Source: Gordonia jinghuaiqii
Lineage (GTDB): Bacteria > Actinomycetota > Actinomycetes > Mycobacteriales > Mycobacteriaceae
DNA length: 64,000 bases
Direction of reading: 5' to 3'
Assembly (NCBI RefSeq): GCF_014041935.1
Contig: NZ_CP059491.1
Location: forward strand, 1,798,001 to 1,862,000
Positions 1 to 64,000 of the stretch are shown here, one piece after another. The notes under the pieces are model-generated. The model did no database searches and had not been told where the DNA came from. It was given only the letters and a program-made list of their open reading frames with translations. Each line of letters starts with the position of its first letter. The stretch's first letter is position 1. A program made the translations under genes and the position numbers.

Positions 1-731
1 GCTCCATCGCCGACGAGGTCGGCGCCCACCTGTGGGTCGACATGGCCCACTTCGCCGGGCTCGTCGCCGCCGGGCTGCACCCCTCGCCGGTGCCGCACGC
101 CGACGTCGTGAGCTCGACCGTGCACAAGACCCTCGGCGGCCCGCGCTCGGGCATCATCCTCGCCAAGCAGGAATGGGCCAAGAAGCTGAACTCGGCCGTC
201 TTCCCCGGCCAGCAGGGCGGCCCGCTCATGCACGCGATCGCCGGCAAGGCCGTCGCACTCAAGATCGCCGGCACCGAAGAGTTCGCCGAACGTCAGCAGC
301 GGACGCTGTCGGGTGCCAAGCTGCTCGCCGAGCGGCTCACCGGCGCCGACGTCGCCAAGGCCGGCATCTCGGTCCTGACCGGGGGCACCGACGTCCACCT
401 CGTCCTCGTCGACCTGCGCGACAGCACGCTCGACGGCCAGCAGGCCGAGGATCTGCTGCACCGCGTCGGCATCACCGTCAACCGCAACGCGGTGCCGTTC
501 GACCCGCGCCCGCCGATGGTCACCTCCGGACTGCGGATCGGCACGCCTGCCCTCGCGACCCGTGGATTCGGCGACGAGCAGTTCACCGAGGTCGCCGACA
601 TCATCGGGACCGCCCTGGCCGCCGGCGAGTCGGCCGACGTGACCGCACTGCGCGCACGCGTGTCCAAGCTCGCCCTGGACTTCCCGCTCTACGACGGCCT
701 GGAGGAGTGGGGCCTGATGAGCCGGATCTGA
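1..731 (+). CDS. glyA: Serine hydroxymethyltransferase, C-terminal part
   Basis: This PLP enzyme interconverts serine and glycine and supplies one-carbon units to tetrahydrofolate in the cytoplasm. The gene is cut by the window edge; the reading frame is open from base 3. The visible part starts just before the conserved [14 protein letters not shown] segment. It contains the PLP-lysine motif [16 protein letters not shown], in which the Lys of HKT forms the Schiff base, and then the small C-terminal domain. The order glyA - desaturase - phoH2 matches M. tuberculosis Rv1093-Rv1095, which supports the assignment. A strong hairpin follows 25 bp after the stop codon. About 40% of the protein lies outside the window. 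Confidence 0.97.
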
Positions 732-755
732 CACCGCAGAGTCCGGCCCGGACAC

Positions 756-786
756 CCCCCCGGCCCTGGATTGCCCGGCCGGGGGG
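756..786 (+). terminator. Hairpin between glyA and the desaturase gene
   Basis: The arms ccccccggcc (756-765) and ggccgggggg (777-786) pair perfectly over 10 bp around an 11-nt loop. It lies 25 bp after the glyA stop and 22 bp before the next start codon. No U-tract follows, so it may be a terminator, an attenuator or an mRNA-stabilising hairpin. Confidence 0.5.
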
Positions 787-807
787 CGCGTCCGTATCCT
801 TGCTCCG

Positions 808-1680
808 ATGAACGCCCTCACTGAAGACGACCTGATCATCGCGCTCGAGAAGGCTCTTCCCGAGATCGCCGAAGAGCACAACGCGGCCGCCAGCCCGTGG
901 AACCCGCACGACTGGGTGCCGTGGGACGACGGACGCAACTTCGCGTTCCTGGGCGGTGACGACTTCGATCCGTCACAGGCCACGCTGTCCGACGAGGCGC
1001 GCGCCGGGCTGCTCGCCCTGCTGCTGACCAAGGACAACCTGCCGTCGTACCACCGTGTGCTGGCCAAGCACTTCCCGGCCTTCTCCGACTGGCGGCAGCT
1101 GGTCGGCGTCTGGACCGCCGAGGACAACCGGCACGCGATCGTGCTGCGCGACTACCTCGTGGTCCGTCGCGCGATCGATCCGGTGGACGCCGAGGAGCGT
1201 CGTCGAATCCACGTCACCAAGGGCTACCGGCAGACCACCGAGCAGGTCGAGGTTCTCGGACCGCTCGATGTCCTCGCGTTGATGGCCGTTCACGAGAACC
1301 AGTGCGTGCAGTTCATCAAGCGGCTCGCGGCGGTCGCCGGCGACGATGTCCTCGTCGAGATCCTCTCCAAGATCTCCGCCGACGACCAGCAGCAGGCCTC
1401 CACCTTCGGCGCGTTCCTCAACGCCGGGATCATCGCCGACCAGGACGCCACCGTCGTCGCGATCGACGCGGCCCTGGCGGTCGGGCGTGCGGAGGCGATC
1501 GGTCACGACGTCGACGACTTCGACGACGAGCGAGCACTCATCGCCGACTACGAGAACGAGGAGACCTGGGCGGCGATCGCGGCCACGCTCGCCGACGCGG
1601 TCAAGCTCGACAGCATCGCAGGGCTCGGCGAGGAGGCCGAGGCGGCGCGTCAGCGCATCCTCGCACGCGCCCGCGGCTGA
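808..1680 (+). CDS. Acyl-ACP desaturase-like protein (DesA family) with altered diiron ligands
   Basis: A 290-aa member of the stearoyl-ACP desaturase family, related in place and sequence to mycobacterial DesA proteins. The family uses a four-helix bundle with a diiron centre held by Glu and two ExxH pairs to introduce a double bond into acyl-ACP. Recognisable landmarks are FAFLGGDDFDPSQATL (residues 45-60), TKDNLPSYH (74-82), TAEDNRHAIVLRDYL (103-117) and a helix with E163. The position of the second ExxH (ADEKRH in the castor enzyme, ARDEVRHEEF as I recall it in M. tuberculosis DesA2) reads ADDQQQASTF (191-200). The second His ligand is therefore Gln, and the Glu ligands of both pairs are Asp. 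Family membership is clear; desaturase activity is doubtful. There is no clear Shine-Dalgarno sequence before the ATG. Confidence 0.85.
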   Translation: MNALTEDDLIIALEKALPEIAEEHNAAASPWNPHDWVPWDDGRNFAFLGGDDFDPSQATLSDEARAGLLALLLTKDNLPSYHRVLAKHFPAFSDWRQLVGVWTAEDNRHAIVLRDYLVVRRAIDPVDAEERRRIHVTKGYRQTTEQVEVLGPLDVLALMAVHENQCVQFIKRLAAVAGDDVLVEILSKISADDQQQASTFGAFLNAGIIADQDATVVAIDAALAVGRAEAIGHDVDDFDDERALIADYENEETWAAIAATLADAVKLDSIAGLGEEAEAARQRILARARG

Positions 1681-1729
1681 CATCGGCGACGGTCCGCTTC
1701 GCGGCGAGCCTGGGATGTATCCGACATGG

Positions 1730-1772
1730 ACACGGCGCCACCAGGGCGACAAAATGCCTGGTGGCGCCGTGT
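1730..1772 (+). terminator. Strong hairpin after the desaturase gene
   Basis: A perfect 16-bp stem, acacggcgccaccagg (1730-1745) with cctggtggcgccgtgt (1757-1772), and an 11-nt loop, begins 49 bp after the desaturase stop. No T-run follows, as is common for actinobacterial terminators. It separates the desaturase unit from the phoH2 leader. Confidence 0.75.
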
Positions 1773-2052
1773 TGCGTCTCCGGCTCAGACAATACGGCGG
1801 TTTACCCACAATTCACGGAGACACACCCGACTCCGGCGCGCCGCGAGCGCATTTCGCGCGTACGTTGACCAGTGACGGGCCGCGGGGAAGCGGTTCGTCC
1901 GGGAGGTTCATTCGTGGTTTGTGAGAGCAGCGCGAGGGGGCCGGCCCCGGTCCTCGTCCACCTCGGCTGACGCCGAGGCAACGGACATCTGGACCGGCCG
2001 GTCGAGTCAAAATCTGGTTTGTGCGGGAGCCGCATGAACGTAGGAGCCCCAC
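1773..2052 (+). promoter_or_regulatory. Structured leader region upstream of phoH2
   Basis: This 280-bp stretch has no large gene. It contains a hairpin cctcggc-TGAC-gccgagg (1961-1978), a palindrome gaccggccggtc (1992-2003), and two copies of TGGTTTGTG exactly 100 bp apart (1915-1923 and 2015-2023). It also holds two very short reading frames described separately. I do not recognise a known riboswitch class. The phoH2 promoter presumably lies between 1773 and 1900, but I see no convincing -35/-10 pair. Confidence 0.4.
1914..1970 (+). CDS. Candidate leader peptide (18 codons) upstream of phoH2
   Basis: A GTG start is preceded by a good Shine-Dalgarno sequence, gggagg (1901-1906), with 7-nt spacing. 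The frame encodes [18 protein letters not shown] and stops at TGA 1968-1970. The stop lies in the loop of the hairpin at 1961-1978, so terminating ribosomes would open that hairpin. That geometry is suggestive of a translated leader. Nothing beyond RBS, length and position supports it. Confidence 0.3.
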   Translation: MVCESSARGPAPVLVHLG

Positions 2053-2056
2053 GTGA
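2021..2056 (+). CDS. Candidate PhoAT-like upstream peptide coupled to phoH2
   Basis: This frame ends in TGA at 2054-2056 and overlaps the phoH2 GTG start at 2053 as GTGA, the typical translational-coupling arrangement. The only conventional in-frame start is GTG 2021, giving [11 protein letters not shown]. The same frame stays open and Arg/Pro-rich back to 1925, just after an upstream stop. In mycobacteria a small antitoxin gene, phoAT, is reported to overlap the 5' end of phoH2. Whether this frame is its counterpart is inference, and no clear RBS precedes GTG 2021. Confidence 0.25.
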
Positions 2057-3360
2057 CCACACGCACCTACGTCCTCGATACCTCCGTGCTGCTGTCCGAC
2101 CCCTGGGCGGTCATGCGGTTCGCCGAACACCACGTCGTGTTGCCACTGGTGGTCATCAGCGAACTCGAGGGCAAACGTCACCACCACGAACTCGGCTGGT
2201 TCGCGCGTGAGGCGTTGCGCATGCTCGACGACATGCGACTCGAACACGGCCGTCTCGACCTGCCGCTCGCCATCGGCGATGACGGCGGAACCCTGCAGGT
2301 CGAGCTCAACCACACCGACCCCGCGGTTCTGCCCGCCGGATTCCGCACCGACACCAACGATTCCCGCATCCTGGCGTGCGCCCTGAACCTGCGCGCCGAG
2401 GGCAAGGACGTGACCCTGGTGTCCAAGGACACCCCGTTGCGGGTCAAGGCCGGTGCCGTCGGTCTGGCCGCCGACGAGTACCACGCGCAGGACGTCGTGG
2501 TGTCGGGGTGGTCGGGCATGACCGAACTCGACGTCGAGACAGCCGTGATCGACACCATGTTCGCCGAGGGCGTCGTGGACGTCGACGACGCGCGAGAACT
2601 GCCGTGCCACACGGGGATCAGGCTCCTCAGTGCCTCCTCCAGCGCATTGGGCAGGGTGAACGCGGACAAGCGCGTGCAGCTGGTGCGCGGCGACCGCGAG
2701 GCCTTCGGGCTGCACGGCCGTTCCGCGGAGCAGCGCGTGGCCCTCGACCTGTTGCTCGACGACAGCGTCGGCATCGTCTCGCTCGGCGGCAAGGCAGGTA
2801 CCGGCAAGTCCGCACTCGCCCTGTGTGCCGGGCTGGAAGCCGTCCTGGAGCGGCGTACCCAACGCAAGGTGGTCGTGTTCCGGCCGCTGTATGCCGTCGG
2901 CGGTCAGCAGCTCGGTTACCTGCCGGGCAGCGAGGCCGACAAGATGGGTCCGTGGGCGCAGGCGGTGTTCGACACCCTCGAGGGTCTGGCGTCACCGGAG
3001 GTCATCGAGGAGGTGTTGAGCCGCGGCATGCTCGAGGTGCTGCCGCTGACGCACATCCGCGGCCGGTCGTTGCACGACTCCTTCGTCATCGTCGACGAGG
3101 CGCAGTCGCTGGAGCGCAACGTGCTGCTCACGGTTCTCTCTCGACTGGGTTCGGGGTCACGGGTGGTGCTGACGCACGATGTCGCACAGCGCGACAACCT
3201 CCGCGTCGGCCGGCACGACGGCGTGGCCGCGGTCATCGAGAAGCTCAAGGGCCACCCGCTGTTCGCGCACATCACTCTCACCCGGAGCGAGCGGTCGCCG
3301 ATCGCGGCGTTGGTGACGGAGATGCTGGAGGAGTTCGGGCCCGGCGCGCCGGGAGCGTAG
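2053..3360 (+). CDS. phoH2: PhoH2: PIN-domain RNase fused to PhoH ATPase/helicase
   Basis: A 435-aa two-domain protein. Residues 1-145 form a PIN (VapC-type) ribonuclease domain with acidic residues in [12 protein letters not shown] (D9), SELEG (E37, E39), TDTNDSRIL (D100, D103) and VSKDTPLR (D126). Residues 215-430 form a PhoH P-loop ATPase with Walker [10 protein letters not shown] (245-253) and Walker B FVIVDEAQ near residue 345. Mycobacterial PhoH2 is described as a sequence-specific RNA helicase and RNase that can act as a toxin with an upstream antitoxin. The GTG start follows taggag (2041-2046). Length and domain order match the M. tuberculosis Rv1095 family. The last codons (GAPGA) and the stop lie inside the first unit of a tandem repeat. 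Confidence 0.95.
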
Positions 3361-3484
3361 CGAGCGGGCGCCATTGGTTGCGGCGCGCCGGGAGCGTAGC
3401 GAGCGGGCGCCATTGGTTGCGGCGCGCCGGGAGCGTAGCGAGCGGGCGCTTTGATGGCGGCGCCGGGAGCGTAGCGAGCGGGCG
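3343..3484 (+). repeat. Tandem repeat of a 39-bp GC-rich unit covering the phoH2 stop codon
   Basis: Four head-to-tail copies share the core ggcgcgccgggagcgtagcg followed by agcgggcg. Copies 1 (3343-3381) and 2 (3382-3420) are identical over 39 bp. Copy 3 (3421-3458) diverges in its last bases, and copy 4 (3459-3484) is truncated and lacks a CG. The core is partly self-complementary. Copy 1 supplies the last residues and TAG stop of phoH2, so the array grew from, or was inserted at, the gene end. There are no protein-coding or spacer features. Confidence 0.9.
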
Positions 3485-3492
3485 TCACCGAG

Positions 3493-3536
3493 AGAACCTG
3501 CCTCCGGCCTTGTGTCCGGGGGCGGGTTCTTTCTTG
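3493..3536 (+). terminator. Terminator after phoH2 and the repeat array
   Basis: The arms agaacctgcc (3493-3502) and ggcgggttct (3521-3530) pair over 10 bp with one G-T wobble. They are followed by ttctt. It is a plausible intrinsic terminator for phoH2. Confidence 0.7.
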
Positions 3537-3630
3537 CGGCCTGCTGGACGTCCCGGGTGGGCTTGATCCGATCAGAACCTCACCGTGACCATGACGTGAC
3601 TCATGAACTCTTGCGCGATGTCACACTGTT

Positions 3631-4605
3631 GTGGTGCAGAAGTTACTGATGAGGCGAATGAGACTATTGGGACTACTGGTGATTGCGGTGCTGGCCGCAT
3701 GCGCTGGTGGCGCCGGCCAGTCGTTTGCTGCGCCGGGGACGACTACACCCACCACACCGACCACGCCGGCGCCGCCGAGTGGGAGCAACCCGGGATCGGG
3801 CATCCCGATGCTCGACGAGATCCTCGACCAGCTGGCAGGCGGGTCGGGCTCCGCCGAGGGCAACGGTGGTGCCGGCGCGCCGGGTGCGCCGACGAACCAG
3901 ATGATCGTGGTGACCGCACCCCGGGCCACCGACACAACGGCATCGCTGACGGCATTCGAACGCGGAACCGACGGGAGCTGGAAGCCCGTCATCGGACCGA
4001 CGAAGGCCTTCCTCGGTTCGTTGGGCATGGGTGAGCCGAAGGACAACGTCCACCGCACTCCGCAGGGCACTTTCGCGCTCGATCAGGCATTCGGCCGCGA
4101 GGCCAATCCGGGCACCAAGATGCCCTACCTCAAGGTCGACCAGCAGGACTGGTGGGACTCCGACATGAAGTCGCCCACCTACAACACGCATGTGCGCCAG
4201 CCGCAGAGCCCCGGCGGCGACAGTGAGAACCTCTACAACTCGGGGCCGGTCTACGACTACGCGGTCAACATCGCGCACAATCCCGAGCGCACTCCGGGCA
4301 AGGCGTCGGCGATGTTCCTGCATGTCACCAACGACCAGCCGACGATGGGATGCGTCGCCATCGAACGGGAGCTGATGAAGCAGATCCTGGTCTGGCTCGA
4401 TCCGGCCAAGAATCCGAAGATCACCATCGGCGTCAATCAAGGTGCGCCGACGGGGGAGGCACCCGGAGCGACCCCTCAAACCGCTCCGGGCGCCACTCCG
4501 CCCACGTCAGAGATCCCCGGCGGGGACGCGCTGACCGGGTTGCTCACGCAGCTGGTCGGCGTGGTGCCCTCGCTCTTCGGTCTCGGCGTACCAGCAGGCC
4601 GCTGA
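3631..4605 (+). CDS. Putative L,D-transpeptidase (YkuD-like) lipoprotein
   Basis: A 324-aa exported protein. The N-terminus has a basic stretch, a hydrophobic core and the lipobox LAAC (Cys24), so it is probably a lipoprotein. A Pro/Thr/Gly-rich linker (35-90) leads to a catalytic region whose HVTNDQPTMGCVAI motif (231-244) resembles the YkuD active site, with His231 and Cys241 as candidate catalytic residues. L,D-transpeptidases make 3-3 crosslinks in peptidoglycan. The motif is less canonical than SHGCVRM, so the exact branch is uncertain. The tail (265-300) is again Pro/Thr-rich. The start may be GTG 3631 or ATG 3649; the latter leaves a shorter, more typical signal. Confidence 0.7.
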   Translation: MVQKLLMRRMRLLGLLVIAVLAACAGGAGQSFAAPGTTTPTTPTTPAPPSGSNPGSGIPMLDEILDQLAGGSGSAEGNGGAGAPGAPTNQMIVVTAPRATDTTASLTAFERGTDGSWKPVIGPTKAFLGSLGMGEPKDNVHRTPQGTFALDQAFGREANPGTKMPYLKVDQQDWWDSDMKSPTYNTHVRQPQSPGGDSENLYNSGPVYDYAVNIAHNPERTPGKASAMFLHVTNDQPTMGCVAIERELMKQILVWLDPAKNPKITIGVNQGAPTGEAPGATPQTAPGATPPTSEIPGGDALTGLLTQLVGVVPSLFGLGVPAGR

Positions 4606-4621
4606 CGTACGAACCGGTCTG

Positions 4622-4831
4622 TCATGTGCCCGTCAGTTGCTGGCGGGCACATCGGCAGCCGGGGCAGCTGGTCCCACTTGCGTCGATGTCCCAGCCGTTG
4701 ACCCTGGCCAGGTGATCCAGCGCGGCCTGGTTCACTCGGGTGCGAACCCCGAATCTGCGACCGCAACTGTCGCAGTGCCGATCGGTCGATGCGCTGTGGG
4801 CATCCACGAACATCGTGGAGGCAACTGTCAT
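4622..4831 (-). CDS. Small zinc-ribbon-like protein
   Basis: A 69-aa protein with two metal-binding knuckles, HCDSCGRRFG near residues 19-28 and CPGCRC near residues 56-61. The spacing suggests one Zn(II) bound by CxxC pairs. The ATG is preceded on the minus strand by aaggag with good spacing, which supports real translation. It is convergent with the lipoprotein gene and stands alone. The function is not recognised; it could be a small nucleic-acid-binding or redox protein. Confidence 0.65.
   Translation of the reverse strand: MTVASTMFVDAHSASTDRHCDSCGRRFGVRTRVNQAALDHLARVNGWDIDASGTSCPGCRCARQQLTGT
4625..4651. terminator. Possible bidirectional terminator between convergent genes
   Basis: The arms tgtgcccg (4625-4632) and cgggcaca (4644-4651) form a perfect 8-bp stem around an 11-nt loop. 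It sits 20 bp after the lipoprotein stop and inside the last codons of the convergent zinc-ribbon gene. Confidence 0.45.
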
Positions 4832-4971
4832 ATCGGTGGACCTTCTCCTTGGGATCGGCCGCTACTCGTTGTCCGGTCTGTGTCCTGACTCGGACGAGCG
4901 ACCATTCCAGTGTCACCGCGTGTGATGTGCATCTCATAGGGCCGAATGGCATCTGGTTGTGGCGATCGATG

Positions 4972-5865
4972 TCAGTGCTCGTCGGGGACGATCATCACCG
5001 GGCATCGTGCCGACTGCAGTACGCGCGAGCTCGTCGAACCGAGGAGCATGCGCTCGAAACCTCCGCGCCCGCGGGCCCCGACCACCAGCAATTGCGCCGC
5101 CTGGGCGTGGTCGAGCAGGGCGCGAGCGGGACGGTCACGGACCACTGCACACCGCACGGTGACCTCGGGATAGTCCGCACCGAGGCCGACGAGTTCGTCG
5201 TCCAGCCATGCGGAGGCGCGCGCCCGGTGGGCCCGCCAGTCGGCGAAACCGTATGCGGCCGAGAGTTCGGCGAGGTCATCGTCGGACCAGGCGTGCACGA
5301 CGGTGACCGGCACATTCCGGGTGGCGGCTTCCTCGAAGGCGGCCGCAGCCGCGACCCGGCCGGCCTGCGACCCGTCGACGCCGACCACGACCGTGGACGA
5401 CGTCAGGGTCGCCGACGTCCCCTGGCGTACGACGGTCAGCGGGCACCGGCGATACTCGGCCAGCGCCGCGGTGACCGAACCGAGCGCGACGCGATGACCT
5501 GCCATGTGTCCTCGGTTGCCGACCACGATCATCCTCGCCATGGTCGAGGCGTCGAGGAGGGCGGGAATCGGCGGCGGGGTCACGACCCTGGTCACGATCG
5601 GTGTCGCCCCGGGGGCGTCGAGGGACTCCTCGACGGCTCGGCGGGCCTCCGACAGTGCGCGTTCACATCTGGTCAGGAGGGGGTCGAAGTGGTGCGGGTC
5701 GTCGGCGGTGACATCCGCCGACGGGCACGCCGAGGCCACCAGCTCGATGGGTGAGTGGTGCAGTTCGGCATCGCGCGCAGCCCACCGTGCCGCCGCGCGA
5801 GCGGTGGCAGATCCGTCGACTCCGACGATCGTGGACGTGGTCAACGCCTCCTCCGTGGCTCGCAC
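4972..5865 (-). CDS. Tandem-domain universal stress protein
   Basis: A 297-aa protein with two UspA domains (about 10-147 and 160-297). Each starts with IVGVDGS or VVVGVDGS. The second ends with the ATP-binding signature GARGRGGFERMLLGSTSS; the first has the weaker GNRGHMAGHRVALGSV. Tandem Usp proteins bind ATP, and in mycobacteria many belong to the DosR (DevR) regulon. Here the gene lies next to devR, and a DosR-box-like palindrome lies 76-95 bp upstream of its start, so hypoxia control is a reasonable inference. The ATG at 5865 is the longest start. Confidence 0.9.
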   Translation of the reverse strand: MRATEEALTTSTIVGVDGSATARAAARWAARDAELHHSPIELVASACPSADVTADDPHHFDPLLTRCERALSEARRAVEESLDAPGATPIVTRVVTPPPIPALLDASTMARMIVVGNRGHMAGHRVALGSVTAALAEYRRCPLTVVRQGTSATLTSSTVVVGVDGSQAGRVAAAAAFEEAATRNVPVTVVHAWSDDDLAELSAAYGFADWRAHRARASAWLDDELVGLGADYPEVTVRCAVVRDRPARALLDHAQAAQLLVVGARGRGGFERMLLGSTSSRVLQSARCPVMIVPDEH

Positions 5866-5940
5866 TGTCCGCCCGGGTGGGCCTGTACCCCAAGTACATG
5901 ACCGCGGTCCCCGCTGATCTTGCGGCGAAGAGCCCCTTTC

Positions 5941-5960
5941 GTGAGGACGAAGGTCCCGCT
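5941..5960. promoter_or_regulatory. Candidate DevR/DosR box upstream of the universal stress gene
   Basis: On the minus strand the 20-mer reads agcGGGACcttcGTCCtcac. It matches 14 of 20 positions of the DosR consensus TTSGGGACTWWAGTCCCSAA, including the GGGAC and GTCC cores with correct spacing. It sits 76-95 bp upstream of the usp start codon. It was found by eye only. Confidence 0.4.
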
Positions 5961-6145
5961 GTGCGTCGACGGACCCGGCCCTGGGAGGCGTGCTCGTGCG
6001 AACCGCTCCGGGGACAGCAAAACCTCGTCCCTCTCACGTTCCTCCGAGGGCACATTGCCCTGGGAGGTCGCTGACGTGGACGAGATCTCCAGGTGCCCTG
6101 CCTGCACTCGTGCCAGCGGTGATCGCCGGCGACATCGTCCGCCGG

Positions 6146-6793
6146 TCACCGCCTCCGGCGGTGGCTCGCGGCCCGTGTGGCGTAAACGGCGGCCTGGGTG
6201 CGGCTACCCATGCCGAGCTTTCCCAGAAGTCGCGACACATAGTTCTTCACAGTCTTCTCGGCGAGGTGCATCCGGGCTGCGATCTGCCGATTCGTCAGGC
6301 CCTCACCGAGAAGCGCCAGGAGGGTCCTCTCCTGCTCGCTGAGTCCGTCACCGGGTCCTTCCGGTTCTTCCTGCTGAGCGCGGAGCCGGTCCATGAGTGC
6401 TGCAGCGGCGCGATTGTCCAGCAGGGACCGGCCTGCACCGACCTCGGCGATGGCCCGAGCGAGTTCCATGCCGGTGATGTCCTTGATGACGTAACCGCTG
6501 GCGCCGGCCAGGATGGCGTTCATCATCGCCTCGTCGTCGGTGAGTGAGGTCAGCATCAGACAGCGCAGTCCGTCGACCCGTTCCAGCAACTCGCGGCAGA
6601 GTTCGACTCCGTTGCCGTCGGGAAGACGAACGTCGAGCACGGCGACGTCGGGTCGTACGACGGGTATCCGGACGCGCGCCTCCGAACAGTTGCCCGCTTC
6701 CCCGACTATCTCGATGCCGGGAGAGGAGTCGAGCAGGTCGACCAGCCCCCGCCGGACTATTTCGTGGTCGTCGACCAGAAACACGGAAGTCAT
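6146..6793 (-). CDS. devR: DevR/DosR-type NarL-family response regulator
   Basis: A 215-aa response regulator. The receiver domain (1-120) has acidic DDH at residues 8-10, phospho-acceptor D54 in VLDVRLPDG and K104 in GYVIKD. A LuxR-type helix-turn-helix occupies about 149-200 ([19 protein letters not shown], then [15 protein letters not shown]). It is closest to mycobacterial DevR/DosR, the regulator of hypoxia and dormancy genes. The partner kinase lies directly upstream but in the opposite orientation, unlike the devR-devS operon of M. tuberculosis. The 280 bp between this gene and usp carry the candidate DosR box and nothing else I can name. Confidence 0.9.
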
Positions 6794-6928
6794 GCCGATG
6801 CGCCTCCTTCGGCATCAGCCCCCCGTGTGAATTGTAGATCGAGTCGGCGGCAGGTAGTGAACTATGTGCACGACTAAAGAATTGACCAGCGGGGAAATGG
6901 CGGGAGTGGGCGTGGCATTGTCGCCTGA

Positions 6929-8698
<1,770 letters not shown>

Positions 8699-8714
8699 GG
8701 ACCGTCCGCCGGTC

Positions 8715-8915
8715 TCACACGGATGCGTCGGGCATGGATGTGTCGGACTCCGACGGCATCCGCCACGCCGAGGTCCTCTCGGTCACCCATGCGACCGACT
8801 GCAGTCCGGTCAGCACACCGAACAGCACCAGCAACCACACCGACAGTCCGACGAGGACGCACACGGCGAAGGCTGCGAGCAAAGCGACAAGAACTGATGT
8901 GACAGTGATGGCGAT
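8715..8915 (-). CDS. Candidate small membrane protein with an unusual start
   Basis: On the minus strand a frame encodes one long hydrophobic segment (VLVALLAAFAVCVLVGLSVW and onward) followed by a short polar tail ending DTSMPDASV. It begins right after an in-frame stop. No ATG or GTG lies before the hydrophobic segment. The best-placed initiator is ATC at 8913-8915, 3 nt after a taaaggtga Shine-Dalgarno-like sequence; TTG at 8880-8882 is the alternative but has no RBS. It would be about 56-67 aa, convergent with devS. It could be a real small protein or chance. Confidence 0.35.
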   Translation of the reverse strand: MAITVTSVLVALLAAFAVCVLVGLSVWLLVLFGVLTGLQSVAWVTERTSAWRMPSESDTSMPDASV

Positions 8916-9069
8916 TCACCTTTACCTGAGTGCAGTGACACTTGCGGATGGAAAATGTGACCCCCTCACCATCCACTGTTCGACGCCACGACGCGAGGGG
9001 CCGAAAGTCACCTCCGGCCGGACCGAGGTCGAGATGTCGGCGGCCGGTGCCGCCACCGGCGACCGCAGG
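8916..9069. other. Non-coding gap
   Basis: I see no supported gene, hairpin or repeat between the candidate small protein and the PIG-L gene. The region probably contains the promoter of the small minus-strand frame. Confidence 0.4.
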
Positions 9070-9753
9070 TCAGCGGGCCCGCTTGAGCTCGAAGCCCGCC
9101 TCATGCCTGTTCCCGGAGCCGTTCCGGGGAGTCGTCGCCATCTCGATCTGGGCGCGGGCCTGGTCGATGACCGGGGTGTCCGGATCGAGGACCGACAGGT
9201 AGCGGTCGTGGGCGGCCAGCGAGCGCACCGCCACGTCGATCTGGTCGTCGACGCCCACCGCATGGGTGGCCGCGGGCCCGTTCTCGAACAGCCACGCCGG
9301 CGGATCGGCCAGAGCGTCGTATGCGTCGAGTACCGCGGCGGCGAACTCCATGTGGTCGGCCTGGTTGGGCATCCCCGGCGCCCACTCGGCACCGCCGAAC
9401 AGTGACAGGATCACCTGTGGCGCAACGCGTTCGATGGTCTCGGTGATCTTGGCGCGCAGTTCGGGGGTGTTGTGGATGTCGCTGTCGGGGAATCCCCAGA
9501 ACTCCACCTCGTCGACGCCCACGATCGACGCCGACGTGCGTTGCTCGGCTTCGCGCAGCGGGCCGCACTGCGCGGGTGGCATCCCTTCGATCCCGCGTTC
9601 GCCGCTGGAGGCTAGGGCGTAGACGATACGTCTGCCCTCGCCCGTCCAGCGTGCGACCGCAGCGGCCATCCCGTATTCGGGGTCATCGGGATGGGCGACG
9701 AGCACCAGTCCGGTGTGCCAGTCCGTGGGGAACCCCTGCAGTTTCGGCGTCAT
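9070..9753 (-). CDS. PIG-L family deacetylase (MshB/Mca-like)
   Basis: A 227-aa zinc-dependent deacetylase of the LmbE/PIG-L family. The signature AHPDD (residues 20-24, with H21 and D24 as metal ligands and D23 as general base) is followed by the structural GMAAAVARW and SSGERG segments. A third His ligand is likely in NQADHMEF near residue 135. Relatives deacetylate N-acetylglucosamine-containing molecules such as mycothiol precursors or conjugates, but this protein is shorter than MshB (about 300 aa) and its substrate is not evident. It lies downstream of fumC in the same orientation with a 39-bp gap, so it is probably co-transcribed. Confidence 0.85.
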   Translation of the reverse strand: MTPKLQGFPTDWHTGLVLVAHPDDPEYGMAAAVARWTGEGRRIVYALASSGERGIEGMPPAQCGPLREAEQRTSASIVGVDEVEFWGFPDSDIHNTPELRAKITETIERVAPQVILSLFGGAEWAPGMPNQADHMEFAAAVLDAYDALADPPAWLFENGPAATHAVGVDDQIDVAVRSLAAHDRYLSVLDPDTPVIDQARAQIEMATTPRNGSGNRHEAGFELKRAR

Positions 9754-9792
9754 GATCCGACGGTACTTCGCCTGCGGCTCTGGGCGGGTGCG

Positions 9793-11208
9793 TCAGCGTT
9801 CGCGATCCAGGTTCGCCATCTTGAGGACGTCGAGCCGCTTGTCGAGCTCTTCCTCGGTGAGTTTGTCGCCGATGAGTCCCCGGTCGATGACGGTCTGGCG
9901 GATCGTGGTGCCCTCCTTGAGAGCCTGCTTGGCCACGGCGGCGGCCTCCTCGTAGCCGATGGCGCTGTTCAGCGGCGTCACGATCGACGGGGAACTCTCG
10001 GCGAGAGTGCGCAGCCGGTCGGTGTTCGCGGTCAGGCCCGAGATGCACCGGTCGGCGAAGAGCCGGGAGACGTTGGCCAGCAGCTTGAGTGACTCGAGGA
10101 CGTTGCGCGCCATCATCGGGATGTAGACGTTGAGCTCGAAGGCGCCGTTGCCGCCGCCCCAGGTGACCGCGGCGTCGTTGCCGATCACCTGAGCCGCCAC
10201 TTGCGTGACCGCTTCGGGCAGAACGGGATTGACCTTGCCCGGCATGATCGAGCTGCCCGGCTGCAGATCGGGGAGGGTGATCTCGCCGAGGCCGGTCAGC
10301 GGTCCCGAACCCATCCACCGGACGTCGTTGGCGATCTTGGTCAGCGAGACGGCGATCGTCTTCAGCTGACCCGACAGCTCGACGAGACCGTCGCGCGCCG
10401 CCTGTGCCTCGAAATTGTCCTCGGCCAGGGTCAGCGCGTCGACGCCGGTGAGACGGACGAGCTCGGCGACGACCTTGGTGCCGAATCCGGCCGGTGCGTT
10501 GAGGCCGGTTCCCACGGCGGTGCCGCCGATGGGGAGCTCACCGACGCGCGGCAGTGTCGCGGTGACACGCTCGATGCCTGCCTCGACCTGCCGTGCATAA
10601 CCCGCGAACTCCTGACCGAGAGTGACCGGCACGGCATCCATCAGGTGCGTACGACCGCTCTTGACCACCTCGCGCCACTCGGTTGCCTTGTCCGACAGGG
10701 CCTTACGCAGGTGGTCGAGGGCCGGGACGAGGTCGGTGACCGCGGCCTCGGTGGCCGCCACATGCGTTGCCGTCGGGAACGTGTCGTTCGACGACTGCGA
10801 CATGTTGACGTCGTCGTTGGGATGCACGTCCACACCGTTGGCCTTGGCGATCGACGCGATGACCTCGTTGGTGTTCATGTTCGAGCTGGTGCCCGAACCG
10901 GTCTGGAACACGTCGATGGGGAACTGGTCGTCGTGTTTGCCCTCGGCGATCTCGGTCGCCGCCGCGACTATGGCGTCGGCCTTCTCGGCGTCGAGGAGCC
11001 CGAGTTCGGCGTTGACCGTGGCGCACGCGGCCTTGAGCAGTCCCATGGCGCGGATCTGGGTGCGCTCGAGCGGGCGATGGCTGATCGGGAAGTTCTCCAC
11101 CGCGCGCTGCGTCTGGGCGCGCCACAGGGCGTCGACGGGCACCTGCACCTCGCCCATGGTGTCGCGCTCGATGCGGTACTGCTGATCTCCCTGTGCTGCC
11201 TCGGTCAT
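9793..11208 (-). CDS. fumC: Class II fumarate hydratase
   Basis: A 471-aa iron-independent fumarase of the aspartase/fumarase superfamily, which converts fumarate to L-malate in the TCA cycle. Clear motifs are [13 protein letters not shown] (104-116), [13 protein letters not shown] (137-149), [16 protein letters not shown] (185-200) and the superfamily signature [11 protein letters not shown] (318-328). Length is normal. It follows a class I fumarase gene with a 7-bp gap, so the two non-homologous fumarases are co-transcribed. M. tuberculosis has fumC (Rv1098c) at this position but no class I enzyme beside it. Confidence 0.97.
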
Positions 11209-11215
11209 GGACGAA

Positions 11216-12922
11216 TCACTCCTTGGATCGGATCCTTATGCCGCTCAGCGGGACGTTCACGGTCCCACCCGGGTCGGTGAAAAAGTCGTTGCCCTTGTCG
11301 TCAACAACGATGAACGCCGGAAAATTCTCGACCTCGATCTTCCACACGGCTTCCATGCCGAGTTCCGGGTACTCGATGATCTCCTGGCTCTTGATGCAGT
11401 CGAGGGCCAGACGCGCGGCCGGTCCGCCGATCGAACCGAGGTAGAACCCGCCGTGCGAGCCGCAGGCGTCGGTGACCTGCTTGGAGCGATTTCCCTTGGC
11501 CAGCATGACCATCGAGCCGCCGGCGGCCTGAAACTGTGCGACGTAGGAGTCCATGCGCCCCGCCGTCGTCGGACCGAATGACCCCGACGCCATGCCCTCG
11601 GGCGTCTTCGCGGGACCCGCGTAGTAGACGGGGTGGTCGCGGAGGTAATCGGGCATCGGCTCGCCCGCGTCGAGGCGCTCCTTGATCTTGGCGTGCGCGA
11701 TGTCACGGGCGACGACGAGCGGGCCGGTCAGTGACAGACGGGTCTTGACCGGGTACTGCGAGAGCTGGGCGAGGATCTCGGCCATCGGGCGGTTGAGGTC
11801 GACCTCGACGACCTCGCCACCCGAGATGTCCTCGGCGACACCGGCAGCGGGCATGTACTTGGCCGGGTCGGTCTCGAGCTGCTCGAGGAAGACCCCGTCG
11901 GCGGTGATCTTGCCGAGTGCCTGACGGTCGGCCGAGCAGGACACCGCGATCGCGACCGGGCATGACGCGCCGTGGCGGGGCAGACGCACCACCCGCACGT
12001 CGTGGCAGAAGTACTTGCCGCCGAACTGCGCACCGATACCGAACGACTGGGTGAGCTTGAAGACCTCGTCCTCGAGCTCGAGGTCGCGGAATCCGTGCGC
12101 CGACATCGAACCCTGGGTCGGCAGGTTGTCGAGGTAGTGAGCGGAGGCGTACTTCGCCGTCTTGAGTGCGAATTCCGCTGAGGTGCCGCCGATCACGACG
12201 GCGAGGTGGTACGGCGGGCAGGCCGCGGTGCCCAGCGATCGGATCTTCTCGTCGAGGAACTTCAGGATGCTCGTGGGGTTCAGGATGGCCTTGGTCTCCT
12301 GGAACAGGAACGACTTGTTGGCGCTGCCGCCGCCCTTGGCCATGAACAGGAATTTGTATTCGGGGCCCTTGGGACCCTGTTCGGTGGCGTAGATCTCCAC
12401 CTGCGCCGGCAGGTTGGTGCCGGTGTTGCGCTCCTCGTACGTCGTCAGCGGTGCGAGCTGCGAGTAGCGCAGGTTGAGCTGGGTGTAGGCGTCGTACACG
12501 CCGCGCGAGACGGCCGCGGCGTCGTCGGTGCCGGTGAGCACGCCCTCGCTCTTCTTGCCCATCACGATCGCCGTGCCGGTGTCCTGGCACATCGGCAGGA
12601 CACCGCCGGCGGAGATGTTGACGTTCTTGAGCAGGTCGAGGGCGACGAAGCGGTCGTTGCCCGACGCCTCGGGGTCGTCGATGATCTTGCGGAGCTGCGC
12701 GAGGTGGGCCGGACGCAGGAAGTGGCTGATGTCGTGCATCGCCTCGGCGGTGAGCTTCCGGATGGCCTCCGGGGAGACCTTGAGGAACTTCTGACCGTCG
12801 ACGTCGAAGCTCGACACGCCTTCGGTGGTGATCAACCGATAGGGGGTGCTGTCTGCGCCGGTGGGGAGAAGATCGGAGTAGAGAAACTCGGGGGCTGAGG
12901 CTGGTTCACTCACGAACCGCAT
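11216..12922 (-). CDS. Class I (iron-sulfur) fumarate hydratase
   Basis: A 568-aa fusion of the alpha and beta fumarase parts, like E. coli FumA. It catalyses the same reaction as FumC but with an oxygen-sensitive [4Fe-4S] cluster. Landmarks are PMCQDTGTA, with a cluster Cys, in the first half, [20 protein letters not shown] in the middle, [11 protein letters not shown], and [15 protein letters not shown] in the C-terminal domain. I place the start at ATG 12922 (MRFVSEPAS). A longer frame from GTG 12967 would begin inside a terminator hairpin and is unlikely. Its neighbour is fumC. Confidence 0.95.
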
Positions 12923-12941
12923 CGTATCGCCCCGTCGAAAA

Positions 12942-12992
12942 GGCCCCACGTCAGAGGTGACCGGCACACGTGGCCGGTGGTGACGCGGGGCC
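12942..12992 (-). terminator. Intrinsic terminator between glpX and the class I fumarase
   Basis: The outer arms ggccccacgtca (12942-12953) and tgacgcggggcc (12981-12992) pair over 12 bp with one mismatch, and an inner accggc/gccggt stem stacks inside. On the minus strand the stem is followed by TTTT, giving a proper rho-independent terminator for glpX. Confidence 0.85.
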
Positions 12993-13036
12993 GATTCGGG
13001 CTGCGAGGCGAGACATACCCCACAGCGCGGGCGATG

Positions 13037-14032
13037 TCAGAGGTTGATGCGGGCGTACTCGCGGAGTTTGGCCGGCTTGTGGACGGCCTCGATGCGACGC
13101 ACGGTGCCGGACTTCGAGCGCATCACCAGCGAGCGGGTGGTGGCACCGTTGGGCCGGTAGGTGACGCCGCGGAGCATGTCACCGTTGGTGACACCGGTCG
13201 CGCAGAAGAACGAGTTCTCGCCGCTCACCAGGATGTCGTTGGTCAGGACGCGGTCGAGGTCGTGGCCGGCGTCGATGGCCTTCTGGCGTTCCTCGTCGTC
13301 GCGCGGCCACAGCTTGCCCTGGATCTCGCCGCCCATGCACTTCATCGCGACCGCGGTGATGATGCCCTCCGGGGTGCCGCCCACGCCCATCAGCATGTCG
13401 ACGGTCGAGTAGTCGTCGGCGGCCGCGACGGCGCCGGCGACGTCGCCGTCGGAGATCAGCCGGATCTTGGCGCCGGCCTGTCGGATCTCACCGATGAGGT
13501 CTGCGTGACGGGGGCGGTCGAGGACGATCACGGTCAGATCGGCGACGTCGATGCCCTTGGCCTTGGCGACCGAGTTGATGTTCCACTCGACCGACTCGTT
13601 GATGTTGATGGCGCCCTTGGCGTCCGGGCCGACGGCGATCTTGTCCATGTAGAAGACGGCCGACGGGTCGAACATGGTGCCGCGTTCGCTGACCGCGATC
13701 ACCGCGATCGAGTTGGGGCGGCCCTCGGCCATCAGGGTGGTGCCGTCGATGGGGTCGACCGCCACGTCGCACTCGGGGCCCTCGCCGTTGCCGACCTCCT
13801 CGCCGTTGTAGAGCATCGGCGCCTCGTCCTTCTCGCCCTCGCCGATCACCACGACGCCGCGCATCGACACCGACGAGAGGAGCTCGCGCATCGCGTCGAC
13901 CGCCGCTCCGTCGCCGCTGTTCTTGTCGCCGCGTCCCACCCAACGCCCGGCCGCGAGCGCTGCGGACTCGGTCACACGGACCAACTCCATCGCGAGGTTA
14001 CGATCGGGGGCCTGATTGGTACTGGCGGTCAT
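13037..14032 (-). CDS. glpX: Class II fructose-1,6-bisphosphatase
   Basis: A 331-aa gluconeogenic phosphatase that converts fructose 1,6-bisphosphate to fructose 6-phosphate. Metal-binding motifs are present: [10 protein letters not shown] (64-73) and DPIDGTT (93-99), with [19 protein letters not shown] near 31-49 carrying the first metal site. It is equivalent to M. tuberculosis Rv1099c, the only FBPase of that species. It is transcribed leftward from a 98-bp gap shared with the divergent DUF4245 gene and ends at a terminator. Confidence 0.97.
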
Positions 14033-14130
14033 GGCTATCGACTCCTCTGTGTGGCGGTGGTCTCAGGGACATCCTTGCATGTCACACCGGGCGTTCGGTC
14101 AGTGACCCTGCTGGTGCGATACTCGGCGTC

Positions 14131-14706
14131 ATGGCAGACAAACCGCGCATTCTGATCAACGGCAAGGACATGTTCTGGTCGTTGGTGCCGTTGGTCGCGC
14201 TGTGTGCGTTGGTGGCGATCGCGTCGGGGAACTGCTCGGTGGGTGTGTCCAACGACCCGGCCGACGGCAAGGTGCCCCGCTTCGACGTGGTGACCGCGTT
14301 GGACACCGACGCCCGTGAGCTCCCGTTCCCGATCCGCCGGCCGCCGACACCGGAGGGCTGGACCCCCAACTCCGGCTCGTCGGACGCGATCGACGGCCAT
14401 CGGGTCAGCACCGTCGGCTACATCAGCAGCAGCAAGGCCTACGTCCAGCTCACCCAGACCGACGCGCCCGAGGACGTCCTCGTGCCCTACCTGGGCGGGT
14501 CCGGGGCCGGCTTCGACGACATCGTGGGAACCGGCACGCGGCAGGCGGGCGGTCGGCAGTGGGTGACCTACGAGACCACCGAGGGCAAACGTTTCTGGAT
14601 CACCGACCTCGGTGACGTGCGTATCGCGGTGCTCTCGCGCGGCTCCGACGCCGATCTGGACACGATCGCGTCGTCGGTGGTGAACCAGGCGCCGCTGCCC
14701 GGCTGA
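14131..14706 (+). CDS. DUF4245 membrane-anchored protein
   Basis: A 191-aa protein in the position of M. tuberculosis Rv1100. One N-terminal transmembrane helix (about 15-33, MFWSLVPLVALCALVAIASG) would leave the rest, about 150 residues, outside the cell. The soluble part contains the DUF4245 landmarks PTPEGWTPNS and QWVTYETTEGKRFWIT. The function is unknown. It diverges from glpX. Confidence 0.85.
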   Translation: MADKPRILINGKDMFWSLVPLVALCALVAIASGNCSVGVSNDPADGKVPRFDVVTALDTDARELPFPIRRPPTPEGWTPNSGSSDAIDGHRVSTVGYISSSKAYVQLTQTDAPEDVLVPYLGGSGAGFDDIVGTGTRQAGGRQWVTYETTEGKRFWITDLGDVRIAVLSRGSDADLDTIASSVVNQAPLPG

Positions 14707-14821
14707 GTCCCCGCGCTTTGAGTCCCCGAGCCTCCCGCCGGGGCGCGCGGTGATTCGGGTAGCGGACTACTCGTGAGGAAGGCCTCGCCGACTCATAGCG
14801 TCTCCTCGGCAGGAGGCGCTC

Positions 14822-15265
14822 ATGTATGGGGGATGCGGGCCCGCGCGAGGCGGGCGCACGTGGTTCACTCGGATTCGCGGTCGGTGCTGGACATCCTCGG
14901 CGGCGCTACCTGCTCAGACCCGGGTCTGGGTGCACATTCTGTGGGCCCGCCTGGTCCTGGTCGCGGTGCTGTCGGTGCTGGTGGTGGTCACCGTTCCGGT
15001 GCACGGCGCCGGCGCCGCGACGGCCGCCGGTCGGGTCACCCCGATCAGGGCATCGTCCTTCGCGGCCGACCCGGCGCGGTTCGAGGTCGTCCTCGACTCC
15101 GGTGGCGTGACCGGCGTGGACACCTGTGAACGGCACCTGAACCCGGTCGCACCCGTCGCCGGAGGAGATCACCGGCTGCCGCTCATCGCCGCGGGGGACC
15201 GCGACGCCCGCGGACGCGCCCGGGTGGGTGCGCTCGATCAGCAGGCGCTCACCGCATTCGGCTGA
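14822..15265 (+). CDS. Hypothetical protein with one membrane/signal segment
   Basis: The ATG at 14822 is preceded by a consensus aggagg 5 nt away. A hydrophobic segment (WARLVLVAVLSVLVVVTVPV) lies about 40 residues in and ends in GAGAATAAG, which could be a signal-peptidase site. The downstream 90 residues have strongly coding-like third-position GC; the first 35 codons do not, so the true start may be GTG 14931. The predicted exported part (RFEVVLDSGGVTGVDTCERH) resembles nothing I know. The stop abuts the convergent xseB stop. Confidence 0.5.
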   Translation: MYGGCGPARGGRTWFTRIRGRCWTSSAALPAQTRVWVHILWARLVLVAVLSVLVVVTVPVHGAGAATAAGRVTPIRASSFAADPARFEVVLDSGGVTGVDTCERHLNPVAPVAGGDHRLPLIAAGDRDARGRARVGALDQQALTAFG

Positions 15266-15514
15266 CTACTCGTCGTCCTCGTCCGCCGAACCCGTCCCGC
15301 TCTTCTGGGCGATGGCGGTCTCGATCTGCTCCCGAGCCCCGCGCAGGTGTTCCTCGCAGCGGGTCGCGAGCGCTTCGCCGCGCTCCCACAGCGCCAGCGA
15401 TGCGTCGAGGTCGAGGCCCCCGTGTTCGAGGGTGGTGACGATGTCGGCCAGCTCGTCGCGGGCCTGTTCGTATCCGAGTTCCTCCACCGGGGTGTACGTC
15501 TCGTCGGTGCTCAC
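15266..15514 (-). CDS. xseB: Exodeoxyribonuclease VII small subunit
   Basis: An 82-aa small subunit of exonuclease VII, which degrades single-stranded DNA together with XseA. It shows the typical [16 protein letters not shown] helix and the [18 protein letters not shown] helix, followed by an acidic tail. The GTG start overlaps the xseA stop as GTGA, so the two are translationally coupled, as in M. tuberculosis Rv1107c-Rv1108c. Confidence 0.95.
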
Positions 15515-16842
15515 GAGTCTCCTCTGCGTGTGCGCGGGGCTGATGGTTCGCGTGCTCCGGCCGGCCGGGCGGAGCGGGGAGCGGATGGACTTTCGGTGAC
15601 GCGTGCGGCGGCCGCGCCGTCGGCGACCCGGATGCGCAGTTCGGCACCGGCGGGCACGTCGGCCAGCGTGCTCACGACGTGCGGATCGGGGGTGTCGGTG
15701 CGCTGCACCACCGCGTACCCGCGCGCCAGGGTCTGGGCGGGACCGAGCGTCGACAGGCGCGCCGCCAGGTGCTCACGGCGTCGTTCCTCGGCGTCGATGT
15801 GGCGCACGACGTCGCGACGCAGCGCACGCACCAGTTCGGCGACCCCGCCGGCCTCCTGGTCGACGAGCACGCCGGGTCTGGCCAGAACGGGTCGCGCGCG
15901 CAGACTCGCCACCACGCCGGATTCGCGGCGCACCCAGTTGCGCAGGGCCTGCGCGCTGCGACGACGCAGATCCTCGACGCCGGCCAGCTCGGCCTCGACG
16001 TCGGGCACCACGCGCTTGGCGGCGTCGGTCGGTGTCGCCGCACGCAGATCGGCGACGAGGTCGAGAAGCGGGTTGTCCGGCTCGTGCCCGATCGCACTGA
16101 CCACCGGCGTCACACATCGCGAGACGGCCCGTAGCAGGGCCTCGTCGGAGAACGGGAGCAGATCTTCGACGCTGCCCCCGCCCCGTGCGATGACGATGAC
16201 CTCGATGTCGGGATGGGCGTCGAGCTCGGCGAGGTGGGTGAGGATGCGGGCGACCGCCGTCGGTCCCTGGACCGGTGTCTCCCGGATGTCGAACCGGACC
16301 GCCGACCACCGGTCGGTGGCGACGCTCACGACATCGTGCTGCGCGGCGCTCGCACGTCCGCTGATCAACCCGATGGCGCGGGGCAGGAAGGGCAGCGGCC
16401 GTTTGAGGCGGGAGTCGAAGAGGCCCTCGGCGGCGAGCAGCTGCCGGAGACGTTCGATCCGCAGCAACAGCTCGCCGATGCCCACCGCCCGGATGTCGCT
16501 GACGCGCAACGACACCGTTCCTCGCCCGGTGTAGTAGCTCGGCCGGCCCAGCACCACCACGCGGCTGCCCTCGGTGAGGGGAACTTCGCTGCGCGCCAAC
16601 AGATCTGGGCTACACGTGACCGAGATCGAGATGTCGGCGGCAGGATCGCGCAGGGTGAGGAACGCCGTGCGGGTGCCGGGCCGTCGACTGATCTGCGTGA
16701 CCTGCCCCTCCACCCAGATCTGGCCGAGGCGGTGAATCCAGTCGGCGATCTTGGTGTTGACCGTCCGAACCGGCCACGGGTGTTCCGCCGAGTTCGGTGA
16801 GGTGGAACGTTGCGGTGTGGCGCTCGATTCGGGTCCGCTCAC
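15511..16842 (-). CDS. xseA: Exodeoxyribonuclease VII large subunit
   Basis: A 443-aa catalytic subunit with an N-terminal OB-fold ([20 protein letters not shown]), a conserved catalytic core ([59 protein letters not shown]) and a C-terminal helical region for XseB binding. It processes single-stranded DNA in repair. It follows the lipid-droplet gene by 7 bp and overlaps xseB. Confidence 0.97.
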
Positions 16843-16849
16843 GCGCCCC

Positions 16850-17680
16850 TCACGCCTCGGTGGAGCGCTTGTTCTGCGAGGTGATCCGGTTCTCGAGCAT
16901 CGTCACGAACGGCGCCCGGTTGCGGTTGCCCCTCTCGTAGCCGACGAGCGTCTCGAGATCGGAGGTGCTGACCGACCGCAGCCGCGCACGCAGCTGGGCC
17001 AGGGTCAGGCTGTCGTAGTCGATGAACTCGACGATCTCGGGCGCCTGACCATTCGAGGAGCCGACCGACACCCCGGCGGCGGGCACTTCGGAGACGAGCT
17101 CGTCGGGGGCGGAGCTGTAGAGCGCGAACCGTCCGGCGTCGGCTCGCGGCGGGGCGGCGAGGGCCTCGTCGGGGGCGGCCTTGTCGGCCGCCGCGGTGTC
17201 GGCGGCAGACTTCTTCGCCGGGCTCTTCTTCGGGCTCTTCTTCGCCGGGGCCTTCGTCGCCGTGCCCTTCTCCGCCCCGGCGAGCTCGACCCGGGAGTCC
17301 CCGTCGGCGGCCTCTGCGATCTCGTCGTCGAGGGTGGTCGGGGTGGGCTGGGCCTTGTCGACGGGTTGGGCCTTCTTGATGGGCTCGACCTTCTCGACGG
17401 GCTCAGCGGCGGCCGCATCGCCGGGACCCTCGAGCTCGTCCTCGTCGAACCGGGCCCACTCGGGCTGCTCGTCGGGCTTGTCGAACAGCATCTCTAGTGC
17501 GGCGTCGCCCTTGATGGCCAGTTCGGCGATGTTCTGCTGTGCCCGCATGCCGGCCTGCAGCGTCTGACTGACCGCCGTCATCGGCAGGGTGATGAGCAGC
17601 GCGGGAAGTTTGCGCGTCTCCTCGAGGGCGGTGACTATCAGACCTGCGGCGATCCGGGCAGGGTAGGGTGCGCGATCCAT
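16850..17680 (-). CDS. Lipid-droplet-associated protein, Rv1109c family, with a basic DNA-binding-like region
   Basis: A 276-aa protein in the Rv1109c position. The N-terminus (8-65) forms amphipathic/hydrophobic helices ([20 protein letters not shown]) typical of lipid-surface anchoring. The middle (85-180) is acidic and Pro/Ala-rich with a histone-H1-like Lys/Ser/Pro stretch [16 protein letters not shown] (143-158). The C-terminus (224-270, [10 protein letters not shown]...[14 protein letters not shown]) looks like a helix-extension-helix nucleic-acid-binding motif. In Rhodococcus a related protein (MLDS) is reported to tether lipid droplets to DNA. The family assignment is good; droplet and DNA binding here are inferred. 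It diverges from ispH. Confidence 0.8.
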
Positions 17681-17732
17681 GCCAACACTCTGCCATCACG
17701 AGCAGGCCTGTGTAACCCGTACCCTGGGAAGC

Positions 17733-18680
17733 ATGTCTGAGACCAAGCGTGTCCTGCTCGCCGAACCCCGCGGCTACTGCGCGGGTGTCGACCGTGCGGT
17801 GGAGACGGTGGAGCGTGCCCTCGACAAGCACGGGGCGCCCGTCTATGTGCGCAAGGAGATCGTGCACAACCGGCATGTGGTCGAGACCCTCGCCGAACGC
17901 GGCGCGATCTTCGTCGGCGAGACCGACGAGGTGCCCGAGGGTGCACTCGTGGTGTTCTCCGCGCACGGGGTGTCGCCGCTGGTGCACCAGACGGCCGCGG
18001 AGCGCAACCTCAGGACCATCGACGCCACGTGCCCGCTGGTGACCAAGGTCCACCAGGAGGCCAAGCGGTTCGCCCGCGACGACTACGACATCCTCCTCAT
18101 CGGCCACGAAGGCCATGAAGAGGTCGAGGGCACGGCCGGCGAGGCGCCCCGACACATCCAGCTCGTCGACGGCCCGGGCAGCGTCGACGCGGTGACCGTC
18201 CGTGACGAGTCGAAGCTCGTCTGGCTGTCGCAGACCACGCTGTCGGTCGACGAGACCATGGAGACGGTCAAGCGCCTGCGGGAGAAGTTCCCGCTGCTCA
18301 ACGACCCGCCCAGCGACGACATCTGCTATGCGACCCAGAACCGTCAGGTGGCGGTCAAGGCGATGGCGCCCGAATGCGATCTGGTGATCGTTGTCGGCTC
18401 GCAGAACTCATCGAATTCGGTTCGCCTCGTGGAGGTGGCCCTGCAGGCCGGCGCGAAGGCCGGCCATCTCGTCGACTACGCCCGTGAGATCGACGAGACG
18501 TGGCTCGAGGGAGTCACGACAGTCGGCGTCACCTCCGGCGCCTCGGTGCCCGAGGTCCTGGTCCGCGGTGTGCTCGACTACCTGGCCGAACGCGGCTACG
18601 GCACGGTGGAGACCATCAACACCGCCAACGAGACCCTGACCTTCGCCCTCCCGCGCGAACTGCGTCCGGCACGCACCTAA
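17733..18680 (+). CDS. ispH: 4-hydroxy-3-methylbut-2-enyl diphosphate reductase
   Basis: A 315-aa [4Fe-4S] enzyme catalysing the last step of the MEP pathway, from HMBPP to IPP and DMAPP. Cluster Cys residues appear in [15 protein letters not shown] and ICYATQNRQ. Catalytic His and Glu motifs are [14 protein letters not shown], and GHEGHEE. I choose ATG 17733 ([12 protein letters not shown]) rather than the upstream in-frame ATG at 17679, which would add 18 non-conserved residues. It corresponds to M. tuberculosis Rv1110; after it the synteny jumps to the ESX-4 region. Confidence 0.96.
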
Positions 18681-18690
18681 TAGGGGACCG

Positions 18691-18707
18691 GACCCGATCC
18701 TCGGGTC
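18691..18707. terminator. Possible terminator between convergent ispH and mycP
   Basis: The arms gacccga and tcgggtc form a perfect 7-bp stem with a 3-nt loop in the 36-bp gap between the two convergent stop codons. There is no T-tract. Confidence 0.4.
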
Positions 18708-18716
18708 GGACTCCGC

Positions 18717-20117
18717 TCAGAACTCGTCGGGATCGAGCGTGCGCACCCGACGGTGAGGTAGGGCGATCGCGAGGACCGCGGCGATGACCGCGACGGCGAC
18801 CGCACTGCCGATGATCGCGACGTCGCGCGCCGTATTGTCCGGCGCGGGGACGGGCGGGGGAGCCGCGATCGGAGCCGACTGGGCCCTGACCGCCCGATCG
18901 GCCGGGAGCGTCGCGGTCAGAGCGGCGACCGGGTCGACGACGCCGTGACCGATCCGGTGATCATGGCCGGTGCCCGGTGAATGCGCGGTCTCGATGATCC
19001 GGTCCATCACCTCGCGGGCGGACAGGTCGGGAAACCTCGCCCGGATCAGGGCCGCGGTACCGGCGACATACGGTGCGGCGAAGCTCGTCCCGATCAGCGG
19101 TACCGGCCCCGCGTCGCTCTGCTGCGCCGAAGCGAGTCGGTCCGAACCTCGCCTGCTGTCGAGACTCACGATGTCGGTTCCCGGCGCCGCGACGCCCACC
19201 CACGGTCCGTGCAGGCTGAAATCGCTCGGGGTGCCGGTGTCGGCGTCGACCGAGCCGACCGTCAACACATACGGCGAATACCAGGCCGGACTCGCGATCG
19301 TCGAGACCGATGCCCATCCGTCTGGGTCGCTCGCGGCCGGGTCGGGATTCTGGTTCTGGCACGCACCGTCACGGGTGAGGTTGCCGGCCGCGGCGACGAC
19401 CACGACGTCGCGGTCGTAGGCGTGGCGGATGGCCGCACCGAGAGCACGGTCGTCGACCTTCTCGGCCACCGGCGCGCATGCGACCTCGGAGATGTTGATG
19501 ACGGTGGCCTTCAGGTCCACCGCCCGCACGATGGCGTGCGCCAGGGTTCGGACCGAGCCGTAGCCGGAGCCGACGACAGGTGCGGGGTCGGAGTCGCGCC
19601 GACGATCGTCCTTCTTCTCGAATGCGCTGCTGGACTGACGAATCGCGATGATCGACGACGCCGGGGCGACTCCCACGAAGGCATCCGAGGCGCTCGGGCG
19701 CGCGGCGATGATGCCCGCGACGAGCGTTCCGTGCGCATCGCAGTCCTCGAGTCCGTTGCCGTCGGAGACGTAGTCACCGCCCGGCGTCACTCGTCCCAGT
19801 CGCGGGTGCGGGGTCACTCCGGTGTCGATGACGGCGACCCGCTGGCCCTCGCCCCGGCTGAATCGCCAGGCCTCGGAGAGGTTCATCATCGCTTGTGCCG
19901 CAGTCGGTGTGGTGACGTTCCGGGTGAGTTCGGGAGTGTTGCACAGGTGGCTCTGCTCGGTCGGTTCCGGCGGTGCGACGGGCGCGGAACGGATCAGGGC
20001 CCCGGGGTCGATGCGCGGCGGGGTGGCAGCGGAGGCGGGAGACGACGACACCCCGAGCATCGTGGCGGCCAGCATCACGGCGAGGGCACCGGTGACGCGG
20101 GTACGCGCGCGGTGCAT
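18717..20117 (-). CDS. mycP: Mycosin, type VII secretion subtilisin-like protease
   Basis: A 466-aa membrane-anchored serine protease of the S8 family. It has a signal peptide (1-30, ending SPASAA), catalytic D98 (VAVIDTGV), H129 (DAHGTLVAG) and S345 (GTSFAAPYVAGT), and a C-terminal transmembrane helix (about 432-452) followed by a short basic cytoplasmic tail. Mycosins stabilise the ESX membrane complex and cleave some substrates. The gene precedes no eccB here, and lies 16 bp downstream of eccD, matching the mycP4-eccD4 pair of ESX-4 (Rv3449-Rv3448). Confidence 0.95.
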   Translation of the reverse strand: MHRARTRVTGALAVMLAATMLGVSSSPASAATPPRIDPGALIRSAPVAPPEPTEQSHLCNTPELTRNVTTPTAAQAMMNLSEAWRFSRGEGQRVAVIDTGVTPHPRLGRVTPGGDYVSDGNGLEDCDAHGTLVAGIIAARPSASDAFVGVAPASSIIAIRQSSSAFEKKDDRRRDSDPAPVVGSGYGSVRTLAHAIVRAVDLKATVINISEVACAPVAEKVDDRALGAAIRHAYDRDVVVVAAAGNLTRDGACQNQNPDPAASDPDGWASVSTIASPAWYSPYVLTVGSVDADTGTPSDFSLHGPWVGVAAPGTDIVSLDSRRGSDRLASAQQSDAGPVPLIGTSFAAPYVAGTAALIRARFPDLSAREVMDRIIETAHSPGTGHDHRIGHGVVDPVAALTATLPADRAVRAQSAPIAAPPPVPAPDNTARDVAIIGSAVAVAVIAAVLAIALPHRRVRTLDPDEF

Positions 20118-20133
20118 CAGATGTTCCCGCCCA

Positions 20134-21684
20134 TCAGATCTCCCGGACGATCCGGTACAGGTCGAGCAGCCAGAGCAGGAGCGGCACGATGAGTGCGACG
20201 AGTATGTACTCGCCGATCTCGGCCCAGCGGCGCATCACGGGGGAGAAGTCCTGGCCGGGCGCCACGACGCCGAAGACCAGGGCGGCGACCACGAACACCG
20301 TACCCAGTGCGAATCCGATGACCGGCCACTGGTCGTCGCCGAATGCCAGGCCGGTGAGCAGGGCGATCAGCACCAGCGATCCACCGATGATCAGGGTCGC
20401 GGCCTGGAAGAGGTCACTGTGGGAACGGCCCCGCAGGCACAGCACGACGCCGATGATCGCGGCGTAGAGCGCGTTCTTCCACTCGAATCCGGCCAGCGGC
20501 GAGGCGGTGAGCACGGCTGCGACCGCGGTGACCGCGGCCAGTCCGCCGACGATCCCGGTGAGGTAGGCGTTGGCGATGTACGAGCGTCGTTCCAGGGCGT
20601 CGGCTTTGGGCAGCGCGGTCGCGCCGATGGCGCCGATGCCCTCGATCGCGGGCCGCGGCTCGATGTCGGAGACGTCGATGGCCGCACCCGCGGTCGGGAC
20701 CGGTGGCAGTGGCAGTTTGGCGAGCAGGATCGTCGCGCGCGGGGCGAGTCCGATCATCAGCAGGCCCACCGCGGCGACCACCGCGGCGACGTCGGACACG
20801 GAGGCGTCGATGAGCAGCCTGGCGCCGCAGCCCACGGCGCCGAGCAGCGCGGCGCTGGTCACCGCGCTGTGGGCGGTCGCGCCGACGGCGGTCATCCGGT
20901 AGGTGACCACGGCGGTGACCAGGGTCAGTGCGAAGCCGAGCGTCAGGTGCGCGGCACCGAAGTGGCCCGGGGTCAGGAGCATGCCCGTCGCGAAGGCCAT
21001 GGGTGCGGCACACACCGACAGGATCGTCGAGGTCGGTTCGTCCCGGTAGTACCGCGCGACGATCGTCGCGGCGGTGACCAGGCCGATGACGGCCAGACCC
21101 GACAGGCCCGCGAACCACAGTGCGTCGCTTGATGATCGGGCGGCGACCGGGGACGCGGCGGCGGCCACCGCCGCCACGACGGCCAGGGCATGGCCGAGGA
21201 TTCGCGCGGCGACGGCGGTCCAGCCCACGAACTGGGATTCGTTCAATCGGGCGACCGCGTCGACCACGTCGTCGAAGAGCACGGGCGATTCGCCGGTTCG
21301 CGTGGACGTGAGCAGGAGCAGGTCGCCGTCGCGGATTCCCGACTCCGACAACGATCGATGGAGCGGCAGTGGCTCCTGTCCGACGAGTGCGAGCGTCCAG
21401 CGGTTCTGCCGGTCGTGCGGACGGCCGGGGTTGGCCGCGTCGGCGTCGGGATCGTCGGGGTCGTGCCGGGTGGGATTGCGCGACTCGATCTGTGCGACGA
21501 GGTCGCCGATGAGTCCGGCGACGGGGATGCCCGCCGGTAGCCCGACGTCGAGCTGGGTGTTCCCGCCCAGCACCGACACCCGCACGAGTTGCGGTTCGAT
21601 CGTGGTGTCCGCGCGGCGACGGGCCCCGTTCTGATCCGCGGTCGTGGTCGGGTACCCCGGTGCGAATTCGTCCACAGGTGACAT
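20134..21684 (-). CDS. eccD: Type VII secretion integral membrane protein EccD
   Basis: A 516-aa protein with an N-terminal ubiquitin-like domain (about 20-110, LVRVSVLGGNTQLDVGLPAG) and a polytopic C-terminal part with about eleven hydrophobic helices. EccD forms the membrane channel core with EccB, EccC and EccE. I place the start at ATG 21684, preceded by ggggagg; the longer frame to 21726 runs into the divergent eccC promoter region. It is the ESX-4 type by position next to eccC, mycP and rplM. Confidence 0.94.
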   Translation of the reverse strand: MSPVDEFAPGYPTTTADQNGARRRADTTIEPQLVRVSVLGGNTQLDVGLPAGIPVAGLIGDLVAQIESRNPTRHDPDDPDADAANPGRPHDRQNRWTLALVGQEPLPLHRSLSESGIRDGDLLLLTSTRTGESPVLFDDVVDAVARLNESQFVGWTAVAARILGHALAVVAAVAAAASPVAARSSSDALWFAGLSGLAVIGLVTAATIVARYYRDEPTSTILSVCAAPMAFATGMLLTPGHFGAAHLTLGFALTLVTAVVTYRMTAVGATAHSAVTSAALLGAVGCGARLLIDASVSDVAAVVAAVGLLMIGLAPRATILLAKLPLPPVPTAGAAIDVSDIEPRPAIEGIGAIGATALPKADALERRSYIANAYLTGIVGGLAAVTAVAAVLTASPLAGFEWKNALYAAIIGVVLCLRGRSHSDLFQAATLIIGGSLVLIALLTGLAFGDDQWPVIGFALGTVFVVAALVFGVVAPGQDFSPVMRRWAEIGEYILVALIVPLLLWLLDLYRIVREI

Positions 21685-21781
21685 CAGGTCAATCCTCCCC
21701 CTGGGTTCAGCAGCTAACATAGCCAACTTCAGCGGGTTTGACCGCCGGCGGATACACAGACCGACACGTCAGGGGGAACGC

Positions 21782-24700
21782 GTGGTCACGACGACCGAGG
21801 GTTTCGTGCGTCGTCCGCGCATCACTCCGCCGCGCACGCCGGGCGGCGAGGTCAACATCCAGGCGCCGCCGGACGTTCCGCGTGTGGTCCCGGGGAACCT
21901 GCTCATGAAGCTGCTCCCGGTGGTCATGGTGGTCGCGGTGATCGGCATGGTGTCGCTGATGCTGGTCACCGGCGGCCGGAACATCCTGTCCAACCCGCTG
22001 TTCATGATGTTCCCGTTGATGATGCTGATGTCGATGTTCGGCATGTTCGCCGCAGGAGGGCGCGGCGGCGGCAAACGCGCCGGTGAGCTCAACGAGGAAC
22101 GCAAGGACTACTTCCGCTATCTCGGGCAGCTGCGCAGTCAGGTCTTCGACACCGTCGACAACCAGCGCGCGGCCCGCACCTGGAGTCATCCCGATCCCCG
22201 CGCCCTTCCCGACGTCATCGGCAGCAGGCGGATGTGGGAGCGGCGTCCCGGCGACAACGACTTCGCCCATGTCCGCGTGGGAGTCGGCGTCCAGCGTCTC
22301 GCCACCCGGCTCATGCCGCCCGAGACCGGCCCGCTCGAGGACATCGAACCGGTGTCGATGGTGGCACTCCGACGTTTCGTCCGAACGCATTCGGCGGTGT
22401 ACCGCCTGCCCACGTCGATCTCTCTGCGCGGCTTCCCGGCGATCAACATCGAGGGGGCGCGTCAGGAGACCCGCGAGCTCATCCGCTCGATGATCGTCGA
22501 ACTGTGCGCCTTCCACGGACCCGACCACCTCCACATCGGCATCGTCACCGGCGATCCGGCCGGCGAGGCCTGGGATTGGGCCAAATGGCTTCCGCACGTG
22601 GGACATCCGACGCTGCGTGACGGCATCGGGCCGATGCGGATGATCTACCCGACGCTGGCCGACCTGGAGAACTCGATGGCCGCGGATCTGCTGGAGCGCG
22701 GCCGGTTCAGCCGGTCGGCACCGCCGAGCGGAAACCGCGCGCACCTGGTGGTCGTCATCGACGACGGCTATGTGGCCGGCGACGAACGCATCATCAACGA
22801 CGCGGGTATGGAGGGTGTCACCGTCCTCGACCTGACGGCCCCGCCCGACGGTCTGGCGGTGCGGCGCGGCCTGCAGCTCGTCGTCCGGGGCGGCAAGGTC
22901 GCCGCGCGCAGCGCGGCCGGTGTCGAGGAGTTCGCCGACATGGACTTGCTGACCATCGCCGAGGCGGAGGCCATCGCGCGGCGGATGGCCCGCTACCGGC
23001 TGGCCACCGCGGCGACGCTGGCCAACCTCGAATCCGAGGCCACCTCCGCCGATCCCGGCCTGCCGGCGCTGCTCGGCATCGACGACGCCGCCCGATTCGA
23101 CCCGGCCACCGCATGGCGGGGCCGCAGCGGCCGGGAACGACTGCGGGTGCCGATCGGCTACACCCCGACCGGGGCGCCGGTCGAACTCGACATCAAGGAG
23201 AGCGCGCACGGCGGCATGGGACCGCACGGCCTGTGCATCGGTGCGACGGGTTCGGGTAAGTCGGAGTTCCTGCGCACGTTGGTGCTCGCGATGCTCGCGA
23301 CGCATTCGCCGACCGAACTCAACCTCGTCCTCGTCGACTTCAAGGGCGGCGCCACCTTCCTGGGCCTCGAGTCCGCGCCCCACGTCGCCGCGATCATCAC
23401 CAACCTCGAGCAGGAACTGTCGATGGTCGACCGCATGAAAGACGCGCTGTCGGGGGAGATGAACCGCCGTCAGGAGGTCCTGCGGGCCGCGGGCAACTAC
23501 GCCAACGTCGCCGACTACGAGCGCGCACGCGCCTCGGGCGTTCGCCTCGAACCGATGCCCGCACTCTTCATCGTCGTCGACGAGTTCTCCGAACTGCTTT
23601 CGCAGAAACCCGATTTCGCCGAACTGTTCGTCGCGATCGGGCGACTCGGCCGCTCGCTGCACATCCATCTGTTGCTCGCCTCGCAGCGGCTCGAGGAGGG
23701 CAAGTTGCGCGGCCTCGACTCGCACCTGTCCTACCGGATCGGACTGAAGACCTTCTCCGCCAACGAATCCCGTTCGGTGCTGGGTGTTCCCGATGCCTAC
23801 CACCTGCCCAGCGTCCCGGGATCGGCCTACCTCAAGTGTGACTCGGCAGACCCGGTGCGCTTCAACACCTCCTACGTCTCGGGTCCCTACTACTCGCCGA
23901 CCATCGCCGAGACCTCCGACGCGACGACCACCCCGTCGGCCCGGCTGGGCAACCTCAAGGTCTTCACCGCCCTTCCGGTACCCCTGGACTCCGGCGCCTC
24001 GCGTTCGTTGCTCGATCACGCCGAGAGTCTGCTCGACGAGGAGCCGCCGGCACCGGAGTCGCCGGCCGACTTCGAGCCGGTGTCGGCGCCCGTGCCGACG
24101 CTGATGGAGACGATCATCGGGCGCATGGCGACGGCCGGCCCGCCCGCGCACCGCGTGTGGCTGCCCCCGCTGGACTCCTCGCCGACCGTGGAACACCTTC
24201 TCGGCGAACGTGACTGGGCACGACCGGCGATGCCGGGTACGCTCGCGCTGCCGATCGGCATCGTCGACCGGCCCTACGATCAGCGGCGCGATCCGCTCGT
24301 CATCGACCTGTCCGCCGCCGCGGGCAACGTCGCGGTGGTCGGCGGTCCGCAGTCGGGTAAGTCGACCACGCTGCGCACCATCATCATGGCGGCAGCGGCC
24401 TCGCACACCCCGGAGCAGGTGCAGTTCTACTGCCTCGATTTCGGCGGCGGCAGCCTCACCGGCATCGCCGGCCTGCCGCACGTGGGCTCGGTCGCCTCGC
24501 GCGGCGACATGGATGCGGTGCGGCGGACGGTCGCCGAGGTCGGCGCGATCGTCCGCGCGCGTGAGTTGCTGTTCGCGCGGCTCGGCATCGAGTCGATGCG
24601 GGACTACCGGGCACGCCGGGCGTCGTGGTTCGCCTCCGGTGTCCTCGCACCCGACGATCCCCTGGCAGAGGACCGCTTCGGCGACGTCTTCCTCGTGCTC

Positions 24701-25858
24701 GACGGCATCAATGTGCTGCGCACCGAACTCGAGTCACTCGAAGAACAGATCACCGCCATCGTCGCGCAGGGGCTGAGCTTCGGTGTCCACGTGATCGTGA
24801 GCGCCTCCCGGTGGGCCGAGGTGCGCCCGGCCGTCCGCGACCTGATGGGAACCCGCATCGAGCTGCGGCTCGGTGACCCGTCGGACTCCGACATGGGCCG
24901 CCGCGCGGCGACGCTCGTCCCGCAGAACCGGCCGGGGCGCGGCCTCACCGCACAGGAACTGCACATGCTCATCGCGCTGCCCCGGCTGGACTCGGTCAGC
25001 AGCGCCGAATCGTTGCCCGCGGGCGTCGCACAGTCGGTGGACATGCTCGTGGCGGCCTACCCGGGACGGTCGGCGATGGCGGTGCGCAAGCTGAGCACCG
25101 AGATCGATTTCGACGCGGTGCAGCGCGCGGTCGCCGAAGCCGGGATCACGTTGTCGCCCAACAAGGTGGCCATCGGCGTCGGCGAGCTCGAACTCGCGCC
25201 GGTGATCCTCGACTTCGACGCACAGCCGCATTTCATGGCGTTCGCCGATGTCGAGCACGGCAAGACCAACCTGTTGCGCACGATCGTCACCGGTCTCGTC
25301 GCCGGCGCGACGCCCGACGAGGTGCGGATCGTCTTCATCGACTACCGCCGCACCATGCTCGGGATCATCGACGGCGACCACCTCGCCGGGTATGCGAGCT
25401 CGCCCGATCGTGCGGCGTCGCTGATGAACGAGCTGGCGGTCTACCTCAAGAGCCGGATGCCACCGGATGACGTGACCGTCCAGCAGTTGCGCGACCGCAC
25501 GTGGCTGGCGGGTCAGCCCGAGGTGTACGTGGTGGTCGACGACTACGACATGGTGGCCACGTCGTCGGGCAACCCGATGGCGCCGATCGTCGAACTCGCC
25601 TCCCACGCCCGCGACATCGGCTTGCACATCGTGCTCGCGCGCCGGTCGGGAGGTCTGGGCAGGGCGATGTTCGACCCGTTGATCGCCCGGCTCAAGGATC
25701 TGTCGTCGGACATCCTGCTCATGAGCGGCGATCGCGACGAGGGGTTCATCACCGGTCGTTCACGGTTGCAGTCGCTCGTGCCGGGCCGCGGTGAACTGGT
25801 GTCCCGTATCCGGCCCCAGGAGATGATCCAGGTCGCCCACCTCCCGTTTCCGGAATAG
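21782..25858 (+). CDS. eccC: Type VII secretion ATPase EccC (fused EccCa/EccCb)
   Basis: A 1358-aa FtsK/SpoIIIE-type motor with two N-terminal transmembrane helices (about 40-90) and three ATPase domains. Walker A motifs are GATGSGKS (487-494), GGPQSGKS (854-861) and the degenerate ADVEHGKT (1155-1162), where the first Gly is Ala. Walker B of domain 1 is in LFIVVDEFSEL. The first domain energises secretion and the later ones bind the C-terminal signal of Esx dimers. GTG 21782 follows agggggaa. It diverges from eccD across a 97-bp shared promoter region, as in ESX-4. Confidence 0.96.
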   Translation: MVTTTEGFVRRPRITPPRTPGGEVNIQAPPDVPRVVPGNLLMKLLPVVMVVAVIGMVSLMLVTGGRNILSNPLFMMFPLMMLMSMFGMFAAGGRGGGKRAGELNEERKDYFRYLGQLRSQVFDTVDNQRAARTWSHPDPRALPDVIGSRRMWERRPGDNDFAHVRVGVGVQRLATRLMPPETGPLEDIEPVSMVALRRFVRTHSAVYRLPTSISLRGFPAINIEGARQETRELIRSMIVELCAFHGPDHLHIGIVTGDPAGEAWDWAKWLPHVGHPTLRDGIGPMRMIYPTLADLENSMAADLLERGRFSRSAPPSGNRAHLVVVIDDGYVAGDERIINDAGMEGVTVLDLTAPPDGLAVRRGLQLVVRGGKVAARSAAGVEEFADMDLLTIAEAEAIARRMARYRLATAATLANLESEATSADPGLPALLGIDDAARFDPATAWRGRSGRERLRVPIGYTPTGAPVELDIKESAHGGMGPHGLCIGATGSGKSEFLRTLVLAMLATHSPTELNLVLVDFKGGATFLGLESAPHVAAIITNLEQELSMVDRMKDALSGEMNRRQEVLRAAGNYANVADYERARASGVRLEPMPALFIVVDEFSELLSQKPDFAELFVAIGRLGRSLHIHLLLASQRLEEGKLRGLDSHLSYRIGLKTFSANESRSVLGVPDAYHLPSVPGSAYLKCDSADPVRFNTSYVSGPYYSPTIAETSDATTTPSARLGNLKVFTALPVPLDSGASRSLLDHAESLLDEEPPAPESPADFEPVSAPVPTLMETIIGRMATAGPPAHRVWLPPLDSSPTVEHLLGERDWARPAMPGTLALPIGIVDRPYDQRRDPLVIDLSAAAGNVAVVGGPQSGKSTTLRTIIMAAAASHTPEQVQFYCLDFGGGSLTGIAGLPHVGSVASRGDMDAVRRTVAEVGAIVRARELLFARLGIESMRDYRARRASWFASGVLAPDDPLAEDRFGDVFLVLDGINVLRTELESLEEQITAIVAQGLSFGVHVIVSASRWAEVRPAVRDLMGTRIELRLGDPSDSDMGRRAATLVPQNRPGRGLTAQELHMLIALPRLDSVSSAESLPAGVAQSVDMLVAAYPGRSAMAVRKLSTEIDFDAVQRAVAEAGITLSPNKVAIGVGELELAPVILDFDAQPHFMAFADVEHGKTNLLRTIVTGLVAGATPDEVRIVFIDYRRTMLGIIDGDHLAGYASSPDRAASLMNELAVYLKSRMPPDDVTVQQLRDRTWLAGQPEVYVVVDDYDMVATSSGNPMAPIVELASHARDIGLHIVLARRSGGLGRAMFDPLIARLKDLSSDILLMSGDRDEGFITGRSRLQSLVPGRGELVSRIRPQEMIQVAHLPFPE

Positions 25859-25872
25859 GGCGGAGCACCCTC

Positions 25873-27276
25873 ATGGCGGATCCCCGGTCGGCAGGCATCA
25901 GGGTCCCCGGCTCCGCACGTGCCGATCCGGGTGAGCCGATCGTGGTCGACCTCGCCTTCGGCCGACCCCGGATCTGGGAGCCGGACACCGGACTCCGTCA
26001 CCCCGATCGCGATGTCCGGTACCTGCTCGACAATGTCGACGAGATGACCGTGGTGCTCGACGGGCAACGTGCCCACACCCGGCAGGCCTGGCAGCGAGTG
26101 TTCGCCGGGCTCGGTCTGGCCGCCTCGGGTGACCGGGCCCGGCCGATGATCGTCGGCCACCCGAGTACCTGGGGTCATCGGCGTGCATCGTCGCTGGCCG
26201 ATGCCGGCGGACGGGTGCCGGTGGAGCTCGTGCCGCGCGCCGTCTTGATCGCGCGCAGCCACGCCGATCTCACCGTTCAGCGATGCGCCGTCGTGGAGAC
26301 CACTCACATTCCGCAGCCGCCCGCCGACCCGGCGCACCCACGGCCTGCCGTCTGGGACGTGCAGATCGTGCGTCGGCGTCCGGAGGGCTGGACCGTCGAA
26401 CGGTCCGGTGTGATCGACCACGACACCAAAGCCAAAGGCACACAGACTGTCTCGGCAGACCGAAGTGATCCGGTCGGTGAGTCCGTCGTCTCGGTCGTCG
26501 ACGACACCGTCGAGGCCGTGTTCGTCGACGGCGACGACCCGGCCGAGGTGTCCTCGGCGATCGAGCTGATCGCGGCGCACGCCATCGCGGGGCGGGTGGT
26601 CGCGGTCGACCGTGATCTCGTCGTCCGGCACGGTCGTCGAACCGGCGGCACCGCCGACGACGCCGTTCCGGTGACCCGCGACCCCGCCACGGTCGCCGCC
26701 GCGACGGCCGGCCCGCGGGTCGCGTGGCGGGATCGCCGGGTGCTGGTCGGCGCGGCAGCGATGGCCGCGCTGGTCGTGATCGGGGCGACCGCCGTGGGTG
26801 TGTGGCAACGCGACACCGCTCCCGCCGCCGCGTCCTCGGACGTCGCTCTCGGACGCGCGGCGATGACCGTGCCCAGCGACTGGCGACAGACCGAGCAGGA
26901 CACTCCGAGCGACACCACCGACGACCCCACCACCTCCCGGGCGGTGTTCGTCGACGCCGACGACGGCCGGCGCATCATCGCCGTGCTCACCGAACTGCGC
27001 AGCGGGTCGACCCGCGAATCGGTGGCGACCAGCCTGCGCAACCGCATCGATCAGCGCGGCGATGCGGTGGTGACCGAGTTCTCCGCCGCCACGCGATACG
27101 CGGGTCGTGACGTGATCAGCTACCGCGAGGCGCCCGCGTCCGGCGGCGCCATCCGCTGGTACGTCGTGGTCGACGGCGGATTGCAACTGTCGATCGGCTG
27201 CCAGGCCGGCACCGCGGCCGAGCCGGTCGACGCCGAGTGCGCGCAGGCCGTCCGGAGCATCCGCGTGGGGCAGTAG
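25873..27276 (+). CDS. Type VII secretion-associated protein, Rv3446c-like
   Basis: A 467-aa protein 14 bp after eccC. The N-terminal 270 residues include an actin/Hsp70-like fold candidate (DLAFGRPRIWEP near the start, and VPRAVLIARSHADLTVQRCAVVE). One transmembrane helix spans about 291-310 (VLVGAAAMAALVVIGATAVG), and a C-terminal extracytoplasmic domain of about 150 residues ends QAVRSIRVGQ. M. tuberculosis Rv3446c has the same position and layout. Its role in secretion is unknown. In M. tuberculosis the next genes are esxU and esxT; here only 173 bp separate it from rplM and no Esx gene fits. Confidence 0.8.
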   Translation: MADPRSAGIRVPGSARADPGEPIVVDLAFGRPRIWEPDTGLRHPDRDVRYLLDNVDEMTVVLDGQRAHTRQAWQRVFAGLGLAASGDRARPMIVGHPSTWGHRRASSLADAGGRVPVELVPRAVLIARSHADLTVQRCAVVETTHIPQPPADPAHPRPAVWDVQIVRRRPEGWTVERSGVIDHDTKAKGTQTVSADRSDPVGESVVSVVDDTVEAVFVDGDDPAEVSSAIELIAAHAIAGRVVAVDRDLVVRHGRRTGGTADDAVPVTRDPATVAAATAGPRVAWRDRRVLVGAAAMAALVVIGATAVGVWQRDTAPAAASSDVALGRAAMTVPSDWRQTEQDTPSDTTDDPTTSRAVFVDADDGRRIIAVLTELRSGSTRESVATSLRNRIDQRGDAVVTEFSAATRYAGRDVISYREAPASGGAIRWYVVVDGGLQLSIGCQAGTAAEPVDAECAQAVRSIRVGQ

Positions 27277-27284
27277 TGGGCGTT

Positions 27285-27314
27285 TTGACCCTGACCTGCA
27301 CTCTCGCGTAACCT
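27285..27314 (+). promoter_or_regulatory. Sigma-A-type promoter of the rplM-rpsI-glmM operon
   Basis: TTGACC (27285-27290) and TAACCT (27309-27314) are separated by 18 bp, close to the vegetative consensus. The 135-nt leader downstream contains a small hairpin around the palindrome acacacgtgtgt (27342-27353) and a direct gttgagga Shine-Dalgarno region before the GTG start. Confidence 0.65.
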
Positions 27315-27449
27315 GGATCGCTGGTGCTCGGCGCCTGCCATACACACGTGTGTGCAGGTCAGCAGAGGCCCGGGTCCCCACTGGTCGCCGGGAACAACCT
27401 CCGCCGAACGCCTGACCAGCACCCAAAAGACAAGAGTTGAGGACCGACT

Positions 27450-27893
27450 GTGCCTACCTACACCCCGAAGGCCGGTGACATCACACGTACGTGGCATGTC
27501 ATCGATGCCACCGACGTGGTGCTCGGCCGGCTGGCCGTGCAGAGCGCCAACCTGCTCCGCGGCAAGCACAAGCCGACCTACGCCCCGCACATGGACGGTG
27601 GCGACTTCGTCGTCATCATCAACGCGGAGAAGGTCGCGCTGACCAACAACAAGGCCGACCGCAAGCTGAACTACACCCACTCCGGCCATCCCGGTGGGCT
27701 CAAGTCCCGCACGACCGCCGAGCTGCTCGCGACCTACCCCGAGCGCGTGCTCGAGAAGGCCATCAAGGGCATGCTGCCGTCGACCAAGCTCGGTCACGCC
27801 ATGGCTTCGAAGCTGAAGGTCTACGCAGGCCCGAATCATCCGCACGCGGCCCAGCGCCCCGTCCCCTTCGAGATCAAGCAGGTGGCTCAGTGA
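27450..27893 (+). CDS. rplM: 50S ribosomal protein L13
   Basis: A 147-aa L13 of normal length with the conserved [42 protein letters not shown] and [13 protein letters not shown] segments. L13 is an early-assembling 23S rRNA-binding protein. It is first in the rplM-rpsI-glmM unit, and its stop overlaps the rpsI start as GTGA. Downstream order matches M. tuberculosis Rv3443c-Rv3441c. Confidence 0.98.
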
Positions 27894-28441
27894 GCAACGA
27901 GAACATCAACGACGCCGTCGAAGAGGTCGTGGAAGTCATCGAGGCCGTGGAAGCCGTCGATCCGGTGGATGTCGTGGAGGCCGTCGAAGACGCCGCTGAC
28001 GACTACGACGACGTCGTCGTCGCCGTCGAAGAGGTCCGTGAGCCGATCGTCATCGATCGTCCGATCCAGACCGTCGGTCGCCGCAAGGAGGCCGTCGTCC
28101 GCGTTCGCATGATGCCGGGCACCGGTGGGTTCACCCTCAACGGCCGCTCGCTGGAGGAGTACTTCCCCAACAAGGTGCACCAGCAGCTCATCAAGGCGCC
28201 GCTGGTCCTCGTCGAGCGCACCGAGTCGTTCGACATCTACGCCAAGCTCGTCGGCGGCGGCCCCTCGGGCCAGGCAGGCGCGCTGCGTCTGGCGATCGCC
28301 CGCGCACTCATCGACGTCACCCCCGAGGATCGCCCCGCCCTGAAGAAGGCCGGCTTCCTCACCCGTGACCCGCGTGCGGTCGAGCGCAAGAAGTACGGCC
28401 TGAAGAAGGCTCGCAAGGCGTCGCAGTACTCCAAGCGCTGA
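27890..28441 (+). CDS. rpsI: 30S ribosomal protein S9 with a long acidic N-terminal extension
   Basis: A 183-aa S9. The ribosomal core begins near residue 60 ([16 protein letters not shown]), includes [15 protein letters not shown] and [19 protein letters not shown], and ends with the conserved basic tail ASQYSKR that reaches the decoding centre. The first 57 residues are an unusual acidic Val/Glu/Asp-rich extension ([20 protein letters not shown]). The GTG start at 27890 is fixed by the GTGA overlap with rplM. Some actinobacterial S9 proteins have short extensions; this one is long. Confidence 0.97.
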
Positions 28442-28443
28442 TC

Positions 28444-29790
28444 TTGGCACGCCTTTTCGGCACCGACGGCGTCCGAGGCCTGGCCAACGCAGAGCTCACC
28501 CCAGAGCTCGCGTTGCGCCTGGCCTCGGCCGCCGCGGTCGTTTTCTCAGCAAGTTCCGGCACAGATTCCAACCGGCGCCCGCGTGCGGTGGTCGGACGCG
28601 ACCCGCGGGCCTCCGGCGAGATGCTCGAGGCCGCCGTCTGCGCGGGGCTCGCCGCCACCGGCGTCGACGCGATCCGCGTCGGCACCGTGCCCACCCCGGC
28701 GGTTGCCTTCCTGACCGCGGACTACCACGCCGATCTCGGTGTGATGATCTCCGCATCGCACAACCCGATGCCCGACAACGGGATCAAATTCTTCTCCGCC
28801 GGCGGACACAAACTCGACGACGCGGTCGAGGACCGTATCGAGGCCGCGATGGACGAGGACTTCGACCGCCCGATCGGCGCCGCCGTCGGACGCATTCTCG
28901 ACGCCCCCGATGCGGGTGACCGCTACCGCGGCCACCTCGCGCAGGCGATCGACACACGGCTCGACGGCCTGACCGTCGTCGTGGACTGTGCGCACGGCGC
29001 CGCCTCGCAGCTCGCGCCGCTGGCCTACGCCGACGCCGGTGCGACCGTCATCGCCATCCACGCCGAACCCGACGGCCTCAACATCAACGCCGACTGCGGG
29101 TCCACGCACATGGGCAAGCTGCAGGCGGCGGTGCTCGAACACGGCGCCGACCTCGGTCTCGCCCACGATGGCGACGCCGACCGCTGCCTCGCGGTCGACT
29201 CGACCGGGCAGATCGTCGACGGCGACGCGATCATGGCCGTGCTGGCGACCTCCCTGCGCGACCAGGGCAAGTTGCACGACAACGTCCTCGTCGCGACCGT
29301 GATGAGCAATCTCGGACTGCATCTGGCGATGCGCGACGCCGGGATCACGGTGCACACCACCGCGGTCGGCGACCGTTACGTCGTCGAGGAACTGCGCCGC
29401 GGTGGCTACTCGATCGGTGGCGAACAGTCCGGTCACATCGTGGTGCCGGGATCGGGAACCACGGGCGACGGCACGTTGACCGGTCTGATGCTCATGGCGC
29501 GCATGGCTACCACGTCGTCGCGACTGGCCGACCTCGCCGGCATCGTGACGGTGCTGCCGCAGGAGCTCATCAATGTGCGCGTGTCCGACAAACACGCTGT
29601 GGCGCAATCACACTCGGTCAACGAAGCGGTTGCCGCCGCCGAGGCCGGGCTGGGGGAGACCGGGCGGGTCCTGTTGCGTCCCTCGGGAACCGAGCAGCTC
29701 GTGCGTGTGATGGTCGAGGCCGCGACGGCCGAGCAGGCGCTGTCGGTGGCACGTCGTCTCGCCGACGTCGTCCGGGCCGCGGGCGCATGA
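28444..29790 (+). CDS. glmM: Phosphoglucosamine mutase
   Basis: A 448-aa enzyme converting glucosamine 6-phosphate to glucosamine 1-phosphate for UDP-GlcNAc synthesis. The phosphoserine motif [13 protein letters not shown], metal loop [11 protein letters not shown], sugar-binding GGEQSGHI and phosphate-binding [12 protein letters not shown] are all present. It uses a TTG start 2 bp after rpsI. The next gene overlaps as ATGA. GlmS, the preceding enzyme, is encoded at 47969-49831, with the catabolic island between. Confidence 0.97.
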
Positions 29791-30494
29791 CGCCGCAGCC
29801 GGCGCCGCGGGCCGTCCTGTTCGACTTCTCCGGCACCCTGTTCCGCTTCGAGGCGCGTGACGACTGGTTCACCGACCTGCGCGACGACGCGGGGAAGCCG
29901 TTCGACCCCGACCGGCAGGCCACGATCATCCGGCGGATGGTGCAGCCCGTCGGCCTGCCAGACGGTGTCGACGGCGACGATCGAATAGCTTGGGAGAAAA
30001 GGGATCTCGATCCTGCGCTCCATCGCGTCGGCTATCTCGCACTCCTGCGTGCGGCGGGTATGTCGAACGCCGATCAGGCGAACTCGCTCTACGATCGGGT
30101 CCTCGCCCCCGAGTCCTGGGTGCCGTTTGCCGACACCGTCGAGGTGCTGACCCGGCTGTCGGAGGCCGGCGTGCCCATCGGCATAGTCAGCAACATCGCC
30201 TTCGACCTCCGCAAGGTGCTCGCACTGCACGGCGTCGAGGACCTCGTCGGGGCGTATGCACTGTCCTATGAGGTCGGTGCGATCAAACCCGACCCCAGGA
30301 TCTTCCACGCCGCCCTCGATCCGCTCGGTGTGCCCGCCGACGAGGTGCTCATGGTGGGTGACAGCGAGACCGCCGACGGCGGTGCCCGTGCGCTGGGATG
30401 TTCGTTCGCACTGGTGCACGACGTGCCGCCGGCGCAGCGGCCGACCGCTCTGCTCGATGCCGTGACCGCTCACGGCATCGAGCTTCGCGCCTGA
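29787..30494 (+). CDS. HAD-superfamily hydrolase
   Basis: A 235-aa haloacid dehalogenase-like phosphatase. Motif I is FDFSGTLFR; note that the second Asp of the usual DxD is Ser, which is seen in some HAD members and weakens the phosphatase prediction. Motif II is in [11 protein letters not shown], motif III is the Lys of [10 protein letters not shown], and motif IV is [11 protein letters not shown]. The cap domain spans roughly 20-105. Translation is coupled to glmM by an ATGA overlap. The substrate is unknown. It is convergent with the island that follows. Confidence 0.85.
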
Positions 30495-30500
30495 GACGAC

Positions 30501-31253
30501 TCAGAAGTTGCCCTTCGCGGCCCAGCCGCCGTCGACCGGATAGATCTCGCCGGTCAGGAAGTCACCCTCACGCATGAGGTAGGCGACCATGGATGCGATC
30601 TCCGACGGGAGCCCGAGACGGCGCACGATGTGCGCGTTGGCATTCGCCTGCCTCATCTCCTCGGTGATGTCGGCCAGGATCGGGGTGTCGATGGTGCCCG
30701 GGGCGATCGCGTTGATCAGGATGTTGTGCGGGCCGTACTCGTAGGCGGCCTGTTTGGTCAGTCCCACGACGCCGCCCTTGGCCGCCGAGTACGAGGCCAG
30801 GTTCGGCAGACCGCGCAGAGCGGCCATCGACGAGATGTTGACGATGCGCCCACCGCCGTTGTCGATCATCCCGGGGATCACCGCGCGCATACCGAGCCAC
30901 ACCCCCTTGAGGTCGGTGCCGATGACGACGTCCCACGCCTCCTCGGTGAGGCCGACGACCGTGTCCTCGCTGAGCATGTTGACGACTCCGGCCACGTTCG
31001 CCAGGCAGTCGATCGACCCGCGGGCGGCGGTGATCTTCTCCACCGCCGCCGACCAGTCGTCGGCCACGCGCACGTCGAGGCGCAGCGACTCCGCGGAGCC
31101 GCCGTTCTCGGCGATCTCCTTGAGAGTGACCCCGCAGTCCTGGATGTCGGCGGCGACGACGTGGGCGCCGTCTGCGGCGAGACGGATCGCGGTGGCCTGT
31201 CCGATACCCTGTGCGGCGCCGGTCACGATGGCGGTTTTCCCGTTGAGAGACAT
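30501..31253 (-). CDS. Short-chain dehydrogenase/reductase (island)
   Basis: A 250-aa classical SDR. It has the nucleotide-binding TGAAQGIGQ (about 11-19), NVAG motif (ANVAGVV), and catalytic Ser, Tyr and Lys in NISSMAAL and YSAAKGG. It ends with the usual DGGWAAKGNF. It would oxidise a secondary alcohol or 3-hydroxyacyl-CoA with NAD(P). I place the start at ATG 31253; the longer open frame to 31640 is antisense to nothing useful and overlaps the upstream dehydrogenase. It is last in the leftward unit with the dehydrogenase and the kinase, a set like LvaD in the levulinate pathway. Confidence 0.9.
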   Translation of the reverse strand: MSLNGKTAIVTGAAQGIGQATAIRLAADGAHVVAADIQDCGVTLKEIAENGGSAESLRLDVRVADDWSAAVEKITAARGSIDCLANVAGVVNMLSEDTVVGLTEEAWDVVIGTDLKGVWLGMRAVIPGMIDNGGGRIVNISSMAALRGLPNLASYSAAKGGVVGLTKQAAYEYGPHNILINAIAPGTIDTPILADITEEMRQANANAHIVRRLGLPSEIASMVAYLMREGDFLTGEIYPVDGGWAAKGNF

Positions 31254-31303
31254 GGTGTTCACTTTCTGGTGGGGGACGGTGGGGAGAGTGGGGAGAGCGA
31301 CGG

Positions 31304-32590
31304 TCAGGGCTGCTCGGCGAGCAGGTCGGCGAAGCGACGCTGCGCGGCCTCGCGACGGGTGGGGATGTGTTCGGACGGCCGGTCGTCGGCCGGACGCGTG
31401 TACCCCTTCAGGTACTGACGGGCGACGCTGTCGCGATGCACCTCGTCCGGCCCGTCGTACAGGCGGGCTGCACGCGCCGCGCGGTACATCGACTCCAGCG
31501 GGAGATCGGCGCTGTAGCCGAGGGAACCGTGTACCTGCAGGGCGCGGTCGATGACGTCGTGCAGGATCTTGGCGCCGAAGAACTTGATCAGCGCGATGTC
31601 CTTGCGGGCGGCGGCCGTACCCTCTTCGTCGATGCGCCACGCGGCGTGCAGCGTCATGAGCCGAAGGGCCTGGATCTCGGCGGCCGAGTCGGCGATGAAG
31701 TTGCGGACGGTCTGCTTGTCGGCGAGGACCGAGCCGTGTGCGTAACGGTAGGTGGCCCGTTCACACATCATGTCGAAAGCGCGGCTCGCCTGACCGATCC
31801 AGCGCATGCAATGGTGAATCCGGCCGGGGCCGAGCCGCTTCTGGGCGATCAGGAAGCCGTCGCCCCGGTTTCCGAGCAGCGCCGAGTCGTCGACTGTGAC
31901 GTCGCGCAGCACGACCTCGCAGTGCGAGCCGTAGGTATGTGGACGCGGGCGGGGATTCTCCACCGAACCGATGTCGCGGACGACGTCGAGTCCCGGTGCG
32001 CCGATGGGGATGATGAACTGCGATGTCCGGCGGTGGCGTTCGGCGTCGGGATCGGTGACGGCGACGACGATCATGAAGTCGGCGGTGGCGGCGTTGCTGA
32101 TGAACCACTTGTGGCCGTTGAGGACCCACCCGTCGCCGTCGCGAACGGCGGTGGTGGTGAGGTTGGTGGGATCGGCGCCGGCATTGTCGGGTTCGGTGAG
32201 CGCGAACGAGGAGTAGTACTCACCGGCCAGGAGAGGCCGGAGCCAGCGGCGCTTCTGCTCGTCGGTCCCGACCGCCGCGAGGATCTCGCAGTTTCCGGAA
32301 TCCGGTGCCTGGCAACCGAAGACGAGCGGCCCGTACGGGGTCGACCCCAGGATCTCCTGCATCAGGCCGAGTTTCACCTGGCCGTATCCCTGACCACCGA
32401 GTTCGGGATCGAGGTGCGCCGCCCAGAGGTCGTTGACCTTGACCTCTTCCTGCAGCGGCGCGATCGCCCTGCGCAACTGATCCCAGTCGAGATCCAGTGT
32501 CTCGAGGGGGAAGACCTCGGTGCGGACGAAATCCCGCATCCAGTCGAGTTTCTTCTGGAATGCGGGTTCGGTGGAGAAATCCCAGGCCAT
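31304..32590 (-). CDS. Acyl-CoA dehydrogenase, ACAD10/11-like
   Basis: A 428-aa flavoprotein of the acyl-CoA dehydrogenase family. Landmarks are SSFALTEPDNAGADPTNLTT (FAD/substrate loop), the signature RLGPGRIHHCMRWIGQA, and LQVHGSLGYSADLPLE. The place of the usual catalytic Glu (YEG) reads LYDGPDEVH. The GPGRIHHCMR and DGPDEVH motifs are characteristic of ACAD10/11 and LvaC, which act with an APH-type kinase to remove a hydroxyl from 4-hydroxyacyl-CoA. The kinase gene lies directly upstream, 107 bp away. ATG 32590 has a ggag RBS. The substrate is inferred only. Confidence 0.88.
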   Translation of the reverse strand: MAWDFSTEPAFQKKLDWMRDFVRTEVFPLETLDLDWDQLRRAIAPLQEEVKVNDLWAAHLDPELGGQGYGQVKLGLMQEILGSTPYGPLVFGCQAPDSGNCEILAAVGTDEQKRRWLRPLLAGEYYSSFALTEPDNAGADPTNLTTTAVRDGDGWVLNGHKWFISNAATADFMIVVAVTDPDAERHRRTSQFIIPIGAPGLDVVRDIGSVENPRPRPHTYGSHCEVVLRDVTVDDSALLGNRGDGFLIAQKRLGPGRIHHCMRWIGQASRAFDMMCERATYRYAHGSVLADKQTVRNFIADSAAEIQALRLMTLHAAWRIDEEGTAAARKDIALIKFFGAKILHDVIDRALQVHGSLGYSADLPLESMYRAARAARLYDGPDEVHRDSVARQYLKGYTRPADDRPSEHIPTRREAAQRRFADLLAEQP

Positions 32591-32697
32591 TGGTGGTGCT
32601 CCGTTTCTGTGGGGGTCGGGTGCGGTGCGACGGGTCAATCGTTCTCGGACAACGCCGACCGTTCGGCCGCGTCGAGGACGGCAGGGCGTGCCGGCGG

Positions 32698-33771
32698 TCA
32701 GGACCCGTCGATGACGTGTCGGGCCCGGCCGAAGAGGCCTTCGGCGTAGCGGTGCAGACGTTCGCCGACGTCGCGGGGTGCCTTGCCGTCACACGACCGG
32801 GCGTAGGTGCCTTCGAGGATGATGCCGAGTTTGAAACTCGCGAGAACCGTGTACCAGTCCAGCGCGCTCAGATCGCGGTCGGAACGCTCGGCGTACCTCG
32901 CGACGATCTCGCTCCTGGTGGGCAGGTCGCCGGCCAGCCCTAGGGCGCTCTCGTACAGGTCGGGCCGGCGGGCGCTGTCGGGCCAGATGGCCAGCAGCAC
33001 ACCGAGATCCAGCAGGGGATCGCCGACGGTGGCCATCTCCCAGTCGACGATCGCCGCGACCTCGGGCCGACGGTGATCGAACAGGACGTTGGCCACGTGA
33101 TAATCACCGTGCAGCAGTCCCGGCCGGAAGTCGCCGGGACGGTTGTCCTCGAGCCAGCCGGCCACGCGTTCGAGATCACCGAACGTGCCACCGGGATATC
33201 CGGGTGTCGAGGCGAACCGTTCGTGTTCGGCCAGCCACCGGGGCACCTGCCGTTCGAGGAAGCCCTCCGGCTTGCCGAAGTCGCGCAGGCCGACGGCGGT
33301 GTGGTCAACCGCCGCCAGTCCGGCCAGCGCGTCGATGAGAGCGTACCCCATGGCCTTTCGTCCCTCGGGAGTGGCGGCGTAGGCGGCGGGCAGCATCTCG
33401 GCGGCGTTGAACCCGTCGACGGGCTCCATGAGGTAGAAGGTGGCACCGAGCACGGCGGGATCGTCGGTGCCGGCGACGAAGCGGGGATGGGCGACGTCGG
33501 TGGCTCTCAGTGCCGCCAGCAGTGTCATCTCCCGCGCGATGACCGCATTCGACTGGGGCCGGAGGTGTCGGGGGCCGCGACGGAGCACGTATCTGCGGCC
33601 GCCTCGGCTGACGGTGACCATGATGTTCTGTGTGCCGCCGCGGAGGGGCTCGAGGTCGATCGTGTCACCGCCCGGCAGTCCCTGGTCGTCCATCCATCCC
33701 GCCAGGGCATCGGGGTCCACCGGCAGTCGGGCGGCCGGGGCGGGGCGGTCGGGGATCGTGCTGCGAGCCAT
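32698..33771 (-). CDS. APH-family kinase (LvaA/ACAD10-type)
   Basis: A 357-aa phosphotransferase with an aminoglycoside-phosphotransferase fold. The catalytic loop HGDYHVANVLFD (221-232, D223) and metal-binding IVDWEMATVGDPLLDLG (241-257, D243) are intact, and the N-lobe LRGGTQNIMVTV resembles the ATP loop. Homologues next to, or fused with, ACAD10/11-like dehydrogenases phosphorylate hydroxyacyl-CoA (LvaA in Pseudomonas, ACAD10/11 in animals) rather than antibiotics. A copy of the TTGTGG-N4-CCACAA repeat lies 55-70 bp before its start, so it probably opens the kinase-dehydrogenase-SDR unit. Confidence 0.87.
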   Translation of the reverse strand: MARSTIPDRPAPAARLPVDPDALAGWMDDQGLPGGDTIDLEPLRGGTQNIMVTVSRGGRRYVLRRGPRHLRPQSNAVIAREMTLLAALRATDVAHPRFVAGTDDPAVLGATFYLMEPVDGFNAAEMLPAAYAATPEGRKAMGYALIDALAGLAAVDHTAVGLRDFGKPEGFLERQVPRWLAEHERFASTPGYPGGTFGDLERVAGWLEDNRPGDFRPGLLHGDYHVANVLFDHRRPEVAAIVDWEMATVGDPLLDLGVLLAIWPDSARRPDLYESALGLAGDLPTRSEIVARYAERSDRDLSALDWYTVLASFKLGIILEGTYARSCDGKAPRDVGERLHRYAEGLFGRARHVIDGS

Positions 33772-33825
33772 GACTCGAACCTATGGCGATCGGTTGCCGG
33801 GGAGAACCGTCGCCGCCACGGGCCG

Positions 33826-33841
33826 TTGGAGGAATCCACAA
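33826..33841. promoter_or_regulatory. Inverted-repeat operator copy 3 (degenerate)
   Basis: TTGGAGGAATCCACAA matches 13 of 16 positions of the copy at 42172-42187 (minus-strand orientation TTGTGGGAACCCACAA). It lies 55-70 bp upstream of the APH-kinase start codon, the same distance as copy 2 from its gene. Confidence 0.5.
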
Positions 33842-33853
33842 AGCGCGTGAGCG

Positions 33854-35749
33854 TCACTGACCGGCGAGATCGAGGACCTGAAAGGCCATCTTGGCCGACA
33901 GGAGGCAGTCCAGCGACGTCGGATCGCGGCGCGCGATCTCCTTGATCCGTCCCAGCCGGTACCGGATCGTGTTCTCGTGGACATCCAGTGCCGCCGCGGT
34001 GGCCTGCACCTTGCCGTCCGCGGCGACGAAGGCACGCCAGGTGGCCAGGAGGGTGCCGTCGTCGTGTTCGCGGACCGTCGCGACGAAGGAATGCGCGAAG
34101 CGCACCGCCTCCTTCACGTGACCGCTGGAGACCACCACCCGGAACAGTCCGAGTTCGTCGAGGGTCATCACCCGTTGGTCCCAGCCGAAAGATTTTGCGA
34201 TCGAACCCATCTCGCGCAGGTCGCGGTGGGCGTGCGGATAGTCGACGGCCTGGCGGCAGATCTCGGAGATCAGCGTGGCGCCCAGGGAGAGCTCGGTACC
34301 GAGCCGGTCCCGGATCATCGACAGGTGGTCGCGCACCCGTCCGACCTCGTCGGGGTCGTCGGAGTCGAGGCGGACCATGACGACCACCGCTCCCGGCAGA
34401 CGCACCGCCGGCGGCGGCGGGATCGACATCACCGCGGCGAACGTGCGCGTGACCAGGGACTGGATCGCCGATGCCGTCAGCTTGTCGGTGGCGTCGTCGA
34501 CGGTGAACCGGACGAGGACGTGCGGGTAGGTCAAGTCGATGCCGAACTGCGGTCCGCGCCGGATGAGATGCTCCTTGTCGCGGCTGTTGCGCAACAGGTC
34601 CGACAGGTAGTCGTCGCGGGCCTGGCCCTCGGTCTCGATCTGACGGCGTTCGGAGAGCATCTGCAACGCCAGGACCGTGGCACCCCGCTCGGCGATGTTC
34701 GCATCGAGTGCCTCCAGGCTCCGGCCGACTTCGACGATGCCGAGGAAGCCGGACTGCTTGCCTTCGATCACCATGCGGCACATGAGGTGTCGGCGTCCGA
34801 GTCCGACGGCGAGCTGAGCGGGGACGATCGCCGACGGCGTGCTCACCGACAGCTGCGCCAGTGTCTGGCGAACCGAGCTGGTGGCGCGCACCTTGGCACT
34901 CATGACCGGCGGTGCGGTCAGCTTCAGCGCCTCGGGGGCGGCCCAGGCGAGCACCTCGAACGAGTTGTTGTAGAGAACCACAGGCTTGGCCGACAGCTCC
35001 GACAACAGTTCGACGACCCGGTGGATGTTGGCGCCCTCGAGGACCGCGCTGGTCAGCCGGTGGTGGACGTCGGCGAGGTATGCCAGGGTCGCGTTGTTCC
35101 GGGCGATCTCGGCGGCCTGCCCGCGCAGGCGGGTGTTGAGCATGGCCTGGCTGATGAACAGCGCGCTGAGCCGTGCGAACAGTTCGGCCACCTCGATGTC
35201 CTCGCGCGTGAACTCGTGTTCGCGGCCGCGACTGTCGACGAAGATCAGGCCGATGACCGCATCGTCGAAGGTGAGCGGGACGCCGAGCATCGCGCGGACA
35301 TCCCAGTGCGTCATCGTTCGGCGGTGGGGACGCGGGTCGTTGAGCGCGTCGGCGATCACGACGGGCGCGCGGGTGTTGATGACCTCCTGGCTGAAGAGGT
35401 CGCCGTCGAAACCGGAGATCTGCTTCTTGACCGCCTGGGTGATGTCCCCGGCTTCCTTGCAGAACCCGGCGGCGCCGCGATAACTGCCGTTCGCGTGGCG
35501 CAGGTAGACCGAGCAGCGGGTGACGCCCAGGAGCGCACAGAGCTTCTGGCCGACCAGGCTGAGCAGATCCTCGAGTCTGGTGTCGGTGATCGCCTCGGTC
35601 GTGATCTCGGCGAACGCGGCGATGACGTCGCGTTCCCTGCTGGGCACGTGGGCCGCGCCGTCGACCGCGCCGGAGGAAGTGCCGGCACCGGAAGCGGTGC
35701 CGGATCCCGTAGCGGTGCCGGTCCGGTTCACGATGGACGTCATCCGCAC
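33854..35749 (-). CDS. GAF-PucR/CdaR-type transcriptional regulator of the island
   Basis: A 631-aa regulator. A GAF sensor domain (about 35-200: LLSLVGQKLCALLGVTRCSV, VRAMLGVPLTFDDAVIGLIF) is followed by a middle region and a C-terminal PucR-type helix-turn-helix (about 565-620: KVQATAAALDVHENTIRYRL). A Gly/Ala/Thr-rich stretch (9-25) precedes the GAF domain. PucR/CdaR proteins typically sense a small catabolic ligand and act as activators. Being the only regulator in the island, it is the best candidate to bind the repeated 16-bp palindrome; that link is inference. The start may be ATG 35749 or 35743. Confidence 0.87.
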   Translation of the reverse strand: MRMTSIVNRTGTATGSGTASGAGTSSGAVDGAAHVPSRERDVIAAFAEITTEAITDTRLEDLLSLVGQKLCALLGVTRCSVYLRHANGSYRGAAGFCKEAGDITQAVKKQISGFDGDLFSQEVINTRAPVVIADALNDPRPHRRTMTHWDVRAMLGVPLTFDDAVIGLIFVDSRGREHEFTREDIEVAELFARLSALFISQAMLNTRLRGQAAEIARNNATLAYLADVHHRLTSAVLEGANIHRVVELLSELSAKPVVLYNNSFEVLAWAAPEALKLTAPPVMSAKVRATSSVRQTLAQLSVSTPSAIVPAQLAVGLGRRHLMCRMVIEGKQSGFLGIVEVGRSLEALDANIAERGATVLALQMLSERRQIETEGQARDDYLSDLLRNSRDKEHLIRRGPQFGIDLTYPHVLVRFTVDDATDKLTASAIQSLVTRTFAAVMSIPPPPAVRLPGAVVVMVRLDSDDPDEVGRVRDHLSMIRDRLGTELSLGATLISEICRQAVDYPHAHRDLREMGSIAKSFGWDQRVMTLDELGLFRVVVSSGHVKEAVRFAHSFVATVREHDDGTLLATWRAFVAADGKVQATAAALDVHENTIRYRLGRIKEIARRDPTSLDCLLSAKMAFQVLDLAGQ

Positions 35750-35810
35750 GGCCTCCTCACCACCTCAAGCCCATGGTGGTCCTCACAATACCAATCGGCT
35801 GTGACCGACG

Positions 35811-37085
35811 TCATGCCCCGGAGGTCTCGGCCAGTGCATCGCCGTGGAGCACGTGGCCCATTCGTTCCTGCTTGGTCCGTAGGTAGCGGACGTTGTGGGG
35901 GGTCGGCACCGTCGGCATCACGACGCGCCCGACGATCTCGAGGTCGTGCCCCCCGAGTCCGCCGTACTTGGCCGGGTTATTGGTGATGAGACGTACTCGT
36001 CGGATACCGAGATCGGAGATGATCGCGGCACCTGTGCCATAGGTACGGGAGTCCACCGGCAGGCCGAGGGCGGTGTTGGCGTCGACGGTGTCGAGTCCCT
36101 GCTCCTGGAGTGCGTAGGCACGGATCTTGTGGCCGAGCCCGATGCCGCGTCCCTCGTGTCCGCGCAGGTAGACCACAGCGCCGCAACCTTCTTCGGCGAT
36201 CGCGGCCAGGGCCTGCTCGAGTTGGGCGCCGCAGTCGCAGCGGAGGGAGCCGACGATGTCGCCGGTGAGGCACTCGCTGTGGACCCGGACCAGCGCCCCT
36301 TCGCCGGACGCGCCGGCGGCGGCCACGTCACCCATGACGAGTGCGAGATGTTCGGTGTCGTCGATGTCCGAGCGGTAGGCGACGGCGCGGAAGTCGCCGA
36401 AGAGGGTGGGCATCGCGGCGGTGGCGATCTGCCGCACGAACGTCCCGGCGGCGGCCCGGTGGGCCACCAGGTCGGCGATACGCAGCACCGGCAGTCCGTG
36501 GTGGGCGGCGAAGGCGAGGAGATCCTCGCCCCGGCGCATCGATCCGTCCTCGGCGATGATCTCGCCGATGACCCCCACGTCGCCTGCCCCGGCCATCGTG
36601 ACCAGGTCGACAGCGGCCTCGGTGTGGCCGGCGCGGGTGAGTACGCCTCCCTCGCGTGCCTGCAGGGGGAACACGTGACCGGGACGGCGGAGGTCGGTGG
36701 CGGCGGTGTCGTCGGCGGCGAGGGCCCGCACCGTCAGTGCCCGGTCGCGGGCGGAGACGCCGGTGCCGGCGTCGTGGTGATCGACGGTGACGGTGAAGGC
36801 GGTGCCGTGCGCGTCGCGATTGTCGGCGACCATCTGGGGCAGGTCGAGGCGGCGGGCCCGCTCGGCGGTCATCGGCGCGCAGATGATGCCGGTGGTGTGG
36901 CGGACGAGGAAGGACATCTGTTCGTCGGTGATGGACGCCGCCGAAGCGATGAGATCGCCCTCGTTCTCGCGGTCGTCGTCGTCGACCACGACGACGAATC
37001 CGCCGGCGGCGATCGCCGCGACGGCACGCGCGACGGACTGCGTCGAGGCCTCGGTGCCGATGGGGGTCGGGGTGGTGTTCGTCAT
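35811..37085 (-). CDS. ribBA: Bifunctional RibBA (DHBP synthase / GTP cyclohydrolase II)
   Basis: A 424-aa riboflavin-biosynthesis enzyme. The N-terminal RibB half has the acidic loop VDDDDRENEGDL (about 35-46) and THTEAAVDL-type region (AGHTEAAVDL). The C-terminal RibA half has the zinc-binding SECLTGDIVGSLRCDCGAQL and RGHEGRGIGL motifs. It makes the two precursors that feed riboflavin, hence FMN. Its ATG start overlaps the flavin-reductase stop as ATGA. No other rib gene is nearby, so this is probably a second, pathway-dedicated copy supplying FMN to the monooxygenases. Confidence 0.94.
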   Translation of the reverse strand: MTNTTPTPIGTEASTQSVARAVAAIAAGGFVVVVDDDDRENEGDLIASAASITDEQMSFLVRHTTGIICAPMTAERARRLDLPQMVADNRDAHGTAFTVTVDHHDAGTGVSARDRALTVRALAADDTAATDLRRPGHVFPLQAREGGVLTRAGHTEAAVDLVTMAGAGDVGVIGEIIAEDGSMRRGEDLLAFAAHHGLPVLRIADLVAHRAAAGTFVRQIATAAMPTLFGDFRAVAYRSDIDDTEHLALVMGDVAAAGASGEGALVRVHSECLTGDIVGSLRCDCGAQLEQALAAIAEEGCGAVVYLRGHEGRGIGLGHKIRAYALQEQGLDTVDANTALGLPVDSRTYGTGAAIISDLGIRRVRLITNNPAKYGGLGGHDLEIVGRVVMPTVPTPHNVRYLRTKQERMGHVLHGDALAETSGA

Positions 37086-37579
37086 GCGACCTCGAATGCT
37101 CGGTGGGTGCCGAACACCCGGTCGTGGTAGGTCAGGGGCGCGGCGGGCGTCACGCCGGTCTCGATGACGGTGCCGAGTGCGACGACGTGATCGCCGCCGT
37201 CGACGAGGGTCTCTGTCGTACACGCCAGCCAGCCCGACGCGCCGCCGAGGCGGGGGAGACGTGCAGACGCCGACCAGTCGACCCCGTCGAACTTTTCCGC
37301 GCCCTTTCGGGCGAACCGGAGCGCGACGTCGGCCTGGTCGTGGGCGAGGACATTCAACCCGAAAGCGCCGGTGCGGCGGATGATCGCCAGGAGGTCGGAG
37401 CCGCGGTCGAGTGACACCAGGATCATCGGCGGCCCCATCGACAGCGACGTGAAGGCGCTGACCGTGGTGCCGTGTGGGCGTTGTCCGTCGAAGGCCGTGA
37501 CGACCGCGACGGGCGTACACACCCGGGCCATCACCTCCCGGAACCCGAGGGCCACCTGGTGGACGGCGGTGTCGCTCAT
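37082..37579 (-). CDS. Flavin reductase, HpaC/DIM6-type
   Basis: A 165-aa FMN-binding split-barrel protein of the flavin reductase family, with the conserved TVSAFTSLSMGPPMILVSLD segment (flavin site) and GAFGLNVLAHDQ, and a C-terminal YHDRVFGTHRA. It would use NAD(P)H to supply reduced FMN to the three luciferase-like monooxygenases of the island. ATG 37579 has an excellent aaggagg RBS; the longer frame to 37681 runs into a terminator. It is translationally coupled to ribBA. Confidence 0.92.
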   Translation of the reverse strand: MSDTAVHQVALGFREVMARVCTPVAVVTAFDGQRPHGTTVSAFTSLSMGPPMILVSLDRGSDLLAIIRRTGAFGLNVLAHDQADVALRFARKGAEKFDGVDWSASARLPRLGGASGWLACTTETLVDGGDHVVALGTVIETGVTPAAPLTYHDRVFGTHRAFEVA

Positions 37580-37636
37580 CGCTCCTCCTTCACTTCTGGC
37601 GATGCCGGTGGGATTCTCCGGCGCCGTTGGAATGGG

Positions 37637-37675
37637 ACCGCTGCGGCGCCGTGAGAACCTCGGCGCCGCAGCGGT
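37637..37675 (-). terminator. Terminator downstream of monooxygenase 1
   Basis: A perfect 14-bp stem, accgctgcggcgcc (37637-37650) with ggcgccgcagcggt (37662-37675), and an 11-nt loop, lies 17 bp after the leftward stop of the LLM gene. It separates that unit from the flavin reductase-ribBA unit. Confidence 0.75.
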
Positions 37676-37692
37676 GTTCATTGTCCGACCGG

Positions 37693-38784
37693 TCAGACGC
37701 CCGCGGGTGTCCGTGCGGTCATCTTGTGCAGCTCGGGGACGACCTTCTCGCCGAACAGCTTCAGGCTCTTCTCCGCCTCGTCGAAGGGGAGTCCGCCGAA
37801 GGAGAAGGCCGCGTTGGGAAGGAAGTCGCCGATGAGCTCGTGGCGGTGGGCGTACTTCTCCACGATCTGCTCGGGAGTGCCGTAGACGTTGGCCTCGACG
37901 TAGGCGTCGGCGGCCGCTTCCATACCGGCCTCACGGATCATGTCCGCGCCGGCCTGATAGGTCTCGTAGCCCTTGGTCTCCCGCCAGTGCTTGCCCGCGA
38001 AGTCGTAGTGCTTGATGACCGACAGGAAGTACCGGTTGATGTGCTCGTAGGCCAGGCGCCGGGCCTCCTCGGCGTCCTCGTGGCAGATGACGAAGTCCTG
38101 GATGACCGGCGGGCCGGGCTCGGTGCCCTGGGCGTCGCGGAACATCTGCCTCCATCCGTTGATCGCTTCCGCGTGCTTCTCGAACGGGAACTGCATGAAG
38201 GTCATCATCTGCACACCGAGGTCGGCGACCACGGGTACCGAATCCGGCGACATCGCGGCAGCGAAAAGTCTTCCGTCCCAAGAAGTGTTCGGGTTGGGCG
38301 CGGGCCGCAGTGCGATCTCGGGCTGCGGGTACATCGGACCGTCGCCGGAGACGACGCCGGTGCGGAGACCGCGCAGCACCATCTCGGCGGCCTCGTTGAA
38401 GCGAGGGCGGGCCTCCTCCATCGGGATGCCGAAGGCCTCGTACTCCATCTTCGCCAGACCGCGTCCCATGCCGAGAAGTACACGGCCGCCCGACATCTGG
38501 TCGAGCATGATGGCCTTCTCGACCACGCGCAGCGGATCGTTCCACGGCAGGATGGTGGCACCGATGCCCAGCATGACCTTCGAGGTGCGACCGGCGAGGT
38601 AGGCCAGGATGGCGAAGTTGTCCGGGCACATCGAGTAGTCGTCGAAGTGGTGTTCGGCCGACCAGACCGAATCGAAACCGGCCTTTTCGGCCAGTACGCC
38701 GAGCTCGAGGTCGTGTAAGAAGACCTCCTCGTCGCTGACGTTGTCGTGGTAGTTCTGGAAGACGAGCAGTACGCCGACATCCAT
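37693..38784 (-). CDS. Luciferase-like FMN-dependent monooxygenase 1
   Basis: A 363-aa TIM-barrel flavin monooxygenase of the LLM class. The N-terminal FDSVWSAEHHFDDYSMCPDN motif, GGRVLLGMGRGLAKMEYEAFG and PDSVPVVADLG segments are typical. It needs reduced FMN from a separate reductase and inserts oxygen from O2. Family members include alkanal monooxygenases and type II Baeyer-Villiger enzymes; the substrate cannot be read from sequence. It is preceded by the SnoaL-like gene with a 61-bp gap and followed by a terminator. Confidence 0.92.
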   Translation of the reverse strand: MDVGVLLVFQNYHDNVSDEEVFLHDLELGVLAEKAGFDSVWSAEHHFDDYSMCPDNFAILAYLAGRTSKVMLGIGATILPWNDPLRVVEKAIMLDQMSGGRVLLGMGRGLAKMEYEAFGIPMEEARPRFNEAAEMVLRGLRTGVVSGDGPMYPQPEIALRPAPNPNTSWDGRLFAAAMSPDSVPVVADLGVQMMTFMQFPFEKHAEAINGWRQMFRDAQGTEPGPPVIQDFVICHEDAEEARRLAYEHINRYFLSVIKHYDFAGKHWRETKGYETYQAGADMIREAGMEAAADAYVEANVYGTPEQIVEKYAHRHELIGDFLPNAAFSFGGLPFDEAEKSLKLFGEKVVPELHKMTARTPAGV

Positions 38785-38845
38785 GTCATTGGCTCCTTCG
38801 GTGAACGGGATCGGATTTCGAGGGTTTCTGGCTGGCGAGGGGACT

Positions 38846-39283
38846 TCAGTCGAGGAAGACCGCGCGGGTGTGCTCGGTGTCGAGAAACTCCTTGACCTCG
38901 TGGATCTTTCCGTCGCGGACGACGAAGACGAAGTGGTAGAGGTTGTTGTAGACCCGTCCGTTCGCCATCTCCGAATACGACTCGGTCTCGACGGCGACGC
39001 GGTCGCCCTCGGCGGTCCAGGCCAGCGGCTTCAGTGCGATGGCACCGGTTTTCGTGGTGGCGGAGAGACCGGCCAGCATCGCGCCGAACTCCTCCTTGTT
39101 CTTCGTCCCGGAGATGCCGTCGATGGTGCCGCCGACCCACCAGGTGGCGTTCGGCGCCAGGAAGGACAGGATGGCGTCGACGTCGCCGCTGGAGAACACC
39201 TCCATGAATTCCGCGACCAGAGCCTTGTTCTGCTGCGCGGTGATCTGCGGGTCTGGGTCGAGGCGCGCTGTGCTGGTTGCCAT
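38846..39283 (-). CDS. SnoaL/ketosteroid-isomerase-like protein
   Basis: A 145-aa NTF2-fold protein. ALVAEFMEVFSSGDVDAILSFL, WWVGGTIDGISGTKNKEEFG and HFVFVVRDGKIHEVKEFLDT are typical of SnoaL_2/limonene-epoxide-hydrolase-like proteins, which act as small-molecule isomerases, hydrolases or cyclases. ATG 39283 has an aaggagg RBS. It begins a two-gene unit with monooxygenase 1, and operator copy 1 lies 104-119 bp upstream. The role is inferred from the fold only. Confidence 0.85.
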   Translation of the reverse strand: MATSTARLDPDPQITAQQNKALVAEFMEVFSSGDVDAILSFLAPNATWWVGGTIDGISGTKNKEEFGAMLAGLSATTKTGAIALKPLAWTAEGDRVAVETESYSEMANGRVYNNLYHFVFVVRDGKIHEVKEFLDTEHTRAVFLD

Positions 39284-39386
39284 CGAAGGCCTCCTTCTTA
39301 CGGTCACCCACGAGGGCGAGAAACTGTGTGCAACAACGACGTTATGAGGCTGTGTGGTGTGAGTCACCCCCTCTGGTCCGGTCCTT

Positions 39387-39402
39387 TTGTGGGTTGCCAC
39401 AA
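39387..39402. promoter_or_regulatory. Inverted-repeat operator copy 1
   Basis: TTGTGGGTTGCCACAA (arms TTGTGG/CCACAA, 4-bp spacer) differs from copy 2 at one position of 16. It lies in the 146-bp gap upstream of the SnoaL-like gene and monooxygenase 1. Confidence 0.7.
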
Positions 39403-39429
39403 CTCGCTGTCGTGGCCCGACGTGGCAGG

Positions 39430-40161
39430 TCACCGGTTGCCGCCGCTGAAGGAACCGAGCAGTCCTCCGTCGACCGGCACCGTGGCCCCGTACATGTAGG
39501 TCGACCCCGCCACGTCGACGATGACCTGCGCGATCTCCTCCGGACGTCCCGTGCGGCCGGCGGGAATCGACGAGACGATGCGTGCGCGCGCCCGATCGCT
39601 GAGCCCGGACGTCATGTCGGTATCCACAAAACCCGGGACGACCAGGTTGACGCGGATGTCGCGGGGAGCGAGCTCGGCGGCGAGGACCTGGGTCAGCCCG
39701 CTGAGACCGGCCTTGGCCGAGCCGTAGGCCACGTCGCCCGGAAATCCTCGAAGACCCACCACCGCACCGACATTCACGATCGATGAGCCCGGTCGGAGAA
39801 TCGGGACGGTCGCTTTGCACATCTCGAACGCACCGGTGAGATTGGTTCCCAGCACCAGATCCCACGCCTCACGACTCAGGTCGTCGACGCGGCCGCCGCG
39901 GTGGACCCCGGCAACGTTGATCAGCGCGTCGACGCCGCCGTACTCCTCCTTCACGGTGGACAACGCGCCCGCCACCGATTCGGAGTCGGTGATGTCGGCC
40001 TTGAGTTCCAGTACCTGCGCGGGATGGGTGAATGGGGTGGTGGACACGCCTCGCGCGAGAGAGACCACCTGATCGCCACGGGCGGTGACGGTTTCGACCA
40101 CCGCCCGGCCGATGCCACGGGATCCGCCGGTGACGATCCAGACCTTGGGTGCAGGGCTCAT
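39430..40161 (-). CDS. Short-chain dehydrogenase/reductase 2 (island)
   Basis: A 243-aa classical SDR with TGGSRGIGRAV (about 11-21), NVAGVHRGG, catalytic Tyr/Lys in YGSAKAGLSG and the C-terminal VPVDGGLLGSFSGGN. It probably oxidises or reduces an alcohol/ketone pair in the pathway. It overlaps the upstream alpha/beta hydrolase gene as ATGA, making a three-gene coupled unit (monooxygenase 2, hydrolase, SDR). Confidence 0.9.
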   Translation of the reverse strand: MSPAPKVWIVTGGSRGIGRAVVETVTARGDQVVSLARGVSTTPFTHPAQVLELKADITDSESVAGALSTVKEEYGGVDALINVAGVHRGGRVDDLSREAWDLVLGTNLTGAFEMCKATVPILRPGSSIVNVGAVVGLRGFPGDVAYGSAKAGLSGLTQVLAAELAPRDIRVNLVVPGFVDTDMTSGLSDRARARIVSSIPAGRTGRPEEIAQVIVDVAGSTYMYGATVPVDGGLLGSFSGGNR

Positions 40162-40958
40162 TGCTTCAGGAATCCCGTCAGTTCGGCGAGGTACCGGTCA
40201 CGGTCCTCGAGGAAGGGGGCATGCCCGCACCCGTCGAAGGGCACCAGGCGCGCCCGCGGGTTCAGGTCGAGGACGGCCTGGGCGCCGGCGAAGGGGACGA
40301 ACGCGTCGTCGCGCCCGTGGAGCAGCAGGATCGGGACCTCGAGGCCGCCGAGTTCCTTGCGCAGATCGGTGCGGGCGAGGTCTCGCAGCGAGTCGTCGCC
40401 GATCGGGCCCATCTCCAGGAACATTCCCCAGATCCAGTCGAGCACATCGGAACTCGGTGGGGTCGCGCACACGGCGGCGGCGACGCCGCGGAAGGTGTCG
40501 GCGCGGTTGGCGGCGGCGCCGGCCAGCACGCCTTCGACGTCGTCGGATGTTCCGCCGTAGGGCCAGTCGTCGGTGGCGGTGTACCGGGGCGACGCACCGC
40601 CGGTCAGGACCAGGCCGGCGGCCCGTGAGCCGAGCGACGCCGCGGCGGCGGTGGCCACCGCACCGCCGAGGGACCAGCCGTTGACGACCGGGGACGACAG
40701 CCCGAGGTGCTCGACCACCTTGACGACGTCGGCGGCCAGTGCCCCGATGGACACGTCCTCGAAGTCCTTGTCCGAGCGACCGCAACCACGCAGGTCGACG
40801 AGTACGACCTCGTGACCGGCGGCCTTCAGCGCCGGGGCAGTGGTGTCCCAGCAACGGGTGTTGGCAGCCCAGCCGTGGATCAGAACCACCGGACGGGCGT
40901 CACCGCGGTGATGCTCGAAGTAGATCCGGCGATCGTTCTCAACCGCGAGATAGCTCAT
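40158..40958 (-). CDS. Alpha/beta hydrolase (island)
   Basis: A 266-aa hydrolase. The nucleophile elbow NGWSLGG contains S96; the oxyanion HGWAANTRCW follows VVLIHG; the acid is in LLHGRDDAFVPF and the His in FDGCGHAPFLEDRDRYL. It resembles the MhpC/lactonase/haloperoxidase branch. A natural role after a Baeyer-Villiger-type oxygenase is opening the resulting ester or lactone. Its start overlaps monooxygenase 2 by 20 bp and its stop overlaps SDR 2. Confidence 0.9.
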   Translation of the reverse strand: MSYLAVENDRRIYFEHHRGDARPVVLIHGWAANTRCWDTTAPALKAAGHEVVLVDLRGCGRSDKDFEDVSIGALAADVVKVVEHLGLSSPVVNGWSLGGAVATAAAASLGSRAAGLVLTGGASPRYTATDDWPYGGTSDDVEGVLAGAAANRADTFRGVAAAVCATPPSSDVLDWIWGMFLEMGPIGDDSLRDLARTDLRKELGGLEVPILLLHGRDDAFVPFAGAQAVLDLNPRARLVPFDGCGHAPFLEDRDRYLAELTGFLKQ

Positions 40959-42117
40959 GGAACTCTCCTTCTTCGTCGAACTCGATGTCGAAATATCTGT
41001 CGGTGGCAGTGGCCGGTTCCTCGTCGCGCAGGGTGCGAGGGACGAGTGGTGGTGCGTCGGCGAAACGTGGCATGACGTGCTCGGCGAGCAGTTCCATCGA
41101 CCGCACGACGTGCTCGTGGGGCATCCCGCCGAACCGCATCCAGCAGATGAGGTGATCGAGGCCCGTCTCCTCTCGGAGGATCTCGATCTCGCGGACGAGT
41201 CCGTCGGGTTCGCCGACGTAGCACACGCCGCCCTCGCGCAGGCCGGTCAGCGACATCGCGCCTTCGGCCGCGGCTTCGGCCAGGGCGGCGTATCGCTCAT
41301 AGCCCGCGGGTGCCTGCGCACCCTGGGGGACCGCCGCCATCACGTTGTCGAAGTACCACTCGAGGCAGGGCCGGGCCTGTTCCACCGCCCGCGCATCGTT
41401 CTGCGCCAGGTGAATCTGCCAGTTCATCGGGAAGTCGAGGGAGAGCGGATCGCAGCCGCGGTGCATGAGTGTGCGTTTGGCGCCGACCACGAATCCGTTC
41501 AGCTCGGGCAACGTCATCAGCGTCGGGGTCACGAGCATGTTGTGCCCGTGGTCGGCCACCAGGTCGAAGGTCTCGGGACTGATGGACGCCACATAGATCG
41601 GCGGCGTCGGCTGTTGCAGCGGAGCCGGTCGGCAGTCGACGGCATCGATGTGAAAGTGCTTGCCGCGGAAGGTGTACGGCTCACCGACGGCCTTCGTCCA
41701 GAGTCCGGTGACGATCTGGAAGGCCTCGTCGAAGACCTCACGGCTGACGTCTTGTCGGTCCCCGACGCCCATCGCGCGGAACTCGTGGGGCTGGTAGCCG
41801 CGGCCTGCGCCGAAATCGAGCCGGCCGCCGGAGATCACGTCGACCATGGCGTAGTCCTCGGCGATGCGCACCGGCCAGGCGAGGGTCAGGTTGCTGACCG
41901 CGACGCCGATGCGTATCCGCGTGGTGCGGGCCGCGATGGCCGCCGCGGCCACCTGTGGCGAGGGCATCGAGCCGTAGGCGCTGCCGTGGTGTTCGGCGAG
42001 CCAGACCCCGTCGAATCCGAGGCTCTCGGCGATCTCGACCTGCGACAGCATCTCGTCGTAGGCCCGGCGGAAGTCCCCGTCGGGACTCTCCAACACGTAG
42101 AACAGGCTGAACTTCAC
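40939..42117 (-). CDS. Luciferase-like FMN-dependent monooxygenase 2
   Basis: A 392-aa LLM-class flavin monooxygenase. It begins KFSLFYVLESPDGDFRRAYD and carries FDGVWLAEHHGSAYGSMPSP and GGRLDFGAGRGYQPHEFRAMG. I place the start at GTG 42117; the long frame to 42192 overlaps the upstream gene. Operator copy 2 lies 55-70 bp upstream, inside the 3' end of the acyl-CoA synthetase gene. It heads a coupled unit with the alpha/beta hydrolase and SDR 2. Confidence 0.92.
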   Translation of the reverse strand: MKFSLFYVLESPDGDFRRAYDEMLSQVEIAESLGFDGVWLAEHHGSAYGSMPSPQVAAAAIAARTTRIRIGVAVSNLTLAWPVRIAEDYAMVDVISGGRLDFGAGRGYQPHEFRAMGVGDRQDVSREVFDEAFQIVTGLWTKAVGEPYTFRGKHFHIDAVDCRPAPLQQPTPPIYVASISPETFDLVADHGHNMLVTPTLMTLPELNGFVVGAKRTLMHRGCDPLSLDFPMNWQIHLAQNDARAVEQARPCLEWYFDNVMAAVPQGAQAPAGYERYAALAEAAAEGAMSLTGLREGGVCYVGEPDGLVREIEILREETGLDHLICWMRFGGMPHEHVVRSMELLAEHVMPRFADAPPLVPRTLRDEEPATATDRYFDIEFDEEGEFHELSRG

Positions 42118-42127
42118 ACTGCTGACG

Positions 42128-43780
42128 TTAGGAATCGCCGTGCGCGACCGGAATGGGAGAATCCGCGGCGGTTGTGGGTTCCCACAAATCACGGGTCCCG
42201 GCTGCCTGTTCGCGCAGCGACCGTTTGTCGAGTTTTCCGACGCTGGTGCGCGGGAGCTGCCCGACGACCACGATCAGTTCGGGCACCCACCAGCGCGGGA
42301 TCCTGGTGGCCAGCTCGTCCCGCACCGCCTCGGTGTCGAGGCCGGCGTCGCCGACGACGTAGGCGACCGGCCGCTCCTGCCAGCGCGGATGCGGGACCGA
42401 TACGACCGCCGCCTCGTGCACGCCGGGGTGTTCGAGCAGCGCCTCCTCCAGGGCAACCGAACTGATCCATTCCCCGCCGCTCTTGATCAGGTCCTTGGTG
42501 CGGTCGACGATCGTGAGGTAGCCGTGCTCGTCGATGACGCCGATGTCGCCGGTGCGCAACCAGCCGTCGTCGAACCGTTCGGGATGTTCGGCCCGGTAGT
42601 AGGCGGTGGCGACCCACGGACCCCGGATCAGGATTTCCCCGCGGCTGATGCCGTCATGCGGCATGACCTCGCCGTCGTCGACGAGCTTCCACTGCAGACC
42701 GGGTAGCAGGCGTCCCTGTTTGCGGATGTGCTCCCAGCGGCGTTCCGGGTCGTCATCGGTGAAGGCCGGGGGACGCGAGAACGTCGCCATCGGCGAGATC
42801 TCGGTCATCCCCCAACCCTGGAAGACGGGTATGCCGAGTTGCTCGAGGTCGCGGATCAGCGCGAGCGTCGGCGTCGAACCGCCGAGGACCAGCGCGCGCA
42901 GGCTGGTCAGGTCGGTCCCCGCGCGCCGCGCGTGGGCGAGCAGGTCGACCGCCACGGTCGGGACCATGCCGGTGTAGGTGACCCGCTCGGCGGCGATGAT
43001 GCCGGCGATGTGCGCCGGGGTCGGATGGGGTCCCGGCAGGATCTGGTCGGCCCCGGACATCAAGGCGGCGAACGGAACCCCCCAGGCGTTGGCGTGGAAC
43101 ATCGGGACCACCAGCAGGGCGCGGTCGCGTTCGGAGATGGCATGCCCATCGGCCAGGCAGGCCGCCATCGTGTGCAGATACAGCGACTTGTGGGAATACC
43201 CAACACCCTTCGGGGCCCCGGTCGTGCCGGAGGTGTAGCAGAGCACGGCCAGATCGTCGTCCGCCCGCGGGACGGGTGCCGCAAGTGGTTCGGCCGCCTC
43301 GATCATCGAGTCCGGCGACGGCCGGCCGGAGTCCGCGGAGCCGTCGTCGATCTGCACGACCGGCATGCCGGGGCGCTGTTCGCGAGCGTCGTCGAGGAGA
43401 TGCTCCAGTGACGGGTCGGCGAAGATCATCGTGTCGTCGGCGTGGTCGACGATGTAGGCGATCTCTGCGGGCGAGAGCCGGATGTTGATGGTGTGCAACA
43501 CCGCACCGGCCAGCGGGACCGCGAGGTAGAGCTCGAGATGGCGACGGTGGTTCCAGGCCAGGGTGCCGACCCGATCGCCCGGCGCCACGCCGCTCGCGAT
43601 CAGCGCCGAGGCCAGGCGCAACACCCGGTCGGCGTACTCGCGATAGGTGTACCGGAAGACCTCCACCCCGTCGACATGGTCGACGATCTCCTTGTCGCCG
43701 AACATGTCTCGCGCACGGTAGAGGAAGTCGGTGATCACCAGCGGGTGGGCGGACGGGCCGCCGGCCGGGTGCTCGATCAT
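42128..43780 (-). CDS. AMP-forming acyl-CoA synthetase
   Basis: A 550-aa adenylate-forming ligase with the ATP/AMP signature LCYTSGTTGAPKGVGYSHKS (about 183-202), VFQGWGMTEISPMA, DGWLRTGDIGVID, the linker DRTKDLIKSGGEWIS and the catalytic Lys in RTSVGKLDKR. It activates a carboxylic acid to its CoA thioester and would start CoA-dependent degradation of the acid released by the hydrolase. The start overlaps the monooxygenase 3 stop as ATGA. Its last codons contain the operator for the downstream unit. Confidence 0.93.
   Translation of the reverse strand: MIEHPAGGPSAHPLVITDFLYRARDMFGDKEIVDHVDGVEVFRYTYREYADRVLRLASALIASGVAPGDRVGTLAWNHRRHLELYLAVPLAGAVLHTINIRLSPAEIAYIVDHADDTMIFADPSLEHLLDDAREQRPGMPVVQIDDGSADSGRPSPDSMIEAAEPLAAPVPRADDDLAVLCYTSGTTGAPKGVGYSHKSLYLHTMAACLADGHAISERDRALLVVPMFHANAWGVPFAALMSGADQILPGPHPTPAHIAGIIAAERVTYTGMVPTVAVDLLAHARRAGTDLTSLRALVLGGSTPTLALIRDLEQLGIPVFQGWGMTEISPMATFSRPPAFTDDDPERRWEHIRKQGRLLPGLQWKLVDDGEVMPHDGISRGEILIRGPWVATAYYRAEHPERFDDGWLRTGDIGVIDEHGYLTIVDRTKDLIKSGGEWISSVALEEALLEHPGVHEAAVVSVPHPRWQERPVAYVVGDAGLDTEAVRDELATRIPRWWVPELIVVVGQLPRTSVGKLDKRSLREQAAGTRDLWEPTTAADSPIPVAHGDS
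42172..42187. promoter_or_regulatory. Inverted-repeat operator copy 2
   Basis: TTGTGGGTTCCCACAA is a perfect inverted repeat with 8-bp arms. It lies inside the last codons of the acyl-CoA synthetase gene (encoding LWEPTT) and 55-70 bp upstream of monooxygenase 2, implying an internal promoter there. Confidence 0.7.
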
Positions 43781-44820
43781 GCGTGTACCTCCTCCACGGA
43801 TGCCTCGCCGGCCAACCTGGCCCGGACCGCGGGGATGACCTTCGTGGCCAACAGTTCGATGCGTGCGCTGCCGCTGTCGACCTCCTCGCCGGGCAGCTGT
43901 GCCCAGAAGTGCACGTCCTCGATCTGCGGGGTCTGACGGAGCAGCGTCGTGAGTTCGTCGACGGCGGTGGCCGGATCCCACAGCGTGAACGACCCGGCGT
44001 CGACGAGCTGGTCGGGTTCGGTGAACTGCGGGACCGGACCGAAGGCGCCCATCTCGATGTACTGGTTGATCTGGTAGAGCGCGTGGGTGCCGATACGGGC
44101 CCACTCCCGCTCGGGATCGTCGGCGATGATCGTCCACTGGCCGGCGAAGATCCGCCCTTCCGAGCGGGGGCGTCCGAGCCGTTCGAGCGCGTCGAGATAC
44201 GACGCGTGGTGGCTGTTCTGGGTACTGAGGAACCCGTCGCCGATACGGGCCGCCCGCTCGATCGCCGGGTCGGCCATCGCGCCGACGAGGAGGTCGGGGA
44301 TGACCTCGGGTGTCGGGGTCACCGGCAGCGCCGGCTTGCGCAGGCGTTTGCCGTCGAACGGTTCGGCGGAGCCCGACCAGCACCGTCGCACGATCTCGAC
44401 CCCCTCCTCGAGCAGGCTCGGCCGGTTGATCAGCCGGCGGTCGAAGGCGGCGAACTCCGGCGCCCAGTACCCCTGGCCCACACCGAGCGAGAACCGTCCG
44501 CCGGTGAGCAGGGAGAGGGTGGCCGAGTCCTCGGCAAGGCGGATCGGATTGTGCAACGGCGACACCACCAGGTTGGTGCCGATGTTCATCGTCGTCGTCC
44601 GGTCACCGATCGCCGAGGCGAGGAGGAACGGTGACGGGGTGTAGCCGTCGTCCATGAAGTGGTGCTCGGTGAGCCACACCGAGTCGATGCCGATGGACTC
44701 GGCCCACGCGATCTGATCGAGGGTCGCGCGATAGAAGTCGCCGAACCCCCTGCCATCGGCGTTGCCGGCGGGGTTGCGGAAGTCGTACCACAGCCCGAAG
44801 CTCGCCTTCGACGTTCTCAT
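43777..44820 (-). CDS. Luciferase-like FMN-dependent monooxygenase 3
   Basis: A 347-aa LLM-class flavin monooxygenase. SIGIDSVWLTEHHFMDDGYT, GGRFSLGVGQGYWAPEFAAFD and ADPAIERAARIGDGFL are the family landmarks. It is 45 aa shorter than monooxygenase 2. ATG 44820 follows aaaggac. It is the first gene of the island in the direction of transcription and is coupled to the acyl-CoA synthetase; a degenerate operator copy lies 83-98 bp upstream. Confidence 0.91.
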   Translation of the reverse strand: MRTSKASFGLWYDFRNPAGNADGRGFGDFYRATLDQIAWAESIGIDSVWLTEHHFMDDGYTPSPFLLASAIGDRTTTMNIGTNLVVSPLHNPIRLAEDSATLSLLTGGRFSLGVGQGYWAPEFAAFDRRLINRPSLLEEGVEIVRRCWSGSAEPFDGKRLRKPALPVTPTPEVIPDLLVGAMADPAIERAARIGDGFLSTQNSHHASYLDALERLGRPRSEGRIFAGQWTIIADDPEREWARIGTHALYQINQYIEMGAFGPVPQFTEPDQLVDAGSFTLWDPATAVDELTTLLRQTPQIEDVHFWAQLPGEEVDSGSARIELLATKVIPAVRARLAGEASVEEVHA

Positions 44821-44902
44821 TGCATGTCCTTTCGACGCCAGTGTGGTCGATGTCACTCTCGATGATGGATGTGATCGGCGAAAGGTCGCATCGAGGTGGC
44901 TG

Positions 44903-44918
44903 TTGTCGGAAATCCCAA
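44903..44918. promoter_or_regulatory. Inverted-repeat operator copy 4 (degenerate)
   Basis: TTGTCGGAAATCCCAA matches 12 of 16 positions of TTGTGGGAACCCACAA. It lies in the 217-bp gap between the island and the divergent Rv3440c-like gene, upstream of monooxygenase 3. It is the weakest of the four. Confidence 0.35.
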
Positions 44919-45037
44919 CCGGAAAACGTCGGACAGGGAACCCGGCGGGGCCCGCCTGCGTCCAAGGTGCGGGTCTGCGACGCGGCACGGCGGGCCGGGT
45001 GGATGGGTACGATCACCGCATCGTCAGGGGGTGGGAC

Positions 45038-45418
45038 ATGACCGACACCGGTGTGCGACAGATTGCGATGGACACCGAGCAGGTGTGCGGGGTCGCTGCG
45101 TACTACCGCAGGTCGGCGTTGGTGGTGACGGCTGTCGCCGATGACCTGACGACGCACGAGTTCGGGACGTGGGTTCGGGCGCACCGCGCGCCCGCCGATA
45201 CGGGGGCCGGTCCCGACGCCGCAACACTCGCCCGACTCGCCGCCACCTACTCGGAGATGAGCGCGACGCTCGCACAGCGTCTACGTGCCCAGGCGCGTGC
45301 GGCGGGCGTGCTCGCCGACAGCCTGCGCAACAGTGCGATCTCCATGTCGGCCGGCGACGAGCAGGTCGCGGGCGAGATCTCGCGCGCGCTGCCCGCATCC
45401 GGGGTGAACCCGCGGTGA
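45038..45418 (+). CDS. EspC/DUF2580-like small helical protein (Rv3440c position)
   Basis: A 126-aa all-alpha protein without signal peptide. MDTEQVCGVAAYYRRSALVV and TYSEMSATLAQRLRAQARAA form two long helices with a short variable loop (about 55-65) and a C-terminal helix. The layout resembles ESX-secretion-associated EspC-like proteins, but there is no clear WxG or YxxxD/E signal. The gene sits where M. tuberculosis has Rv3440c. It overlaps the next gene as GTGA. Similarity to T7SS substrates is a weak inference. Confidence 0.7.
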   Translation: MTDTGVRQIAMDTEQVCGVAAYYRRSALVVTAVADDLTTHEFGTWVRAHRAPADTGAGPDAATLARLAATYSEMSATLAQRLRAQARAAGVLADSLRNSAISMSAGDEQVAGEISRALPASGVNPR

Positions 45419-46629
45419 GGCGGGGAGAGGACTCCCTGACGATCCTGCGCCAGGACGCCCAGGCGGGCACGGGCGCGCTCACCGACCTGCTGGCGGCCGG
45501 CCGTCTGATGGGGGTTCCGGTGCCCGACGACGCCACCGTCCGCGCCGGACTCCGCACGATCGACCTCGTCGACATCGCAGCGCTCTCGGCGGACAGCCGG
45601 GTCCTCGTGTCCGCTCACCGCGCGGTCTCCGAACAACTCCACCACCTGCCCGAGCAGCAGGTCCGCCTCGATGACGGCTGGAACAGCGATTCGTCGAAGG
45701 TGGCGATCGGCGCGGTCATCGACCACCAGCGGCGCGCCGAGTCCGACCTCCACGTGTTACGCACCCTCACCGACGCCACCGCGGCAGCCGCGTCGGGTAT
45801 CGACCGGTTGCTCCGCACCTTCTACCTCACCGTGGCGCGATTGTCGGCGCCGACCGCTGCCGGGGTGCCACCGGCCGAGCTTCCGCAGGCCGTGCTCACC
45901 GGGCGCGTGCCGCTCGGTGTCGCCATCGAAGACGTCCGCTCGCGGGTGGAACTGTTCACCGCCGCGGTCGATGCCACCACTCGTGGGATCACCGGGATTC
46001 TGGACATCCTCAACCGATCCCTGCACGGCATCGACGACGAGCTCTACCCCGTCGATCAGAGCCCGACCGAGAGATCGGTGGAGGCCGCCCGGGGGCATAC
46101 CGCGTCAGCCCAGACCCCATCTCCTGCCCAGGCCCCGCCGCCGGCCGGGGTTGCTGCGGTTCGTGGCGACCTCACGTACCCGCAACCGGACACCCACCAA
46201 CCCCCGGACGGGCATGCACCGCCGACGCCCACGGCGCCGGGTGGCGCGCTCGCCCAGACCGAGCCGGCCCAGACCGAGCCGGCCCAGACCGCGCCGGTCC
46301 GGACCGAACCGCTTCCGGAGGGCCGGGAGCGCGACGGTGCCGACGTGCCGTTCCGGCTGGGAGGCGGTACGGCCGGACATCTTGCGGACGGACATATTGC
46401 GGACGGACGCAGTGCGGCCCCAGCGGGTTCCGCCATCGCCGGGATGTCCGGGGTGACGTCCGAATCGCAACCCGCACAGAAGGGTTCGACAGAGTCGACG
46501 CACGTCGTCGCCGATACGCGTGGCGGTCGGACCGCGCCGGACCCCGACGCCGCACCGGACCCCGACACCGCACCGGACGCCTCGCCGGGCCGGTCGGCCG
46601 GGGATCTCGCACTGGCAGGTGACCAGTGA
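45415..46629 (+). CDS. Helical protein with Pro/Thr-rich tail (Rv3439c-like)
   Basis: A 404-aa protein, coupled at both ends by GTGA overlaps. The N-terminal 220 residues are helical, and AAVDATTRGITGILDILNRS is the last helix. Residues 225-404 are low complexity, rich in Pro, Thr, Gln and Ala, with short repeats (AQTEPAQTEPAQTAP near 283-297, and PDPDAAPDPDTAPD near the end). M. tuberculosis Rv3439c is a similarly Ala/Pro-rich protein in the same place. The function is unknown; the helical-plus-disordered layout resembles secretion-associated or surface proteins. No membrane segment is visible. Confidence 0.75.
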   Translation: MRRGEDSLTILRQDAQAGTGALTDLLAAGRLMGVPVPDDATVRAGLRTIDLVDIAALSADSRVLVSAHRAVSEQLHHLPEQQVRLDDGWNSDSSKVAIGAVIDHQRRAESDLHVLRTLTDATAAAASGIDRLLRTFYLTVARLSAPTAAGVPPAELPQAVLTGRVPLGVAIEDVRSRVELFTAAVDATTRGITGILDILNRSLHGIDDELYPVDQSPTERSVEAARGHTASAQTPSPAQAPPPAGVAAVRGDLTYPQPDTHQPPDGHAPPTPTAPGGALAQTEPAQTEPAQTAPVRTEPLPEGRERDGADVPFRLGGGTAGHLADGHIADGRSAAPAGSAIAGMSGVTSESQPAQKGSTESTHVVADTRGGRTAPDPDAAPDPDTAPDASPGRSAGDLALAGDQ

Positions 46630-46886
46630 ACCTCGCCGATCAGATCGAGGCACTCGCGCGCAACGCCACCGCCGACGTCGCCGAGGCGTCGCGCCGGTTC
46701 TCCGCCGCGCAGCGCGATCTCGCGCTCGCCATGACCGAACATCGGCGCAACGCGGTGCAGTCGGAGACCGACCGCTTGCGCGAAGACCTCGAGAACACCG
46801 CCGACGCCGCCGATGCCGTGCCGGGGATCATGCTGCCCGCCGACATGGCCGATGCCAGTCCCCATCTGCGGCCACCGAACGCATAG
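46626..46886 (+). CDS. Small coiled-coil-like protein
   Basis: An 86-aa protein predicted to be helical (NLADQIEALARNATADVAEA and the heptad-like RRFSAAQRDLALAMTEHRRN). It starts with GTG overlapping the previous stop (GTGA), so it is the third member of a translationally coupled trio. I do not recognise a family. It could be a partner of the EspC-like protein. Confidence 0.65.
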   Translation: MNLADQIEALARNATADVAEASRRFSAAQRDLALAMTEHRRNAVQSETDRLREDLENTADAADAVPGIMLPADMADASPHLRPPNA

Positions 46887-46896
46887 GGTGTCAGCT

Positions 46897-47892
46897 GTGC
46901 CAGGCAAGAAGCGTCAGAAGCCGTCGCAGTCGCCCGCGAAACTGATGAAGGTGCTCGCCCGTCGCGGCCCCCACCGGGTGCTGCGGGGCGATCTCGGGAT
47001 CGTCGGAACCCCCGGTGAGGTGTTCACGCCGGCAGCGGGCGAGCGGCTCCCCGCCATCGCATTCGGTCACGGTTGGCTGGTCTCACGGGATCGCTACCGC
47101 GACTTCTGTCAGCATCTCGCGTCCTGGGGCATCGTCGTCGCCGTGCCGGCCGGGCAGCGGGGCGTCCTGGCCTCCGACGAGGCGATGGCGGCCGATCTGC
47201 GTTCGGCCCTGTCCATCGTGTCGCGGGTCCCGCTCGGCTTCGGCGCGATCACCGTCGACCCGCGCAAGGTCGGCTTCGCCGGTCACGGCTTCGGTGCCGC
47301 CGCGGCCGTGATCGCCGCCTCCGAGGGTGTCCTGCACGGTCAACCGCAACCGCCGGTCCGAGGTGTCGTCGCGCTGTTCCCCGCACCCACCACCTCGACG
47401 CTGATCCCGGCCGCGCGTCGGGTGTCCGCTCCGGGCCTCATCGTCTCGGCGATCGGTGAGCTCGACACCCTCGACGGCAACGCCCTCCCGCTCGCGCAGG
47501 CCTATGGGTCCGATCACACGGGGTCCGGAGACGACACCCCGGCCGTGGTGCTGCGCACGCCCCCGGGCGCCACCGCGCGGGGCTTGATCGAACACCGCTC
47601 GATCAAGTCGCTCATCGGCGGCAACGGCGCCGACAAGAAGACGCACACCGCGGCGCGCGCACTCACCACCGGTTTCCTGCTGCACACCCTGAACGACGAC
47701 CCCGACTACCAGGCGTTCGCCGATGCCGACACGGTGCTCGGCAAGGTCCCGGCCGTCGACCTCGACGATCCGCCGGAGCTGCAGGACAAGTTCGCCAAGC
47801 TGCTCGGCGCGAAAGAACGAAAGCGTCGTCGAGCGGCGAGCCCGGTCCCTGCCGGGGCGCCGAACATCGTGGTGCCCCAGACCCTCGAATGA
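46897..47892 (+). CDS. Alpha/beta hydrolase (Rv3438-like)
   Basis: A 331-aa protein of the dienelactone-hydrolase/chlorophyllase-like branch. LPAIAFGHGWLVSRDRYRDF carries the oxyanion region and VGFAGHGFGAAAAVIAA occupies the nucleophile elbow, where the usual GxSxG reads GHGFG, so the Ser nucleophile is replaced. It may therefore be an inactive or altered hydrolase. A basic N-terminus (KKRQKPSQSP) and a C-terminal KERKRRR stretch are present. GTG start, 10 bp after the small gene. Confidence 0.75.
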   Translation: MPGKKRQKPSQSPAKLMKVLARRGPHRVLRGDLGIVGTPGEVFTPAAGERLPAIAFGHGWLVSRDRYRDFCQHLASWGIVVAVPAGQRGVLASDEAMAADLRSALSIVSRVPLGFGAITVDPRKVGFAGHGFGAAAAVIAASEGVLHGQPQPPVRGVVALFPAPTTSTLIPAARRVSAPGLIVSAIGELDTLDGNALPLAQAYGSDHTGSGDDTPAVVLRTPPGATARGLIEHRSIKSLIGGNGADKKTHTAARALTTGFLLHTLNDDPDYQAFADADTVLGKVPAVDLDDPPELQDKFAKLLGAKERKRRRAASPVPAGAPNIVVPQTLE

Positions 47893-47968
47893 GCCCGACT
47901 GTGGCACTCGTCGCGCGGCCCGACGTGTGACACCGTCGACCCCCGTAGCGCAGGTACGCTGACTAGCT

Positions 47969-49831
47969 ATGTGTGGAATCGTGGGATACGTGGGGGGCCG
48001 CGATGCCCTGGACATCGTCGTCGAGGCACTTCGACGGATGGAGTACCGCGGGTACGACTCGGCAGGCGTGGCGATCCTCGACGGCGCAGGCAACACCGCG
48101 ATCCAGAAGAAGGCGCTCCGCATGGAGAACCTGGAGAAGCAGATCGCGACCGTGGGGCGCGAGTCGTTGTCGGGGCGTACGGGCATCGGTCACACCCGGT
48201 GGGCGACGCACGGCAAGCCCACCGACCGCAACGCGCACCCGCACGCCAGCGACGACGGCAAGATCGCCGTCGTACACAACGGCATCATCGAGAACTACGC
48301 CGAGCTGCGCGCCGAGCTCGAGGACGCCGGGGTGGAGTTCGGTTCCGACACCGACACCGAGACCGCGGTCCACCTGGTGTCCAAGTACTACGCGCTGGGA
48401 CCCACCGCCGGCGACTTCGTCGCCAGCGCCTACGCCGCACTGCAACGCCTCGAAGGTGCGTTCACGCTGGTGTTCACCCACGCCGACCACGCGGACACCA
48501 TCGTCGCCGCCCGCCGGTCGACGCCGCTCGTCGTGGGTGTCGGCGAAGGTGAGATGTTCGTCGGGTCGGATGTGACCGCCTTCATCGAGCACACCCGCGA
48601 CGCGGTGGAACTCGGCCAGGACGAGGTCGTGGTGATCACCGCCGATTCCTACACGATCACCGATTTCGAGCAGAATCCCCGCGTGGGCAAGCCTTTCCAC
48701 ATCGACTGGGATCTCGCCGCCGCCGAAAAGGGCGGTTACGACTTCTTCATGCTCAAGGAGATCGCCGAACAGCCGCGCGCGATCGCCGACACGCTGCTCG
48801 GGCATCTCCAGAACGGCCGCATCGTTCTCGACGAGCAGCGCCTCACCGACGATGACCTGCGCGATGTCGACAAGGTGTTCGTGGTCGCATGTGGCACCGC
48901 CTACCATGCCGGGCTCCTGGCCAAGTACGCGATCGAGCACTGGACGAGGCTGCCCGTCGAGATCGAACTGGCCAGCGAGTTCCGCTACCGCGACCCGGTC
49001 CTGGACCGTTCGACCCTGGTCGTGGCGATCTCGCAGTCGGGGGAGACCGCCGACACCCTCGAGGCCGTGCGTCACGCCAAGGACCAGAAGGCCCGGGTCC
49101 TGGCGATCTGCAACACCAATGGTGCGCAGATCCCGCGTGAATCCGACGCGGTGCTCTACACCCACGCCGGACCGGAGATCGGGGTGGCGTCGACGAAGTG
49201 TTTCCTCGCCCAGATCGTCGCGGCCTACCTCGTGGGTCTCGCGCTGGCCCAGGCCCGCGGCACGAAGTACGCCGACGAGGTGGCCCGCGAATTCGAGGCG
49301 ATCGAGGCGATGGCCGACACGGTCGCGCAGGTGCTCGAGACGATGGAGCCGGTCCGCGAGCTCGCGCGGTCGTTGGCGCACCACAACACGGTGCTGTTCA
49401 TCGGCCGCCACGTCGGATATCCGGTGGCGCTCGAGGGTGCGTTGAAACTCAAGGAACTCGCCTACATGCATGCGGAGGGATTCGCGGCCGGTGAGCTCAA
49501 GCACGGGCCGATCGCCCTCATCGAGGACGGTCTGCCGGTCATCACGGTGATGCCGTCGGCCGAGGGGCGTGCGGTCCTGCACTCGAAGATGGTCAGCAAC
49601 ATCCGGGAGATCCAGGCCCGCGGTGCCCGCACCATCGTCATCGCCGAACCCGACGACGCGGCCGCCCGCGCGGTGGCCGACGAGTTCATCCCGATCCCGA
49701 AGACGCCCACGCTCCTGCAGCCGCTGGTCTCGACCGTGCCGTTGCAGGTGTTCGCGGCCAGCGTCGCCCAGGCCCGCGGCTACGACGTCGACAAGCCGCG
49801 CAACCTGGCCAAGTCGGTCACCGTCGAGTAA
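47969..49831 (+). CDS. glmS: Glutamine-fructose-6-phosphate aminotransferase (isomerizing)
   Basis: A 620-aa enzyme making glucosamine 6-phosphate, the first step of UDP-GlcNAc synthesis. MCGIVGYVG exposes the Cys nucleophile (C2) after Met removal. RTGIGHTRWATHG and HNGIIENYAELR belong to the glutaminase domain. Two SIS domains follow (ACGTAYHAG, SQSGETADT; then LFIGRHVGYPVALEGALKLKE). It ends with the conserved DKPRNLAKSVTVE. It is equivalent to Rv3436c. I see no glmS ribozyme in the 76-bp leader. Confidence 0.98.
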   Translation: MCGIVGYVGGRDALDIVVEALRRMEYRGYDSAGVAILDGAGNTAIQKKALRMENLEKQIATVGRESLSGRTGIGHTRWATHGKPTDRNAHPHASDDGKIAVVHNGIIENYAELRAELEDAGVEFGSDTDTETAVHLVSKYYALGPTAGDFVASAYAALQRLEGAFTLVFTHADHADTIVAARRSTPLVVGVGEGEMFVGSDVTAFIEHTRDAVELGQDEVVVITADSYTITDFEQNPRVGKPFHIDWDLAAAEKGGYDFFMLKEIAEQPRAIADTLLGHLQNGRIVLDEQRLTDDDLRDVDKVFVVACGTAYHAGLLAKYAIEHWTRLPVEIELASEFRYRDPVLDRSTLVVAISQSGETADTLEAVRHAKDQKARVLAICNTNGAQIPRESDAVLYTHAGPEIGVASTKCFLAQIVAAYLVGLALAQARGTKYADEVAREFEAIEAMADTVAQVLETMEPVRELARSLAHHNTVLFIGRHVGYPVALEGALKLKELAYMHAEGFAAGELKHGPIALIEDGLPVITVMPSAEGRAVLHSKMVSNIREIQARGARTIVIAEPDDAAARAVADEFIPIPKTPTLLQPLVSTVPLQVFAASVAQARGYDVDKPRNLAKSVTVE

Positions 49832-49834
49832 CCC

Positions 49835-51319
49835 GTGCCGACCCGCCACCTGACGGCCGATGAGGTCCGCGACGCCGAACGGGCGTCGGGGCACCTACTC
49901 ACCGATGGCACCCTCATGCGCCGCGCCGCGCACGGCGTCGCGCAGGTGGTCGCGGGCGAGCTACGCAGCACCGGCGGCTGTTACGGGCGGTCGGTCGGAG
50001 TCGTCGTCGGTGCCGGCGACAACGGTGGCGACGCCCTGTTCGCCGCGGCGGACCTGGCACGACGCGGGGTGGCGACGCACGCGGTGCTGCTGGCACCGGA
50101 CAAGGCGCATCCGGCGGGGCTGAGCGCCTTCCGTGCGGCGGGTGGACGCGTCGGGGATCAGCTTCCCGACGGTCTTGACGTCGTCATCGACGGAGTGGTC
50201 GGCATCGGTGGCCGCGGACCGCTGCGACCGGCCGCCGCGGAGGTCTTCGACGCGTTGGGTCCGGAGACGACGATCGTCGCGGTGGACCTGCCCTCCGGAG
50301 TCGACGCCGACACCGGCGAGGTCCACACGCCGGCGGTTCGTGCCGACATCACCGTGACCTTCGGGTTCCCGCGGCGGGCGCACCTGCTGGCCGCACCGGT
50401 CTGCGGTCGCGTCGTGGTCGTCGACATCGGCATCGGCGACCCGGCCGGCGAGTTCGACGGTTCGTCGAAAACGGTGTCACCGCAACTCTTCTCGTACTCG
50501 GATGAGGACATCGACTGGCCGTTGCCCGGCCCGGGAGACGACAAGTACACGCAGGGTGTGGTCGGCATCATCGCCGGATCGCACCGCTATCCCGGCGCGG
50601 CGATCCTCGCCACGGGTGCCGCGGTGACCGCGACCTCGGGGATGACGCGTTATGTCGGGTCGGCGCACGCCGAGGTCGTCGCACACTTTCCCGAGGTCGT
50701 CGCGGCCCCGGACCTCGCCGACGCCGGTCGGGTGCAGGCGTGGGTCGTGGGGCCCGGGATGGGCACCGACGACGCGGCGCTCACCACCCTGCGGACCGTG
50801 CTGGACACCGACCTGCCGGTCCTGCTCGACGCCGATGCGCTGACAGTCGTCGCCGAGCATCCCGAGCTCGTCGCCCGACGCGCGGCCCCGACCCTGCTCA
50901 CTCCGCACGCCGGCGAGTTCGCGCGGCTGACCGGCGCCGGGGTGGGGGCCGACCGTCTCGCCGCGGTCGCCGACCTCGCCTCGCGGTGGTCGCTCACGGT
51001 ACTGCTGAAAGGTCGCATCACGCTGATCGCCGAACCCTCGGGACGTGTCGTCGGCAACGATGCCGGGTCGTCGTGGGCGGCGACCGCCGGGGCCGGTGAC
51101 GTGCTGTCCGGGATCGCCGGGTCACTTCTCGCCGCCGGGCGGTCGCCGCAGGAGGCGGGGGCCGCGGCGGCGCGCGTCCATGCCCGGGCGGCCGAACTCG
51201 CCAGCTGTGGGGCCCCGATCGGGGCGTCGGCGCTGCTGGGTGCCCTGCGGCCGGCGATCCGGGAGTTCACCGCCCCGCGAGGACGAACACGAACGGGAAC
51301 ACCGCGGTCATCGCGCTGA
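49835..51319 (+). CDS. nnr: Bifunctional NAD(P)H-hydrate repair enzyme
   Basis: A 494-aa fusion of NAD(P)HX epimerase and ADP/ATP-dependent NAD(P)HX dehydratase, repairing damaged nicotinamide cofactors. The N-terminal YjeF_N part has VVVGAGDNGGDALFAAADL and VAVDLPSGVDADTGE. The C-terminal ribokinase-like part has WVVGPGMGTDD, LTPHAGEFARL and the GNDAGSSWAATAGAGDVLSG metal/ATP motif. Only 3 bp separate it from glmS. Its last 53 bp overlap the convergent membrane-protein gene. Confidence 0.95.
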   Translation: MPTRHLTADEVRDAERASGHLLTDGTLMRRAAHGVAQVVAGELRSTGGCYGRSVGVVVGAGDNGGDALFAAADLARRGVATHAVLLAPDKAHPAGLSAFRAAGGRVGDQLPDGLDVVIDGVVGIGGRGPLRPAAAEVFDALGPETTIVAVDLPSGVDADTGEVHTPAVRADITVTFGFPRRAHLLAAPVCGRVVVVDIGIGDPAGEFDGSSKTVSPQLFSYSDEDIDWPLPGPGDDKYTQGVVGIIAGSHRYPGAAILATGAAVTATSGMTRYVGSAHAEVVAHFPEVVAAPDLADAGRVQAWVVGPGMGTDDAALTTLRTVLDTDLPVLLDADALTVVAEHPELVARRAAPTLLTPHAGEFARLTGAGVGADRLAAVADLASRWSLTVLLKGRITLIAEPSGRVVGNDAGSSWAATAGAGDVLSGIAGSLLAAGRSPQEAGAAAARVHARAAELASCGAPIGASALLGALRPAIREFTAPRGRTRTGTPRSSR

Positions 51320-51713
51320 ATGTAGTGACGAGCAGCAGCAGAATGAGGTCTACGACCGGGGCCACACGGTTCACGTCGTCTGCCCGGACGCGCGCGAGGA
51401 ACGAGACCGTCAGCCCGGCGCCGGCGCCGGCCGTGGCGAGCACCGCGACGAGGTACACACCCAGCGAGGCGTACGCATATGCGCTCGCGTCCTGATCGGA
51501 CAGGGCCCTGCCGAAGGAGATGACGATGAGGACCATGGCCGCGAGGAAGCCCACCCACGCGACGGCGTTCGAGGCCCACGCCAGGAGCGAGGCGCGTAGC
51601 CCTGGGCGCGTCCGGGCACCAGGGCCCGTCGGTGGGACGGGGACGAAGTCGTCGGCGATGGGGTTTGCGGGCGGGGCGGCGGGGGTGTGGTGCGTATTCA
51701 CGGTGGCGTGCAT
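51267..51713 (-). CDS. Small three-helix membrane protein
   Basis: A 148-aa protein with a Pro-rich cytoplasmic N-terminus (1-38) and three hydrophobic segments (WVGFLAAMVLIVISFG, GVYLVAVLATAGAGAGLTVS, VVDLILLLLVTTFSAMTAVF). Its C-terminus (FVFVLAGR) overlaps the end of nnr in antisense over 53 bp, an unusual but possible convergent arrangement. No family recognised. Confidence 0.7.
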   Translation of the reverse strand: MHATVNTHHTPAAPPANPIADDFVPVPPTGPGARTRPGLRASLLAWASNAVAWVGFLAAMVLIVISFGRALSDQDASAYAYASLGVYLVAVLATAGAGAGLTVSFLARVRADDVNRVAPVVDLILLLLVTTFSAMTAVFPFVFVLAGR

Positions 51714-51890
51714 GGCGTCCTTCGCGGGAACGGGCCGGGCGGTAGGAGGGTCGGCATCCAGTCAAGCGCGCCGCGGATCGCGGTACATCGGTGTGACTAC
51801 TCACATGCACTCCGCAGAAGGACGCGAATCTCCCGGTCATCCCTCCCGCAGGGAAGAAGCCGGCACGTCGATCTGGGACAATGGTCGGCG

Positions 51891-53102
51891 ATGACTTCCC
51901 CTGCTCTGACCGCGACGGTCGATCTCGGCGCGATCGCCCACAACATCGGTGTGCTGCGTGACGCCTCGGGGGCTGCCGTGATGGCGGTCGTGAAGGCCGA
52001 CGCCTATGGTCACGGCGCCCTCCCGGTGGCGCGCACGGCACTGGCCGCCGGGGCGGCGGAGTTGGGTGTGGCGCACATCACCGAGGCGCGGGCGCTGCGG
52101 GCGGCCGGGATCGAGGCGCCCATCACCGCGTGGTTGCACACGCCGGGAGCCGACTTCGCCGCAGCGGTCAGCGAGGGCATCGACATCGCGCTCTCGTCGA
52201 TCTCGCAGCTCGACGCCGTGGTGGCGGCCGCGCGTGCCACCGGTGTGCAGGCCACCGTGACCGCGAAGGTCGACACGGGACTCAACCGCAGCGGCGTCGC
52301 GGTCGATGAATGGGCCGATTTCGCCGAGCGTGTCGCGAAGGCGCACGCCGACGAGGCCGTGACGCTGCGTGCGGTGATGTGTCACCTCGCCCGCGGTGAC
52401 GAGCCGGACCATCCGCTCAACGACGAACAGGCCGCCCGGCTCGACGACGCCGTCGCCGACCTCGCTCGCCTCGGTGCCGCCCCGCAGATGGTGCACATGG
52501 CGAATTCCCCTGCGGCCCTGACCCGTCCGGACCTGGCCCGCGACATGGTCCGCCCCGGGATCGCGATGTACGGACGCACCCCGGTACCGGCTCACGGCGA
52601 CTTCGGACTGATCCCGGCGATGACGCTCTCGGCGCGGATCGCCTTGGTCAAGAACGTCGCGGCAGGACAGGGCGTGTCCTACGGCGAGTCCTGGGTCGCA
52701 CCGCGCGACACCGTCGTCGCCGTCGTCCCCGCCGGCTACGCCGACGGTGTGCCGCGCCTGCTCTCGGGCAGGCTGCGGGTGCGGATCGGCGATCGGCTCT
52801 TCGACGGCGTCGGCCGGATCTGCATGGATCAGCTCGTCGTCGACCTCGGACCGGGCGGTGCCGGTGTGCGCGAAGGTGACGAGGCGGAGTTGTTCGGCAC
52901 CGGCCACCACGGCGCCCCGACCGCCAAGGACTGGGCCGATGCCATCGGGACCATCGACTACGAGATCGTCTCGCAGATCGGTGCCCGGGTGGTCCGGCGC
53001 TACGTCGGCGCAGCTCAGGGGGATTCCGCGGCTCAGGGGGAAGCGGCAGCAGTGCAGGGTGACACCGACCCGGGCCGCGGTGACGCGGTGGCCGGGCAGT
53101 GA
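51891..53102 (+). CDS. alr: Alanine racemase
   Basis: A 403-aa PLP enzyme making D-alanine for peptidoglycan. The PLP lysine is K35 in VVKADAYGHGA. The catalytic Tyr is in GVSYGESWVAP, and the AGYADGVPR and GRICMDQLVVDLG segments are typical of the C-terminal domain. The C-terminus has extra repeats (AAQGDSAAQGEAAAVQGD) not part of the fold. ATG 51891 is chosen because the longer frame has no conserved residues. It overlaps the next gene as GTGA. Order matches Rv3423c. Confidence 0.96.
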   Translation: MTSPALTATVDLGAIAHNIGVLRDASGAAVMAVVKADAYGHGALPVARTALAAGAAELGVAHITEARALRAAGIEAPITAWLHTPGADFAAAVSEGIDIALSSISQLDAVVAAARATGVQATVTAKVDTGLNRSGVAVDEWADFAERVAKAHADEAVTLRAVMCHLARGDEPDHPLNDEQAARLDDAVADLARLGAAPQMVHMANSPAALTRPDLARDMVRPGIAMYGRTPVPAHGDFGLIPAMTLSARIALVKNVAAGQGVSYGESWVAPRDTVVAVVPAGYADGVPRLLSGRLRVRIGDRLFDGVGRICMDQLVVDLGPGGAGVREGDEAELFGTGHHGAPTAKDWADAIGTIDYEIVSQIGARVVRRYVGAAQGDSAAQGEAAAVQGDTDPGRGDAVAGQ

Positions 53103-54271
53103 GCGGGGCGACCGCGATGGACGAGTCCGAGCGCGTCGGATTGCTGGCCGGAGTGGCCGGGGTCGCGGCACTGGGAGCAATGGCGGCGCTCGGCGCGGCG
53201 CGCAACATCGCGCGGAACCGGGTCGTGGGCACGGCCGACCCGCACGCCGACGCCGACCTCACCGCCCTCTACGGCGAGCGCGCCACGACGGTGACCACCG
53301 ACGACGGTCTCGAACTCGCGGTCCGCATCGTCGATCTCGGCACGGCCTCCGAGGAAACCGCCCCCGAGGCCACCGCCCCCGATCTCACCGTCGTCTTCGT
53401 GCACGGTTTCAGCCTCCGATTGGCGAGCTGGCACTTCCAGCGCGAGCAACTCGCCGAGGAATGGGCCGACCGCAACCACAGGTTGGTCTTCTACGATCAT
53501 CGCGGTCACGGTGACAGTGATCCCGCGCCGACGGAGACCTGCACCATCGCGCAGCTCGCCGATGACGCGGCGGCGGTGATCCGGGCCGTCGCCCCGGTGG
53601 GACCTGTTGTCCTGGTCGGACATTCGATGGGCGGCATGGCACTGATGGGACTCGCGCGCCGGCATCCGGCGCTGTTCTCCGCGCATGGTCCGGTCTCCGG
53701 TGTGGGTCTCGTGGCGACGGCCTCACGCGGCCTGACCGAGGCGGGACTCGGTGAGGGCCTGAGCAATCCGGTGATCGACGCCTTCCGGATGACGGTGCGA
53801 CGGGTGCCCCGCCTGGTCCAGGCGGGCCGGGGGCTGACCCGGCAGGCGCTCGAGCCGGTCCTGGTCGCGGCGAGCTTCGGACCCACCTTCTATAGTCCGG
53901 CCCTGGGCCGCGCCGTGGAGAAGATGATCCAGAACACGCCGATCGAGACCATCGTGAACTTCCTGCACGCGTTGGAGACCCATGACGAGTCCACTGCGCT
54001 GCCGGTGCTGGCACAGGTCCCGACCACCGTCGTGTGCGGTGACCGTGACCGGCTCACGCCGCTGCCGAACTCGGTGCGGATGTACTCCCAGCTCGGTCGG
54101 GATTCGCGCCTGGTGGTGGTCAAGGGAGCCGGACACATGGTTCAGATGGAGGAGCCGCGTCTGGTCACCGACGCGATCGTCGACCTCGTCGACCGGGCGC
54201 GACAGGCGTTGCCCGCACCCCGGCGCCGCTGGTGGAAGCGCGGTACCCGGCCGAGTGAGCCACCCCGATGA
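53099..54271 (+). CDS. Alpha/beta hydrolase with N-terminal membrane segment
   Basis: A 390-aa protein. A hydrophobic N-terminal segment (about 12-35, LLAGVAGVAALGAMAALGAA) probably anchors it, followed by an alpha/beta hydrolase domain: VVFVHGFSLRLASW, DHRGHGDSDP, nucleophile in GHSMGGMALMG, acid in VVCGDRDRLTPL and His in VKGAGHMVQMEEP. It is conserved between alr and tsaE in Mycobacteriales. The substrate is unknown; it may act on an envelope lipid. Both ends overlap neighbours (GTGA and ATGA). Confidence 0.9.
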   Translation: MSGATAMDESERVGLLAGVAGVAALGAMAALGAARNIARNRVVGTADPHADADLTALYGERATTVTTDDGLELAVRIVDLGTASEETAPEATAPDLTVVFVHGFSLRLASWHFQREQLAEEWADRNHRLVFYDHRGHGDSDPAPTETCTIAQLADDAAAVIRAVAPVGPVVLVGHSMGGMALMGLARRHPALFSAHGPVSGVGLVATASRGLTEAGLGEGLSNPVIDAFRMTVRRVPRLVQAGRGLTRQALEPVLVAASFGPTFYSPALGRAVEKMIQNTPIETIVNFLHALETHDESTALPVLAQVPTTVVCGDRDRLTPLPNSVRMYSQLGRDSRLVVVKGAGHMVQMEEPRLVTDAIVDLVDRARQALPAPRRRWWKRGTRPSEPPR

Positions 54272-54747
54272 GCGAGCTGGGCGATCGTGCCGCCGGTAGA
54301 CGCGAACTTCCCGATGTCGCCGACACCGAGGCCTTCGGCGCCGAACTGGCGGGCACCCTGCGCGCCGGTGATCTGGTGATCCTCGACGGTCCGCTCGGTG
54401 CGGGCAAGACTGCTCTGGCGCGCGGCATCGGCGCCGGTCTCGGGATCGTAGGAAGGGTCACCTCGCCGACGTTCATCATCGCCCGCGAACACCGGCCGGG
54501 CCGTCCCGGCGGTCCGGCGATGATCCACGTCGACGCCTATCGGCTCGGTGGCGTGGGCGACGGCGGGCTCGACGAACTCGACGCCCTCGACCTGGATTCG
54601 GATCTGGCCGATGCGGTGGTCGTGGTCGAATGGGGCGAGGGCGTGGTCGAGCGACTGGCCGACCGGCACCTCGTGGTGCGGCTGCGTCGTGACGTGGATA
54701 CGGATGTGCGGCATGCGGAATGGGAATGGGTGAGTCCGGGTGAGTGA
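54268..54747 (+). CDS. tsaE: tRNA t6A biosynthesis ATPase TsaE
   Basis: A 159-aa P-loop protein with Walker A GPLGAGKT (41-48), SPTFIIAREH and the VVVEWGEGV motif. It drives the TsaB-TsaD-TsaE cycle that makes N6-threonylcarbamoyladenosine at position 37 of ANN-decoding tRNAs. ATGA overlap with the preceding hydrolase and an 8-bp overlap with tsaB. Equivalent to Rv3422c. Confidence 0.95.
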   Translation: MSELGDRAAGRRELPDVADTEAFGAELAGTLRAGDLVILDGPLGAGKTALARGIGAGLGIVGRVTSPTFIIAREHRPGRPGGPAMIHVDAYRLGGVGDGGLDELDALDLDSDLADAVVVVEWGEGVVERLADRHLVVRLRRDVDTDVRHAEWEWVSPGE

Positions 54748-55495
54748 GCCCCGTCGGAGTGAGCGAGTGATCGGGCCCGGGGGAACCGGGCGGGTGGTGC
54801 TGGCCGTCGACACCGCGACCGACTCGGTGGTGACCGGGGTGGCCGAGCTGACGGGCGGTTCGATCGCGGACGTGCGCGTCCTCGCCGAGCGGGTGGTGGC
54901 CGATCATCGTCGCCATGCCGAGCTGCTGACCACGCTGATCGCCGAGTCGCTCGCCGAATCGGGTGTTTCCCGCAGTGCTCTCGACGCAGTCGTGATCGGT
55001 TGCGGACCAGGACCTTTCACCGGGTTGCGGGTCGGCATGGCGACCGGTGCGGCCTTCGCCGACGCGCTCGGCGTCCCGGCGTACGGCGTCTGCTCGCTGG
55101 ACGCCCTCGCGCAGGAGGCCGATGCCGGATCGGCGGCGTCGGACGTGCTCGTGGTCACCGACGCCCGCCGGCGCGAGGTCTACTGGGGTCTCTATCGGAA
55201 CGGCGAGCGCAGGCGTGGCCCGGAGGTGACCGCGCCGGCCGTCGTCGCCGATGAGCTCGCCCGGGATCTGGCGGACGGCGTGATCGGCGTGGCCGCGGGT
55301 TCGGCGTCGCATCTGGAGCTCGTGGGCTGGGCCGGTGCGCCGCCGCGCGTCCGTGTGCCCTCGGTGCGCGGACTCGTGGCCGCCGCGGCACCCGGCATCA
55401 TGGCCGGTGTCGCTCCGGAACCTCTTGTCCCGCTCTATCTTCGACGCCCCGACGCGGTCGAACAGAAAGCCCGGAAAGTCGGGGCGAAGCGATGA
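54740..55495 (+). CDS. tsaB: tRNA t6A biosynthesis protein TsaB
   Basis: A 251-aa ASKHA-fold protein that dimerises with TsaD. It has [15 protein letters not shown] near the N-terminus, and [24 protein letters not shown], the TsaB signature. The GTG at 54740 gives a longer N-terminus ([17 protein letters not shown]) than usual; GTG 54795 or 54798 are shorter alternatives. It overlaps rimI by 4 bp (ATGA). Confidence 0.95.
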
Positions 55496-56001
55496 CCGCA
55501 CCCGAGCTGGTCATCGATGCACTGACCTACGACGACATCCCGCAGTGTGCGGAGCTGGAGAAGCGGATGTTCGCCGAGGATTCGCCGTGGCCGGCCGCGG
55601 CGTTCCGGGCGGAACTCAACGCGCCGTACAACACCTACTTCGCGGCGCGGGAACGCGCCGGCGCGCAGATCATCGGGTACGCCGGGCTTTCCACCCTCGG
55701 AGGACCCGACGCCTACGAATGCGAGATCCACACGATCGCCGTCGATCCGGAGTACCGCGGCCGCGGCATCGGCAAGACGCTCCTGGAAGCCATGTTGGCG
55801 ATCGCCGACGAGAACGACGCGCCGGTGTTCCTCGAGGTGCGCACCGACAACGAGGTGGCCATCGCGCTGTACTCGACGCATGGGTTCAGCACCGCCGGAA
55901 TCCGGCGCAACTACTATCAGCCGTCCGGTGCGGATGCCTACACGATGTTGCGGCTCCCGGTCTCGGGGCGGCCGCTCGAACCCGAGGAGGGCCCGGCGTG
56001 A
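55492..56001 (+). CDS. rimI: Ribosomal protein S18 alanine N-acetyltransferase
   Basis: A 169-aa GNAT acetyltransferase. The acetyl-CoA loop is in [19 protein letters not shown], and the C-terminal [26 protein letters not shown] is typical of RimI. It is equivalent to Rv3420c and always sits between tsaB and tsaD in this order. ATGA overlaps on both sides indicate coupled translation. Confidence 0.93.
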
Positions 56002-57044
56002 TCGTCATGGGTATCGAGAGTTCCTGCGACGAGACGGGTGTCGGCATCGTGCGCTGGACGCCGGGTGACGGCGGTGCCCCGGGATTCGCGACGCTGCTCG
56101 CCGACGAGGTCGCCTCGAGTGTCGACGAGCACGCCCGTTTCGGCGGCGTGGTCCCCGAGATCGCCTCGCGGGCGCATCTGGAGGCCATCGTGCCGACGAT
56201 GCGCCGGGCACGCGAGACCGCGGGCATCGACCGTCCCGACGCCATCGCGGTCACGATCGGTCCGGGGCTGGCCGGGGCCCTGCTGGTCGGCGTCGCCGCG
56301 GCCAAGGCCTATGCACTGGCCTGGGACGTGCCGCTGTACGCGATGAACCACCTCGGCGGCCATGTCGCGGTGGACACCCTCGAACACGGCCCGATGCCCG
56401 AGTGCGTCGCGCTGCTCGTCTCCGGGGGCCACACACACCTGCTGCACGTCACCGATCTCGCCGAGCCGATCGTCGAACTCGGCACCACCGTCGACGACGC
56501 CGCCGGCGAGGCCTTCGACAAGGTGGCCCGCCTGCTCGACCTCGGTTTCCCCGGCGGGCCGGCCCTGGACCGCGCCGCCCGCGAGGGGGACCCCCGGGCC
56601 ATCGCTTTCCCGCGGGGCATGACCGGGCCCCGCGACTCTCGGCATGATTTCTCCTTCAGTGGGGTCAAGACCGCGGTGGCGCGGTATGTCGAGAAGTGCG
56701 AGCGCGACGGGATCGACGTTCCGATCGCCGATGTGGCGGCGTCGTTCCAGGAGGCCGTCGCCGACGTGCTGACGATGAAAGCGGTGCGCGCCTGCACCGA
56801 CCTCGGCGTCGACACCCTGGTCCTCGGCGGGGGAGCGACCGCCAACTCCCGTATCCGCTCGCTCGCCGAAGAACGTTGCCGCGCTGCGGGAATCACGCTG
56901 CGGGTGCCCAAGCCGCGTCTGTGCACCGACAACGGCGTGATGATCGCGACGCTCGGTGCCCACGTCATCGCCGGTGGCGCCGAACCCTCGCCGCTGACCG
57001 TGGCCTCGGACCCGGCGATGTCGGTGCGGGTGAGTCAGCTGTAG
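55998..57044 (+). CDS. tsaD: tRNA N6-adenosine threonylcarbamoyltransferase TsaD
   Basis: A 348-aa ASKHA-fold metalloenzyme that transfers threonylcarbamoyl to A37 of t[16 protein letters not shown], the metal-binding NHLGGHVA (two His), [11 protein letters not shown], and [12 protein letters not shown] are present, as is the ATP-binding [14 protein letters not shown] near the C-terminus. GTG 55998 overlaps rimI as GTGA. It is the last gene before the chaperonin promoter. Confidence 0.97.
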
Positions 57045-57115
57045 TCCGCTGGGCCGCGCCCCGCGTATCGCCGGAAGCGAACACGTCGGACTTTTGCACC
57101 CGCCGCCCTTGAGTG

Positions 57116-57142
57116 CTGGCACTCGCATGTATAGAGTGCTAG
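57116..57142. promoter_or_regulatory. CIRCE element (HrcA operator) of groES-groEL
   Basis: CTGGCACTC - 9 bp - GAGTGCTAG matches the CIRCE consensus TTAGCACTC-N9-GAGTGCTAA at 14 of 18 arm positions. The left spacer end contains TATAGA (57130-57135) as a possible -10 with TTGAGT (57109-57114) upstream (15-bp spacing). It predicts HrcA repression of the chaperonin genes. It lies 102 bp before the groES start. Confidence 0.9.
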
Positions 57143-57244
57143 TTGGCGCTGAGTGAAGCCTCGGATACCCGCGACGACGAGGTTTTGTCCCAGTGCCATG
57201 AACGTGCAGATTCTTTCTCAGTACGAAAGTTGAGGACTCACATC

Positions 57245-57544
57245 GTGGCGAGCGTGAACATCAAGCCGCTTGAGGACAAGATCCTGGTGCAGGCCGTTGA
57301 GGCCGAGACGACCACCGCCTCAGGCCTGGTCATCCCGGACTCCGCCAAGGAGAAGCCGCAGGAAGGCACCGTCATCGCCGTCGGCGAGGGTCGGGTCACC
57401 GAGCAGGGCAACCGCGTCCCCGTCGACGTCAAGGAAGGTGACACCGTCATCTACAGCAAGTACGGCGGCACCGAGATCAAGTATGCCGGCGAGGACTATC
57501 TGATCCTCTCGGCACGCGACGTCCTTGCCGTCATCGGCAAGTAA
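57245..57544 (+). CDS. groES: Co-chaperonin GroES
   Basis: A 99-aa Hsp10 with [11 protein letters not shown], mobile loop [20 protein letters not shown], and [16 protein letters not shown]. It caps the GroEL chamber. GTG 57245 is preceded by agttgagga. The CIRCE element lies upstream. Equivalent to Rv3418c. Confidence 0.97.
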
Positions 57545-57583
57545 GACTCGGGCAACCCAGACCCGCAAGTCGCTTTCGCGTCT

Positions 57584-57626
57584 CACACCGCCCCGGCGCC
57601 CCGTCCAGGGGTACCGGGGCGGTGTG
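57584..57626 (+). terminator. Strong hairpin between groES and groEL1
   Basis: The arms cacaccgccccgg (57584-57596) and ccggggcggtgtg (57614-57626) form a perfect 13-bp stem; the loop holds an inner cccc/gggg pair. It is placed 40 bp after groES and 38 bp before groEL1. No T-run follows, so it may be a partial terminator or an RNA-processing/stability site. Confidence 0.6.
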
Positions 57627-57660
57627 CGTCGCCTCGAGCGGCTCCCGTTGAAGAAAGTGA

Positions 57661-59280
<1,620 letters not shown>

Positions 59281-59290
59281 CGCACAACCA

Positions 59291-59331
59291 CAAGAGCCGG
59301 GCATCCTCGAGGTGAGGGTGCCCGGCTCTTG
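59291..59331. terminator. Bidirectional terminator between groEL1 and whiB3
   Basis: A perfect 13-bp stem (caagagccgggca at 59291-59303 with tgcccggctcttg at 59319-59331) and a 15-nt loop, between convergent genes. The flanking bases lack a long T-tract. Confidence 0.8.
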
Positions 59332-59376
59332 CGGTGGTTGCGCAGGTCTCGGCGCGATGCGCCGGCCCGGAGCCCG

Positions 59377-59673
59377 TCAGCTGGCGATGCGGCGCCCGAC
59401 TCCGCGCTTCATCAGAATGCTGCGCTCGGACTCGGACAGTCCGCCCCAGATACCGTATGGCTCGGCGACCGCGAGTGCGTGTTCACGGCATTGCGCGATG
59501 ACGGGGCACTGATGACACATTTCCTTGGCGCGACGCTCACGCTGGGCGCGTGCACGACCCCGCTCGCCGTCCGGATGGAAGAACATCGACGACTCGACGC
59601 CGCGGCAGAGTCCTGACATCTGCCAGTCCCAGATGTCTGCGTTGGGGCCGGGGAGATGATTGGGCTGAGGCAT
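59377..59673 (-). CDS. whiB3: WhiB3-type iron-sulfur transcription factor
   Basis: A 98-aa Wbl protein. It begins MPQPNHLPGPNADIWDWQ, almost the same as M. tuberculosis WhiB3, and holds the four cluster cysteines C23, C53, C56 and C62 and the GIWGGLSESER motif. WhiB3 binds SigA and senses redox and NO, controlling lipid and virulence genes. The chosen ATG 59673 has an aaggag RBS; the longer frame to 59796 is not conserved. It diverges from the Rv3415c-like gene. Confidence 0.97.
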   Translation of the reverse strand: MPQPNHLPGPNADIWDWQMSGLCRGVESSMFFHPDGERGRARAQRERRAKEMCHQCPVIAQCREHALAVAEPYGIWGGLSESERSILMKRGVGRRIAS

Positions 59674-60047
59674 GGCAGCTACTCCTTGTGTGAGGCCGCA
59701 CCGAGGTGCTGAGTGGAGAAACGTCGATTTACTGCAACGCTGTGCACACATTAAGCGGGCCTGAGAAATCGCGTCAATAGTCTCGAAAAGGGACATGCGC
59801 TCCGCGAAAGTCTCGGAAATGTTAACTACTGGTTGCCCGGCGGGTGCGCGTTAGCACAGCGGTTTCCGGGTATACCGATACCCCCTGGATTGGTGACACG
59901 GGTACCGGATGACCTGTGGGTATGCATGGGCTGAACTACTGTGGGAGCGATCGGAGCCGACACGGAGTGTGGTGACGTCGACAGGATCGATTTACCTCAG
60001 CGAAATCTGCTGATGATGCCCGCGTGATCTAACGGGAGAATTAACGT
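59674..60047. promoter_or_regulatory. Divergent promoter region between whiB3 and the Rv3415c-like gene
   Basis: This 374-bp gap has no gene. It contains the inverted repeat gggtat-accg-ataccc (59868-59883), and further gggta-type words nearby (gggtaccgg, gggtatgcat near 59899 and 59917). It probably holds both promoters. I cannot place -35/-10 boxes with confidence. Confidence 0.5.
59868..59883. promoter_or_regulatory. Inverted repeat GGGTAT-N4-ATACCC
   Basis: A perfect 6-bp-arm inverted repeat in the whiB3 divergent region, a candidate operator. The related words GGGTACCGG and GGGTATGCA follow within 60 bp. The binding protein is not known. Confidence 0.45.
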
Positions 60048-61085
60048 TTGGACTCGTTCGTTAAATTCAGGAAAACCGAAAAGATCCCAGTGACCAAGAA
60101 CACTCCTCCTGCCCTCGACAACGCCCCTGAACTGCGCCGACACGGCTCCGGCGTACCCGGGCGGGCTTCACCGCCCGGCGAAGCTGCCGCCGAGAAGGCT
60201 TGGCGGTGCGAATGGGAGCGCGCCGTGACGGTCGGCGGACGCGGCGACTATGCAGCCGCCCTCACCGAGCTGGCATCTCTGGAAAGGTGCATCCGGTCGC
60301 GGCACGGCGGCGAGCCCCGCACCGGCGCGGCGGCGGCACTGTTGTCGCTGTGCCGCAGCACGACCGCATCGCTGATGCGCCAGGGCGGCCGTCATCGCCG
60401 CGCGCTCGGCCTGGACGGGTGGGCGGCGGCGGTGGCTCTGCCCGACGGTATGTCGACGTCGATCGTCCCCACCCACGGGCCGGGCGGGTTCTCTCTGACC
60501 CGGGCGGCGATGGCCGACGCCGTGATCGGCCTGGCCGCCGACAATCTCGGTCTGCTGCGGTTGGGTGCGTCCCGCCGGCTCCTGGCGCGTGCGCGTGTGG
60601 TCCTCGACGCGGACGGGCAGGGATCCGCGGCTGCCCCGGGTGACGGGTGGTCATGGGATGCGGTGACGGGGGACTGGCTGACCGCGACGCGGTGCCGGCT
60701 CCGATGGGAATGGGTGAGTGCGGAACTGGGCCTCTACTCCGGCGACGTCGGAATGGGCGTCGAGCATGCCCGGGCGGGCGATCTCCTCGTCGCGCAGATG
60801 ATCGACCACACGGCCGACGCCGTCCCGGTGCGGCATCGGGTGAAAACCGCCCTGATCTCGGCGGCCGCCACGGCCGGACTGGGCGATCTCGAGGCGGCGT
60901 CGACGGCTGCCAGGGTCGTCGTGCGGGACGCGGACGAACACGGTCTGATGCCTTTGGAGTGGGCGGCAACGAGCCTGCTGGTCGGCACCGGCACCGCCTC
61001 GGCCCGCGAGGTGCGGCGGCATCGCCGGCTCCGCGCCACGCTCATCGGCAAGGGCATGCCGTTGACCGCCGGGGCCGATGGCTAA
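60048..61085 (+). CDS. Hypothetical helical protein (Rv3415c-like)
   Basis: A 345-aa alpha-helical protein in the Rv3415c position, transcribed toward sigD. KAWRCEWERAVTVGGRGDYA, the repeated helices (RAAMADAVIGLAADNLGLLR; RLRWEWVSAELGLYSGDVGM) and a TPR-like pattern suggest a helical repeat fold. No catalytic motif is visible. The start may be TTG 60048 (RBS gggagaa) or GTG 60090. It is not coupled to sigD (166-bp gap). No known function. Confidence 0.8.
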   Translation: MDSFVKFRKTEKIPVTKNTPPALDNAPELRRHGSGVPGRASPPGEAAAEKAWRCEWERAVTVGGRGDYAAALTELASLERCIRSRHGGEPRTGAAAALLSLCRSTTASLMRQGGRHRRALGLDGWAAAVALPDGMSTSIVPTHGPGGFSLTRAAMADAVIGLAADNLGLLRLGASRRLLARARVVLDADGQGSAAAPGDGWSWDAVTGDWLTATRCRLRWEWVSAELGLYSGDVGMGVEHARAGDLLVAQMIDHTADAVPVRHRVKTALISAAATAGLGDLEAASTAARVVVRDADEHGLMPLEWAATSLLVGTGTASAREVRRHRRLRATLIGKGMPLTAGADG

Positions 61086-61251
61086 GGTATGTGGGGGTCT
61101 GCCTCGCCATCGCCGCTGGAAAAGACATCCTTGGTGCCGCCGTCAGCGGTGTCAGATGTCTGCGCAGCCGGTGATGTCACGAGCGTGGGCACCCTAACAG
61201 GACTGGTCACACCGGTCGTACCGATCTGTAACACGGGGATTCCTACACGCG

Positions 61252-61839
61252 ATGAAGCTGACAGGTGGTGAGTTGGACGACGCTGTCCGGGCCGCGAGCC
61301 GGGGCGATCGTGCCGCTCTCACGTCAGTTCTCGAAAGCGTGCAGGAACCCATCCTGCGCTATTGCCGAGGGCGAATCGGAGTCGGAGAACGGCATCTGTT
61401 CTCCGCAGATGACATCGCACAGGAGGCTTTGATGGCGGTGATGACCGCGGTGCCCCGTTATCGGGACCAAGGCAAACCCTTCATGGCCTTCGTCTATGGC
61501 ATCGCCTCGCACAAGGTCGCCGACGCGATGCGCGTCGCCGCGCGCGTCAAGTCCGATCCGGTCGACGAGGTGCCCGAGGTGTCGCACGTCACGGGCGGCC
61601 CCGAGCAGTACGCCCTCGACGCCGACGGCAGCAGGCGGATGCGGGCGCTGCTGGCGATACTCCCCGAGAAGCAACGCGAAGTGCTGGTGCTGCGTCTGAT
61701 CGTGGGCATGTCCGCCGAGGAGACGGCCCAGGCGATCGGCAGCACCGCGGGCGCTGTGCGGGTGGCCCAGCACCGTGCGCTGGCGAAGTTGAAGGACGAG
61801 CTCAAACGGGCGGGGGGTCATGATGAGCGGAGAGTCTGA
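61252..61839 (+). CDS. sigD: RNA polymerase sigma factor SigD
   Basis: A 195-aa extracytoplasmic-function sigma factor. Region 2 (about 28-95) includes FSADDIAQEALMAVMTAVPRY and FMAFVYGIASHKVADAMR, and region 4 (about 130-185) includes LPEKQREVLVLRLIVGMSAE and GSTAGAVRVAQHRALAKLK. M. tuberculosis SigD (Rv3414c) controls nutrient-limitation and lipid genes and is released when RsdA is degraded. It overlaps rsdA by 20 bp. Confidence 0.95.
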   Translation: MKLTGGELDDAVRAASRGDRAALTSVLESVQEPILRYCRGRIGVGERHLFSADDIAQEALMAVMTAVPRYRDQGKPFMAFVYGIASHKVADAMRVAARVKSDPVDEVPEVSHVTGGPEQYALDADGSRRMRALLAILPEKQREVLVLRLIVGMSAEETAQAIGSTAGAVRVAQHRALAKLKDELKRAGGHDERRV

Positions 61840-62980
61840 TTGGCGCCGACGTCGCTCCGTGCACGGCCGCGATCAGCTACGACGACCCGGGCAGCCGCCG
61901 ACGCACCGTCGCGCACCCGGCCCCAGCGGTCCCGATCCCAGCGGACCCGACTTTCGCCCCGAGGATGTGAGTGCTGACATGTATGAGGAGACCGGCACCC
62001 TGAGCAGGATCGGCGCGCGCCGCGACGCCGATGGCCTCGCCGGCGATGGCCGCGACGATGCTCTGTTGGCAGGACTCAACACCCTGGGCGACGATGCACT
62101 CGACCTCTCCGATGTCGGCTTCGACGAGAACTTCCTCGACGCGCTGTCCCGCGATGTCCCTGTCCCCACGCGTGACGATGCCGAATACCAACTGGCCGAA
62201 CTGCTCTCGGGCTGGCGTAACGAGGCCGTGTCGGCGCCCGCGGCCGAGCTGGTCTCCATCGACGACGTCGAACGCGCCATCGACAGCTCGCAGCGTGCGA
62301 GCCGCGGACGCCGGATGATCCGTCATCTGCGTGTCGTGTCGGGTGCCGCCGCCATCGTCATCGTCGCCGCCGCCGGGCTCACGGTGCTCTCCGAGGGGTC
62401 GCAACCCGGGGATCCGCTATGGGGGATCAAGCAGGTCGTGTTCGCCGAGGCGGCGTCGGAAACCCAGGCGGCCCATGATGTCCGCACCGACCTCGAGCGT
62501 GCCGAGGCGGCGATCGCCGCGGGTGACACCGTCGCCGCGTCGAGCCTGATCGCCAAGGCGCAGAGCAACATGGGGCCGATGCGCGACAACGACCTCCGCG
62601 ACGAGATGCTCAACTGGATGACTCGTCTGCGGGCGGGTGCCGGTCTGCCCGCGACCGAGTCCACCACCTCGCCGTCGGATTCCGTGCTGCCCTCGATCGA
62701 GACCACGCGCCCGGATCTGCGCATCGACCCGAAGGACCCGTCGGCACCCGAGAAGCCGTCGACGACACTGCCGACCCCGCCGCCGGCGGAACAGTCCGAG
62801 CCCACCGACGAGCCGTTGCCGAGCGAACAGCCGGTGCCCTCGGCCCCGCCGAGTGAGGACACTCAGTCGCCGAGTGCGCCGACGCTGAGCAAGTCGATGA
62901 CCCGCACTCCCGCCGAGTTCCCGGAGATTCCGTGGACACCGCCCCCCGGCGTCGACGCGTCGGCCAAGCGGCCCGGCTGA
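61820..62980 (+). CDS. rsdA: Anti-sigma-D factor RsdA
   Basis: A 386-aa membrane protein. The N-terminal 180 residues form the cytoplasmic sigma-binding part (DVGFDENFLDALSRDVPVPT and DAEYQLAELLSGWRNE). One transmembrane helix is at about 172-190 (VSGAAAIVIVAAAGLTVLSE). The extracytoplasmic part ends in a Pro/Ser/Thr-rich tail (TPPPAEQSEPTDEPLPSEQP). RsdA holds SigD at the membrane until it is proteolysed by ClpXP. The ATG at 61820 or 61823 overlaps sigD, so the two are coupled. Confidence 0.92.
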   Translation: MMSGESDWRRRRSVHGRDQLRRPGQPPTHRRAPGPSGPDPSGPDFRPEDVSADMYEETGTLSRIGARRDADGLAGDGRDDALLAGLNTLGDDALDLSDVGFDENFLDALSRDVPVPTRDDAEYQLAELLSGWRNEAVSAPAAELVSIDDVERAIDSSQRASRGRRMIRHLRVVSGAAAIVIVAAAGLTVLSEGSQPGDPLWGIKQVVFAEAASETQAAHDVRTDLERAEAAIAAGDTVAASSLIAKAQSNMGPMRDNDLRDEMLNWMTRLRAGAGLPATESTTSPSDSVLPSIETTRPDLRIDPKDPSAPEKPSTTLPTPPPAEQSEPTDEPLPSEQPVPSAPPSEDTQSPSAPTLSKSMTRTPAEFPEIPWTPPPGVDASAKRPG

Positions 62981-63001
62981 GTCGGCCTGCCCCGACCGAA
63001 C

Positions 63002-63046
63002 ACGACTGCGCCCGTACCGAGAGATCATCGGTACGGGCGCAGTCGT
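63002..63046. terminator. Bidirectional terminator after rsdA
   Basis: A perfect 19-bp stem (acgactgcgcccgtaccga at 63002-63020 with tcggtacgggcgcagtcgt at 63028-63046) and a 7-nt loop between the convergent rsdA and DUF5319 genes. It is the strongest hairpin of the window. Confidence 0.9.
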
Positions 63047-63106
63047 CGTTGTGGAGGTGTCGTTGTTATCGAAGCGTCGTCGTGGAAGTGTCCGCCCGCG
63101 GCAGAG

Positions 63107-63496
63107 TCAGCGACTGTCGTCGAGGTGGTTGCGGGCGTCGGCGTAGCCCCGGCAGTAATCCCACGTCACATAGGCGTCGGGGCGCGGGTCGACGGCGGGC
63201 TCGTGCGGTCGGACGGTGCCGTCGATGAGCAGCTGGATCAGGTTTGCGCGGAGCATGTCCCAATCGTGGTAATGGTCCTCGTGGCAGTCCTCGCAGACGA
63301 CGACGAGGCCGCGGACGCCGCGGTGGGCCAACAGTGCCTCGTACAAGGCGAGGTCGGCGAGATCTTCCTCGACCGCGAGCCGCTCGTTCTCATCCAGGGG
63401 GATACCCGGCTCCACACTGTCCAGTGCGGAGGCAGGATCGCTCGGGTCATCGGCGAACGGATCCGGCGGGAGGCCGGGTGGGAGGTGGTCACGCAC
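63107..63496 (-). CDS. DUF5319 protein (Rv3412-like)
   Basis: A 129-aa protein in the Rv3412 position. It has an acidic N-terminal half (LDENERLAVEEDLADLALYE) and a CEDCHEDHYHDWDMLRANLI motif whose Cys/His/Asp arrangement could bind a metal, though this is unproven. It ends WDYCRGYADARNHLDDSR. I place the start at GTG 63496; the long frame to 63652 overlaps the guaB2 start region. Function unknown. Confidence 0.85.
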   Translation of the reverse strand: MRDHLPPGLPPDPFADDPSDPASALDSVEPGIPLDENERLAVEEDLADLALYEALLAHRGVRGLVVVCEDCHEDHYHDWDMLRANLIQLLIDGTVRPHEPAVDPRPDAYVTWDYCRGYADARNHLDDSR

Positions 63497-63607
63497 ACCA
63501 CCACCGTAGCCGATTCCCCGGTGGTTCCGCCGAAGGCGTTCAGAGGTCTCGCCGGCACGAAATATCCCGCCTGCGGTCGTCGCGTCGGCACCGAGGGTGA
63601 CGTGTGA

Positions 63608-64000
<393 letters not shown>

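Follow-up and report, generated by a model that had tools for sequence, protein, structure and literature searches.

Gene content of the locus

We analysed a window of 64,000 nucleotides of Gordonia jinghuaiqii (NZ_CP059491.1). Between positions 30501 and 44820 of this window 13 genes form one run, all on the minus strand. An earlier note on this DNA had named these gene types and this span. Pfam and an ORF check find all of the types at the coordinates and on the strand it gave, in a single 13-gene run, and the span is exact because the ATG of LLM1 lies at 44820 and the stop of SDR2 at 30501. Four gene pairs overlap by their coordinates: LLM1 and the acyl-CoA ligase (4 bases), LLM2 and the hydrolase (20), the hydrolase and SDR1 (4), and the reductase and RibBA (4). 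A short plus-strand ORF (39039–39347) also passed the codon-bias filter. There are no Rfam matches in 27000–50000.

Three genes encode flavin monooxygenases of the luciferase-like kind (LLMs), each recognised by Pfam (PF00296). LLM1 (43777..44820, 347 aa) and LLM3 (37693..38784, 363 aa) have an EHH motif and match the solved structure 8cbb with 97 and 130 bits, respectively. LLM2 (40939..42120) matches 7bip with 119 bits; its start codon is uncertain, and a GTG at 42192 is likewise open. The LLMs had been taken for flavin enzymes, and the nearest solved structures of all three are luciferase-type, not F420-type, while NCBIfam matches of the FMN kind and the F420 kind alike stay under cut-off. 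Similarity to the type II Baeyer-Villiger enzyme 3,6-diketocamphane monooxygenase (4uwm) is weak (22–29 bits). The AlphaFold model of LLM3 (pLDDT 45, 7 close sequences) was left unused.

Linked to the LLM genes in the block are a flavin reductase (PF01613; 37082..37579, 165 aa from the ATG at 37579) and RibBA, for riboflavin precursor synthesis (Pfam; 35811..37085; NCBIfam NF006803, 588 bits against a cut-off of 569). The reductase had been called HpaC-type. It is loosely HpaC-like (Thermus HpaC, 90 bits), but the name is only loosely apt because the best NCBIfam models are all under cut-off, with HsaB (113 bits) higher than either HpaC model (TIGR02296, 46 bits); FerA reaches 95 and StyB 90 bits.

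Pfam also identifies an AMP-binding acyl-CoA ligase (42128..43780, 550 aa), which matches NF004837, the NCBIfam long-chain-fatty-acid--CoA ligase subfamily, above cut-off (532 bits against 476). An alpha/beta hydrolase with a GWSLG motif (40158..40958) is a candidate ester or lactone hydrolase, and its top NCBIfam models, BioH and PcaD, are both under cut-off. Of the two short-chain dehydrogenases, SDR1 (39430..40161) carries YxxxK and GxxxGxG (Pfam), and SDR2 (30501..31253) has cyclohexanol dehydrogenase 4ure as its nearest solved relative (169 bits). The ORF of the NTF2/SnoaL-like protein (Pfam; 38846..39283, 145 aa) is over-long; an alignment of 11 sequences places the beginning of the conserved protein at about 39283. 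Foldseek matches its AlphaFold model (pLDDT 83.8) to NTF2-like cyclases, polyketide cyclases included, limonene epoxide hydrolases and ketosteroid isomerases, from which we make no functional call. The regulator (33854..35749) combines GAF, GGDEF_2-like and PucR helix-turn-helix domains (Pfam).

The remaining two genes are adjacent (31304–33771) and encode a kinase and an acyl-CoA dehydrogenase (ACAD). The kinase (32698..33771), an APH-family protein of the ACAD10/11–LvaA kind, matches 9o56 with 162 bits and the ACAD11 kinase domain with 92 bits. It has the motifs HGD..N and D[WF]E (here DWE) of the APH-type catalytic pattern. A drug resistance role (aminoglycoside or other) for this gene was considered and rejected, as three NCBIfam resistance models reach 24–26 bits against cut-offs of 205–550. 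The ACAD11-type dehydrogenase (31304..32590) matches 8v3u with 283 bits; the best chain outside the four ACAD11-like ones reaches 164. Its DGPDEVH motif aligns with ACAD11 and places a predicted catalytic Asp where other enzymes would have Glu. This Asp (Asn in 8v3v) and the Asp of the kinase HGD motif (Ala in 8v3u) are each retained in 40 of 40 cluster copies. The pairing of a kinase with an ACAD10/11-like enzyme is therefore borne out: both proteins have the catalytic residues of ACAD10/11. From these residues, the pair is predicted to remove the 4-hydroxyl of an acyl-CoA. The available text of two sources describes such kinase/dehydrogenase chemistry on 4-hydroxyacyl-CoA for ACAD10/11 and LvaA/LvaC, and the processing of 4-hydroxy fatty acids by ACAD10/11 in mammals (PMC12440821, PMC11342911).

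Conservation and distribution

The 13-gene block is a real unit and not a random neighbourhood, because its genes recur together in family relatives, in ten genera and on Rhodococcus plasmids. All 13 genes are kept in 10 of 12 family relatives (genomes with LLM3 at ≥75% identity); the remaining two, L039 and L042, reach contig ends with 10 and 9 genes. The earlier note had made its proposal depend on conserved clustering in relatives, and that is what we find. Ten named actinobacterial genera carry 10–13 of the genes in changed order, and Rhodococcus from compost, soil and wastewater carry copies on large plasmids.

Within Gordonia, the HAD–glmS interval can be measured in 36 of 59 genomes. 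It is 2.5–4.2 kb long in 25 genomes, 17.2–18.8 kb in 9 and intermediate in 2. The cluster is present in all nine genomes with the long interval; of the intermediate intervals, one holds a decayed cluster and the other no cluster genes. In the Gordonia MAG L057 ten of the genes are present in rearranged form, and the HAD and glmS flanks are absent from its 21 kb.

Across a wider set, 63 of 65 loci were scored at set identity thresholds (L082 and L099 were dropped). The co-occurrence of kinase and ACAD with LLM genes that the earlier note had proposed to look for is found: among the 49 loci with LLM3 at ≥60% identity, 35 have the kinase, 35 the ACAD, 43 the hydrolase, 39 the CoA ligase and 45 the PucR regulator, and each of these five genes is found in 0 of the 14 loci below 60%. 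LLM2 is present in 16 of the 49. No Actinomycetospora locus has the reductase, RibBA or LLM2, and most Pseudonocardia loci lack them too. A kinase or ACAD within reach is absent in 8 of 38 untruncated loci. Seven genomes of this kind were followed up; five have an unlinked kinase at 50–53% identity, with no ACAD match within 20 kb around it, and the other two have no kinase above 39% identity. The flanks of 15 wider clusters contain no shared substrate marker, and no family occurs in more than four (scan of 78 of the 99 flank ORFs listed). Separately, kinases of the cluster subfamily were also seen in clusters without an annotated LLM (6 of the 130 plasmid records inspected).

Origin of the association

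The trees of the kinase and the ACAD reject a single clade of cluster proteins (p_AU 2.4e-7 for kinases and 2.3e-41 for ACADs), and the kinase tree has three changes between cluster and non-cluster. The LLM3 tree has one change, which is consistent with one origin, although this is partly built in because LLM3 rows were called cluster by identity (≥60%) and not by gene content, and the cluster branch has weak support (88/19). The ACAD groups that were tested pairwise were defined with the tree already in view. Rows that were short or had a stop in the aligned stretch were dropped (ACAD: L099, L168, L125; LLM3: L082, L099, L229, L046, L048), and duplicates were merged.

Since the ACAD and kinase trees reject one origin and the LLM3 tree fits one, the dehydroxylation module apparently joined the oxygenase core on more than one occasion, seemingly independently. 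Repeated attachment supports the coupling of LLMs and dehydroxylation that the earlier note had proposed. Against it stand the eight untruncated loci with neither a linked kinase nor a linked ACAD. The same trees could also arise if genes were duplicated and left an old cluster.

A proposed catabolic pathway

What is demonstrated so far is gene content, conservation, catalytic residues and the rejected single origin of the kinases and ACADs. We would give about even chances to the block being a catabolic pathway in which LLMs insert oxygen beside a ketone and an ACAD11-type kinase and dehydrogenase remove the 4-hydroxyl. Suppose an SDR oxidises a secondary alcohol, probably alicyclic or terpenoid, to a ketone. 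An LLM, using FMNH2 from the neighbouring reductase, would convert the ketone to a lactone or ester, with flavin for this step fed by the operon's own RibBA. The alpha/beta hydrolase would release a hydroxy acid, to be activated by the CoA ligase. If the ketone is a 2-alkyl ketone, the hydroxyl would be secondary, hence not oxidisable to a dicarboxylate, and would sit at C4 after at most one round of beta-oxidation. There the kinase would phosphorylate it and the ACAD eliminate the phosphate; the resulting enoyl-CoA would enter beta-oxidation. The probable sensor of the substrate is the GAF-PucR protein. Pfam finds no zinc alcohol or aldehyde dehydrogenase families in the 13 genes, which fits a route that does not take the hydroxyl to an acid. 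We infer the substrate, the Baeyer-Villiger activity and the order of steps from gene families.

Several known systems resemble parts of this scheme. The cyclohexanone (chn) pathway follows the same logic from alcohol to ketone, lactone and hydroxy acid; it uses an FAD type I monooxygenase and oxidises the hydroxyl to adipate, whereas the cluster has LLMs and phosphorylation–elimination. The lux-rib operon of Photobacterium likewise groups a luciferase-family oxygenase, a flavin reductase and riboflavin genes; the cluster lacks its fatty acid reductase genes and has catabolic companions instead. Type II systems (the diketocamphane monooxygenases, to which our LLMs are only weakly similar, and the pdc LLM of Caenibius tardaugens) also use a PF00296 oxygenase with a separate flavin reductase in ketone catabolism; pdc is likened here by description, and the available text on it names no kinase/ACAD step. 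Mammalian ACAD10 and ACAD11 have the same kinase and ACAD parts with a catalytic Asp in both, but in the cluster these are two separate proteins embedded with oxygenases. In the available text of the respective sources, Baeyer-Villiger activity on progesterone is proven for an LLM (PMC12239570), and such activity on anthraquinone is proposed for an LLM beside a hydrolase (PMC9836352).

Two plasmid clusters echo parts of the pathway logic. That of R. qingshengii CX-1 has an SDR, an LLM (46%), a hydrolase, a kinase (32%), an ACAD (36%) and a helix-turn-helix regulator without a tblastn match to the GAF-PucR regulator. That of Pseudonocardia has an LLM (41%), a CoA ligase, a RibB and two genes with lactonase-family annotations; by tblastn its phosphotransferase-family gene does not match the cluster kinase, and its ACAD is only 24% identical.

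Alternative explanations

It is possible, if rather unlikely, that the lower half works as in levulinate breakdown: the CoA ligase would activate a 4-keto acid, an SDR reduce it to 4-hydroxyacyl-CoA, and kinase and ACAD finish, with the LLMs supplying the keto acid by non-Baeyer-Villiger hydroxylation, epoxidation or ring cleavage. The lva operon of Pseudomonas putida also comprises LvaB, LvaD and LvaR. Like the cluster, it combines a CoA ligase, an SDR, an LvaA-type kinase and an LvaC-type ACAD, with the same ACAD10/11 catalytic residues, and CoA ligase, SDR, kinase and ACAD are all Lva enzyme types, of which LvaE, LvaA and LvaC appear in the available literature text. Yet the cluster adds three LLMs, a reductase, RibBA, a hydrolase and a SnoaL-like protein, and a 4-keto acid alone leaves the LLMs and the hydrolase unexplained. 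The full lva set is not found: by gene family no LvaB candidate is recognised among the 13 genes, which hold no further small gene and no sigma-54-type regulator in the place of LvaR, only GAF-PucR. SDR2 adjoins the ACAD in Gordonia and Williamsia, as this explanation would favour, but lies at the opposite operon end in Rhodococcus. LLM reactions are varied, including hydroxylation, epoxidation and aldehyde oxidation in the available text of PMC7661421, which favours this route and counts against the Baeyer-Villiger scheme.

Broad-range LLMs could instead serve to detoxify hydroxylated or peroxidised lipids and reactive ketones, rather than growth on one compound. The mammalian ACAD10/11 substrates described above, 4-hydroxy fatty acids, fit this idea. 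We consider it improbable, as patchy presence at one site in the genus and copies on plasmids point to a growth substrate that is optional.

A biosynthetic (secondary metabolite) cluster, with the LLMs and the SnoaL-like protein as tailoring enzymes for an acyl-CoA product, is very improbable. The solved LLM relatives do include PuwE, which we take to be a biosynthetic enzyme, and polyketide cyclases are among the SnoaL fold matches. Nevertheless, Pfam finds no polyketide synthase or peptide synthetase families in the 13 genes, kinase and ACAD11 are a degradative pair, and the large plasmids with copies belong to Rhodococcus from compost, soil and wastewater.

Finally, genomes of this kind are rich in LLM, SDR, CoA ligase and ACAD genes (29 ACAD matches at E ≤ 1e-20 in this one), but a chance neighbourhood of unrelated genes is rejected by the gene set conserved in 10 of 12 relatives, with at least 10 genes in ten genera in changed order, and at one Gordonia site.

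Implications

The cluster is a new combination of known modules. The earlier note knew of no described cluster with the whole set, and our search agrees: among the matches listed from the open-licence literature we found no description of it, nor the gene set paired with a named terpenoid. Tentatively, and with somewhat less assurance than an even bet, we propose a widespread actinomycete pathway for 2-alkyl cyclic ketones, for instance menthone-like terpenoids. In it, ring opening that starts with FMNH2-dependent LLMs would yield a secondary-hydroxy acid, whose hydroxyl an ACAD11-type pair, recruited at least twice to one oxygenase core, would remove to let beta-oxidation proceed. If true, this would explain how the breakdown of branched alicyclic or terpenoid ketones is completed when the ring-opened hydroxyl blocks beta-oxidation. 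Accompanied by a reductase and a flavin supply of their own, the LLMs would be a candidate FMN-dependent Baeyer-Villiger set useful in biocatalysis, and the genes a marker set for locating such pathways. It would also extend the natural role of ACAD10/11-type enzymes in bacteria beyond levulinate.

Results

The 13 genes at 30501–44820 all lie on the minus strand, in the order LLM1 (LLM, luciferase-like flavin monooxygenase), CoA ligase, LLM2, alpha/beta hydrolase, SDR1 (SDR, short-chain dehydrogenase), SnoaL-like gene, LLM3, flavin reductase, RibBA, GAF-PucR regulator, APH-family kinase, ACAD (an ACAD11-type acyl-CoA dehydrogenase) and SDR2. The window falls inside a single 5,184,113-base contig, and the block is flanked by the glmM-HAD side at one end and by a PAF-acetylhydrolase-like gene and glmS at the other. 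The overlaps in four of its gene pairs would fit a single transcript. About 2 kb upstream of LLM1 (44821–46812) contain long ORFs, six of which gave no match in a Pfam scan; the empty site of another Gordonia genome, G129, keeps a stretch of similar length.

The gene cluster described in the earlier note is real: its 13 genes are present in the window and recur in relatives. A search of 251 family genomes for LLM3 gave matches at E <= 1e-60 in 21, and identity is at least 75% in 13, our own included. All 13 genes are present in 10 of the 12 relatives among these; the remaining two have 10 and 9 genes at loci that run off contig ends. Gene order is constant in the 12, except in two of the four genus codes, where SDR2 opens the cluster instead of closing it.

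Beyond the family, a scan of named genomes yielded 72 loci. By tblastn, complete 13-gene loci occur in Gordonia, Williamsia, Rhodococcus, Prauserella and Amycolatopsis, and 12 genes in Thermocrispum (without SDR2) and Saccharopolyspora (without LLM2). Geodermatophilus and Actinomycetospora have 10, lacking LLM2, reductase and RibBA, and Pseudonocardia loci have at most 11, rearranged on both strands (all tblastn). Many single loci have fewer genes, partly through contig ends.

We scored 63 of a wider set of 65 loci (L051–L115; L082 and L099 were dropped for split matches), and LLM3 reaches at least 60% identity in 49 of them. At identity thresholds that we set ourselves, these 49 contain PucR (45), LLM1 (44), hydrolase (43), CoA ligase (39), SDR1 (36), SnoaL (35), kinase (35), ACAD (35), SDR2 (33), RibBA (21), reductase (17) and LLM2 (16). 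No other cluster gene exceeds the thresholds in the 14 loci with LLM3 below 60%. Among the 38 loci that span 20 kb or more, kinase or ACAD occurs in 30, both in 28 and neither in eight. Two of these eight (L085 and L112) have identical LLM3, and with L085 alone traced, seven genomes were followed. Five have a kinase elsewhere at 50–53% identity and two have weaker kinases only; the five 20-kb stretches around the distant kinases gave no ACAD match, and one (L248) contains an LLM at 37% identity to LLM3.

The interval from HAD to glmS could be measured in 36 of 59 Gordonia genomes (22 have no HAD match and one is split across contigs). It spans 2.5–4.2 kb in 25 genomes, of which G129 alone had its contents read at this site, 17.2–18.8 kb in nine, 13.9 kb in one and 10.4 kb in one. 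The cluster lies inside all nine long intervals; eight match all 13 genes as single stretches, and in G265 matches are split or partial. The 13.9-kb interval, in G262 (L220 3497–14454), holds a decayed copy in which CoA ligase and LLM1 were not found, LLM2 is halved, LLM3 is interrupted and the other nine genes match over at least 0.95 of their length. The 10.4-kb interval has no cluster gene. In a Gordonia MAG (L057 5343–17700), tblastn finds 10 cluster genes with LLM1 inverted, and the flanking glmM, HAD and glmS are absent from 21 kb of this locus. The cluster is also plasmid-borne: R. rhodochrous GD02 and Rhodococcus sp. ZPP have it on large plasmids, each with 12 annotated genes and a 1.2-kb gap at the expected place of LLM2; a plasmid of sp. 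PD04 has LLM1, LLM3 and the kinase. A predicted beta-lactamase on pGD02.2.1 (L227 7970–8110), at 141 bp, is too short for a working gene and is probably a prediction artefact.

Discussion

Our trees suggest different histories for different parts of the cluster. Cluster ACADs form four groups: Gordonia, Williamsia, Rhodococcus and Thermocrispum (group 1); Prauserella, Amycolatopsis, Saccharopolyspora, Geodermatophilus, Actinomycetospora and P. dioxanivorans (group 2); other Pseudonocardia; and a single MAG. Between these groups fall ACADs from outside the cluster; non-cluster rows were drawn from a limited number of genomes. A single clade of all 40 cluster ACADs (60 rows) is rejected (p_AU 2.3e-41), and the tree needs at least four label changes. 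The p values of the pairwise constraints (groups 1 and 2, p 0.014; group 1 and Pseudonocardia, p 0.003; group 2 and Pseudonocardia, p 3e-37) are too kind, because the groups were defined after the tree was seen. For the kinase (41 cluster rows of 62), one clade has p_AU 2.4e-7 and there are three changes. For LLM3 (54 cluster rows of 74) a single change suffices, as it does in 89% of the bootstrap trees, with weak branch support (88/19); this single origin is partly built in, because rows were called cluster by at least 60% identity to the window LLM3 and not by gene content. We read this as an oxygenase core that was probably inherited as one, whose kinase and ACAD were exchanged or added on more than one occasion. 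The kinase and ACAD trees could also have arisen if genes of an old cluster were duplicated and then escaped from it.

The pair keeps catalytic residues of ACAD11. The cluster ACAD scores 283 bits to ACAD11, versus at most 164 to chains that are not among the four ACAD11-like ones. In PMC12440821, the kinase Asp was replaced by Ala and the ACAD Asp by Asn in order to abolish each activity. The kinase HGD aligns with HGA in the ACAD11 structure 8v3u, and the Asp of DGPDEVH in the ACAD with an Asn in 8v3v. This Asp is kept in all 40 cluster copies (33 DGPDEVH, 6 DGPTEVH, 1 DGATEVH), as are HGD..N and D[WF]E in all 40 cluster kinases. Our genome has three additional adjacent pairs (G000:C1 4105488–4107850, 1363268–1365328 and 4845400–4847480), with 34–36% identity to the cluster kinase and 37–47% to the ACAD. 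By simple arithmetic, the chance that the 20 kb surrounding a randomly chosen gene in this 5.18-Mb genome contain one of the four pairs is about 1.5%.

The three LLMs share an EHH motif at the same place and match luciferase-type chains (8cbb, 7bip, 1brl) ahead of F420 enzymes. Together with the linked reductase and RibBA, these matches make FMN their likely cofactor. Baeyer-Villiger activity is known among LLMs: one enzyme acts in this way on progesterone, its reductase not co-located (PMC12239570), and an LLM Baeyer-Villiger step on anthraquinone, with a hydrolase adjoining, has been proposed (PMC9836352).

The pathway proposed in the earlier note is supported in its parts, and the trees of kinase and ACAD lend it further weight; its chemistry is unproven and inferred from protein families. 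An SDR would convert an alcohol to a ketone, which an LLM with reductase and RibBA would turn into a lactone or ester; hydrolysis, CoA activation, phosphorylation and elimination would follow. On chemical grounds, the substrate could be a 2-alkyl cyclic ketone, whose ring opening would give a secondary alcohol, and one round of beta-oxidation would move a 6-hydroxyl to C4. The cyclohexanone (chn) route proceeds by oxidation to a dicarboxylate; unlike there, a secondary alcohol from a 2-alkyl ring could not be oxidized in this way. The best solved relative of SDR2 is a cyclohexanol dehydrogenase (169 bits), which mildly supports the idea of a 2-alkyl cyclic ketone.

Related arrangements exist elsewhere. 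A mini-cluster on the R. qingshengii CX-1 plasmid (L229 4738–14288) comprises acyl-CoA carboxylase, kinase (32%), ACAD (36%), helix-turn-helix regulator, SDR, LLM (46%) and hydrolase, and kinase, ACAD, SDR and LLM are laid out likewise in G036 (L046). An ant-associated Pseudonocardia plasmid (L230 2233–21393) has an LLM (41%), a second LLM, CoA ligase, hydrolase, RibB, two lactonase-family genes (AHL-lactonase and SMP-30 families) and a phosphotransferase-family gene without a tblastn match to the cluster kinase. Judged by gene content, all three would fit lactone chemistry. Kinases at 47–56% identity also turn up in catabolic clusters of the CoA type that have no LLM annotated (6/130 plasmid records examined; PLSDB gene tables are incomplete), so the kinase module is used more widely. 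A Sphingomonas sp. JE1 plasmid cluster (L233 838–17112) has a kinase (51%), ACAD, SDRs, CoA ligases, NTF2-like protein and acyl-CoA carboxylase, with no annotated LLM.

The CX-1 mini-cluster offers a simpler test system for the idea that LLMs and the kinase–ACAD pair work together. The cluster itself combines known modules in a new way, and this set of 13 genes merits experiment.
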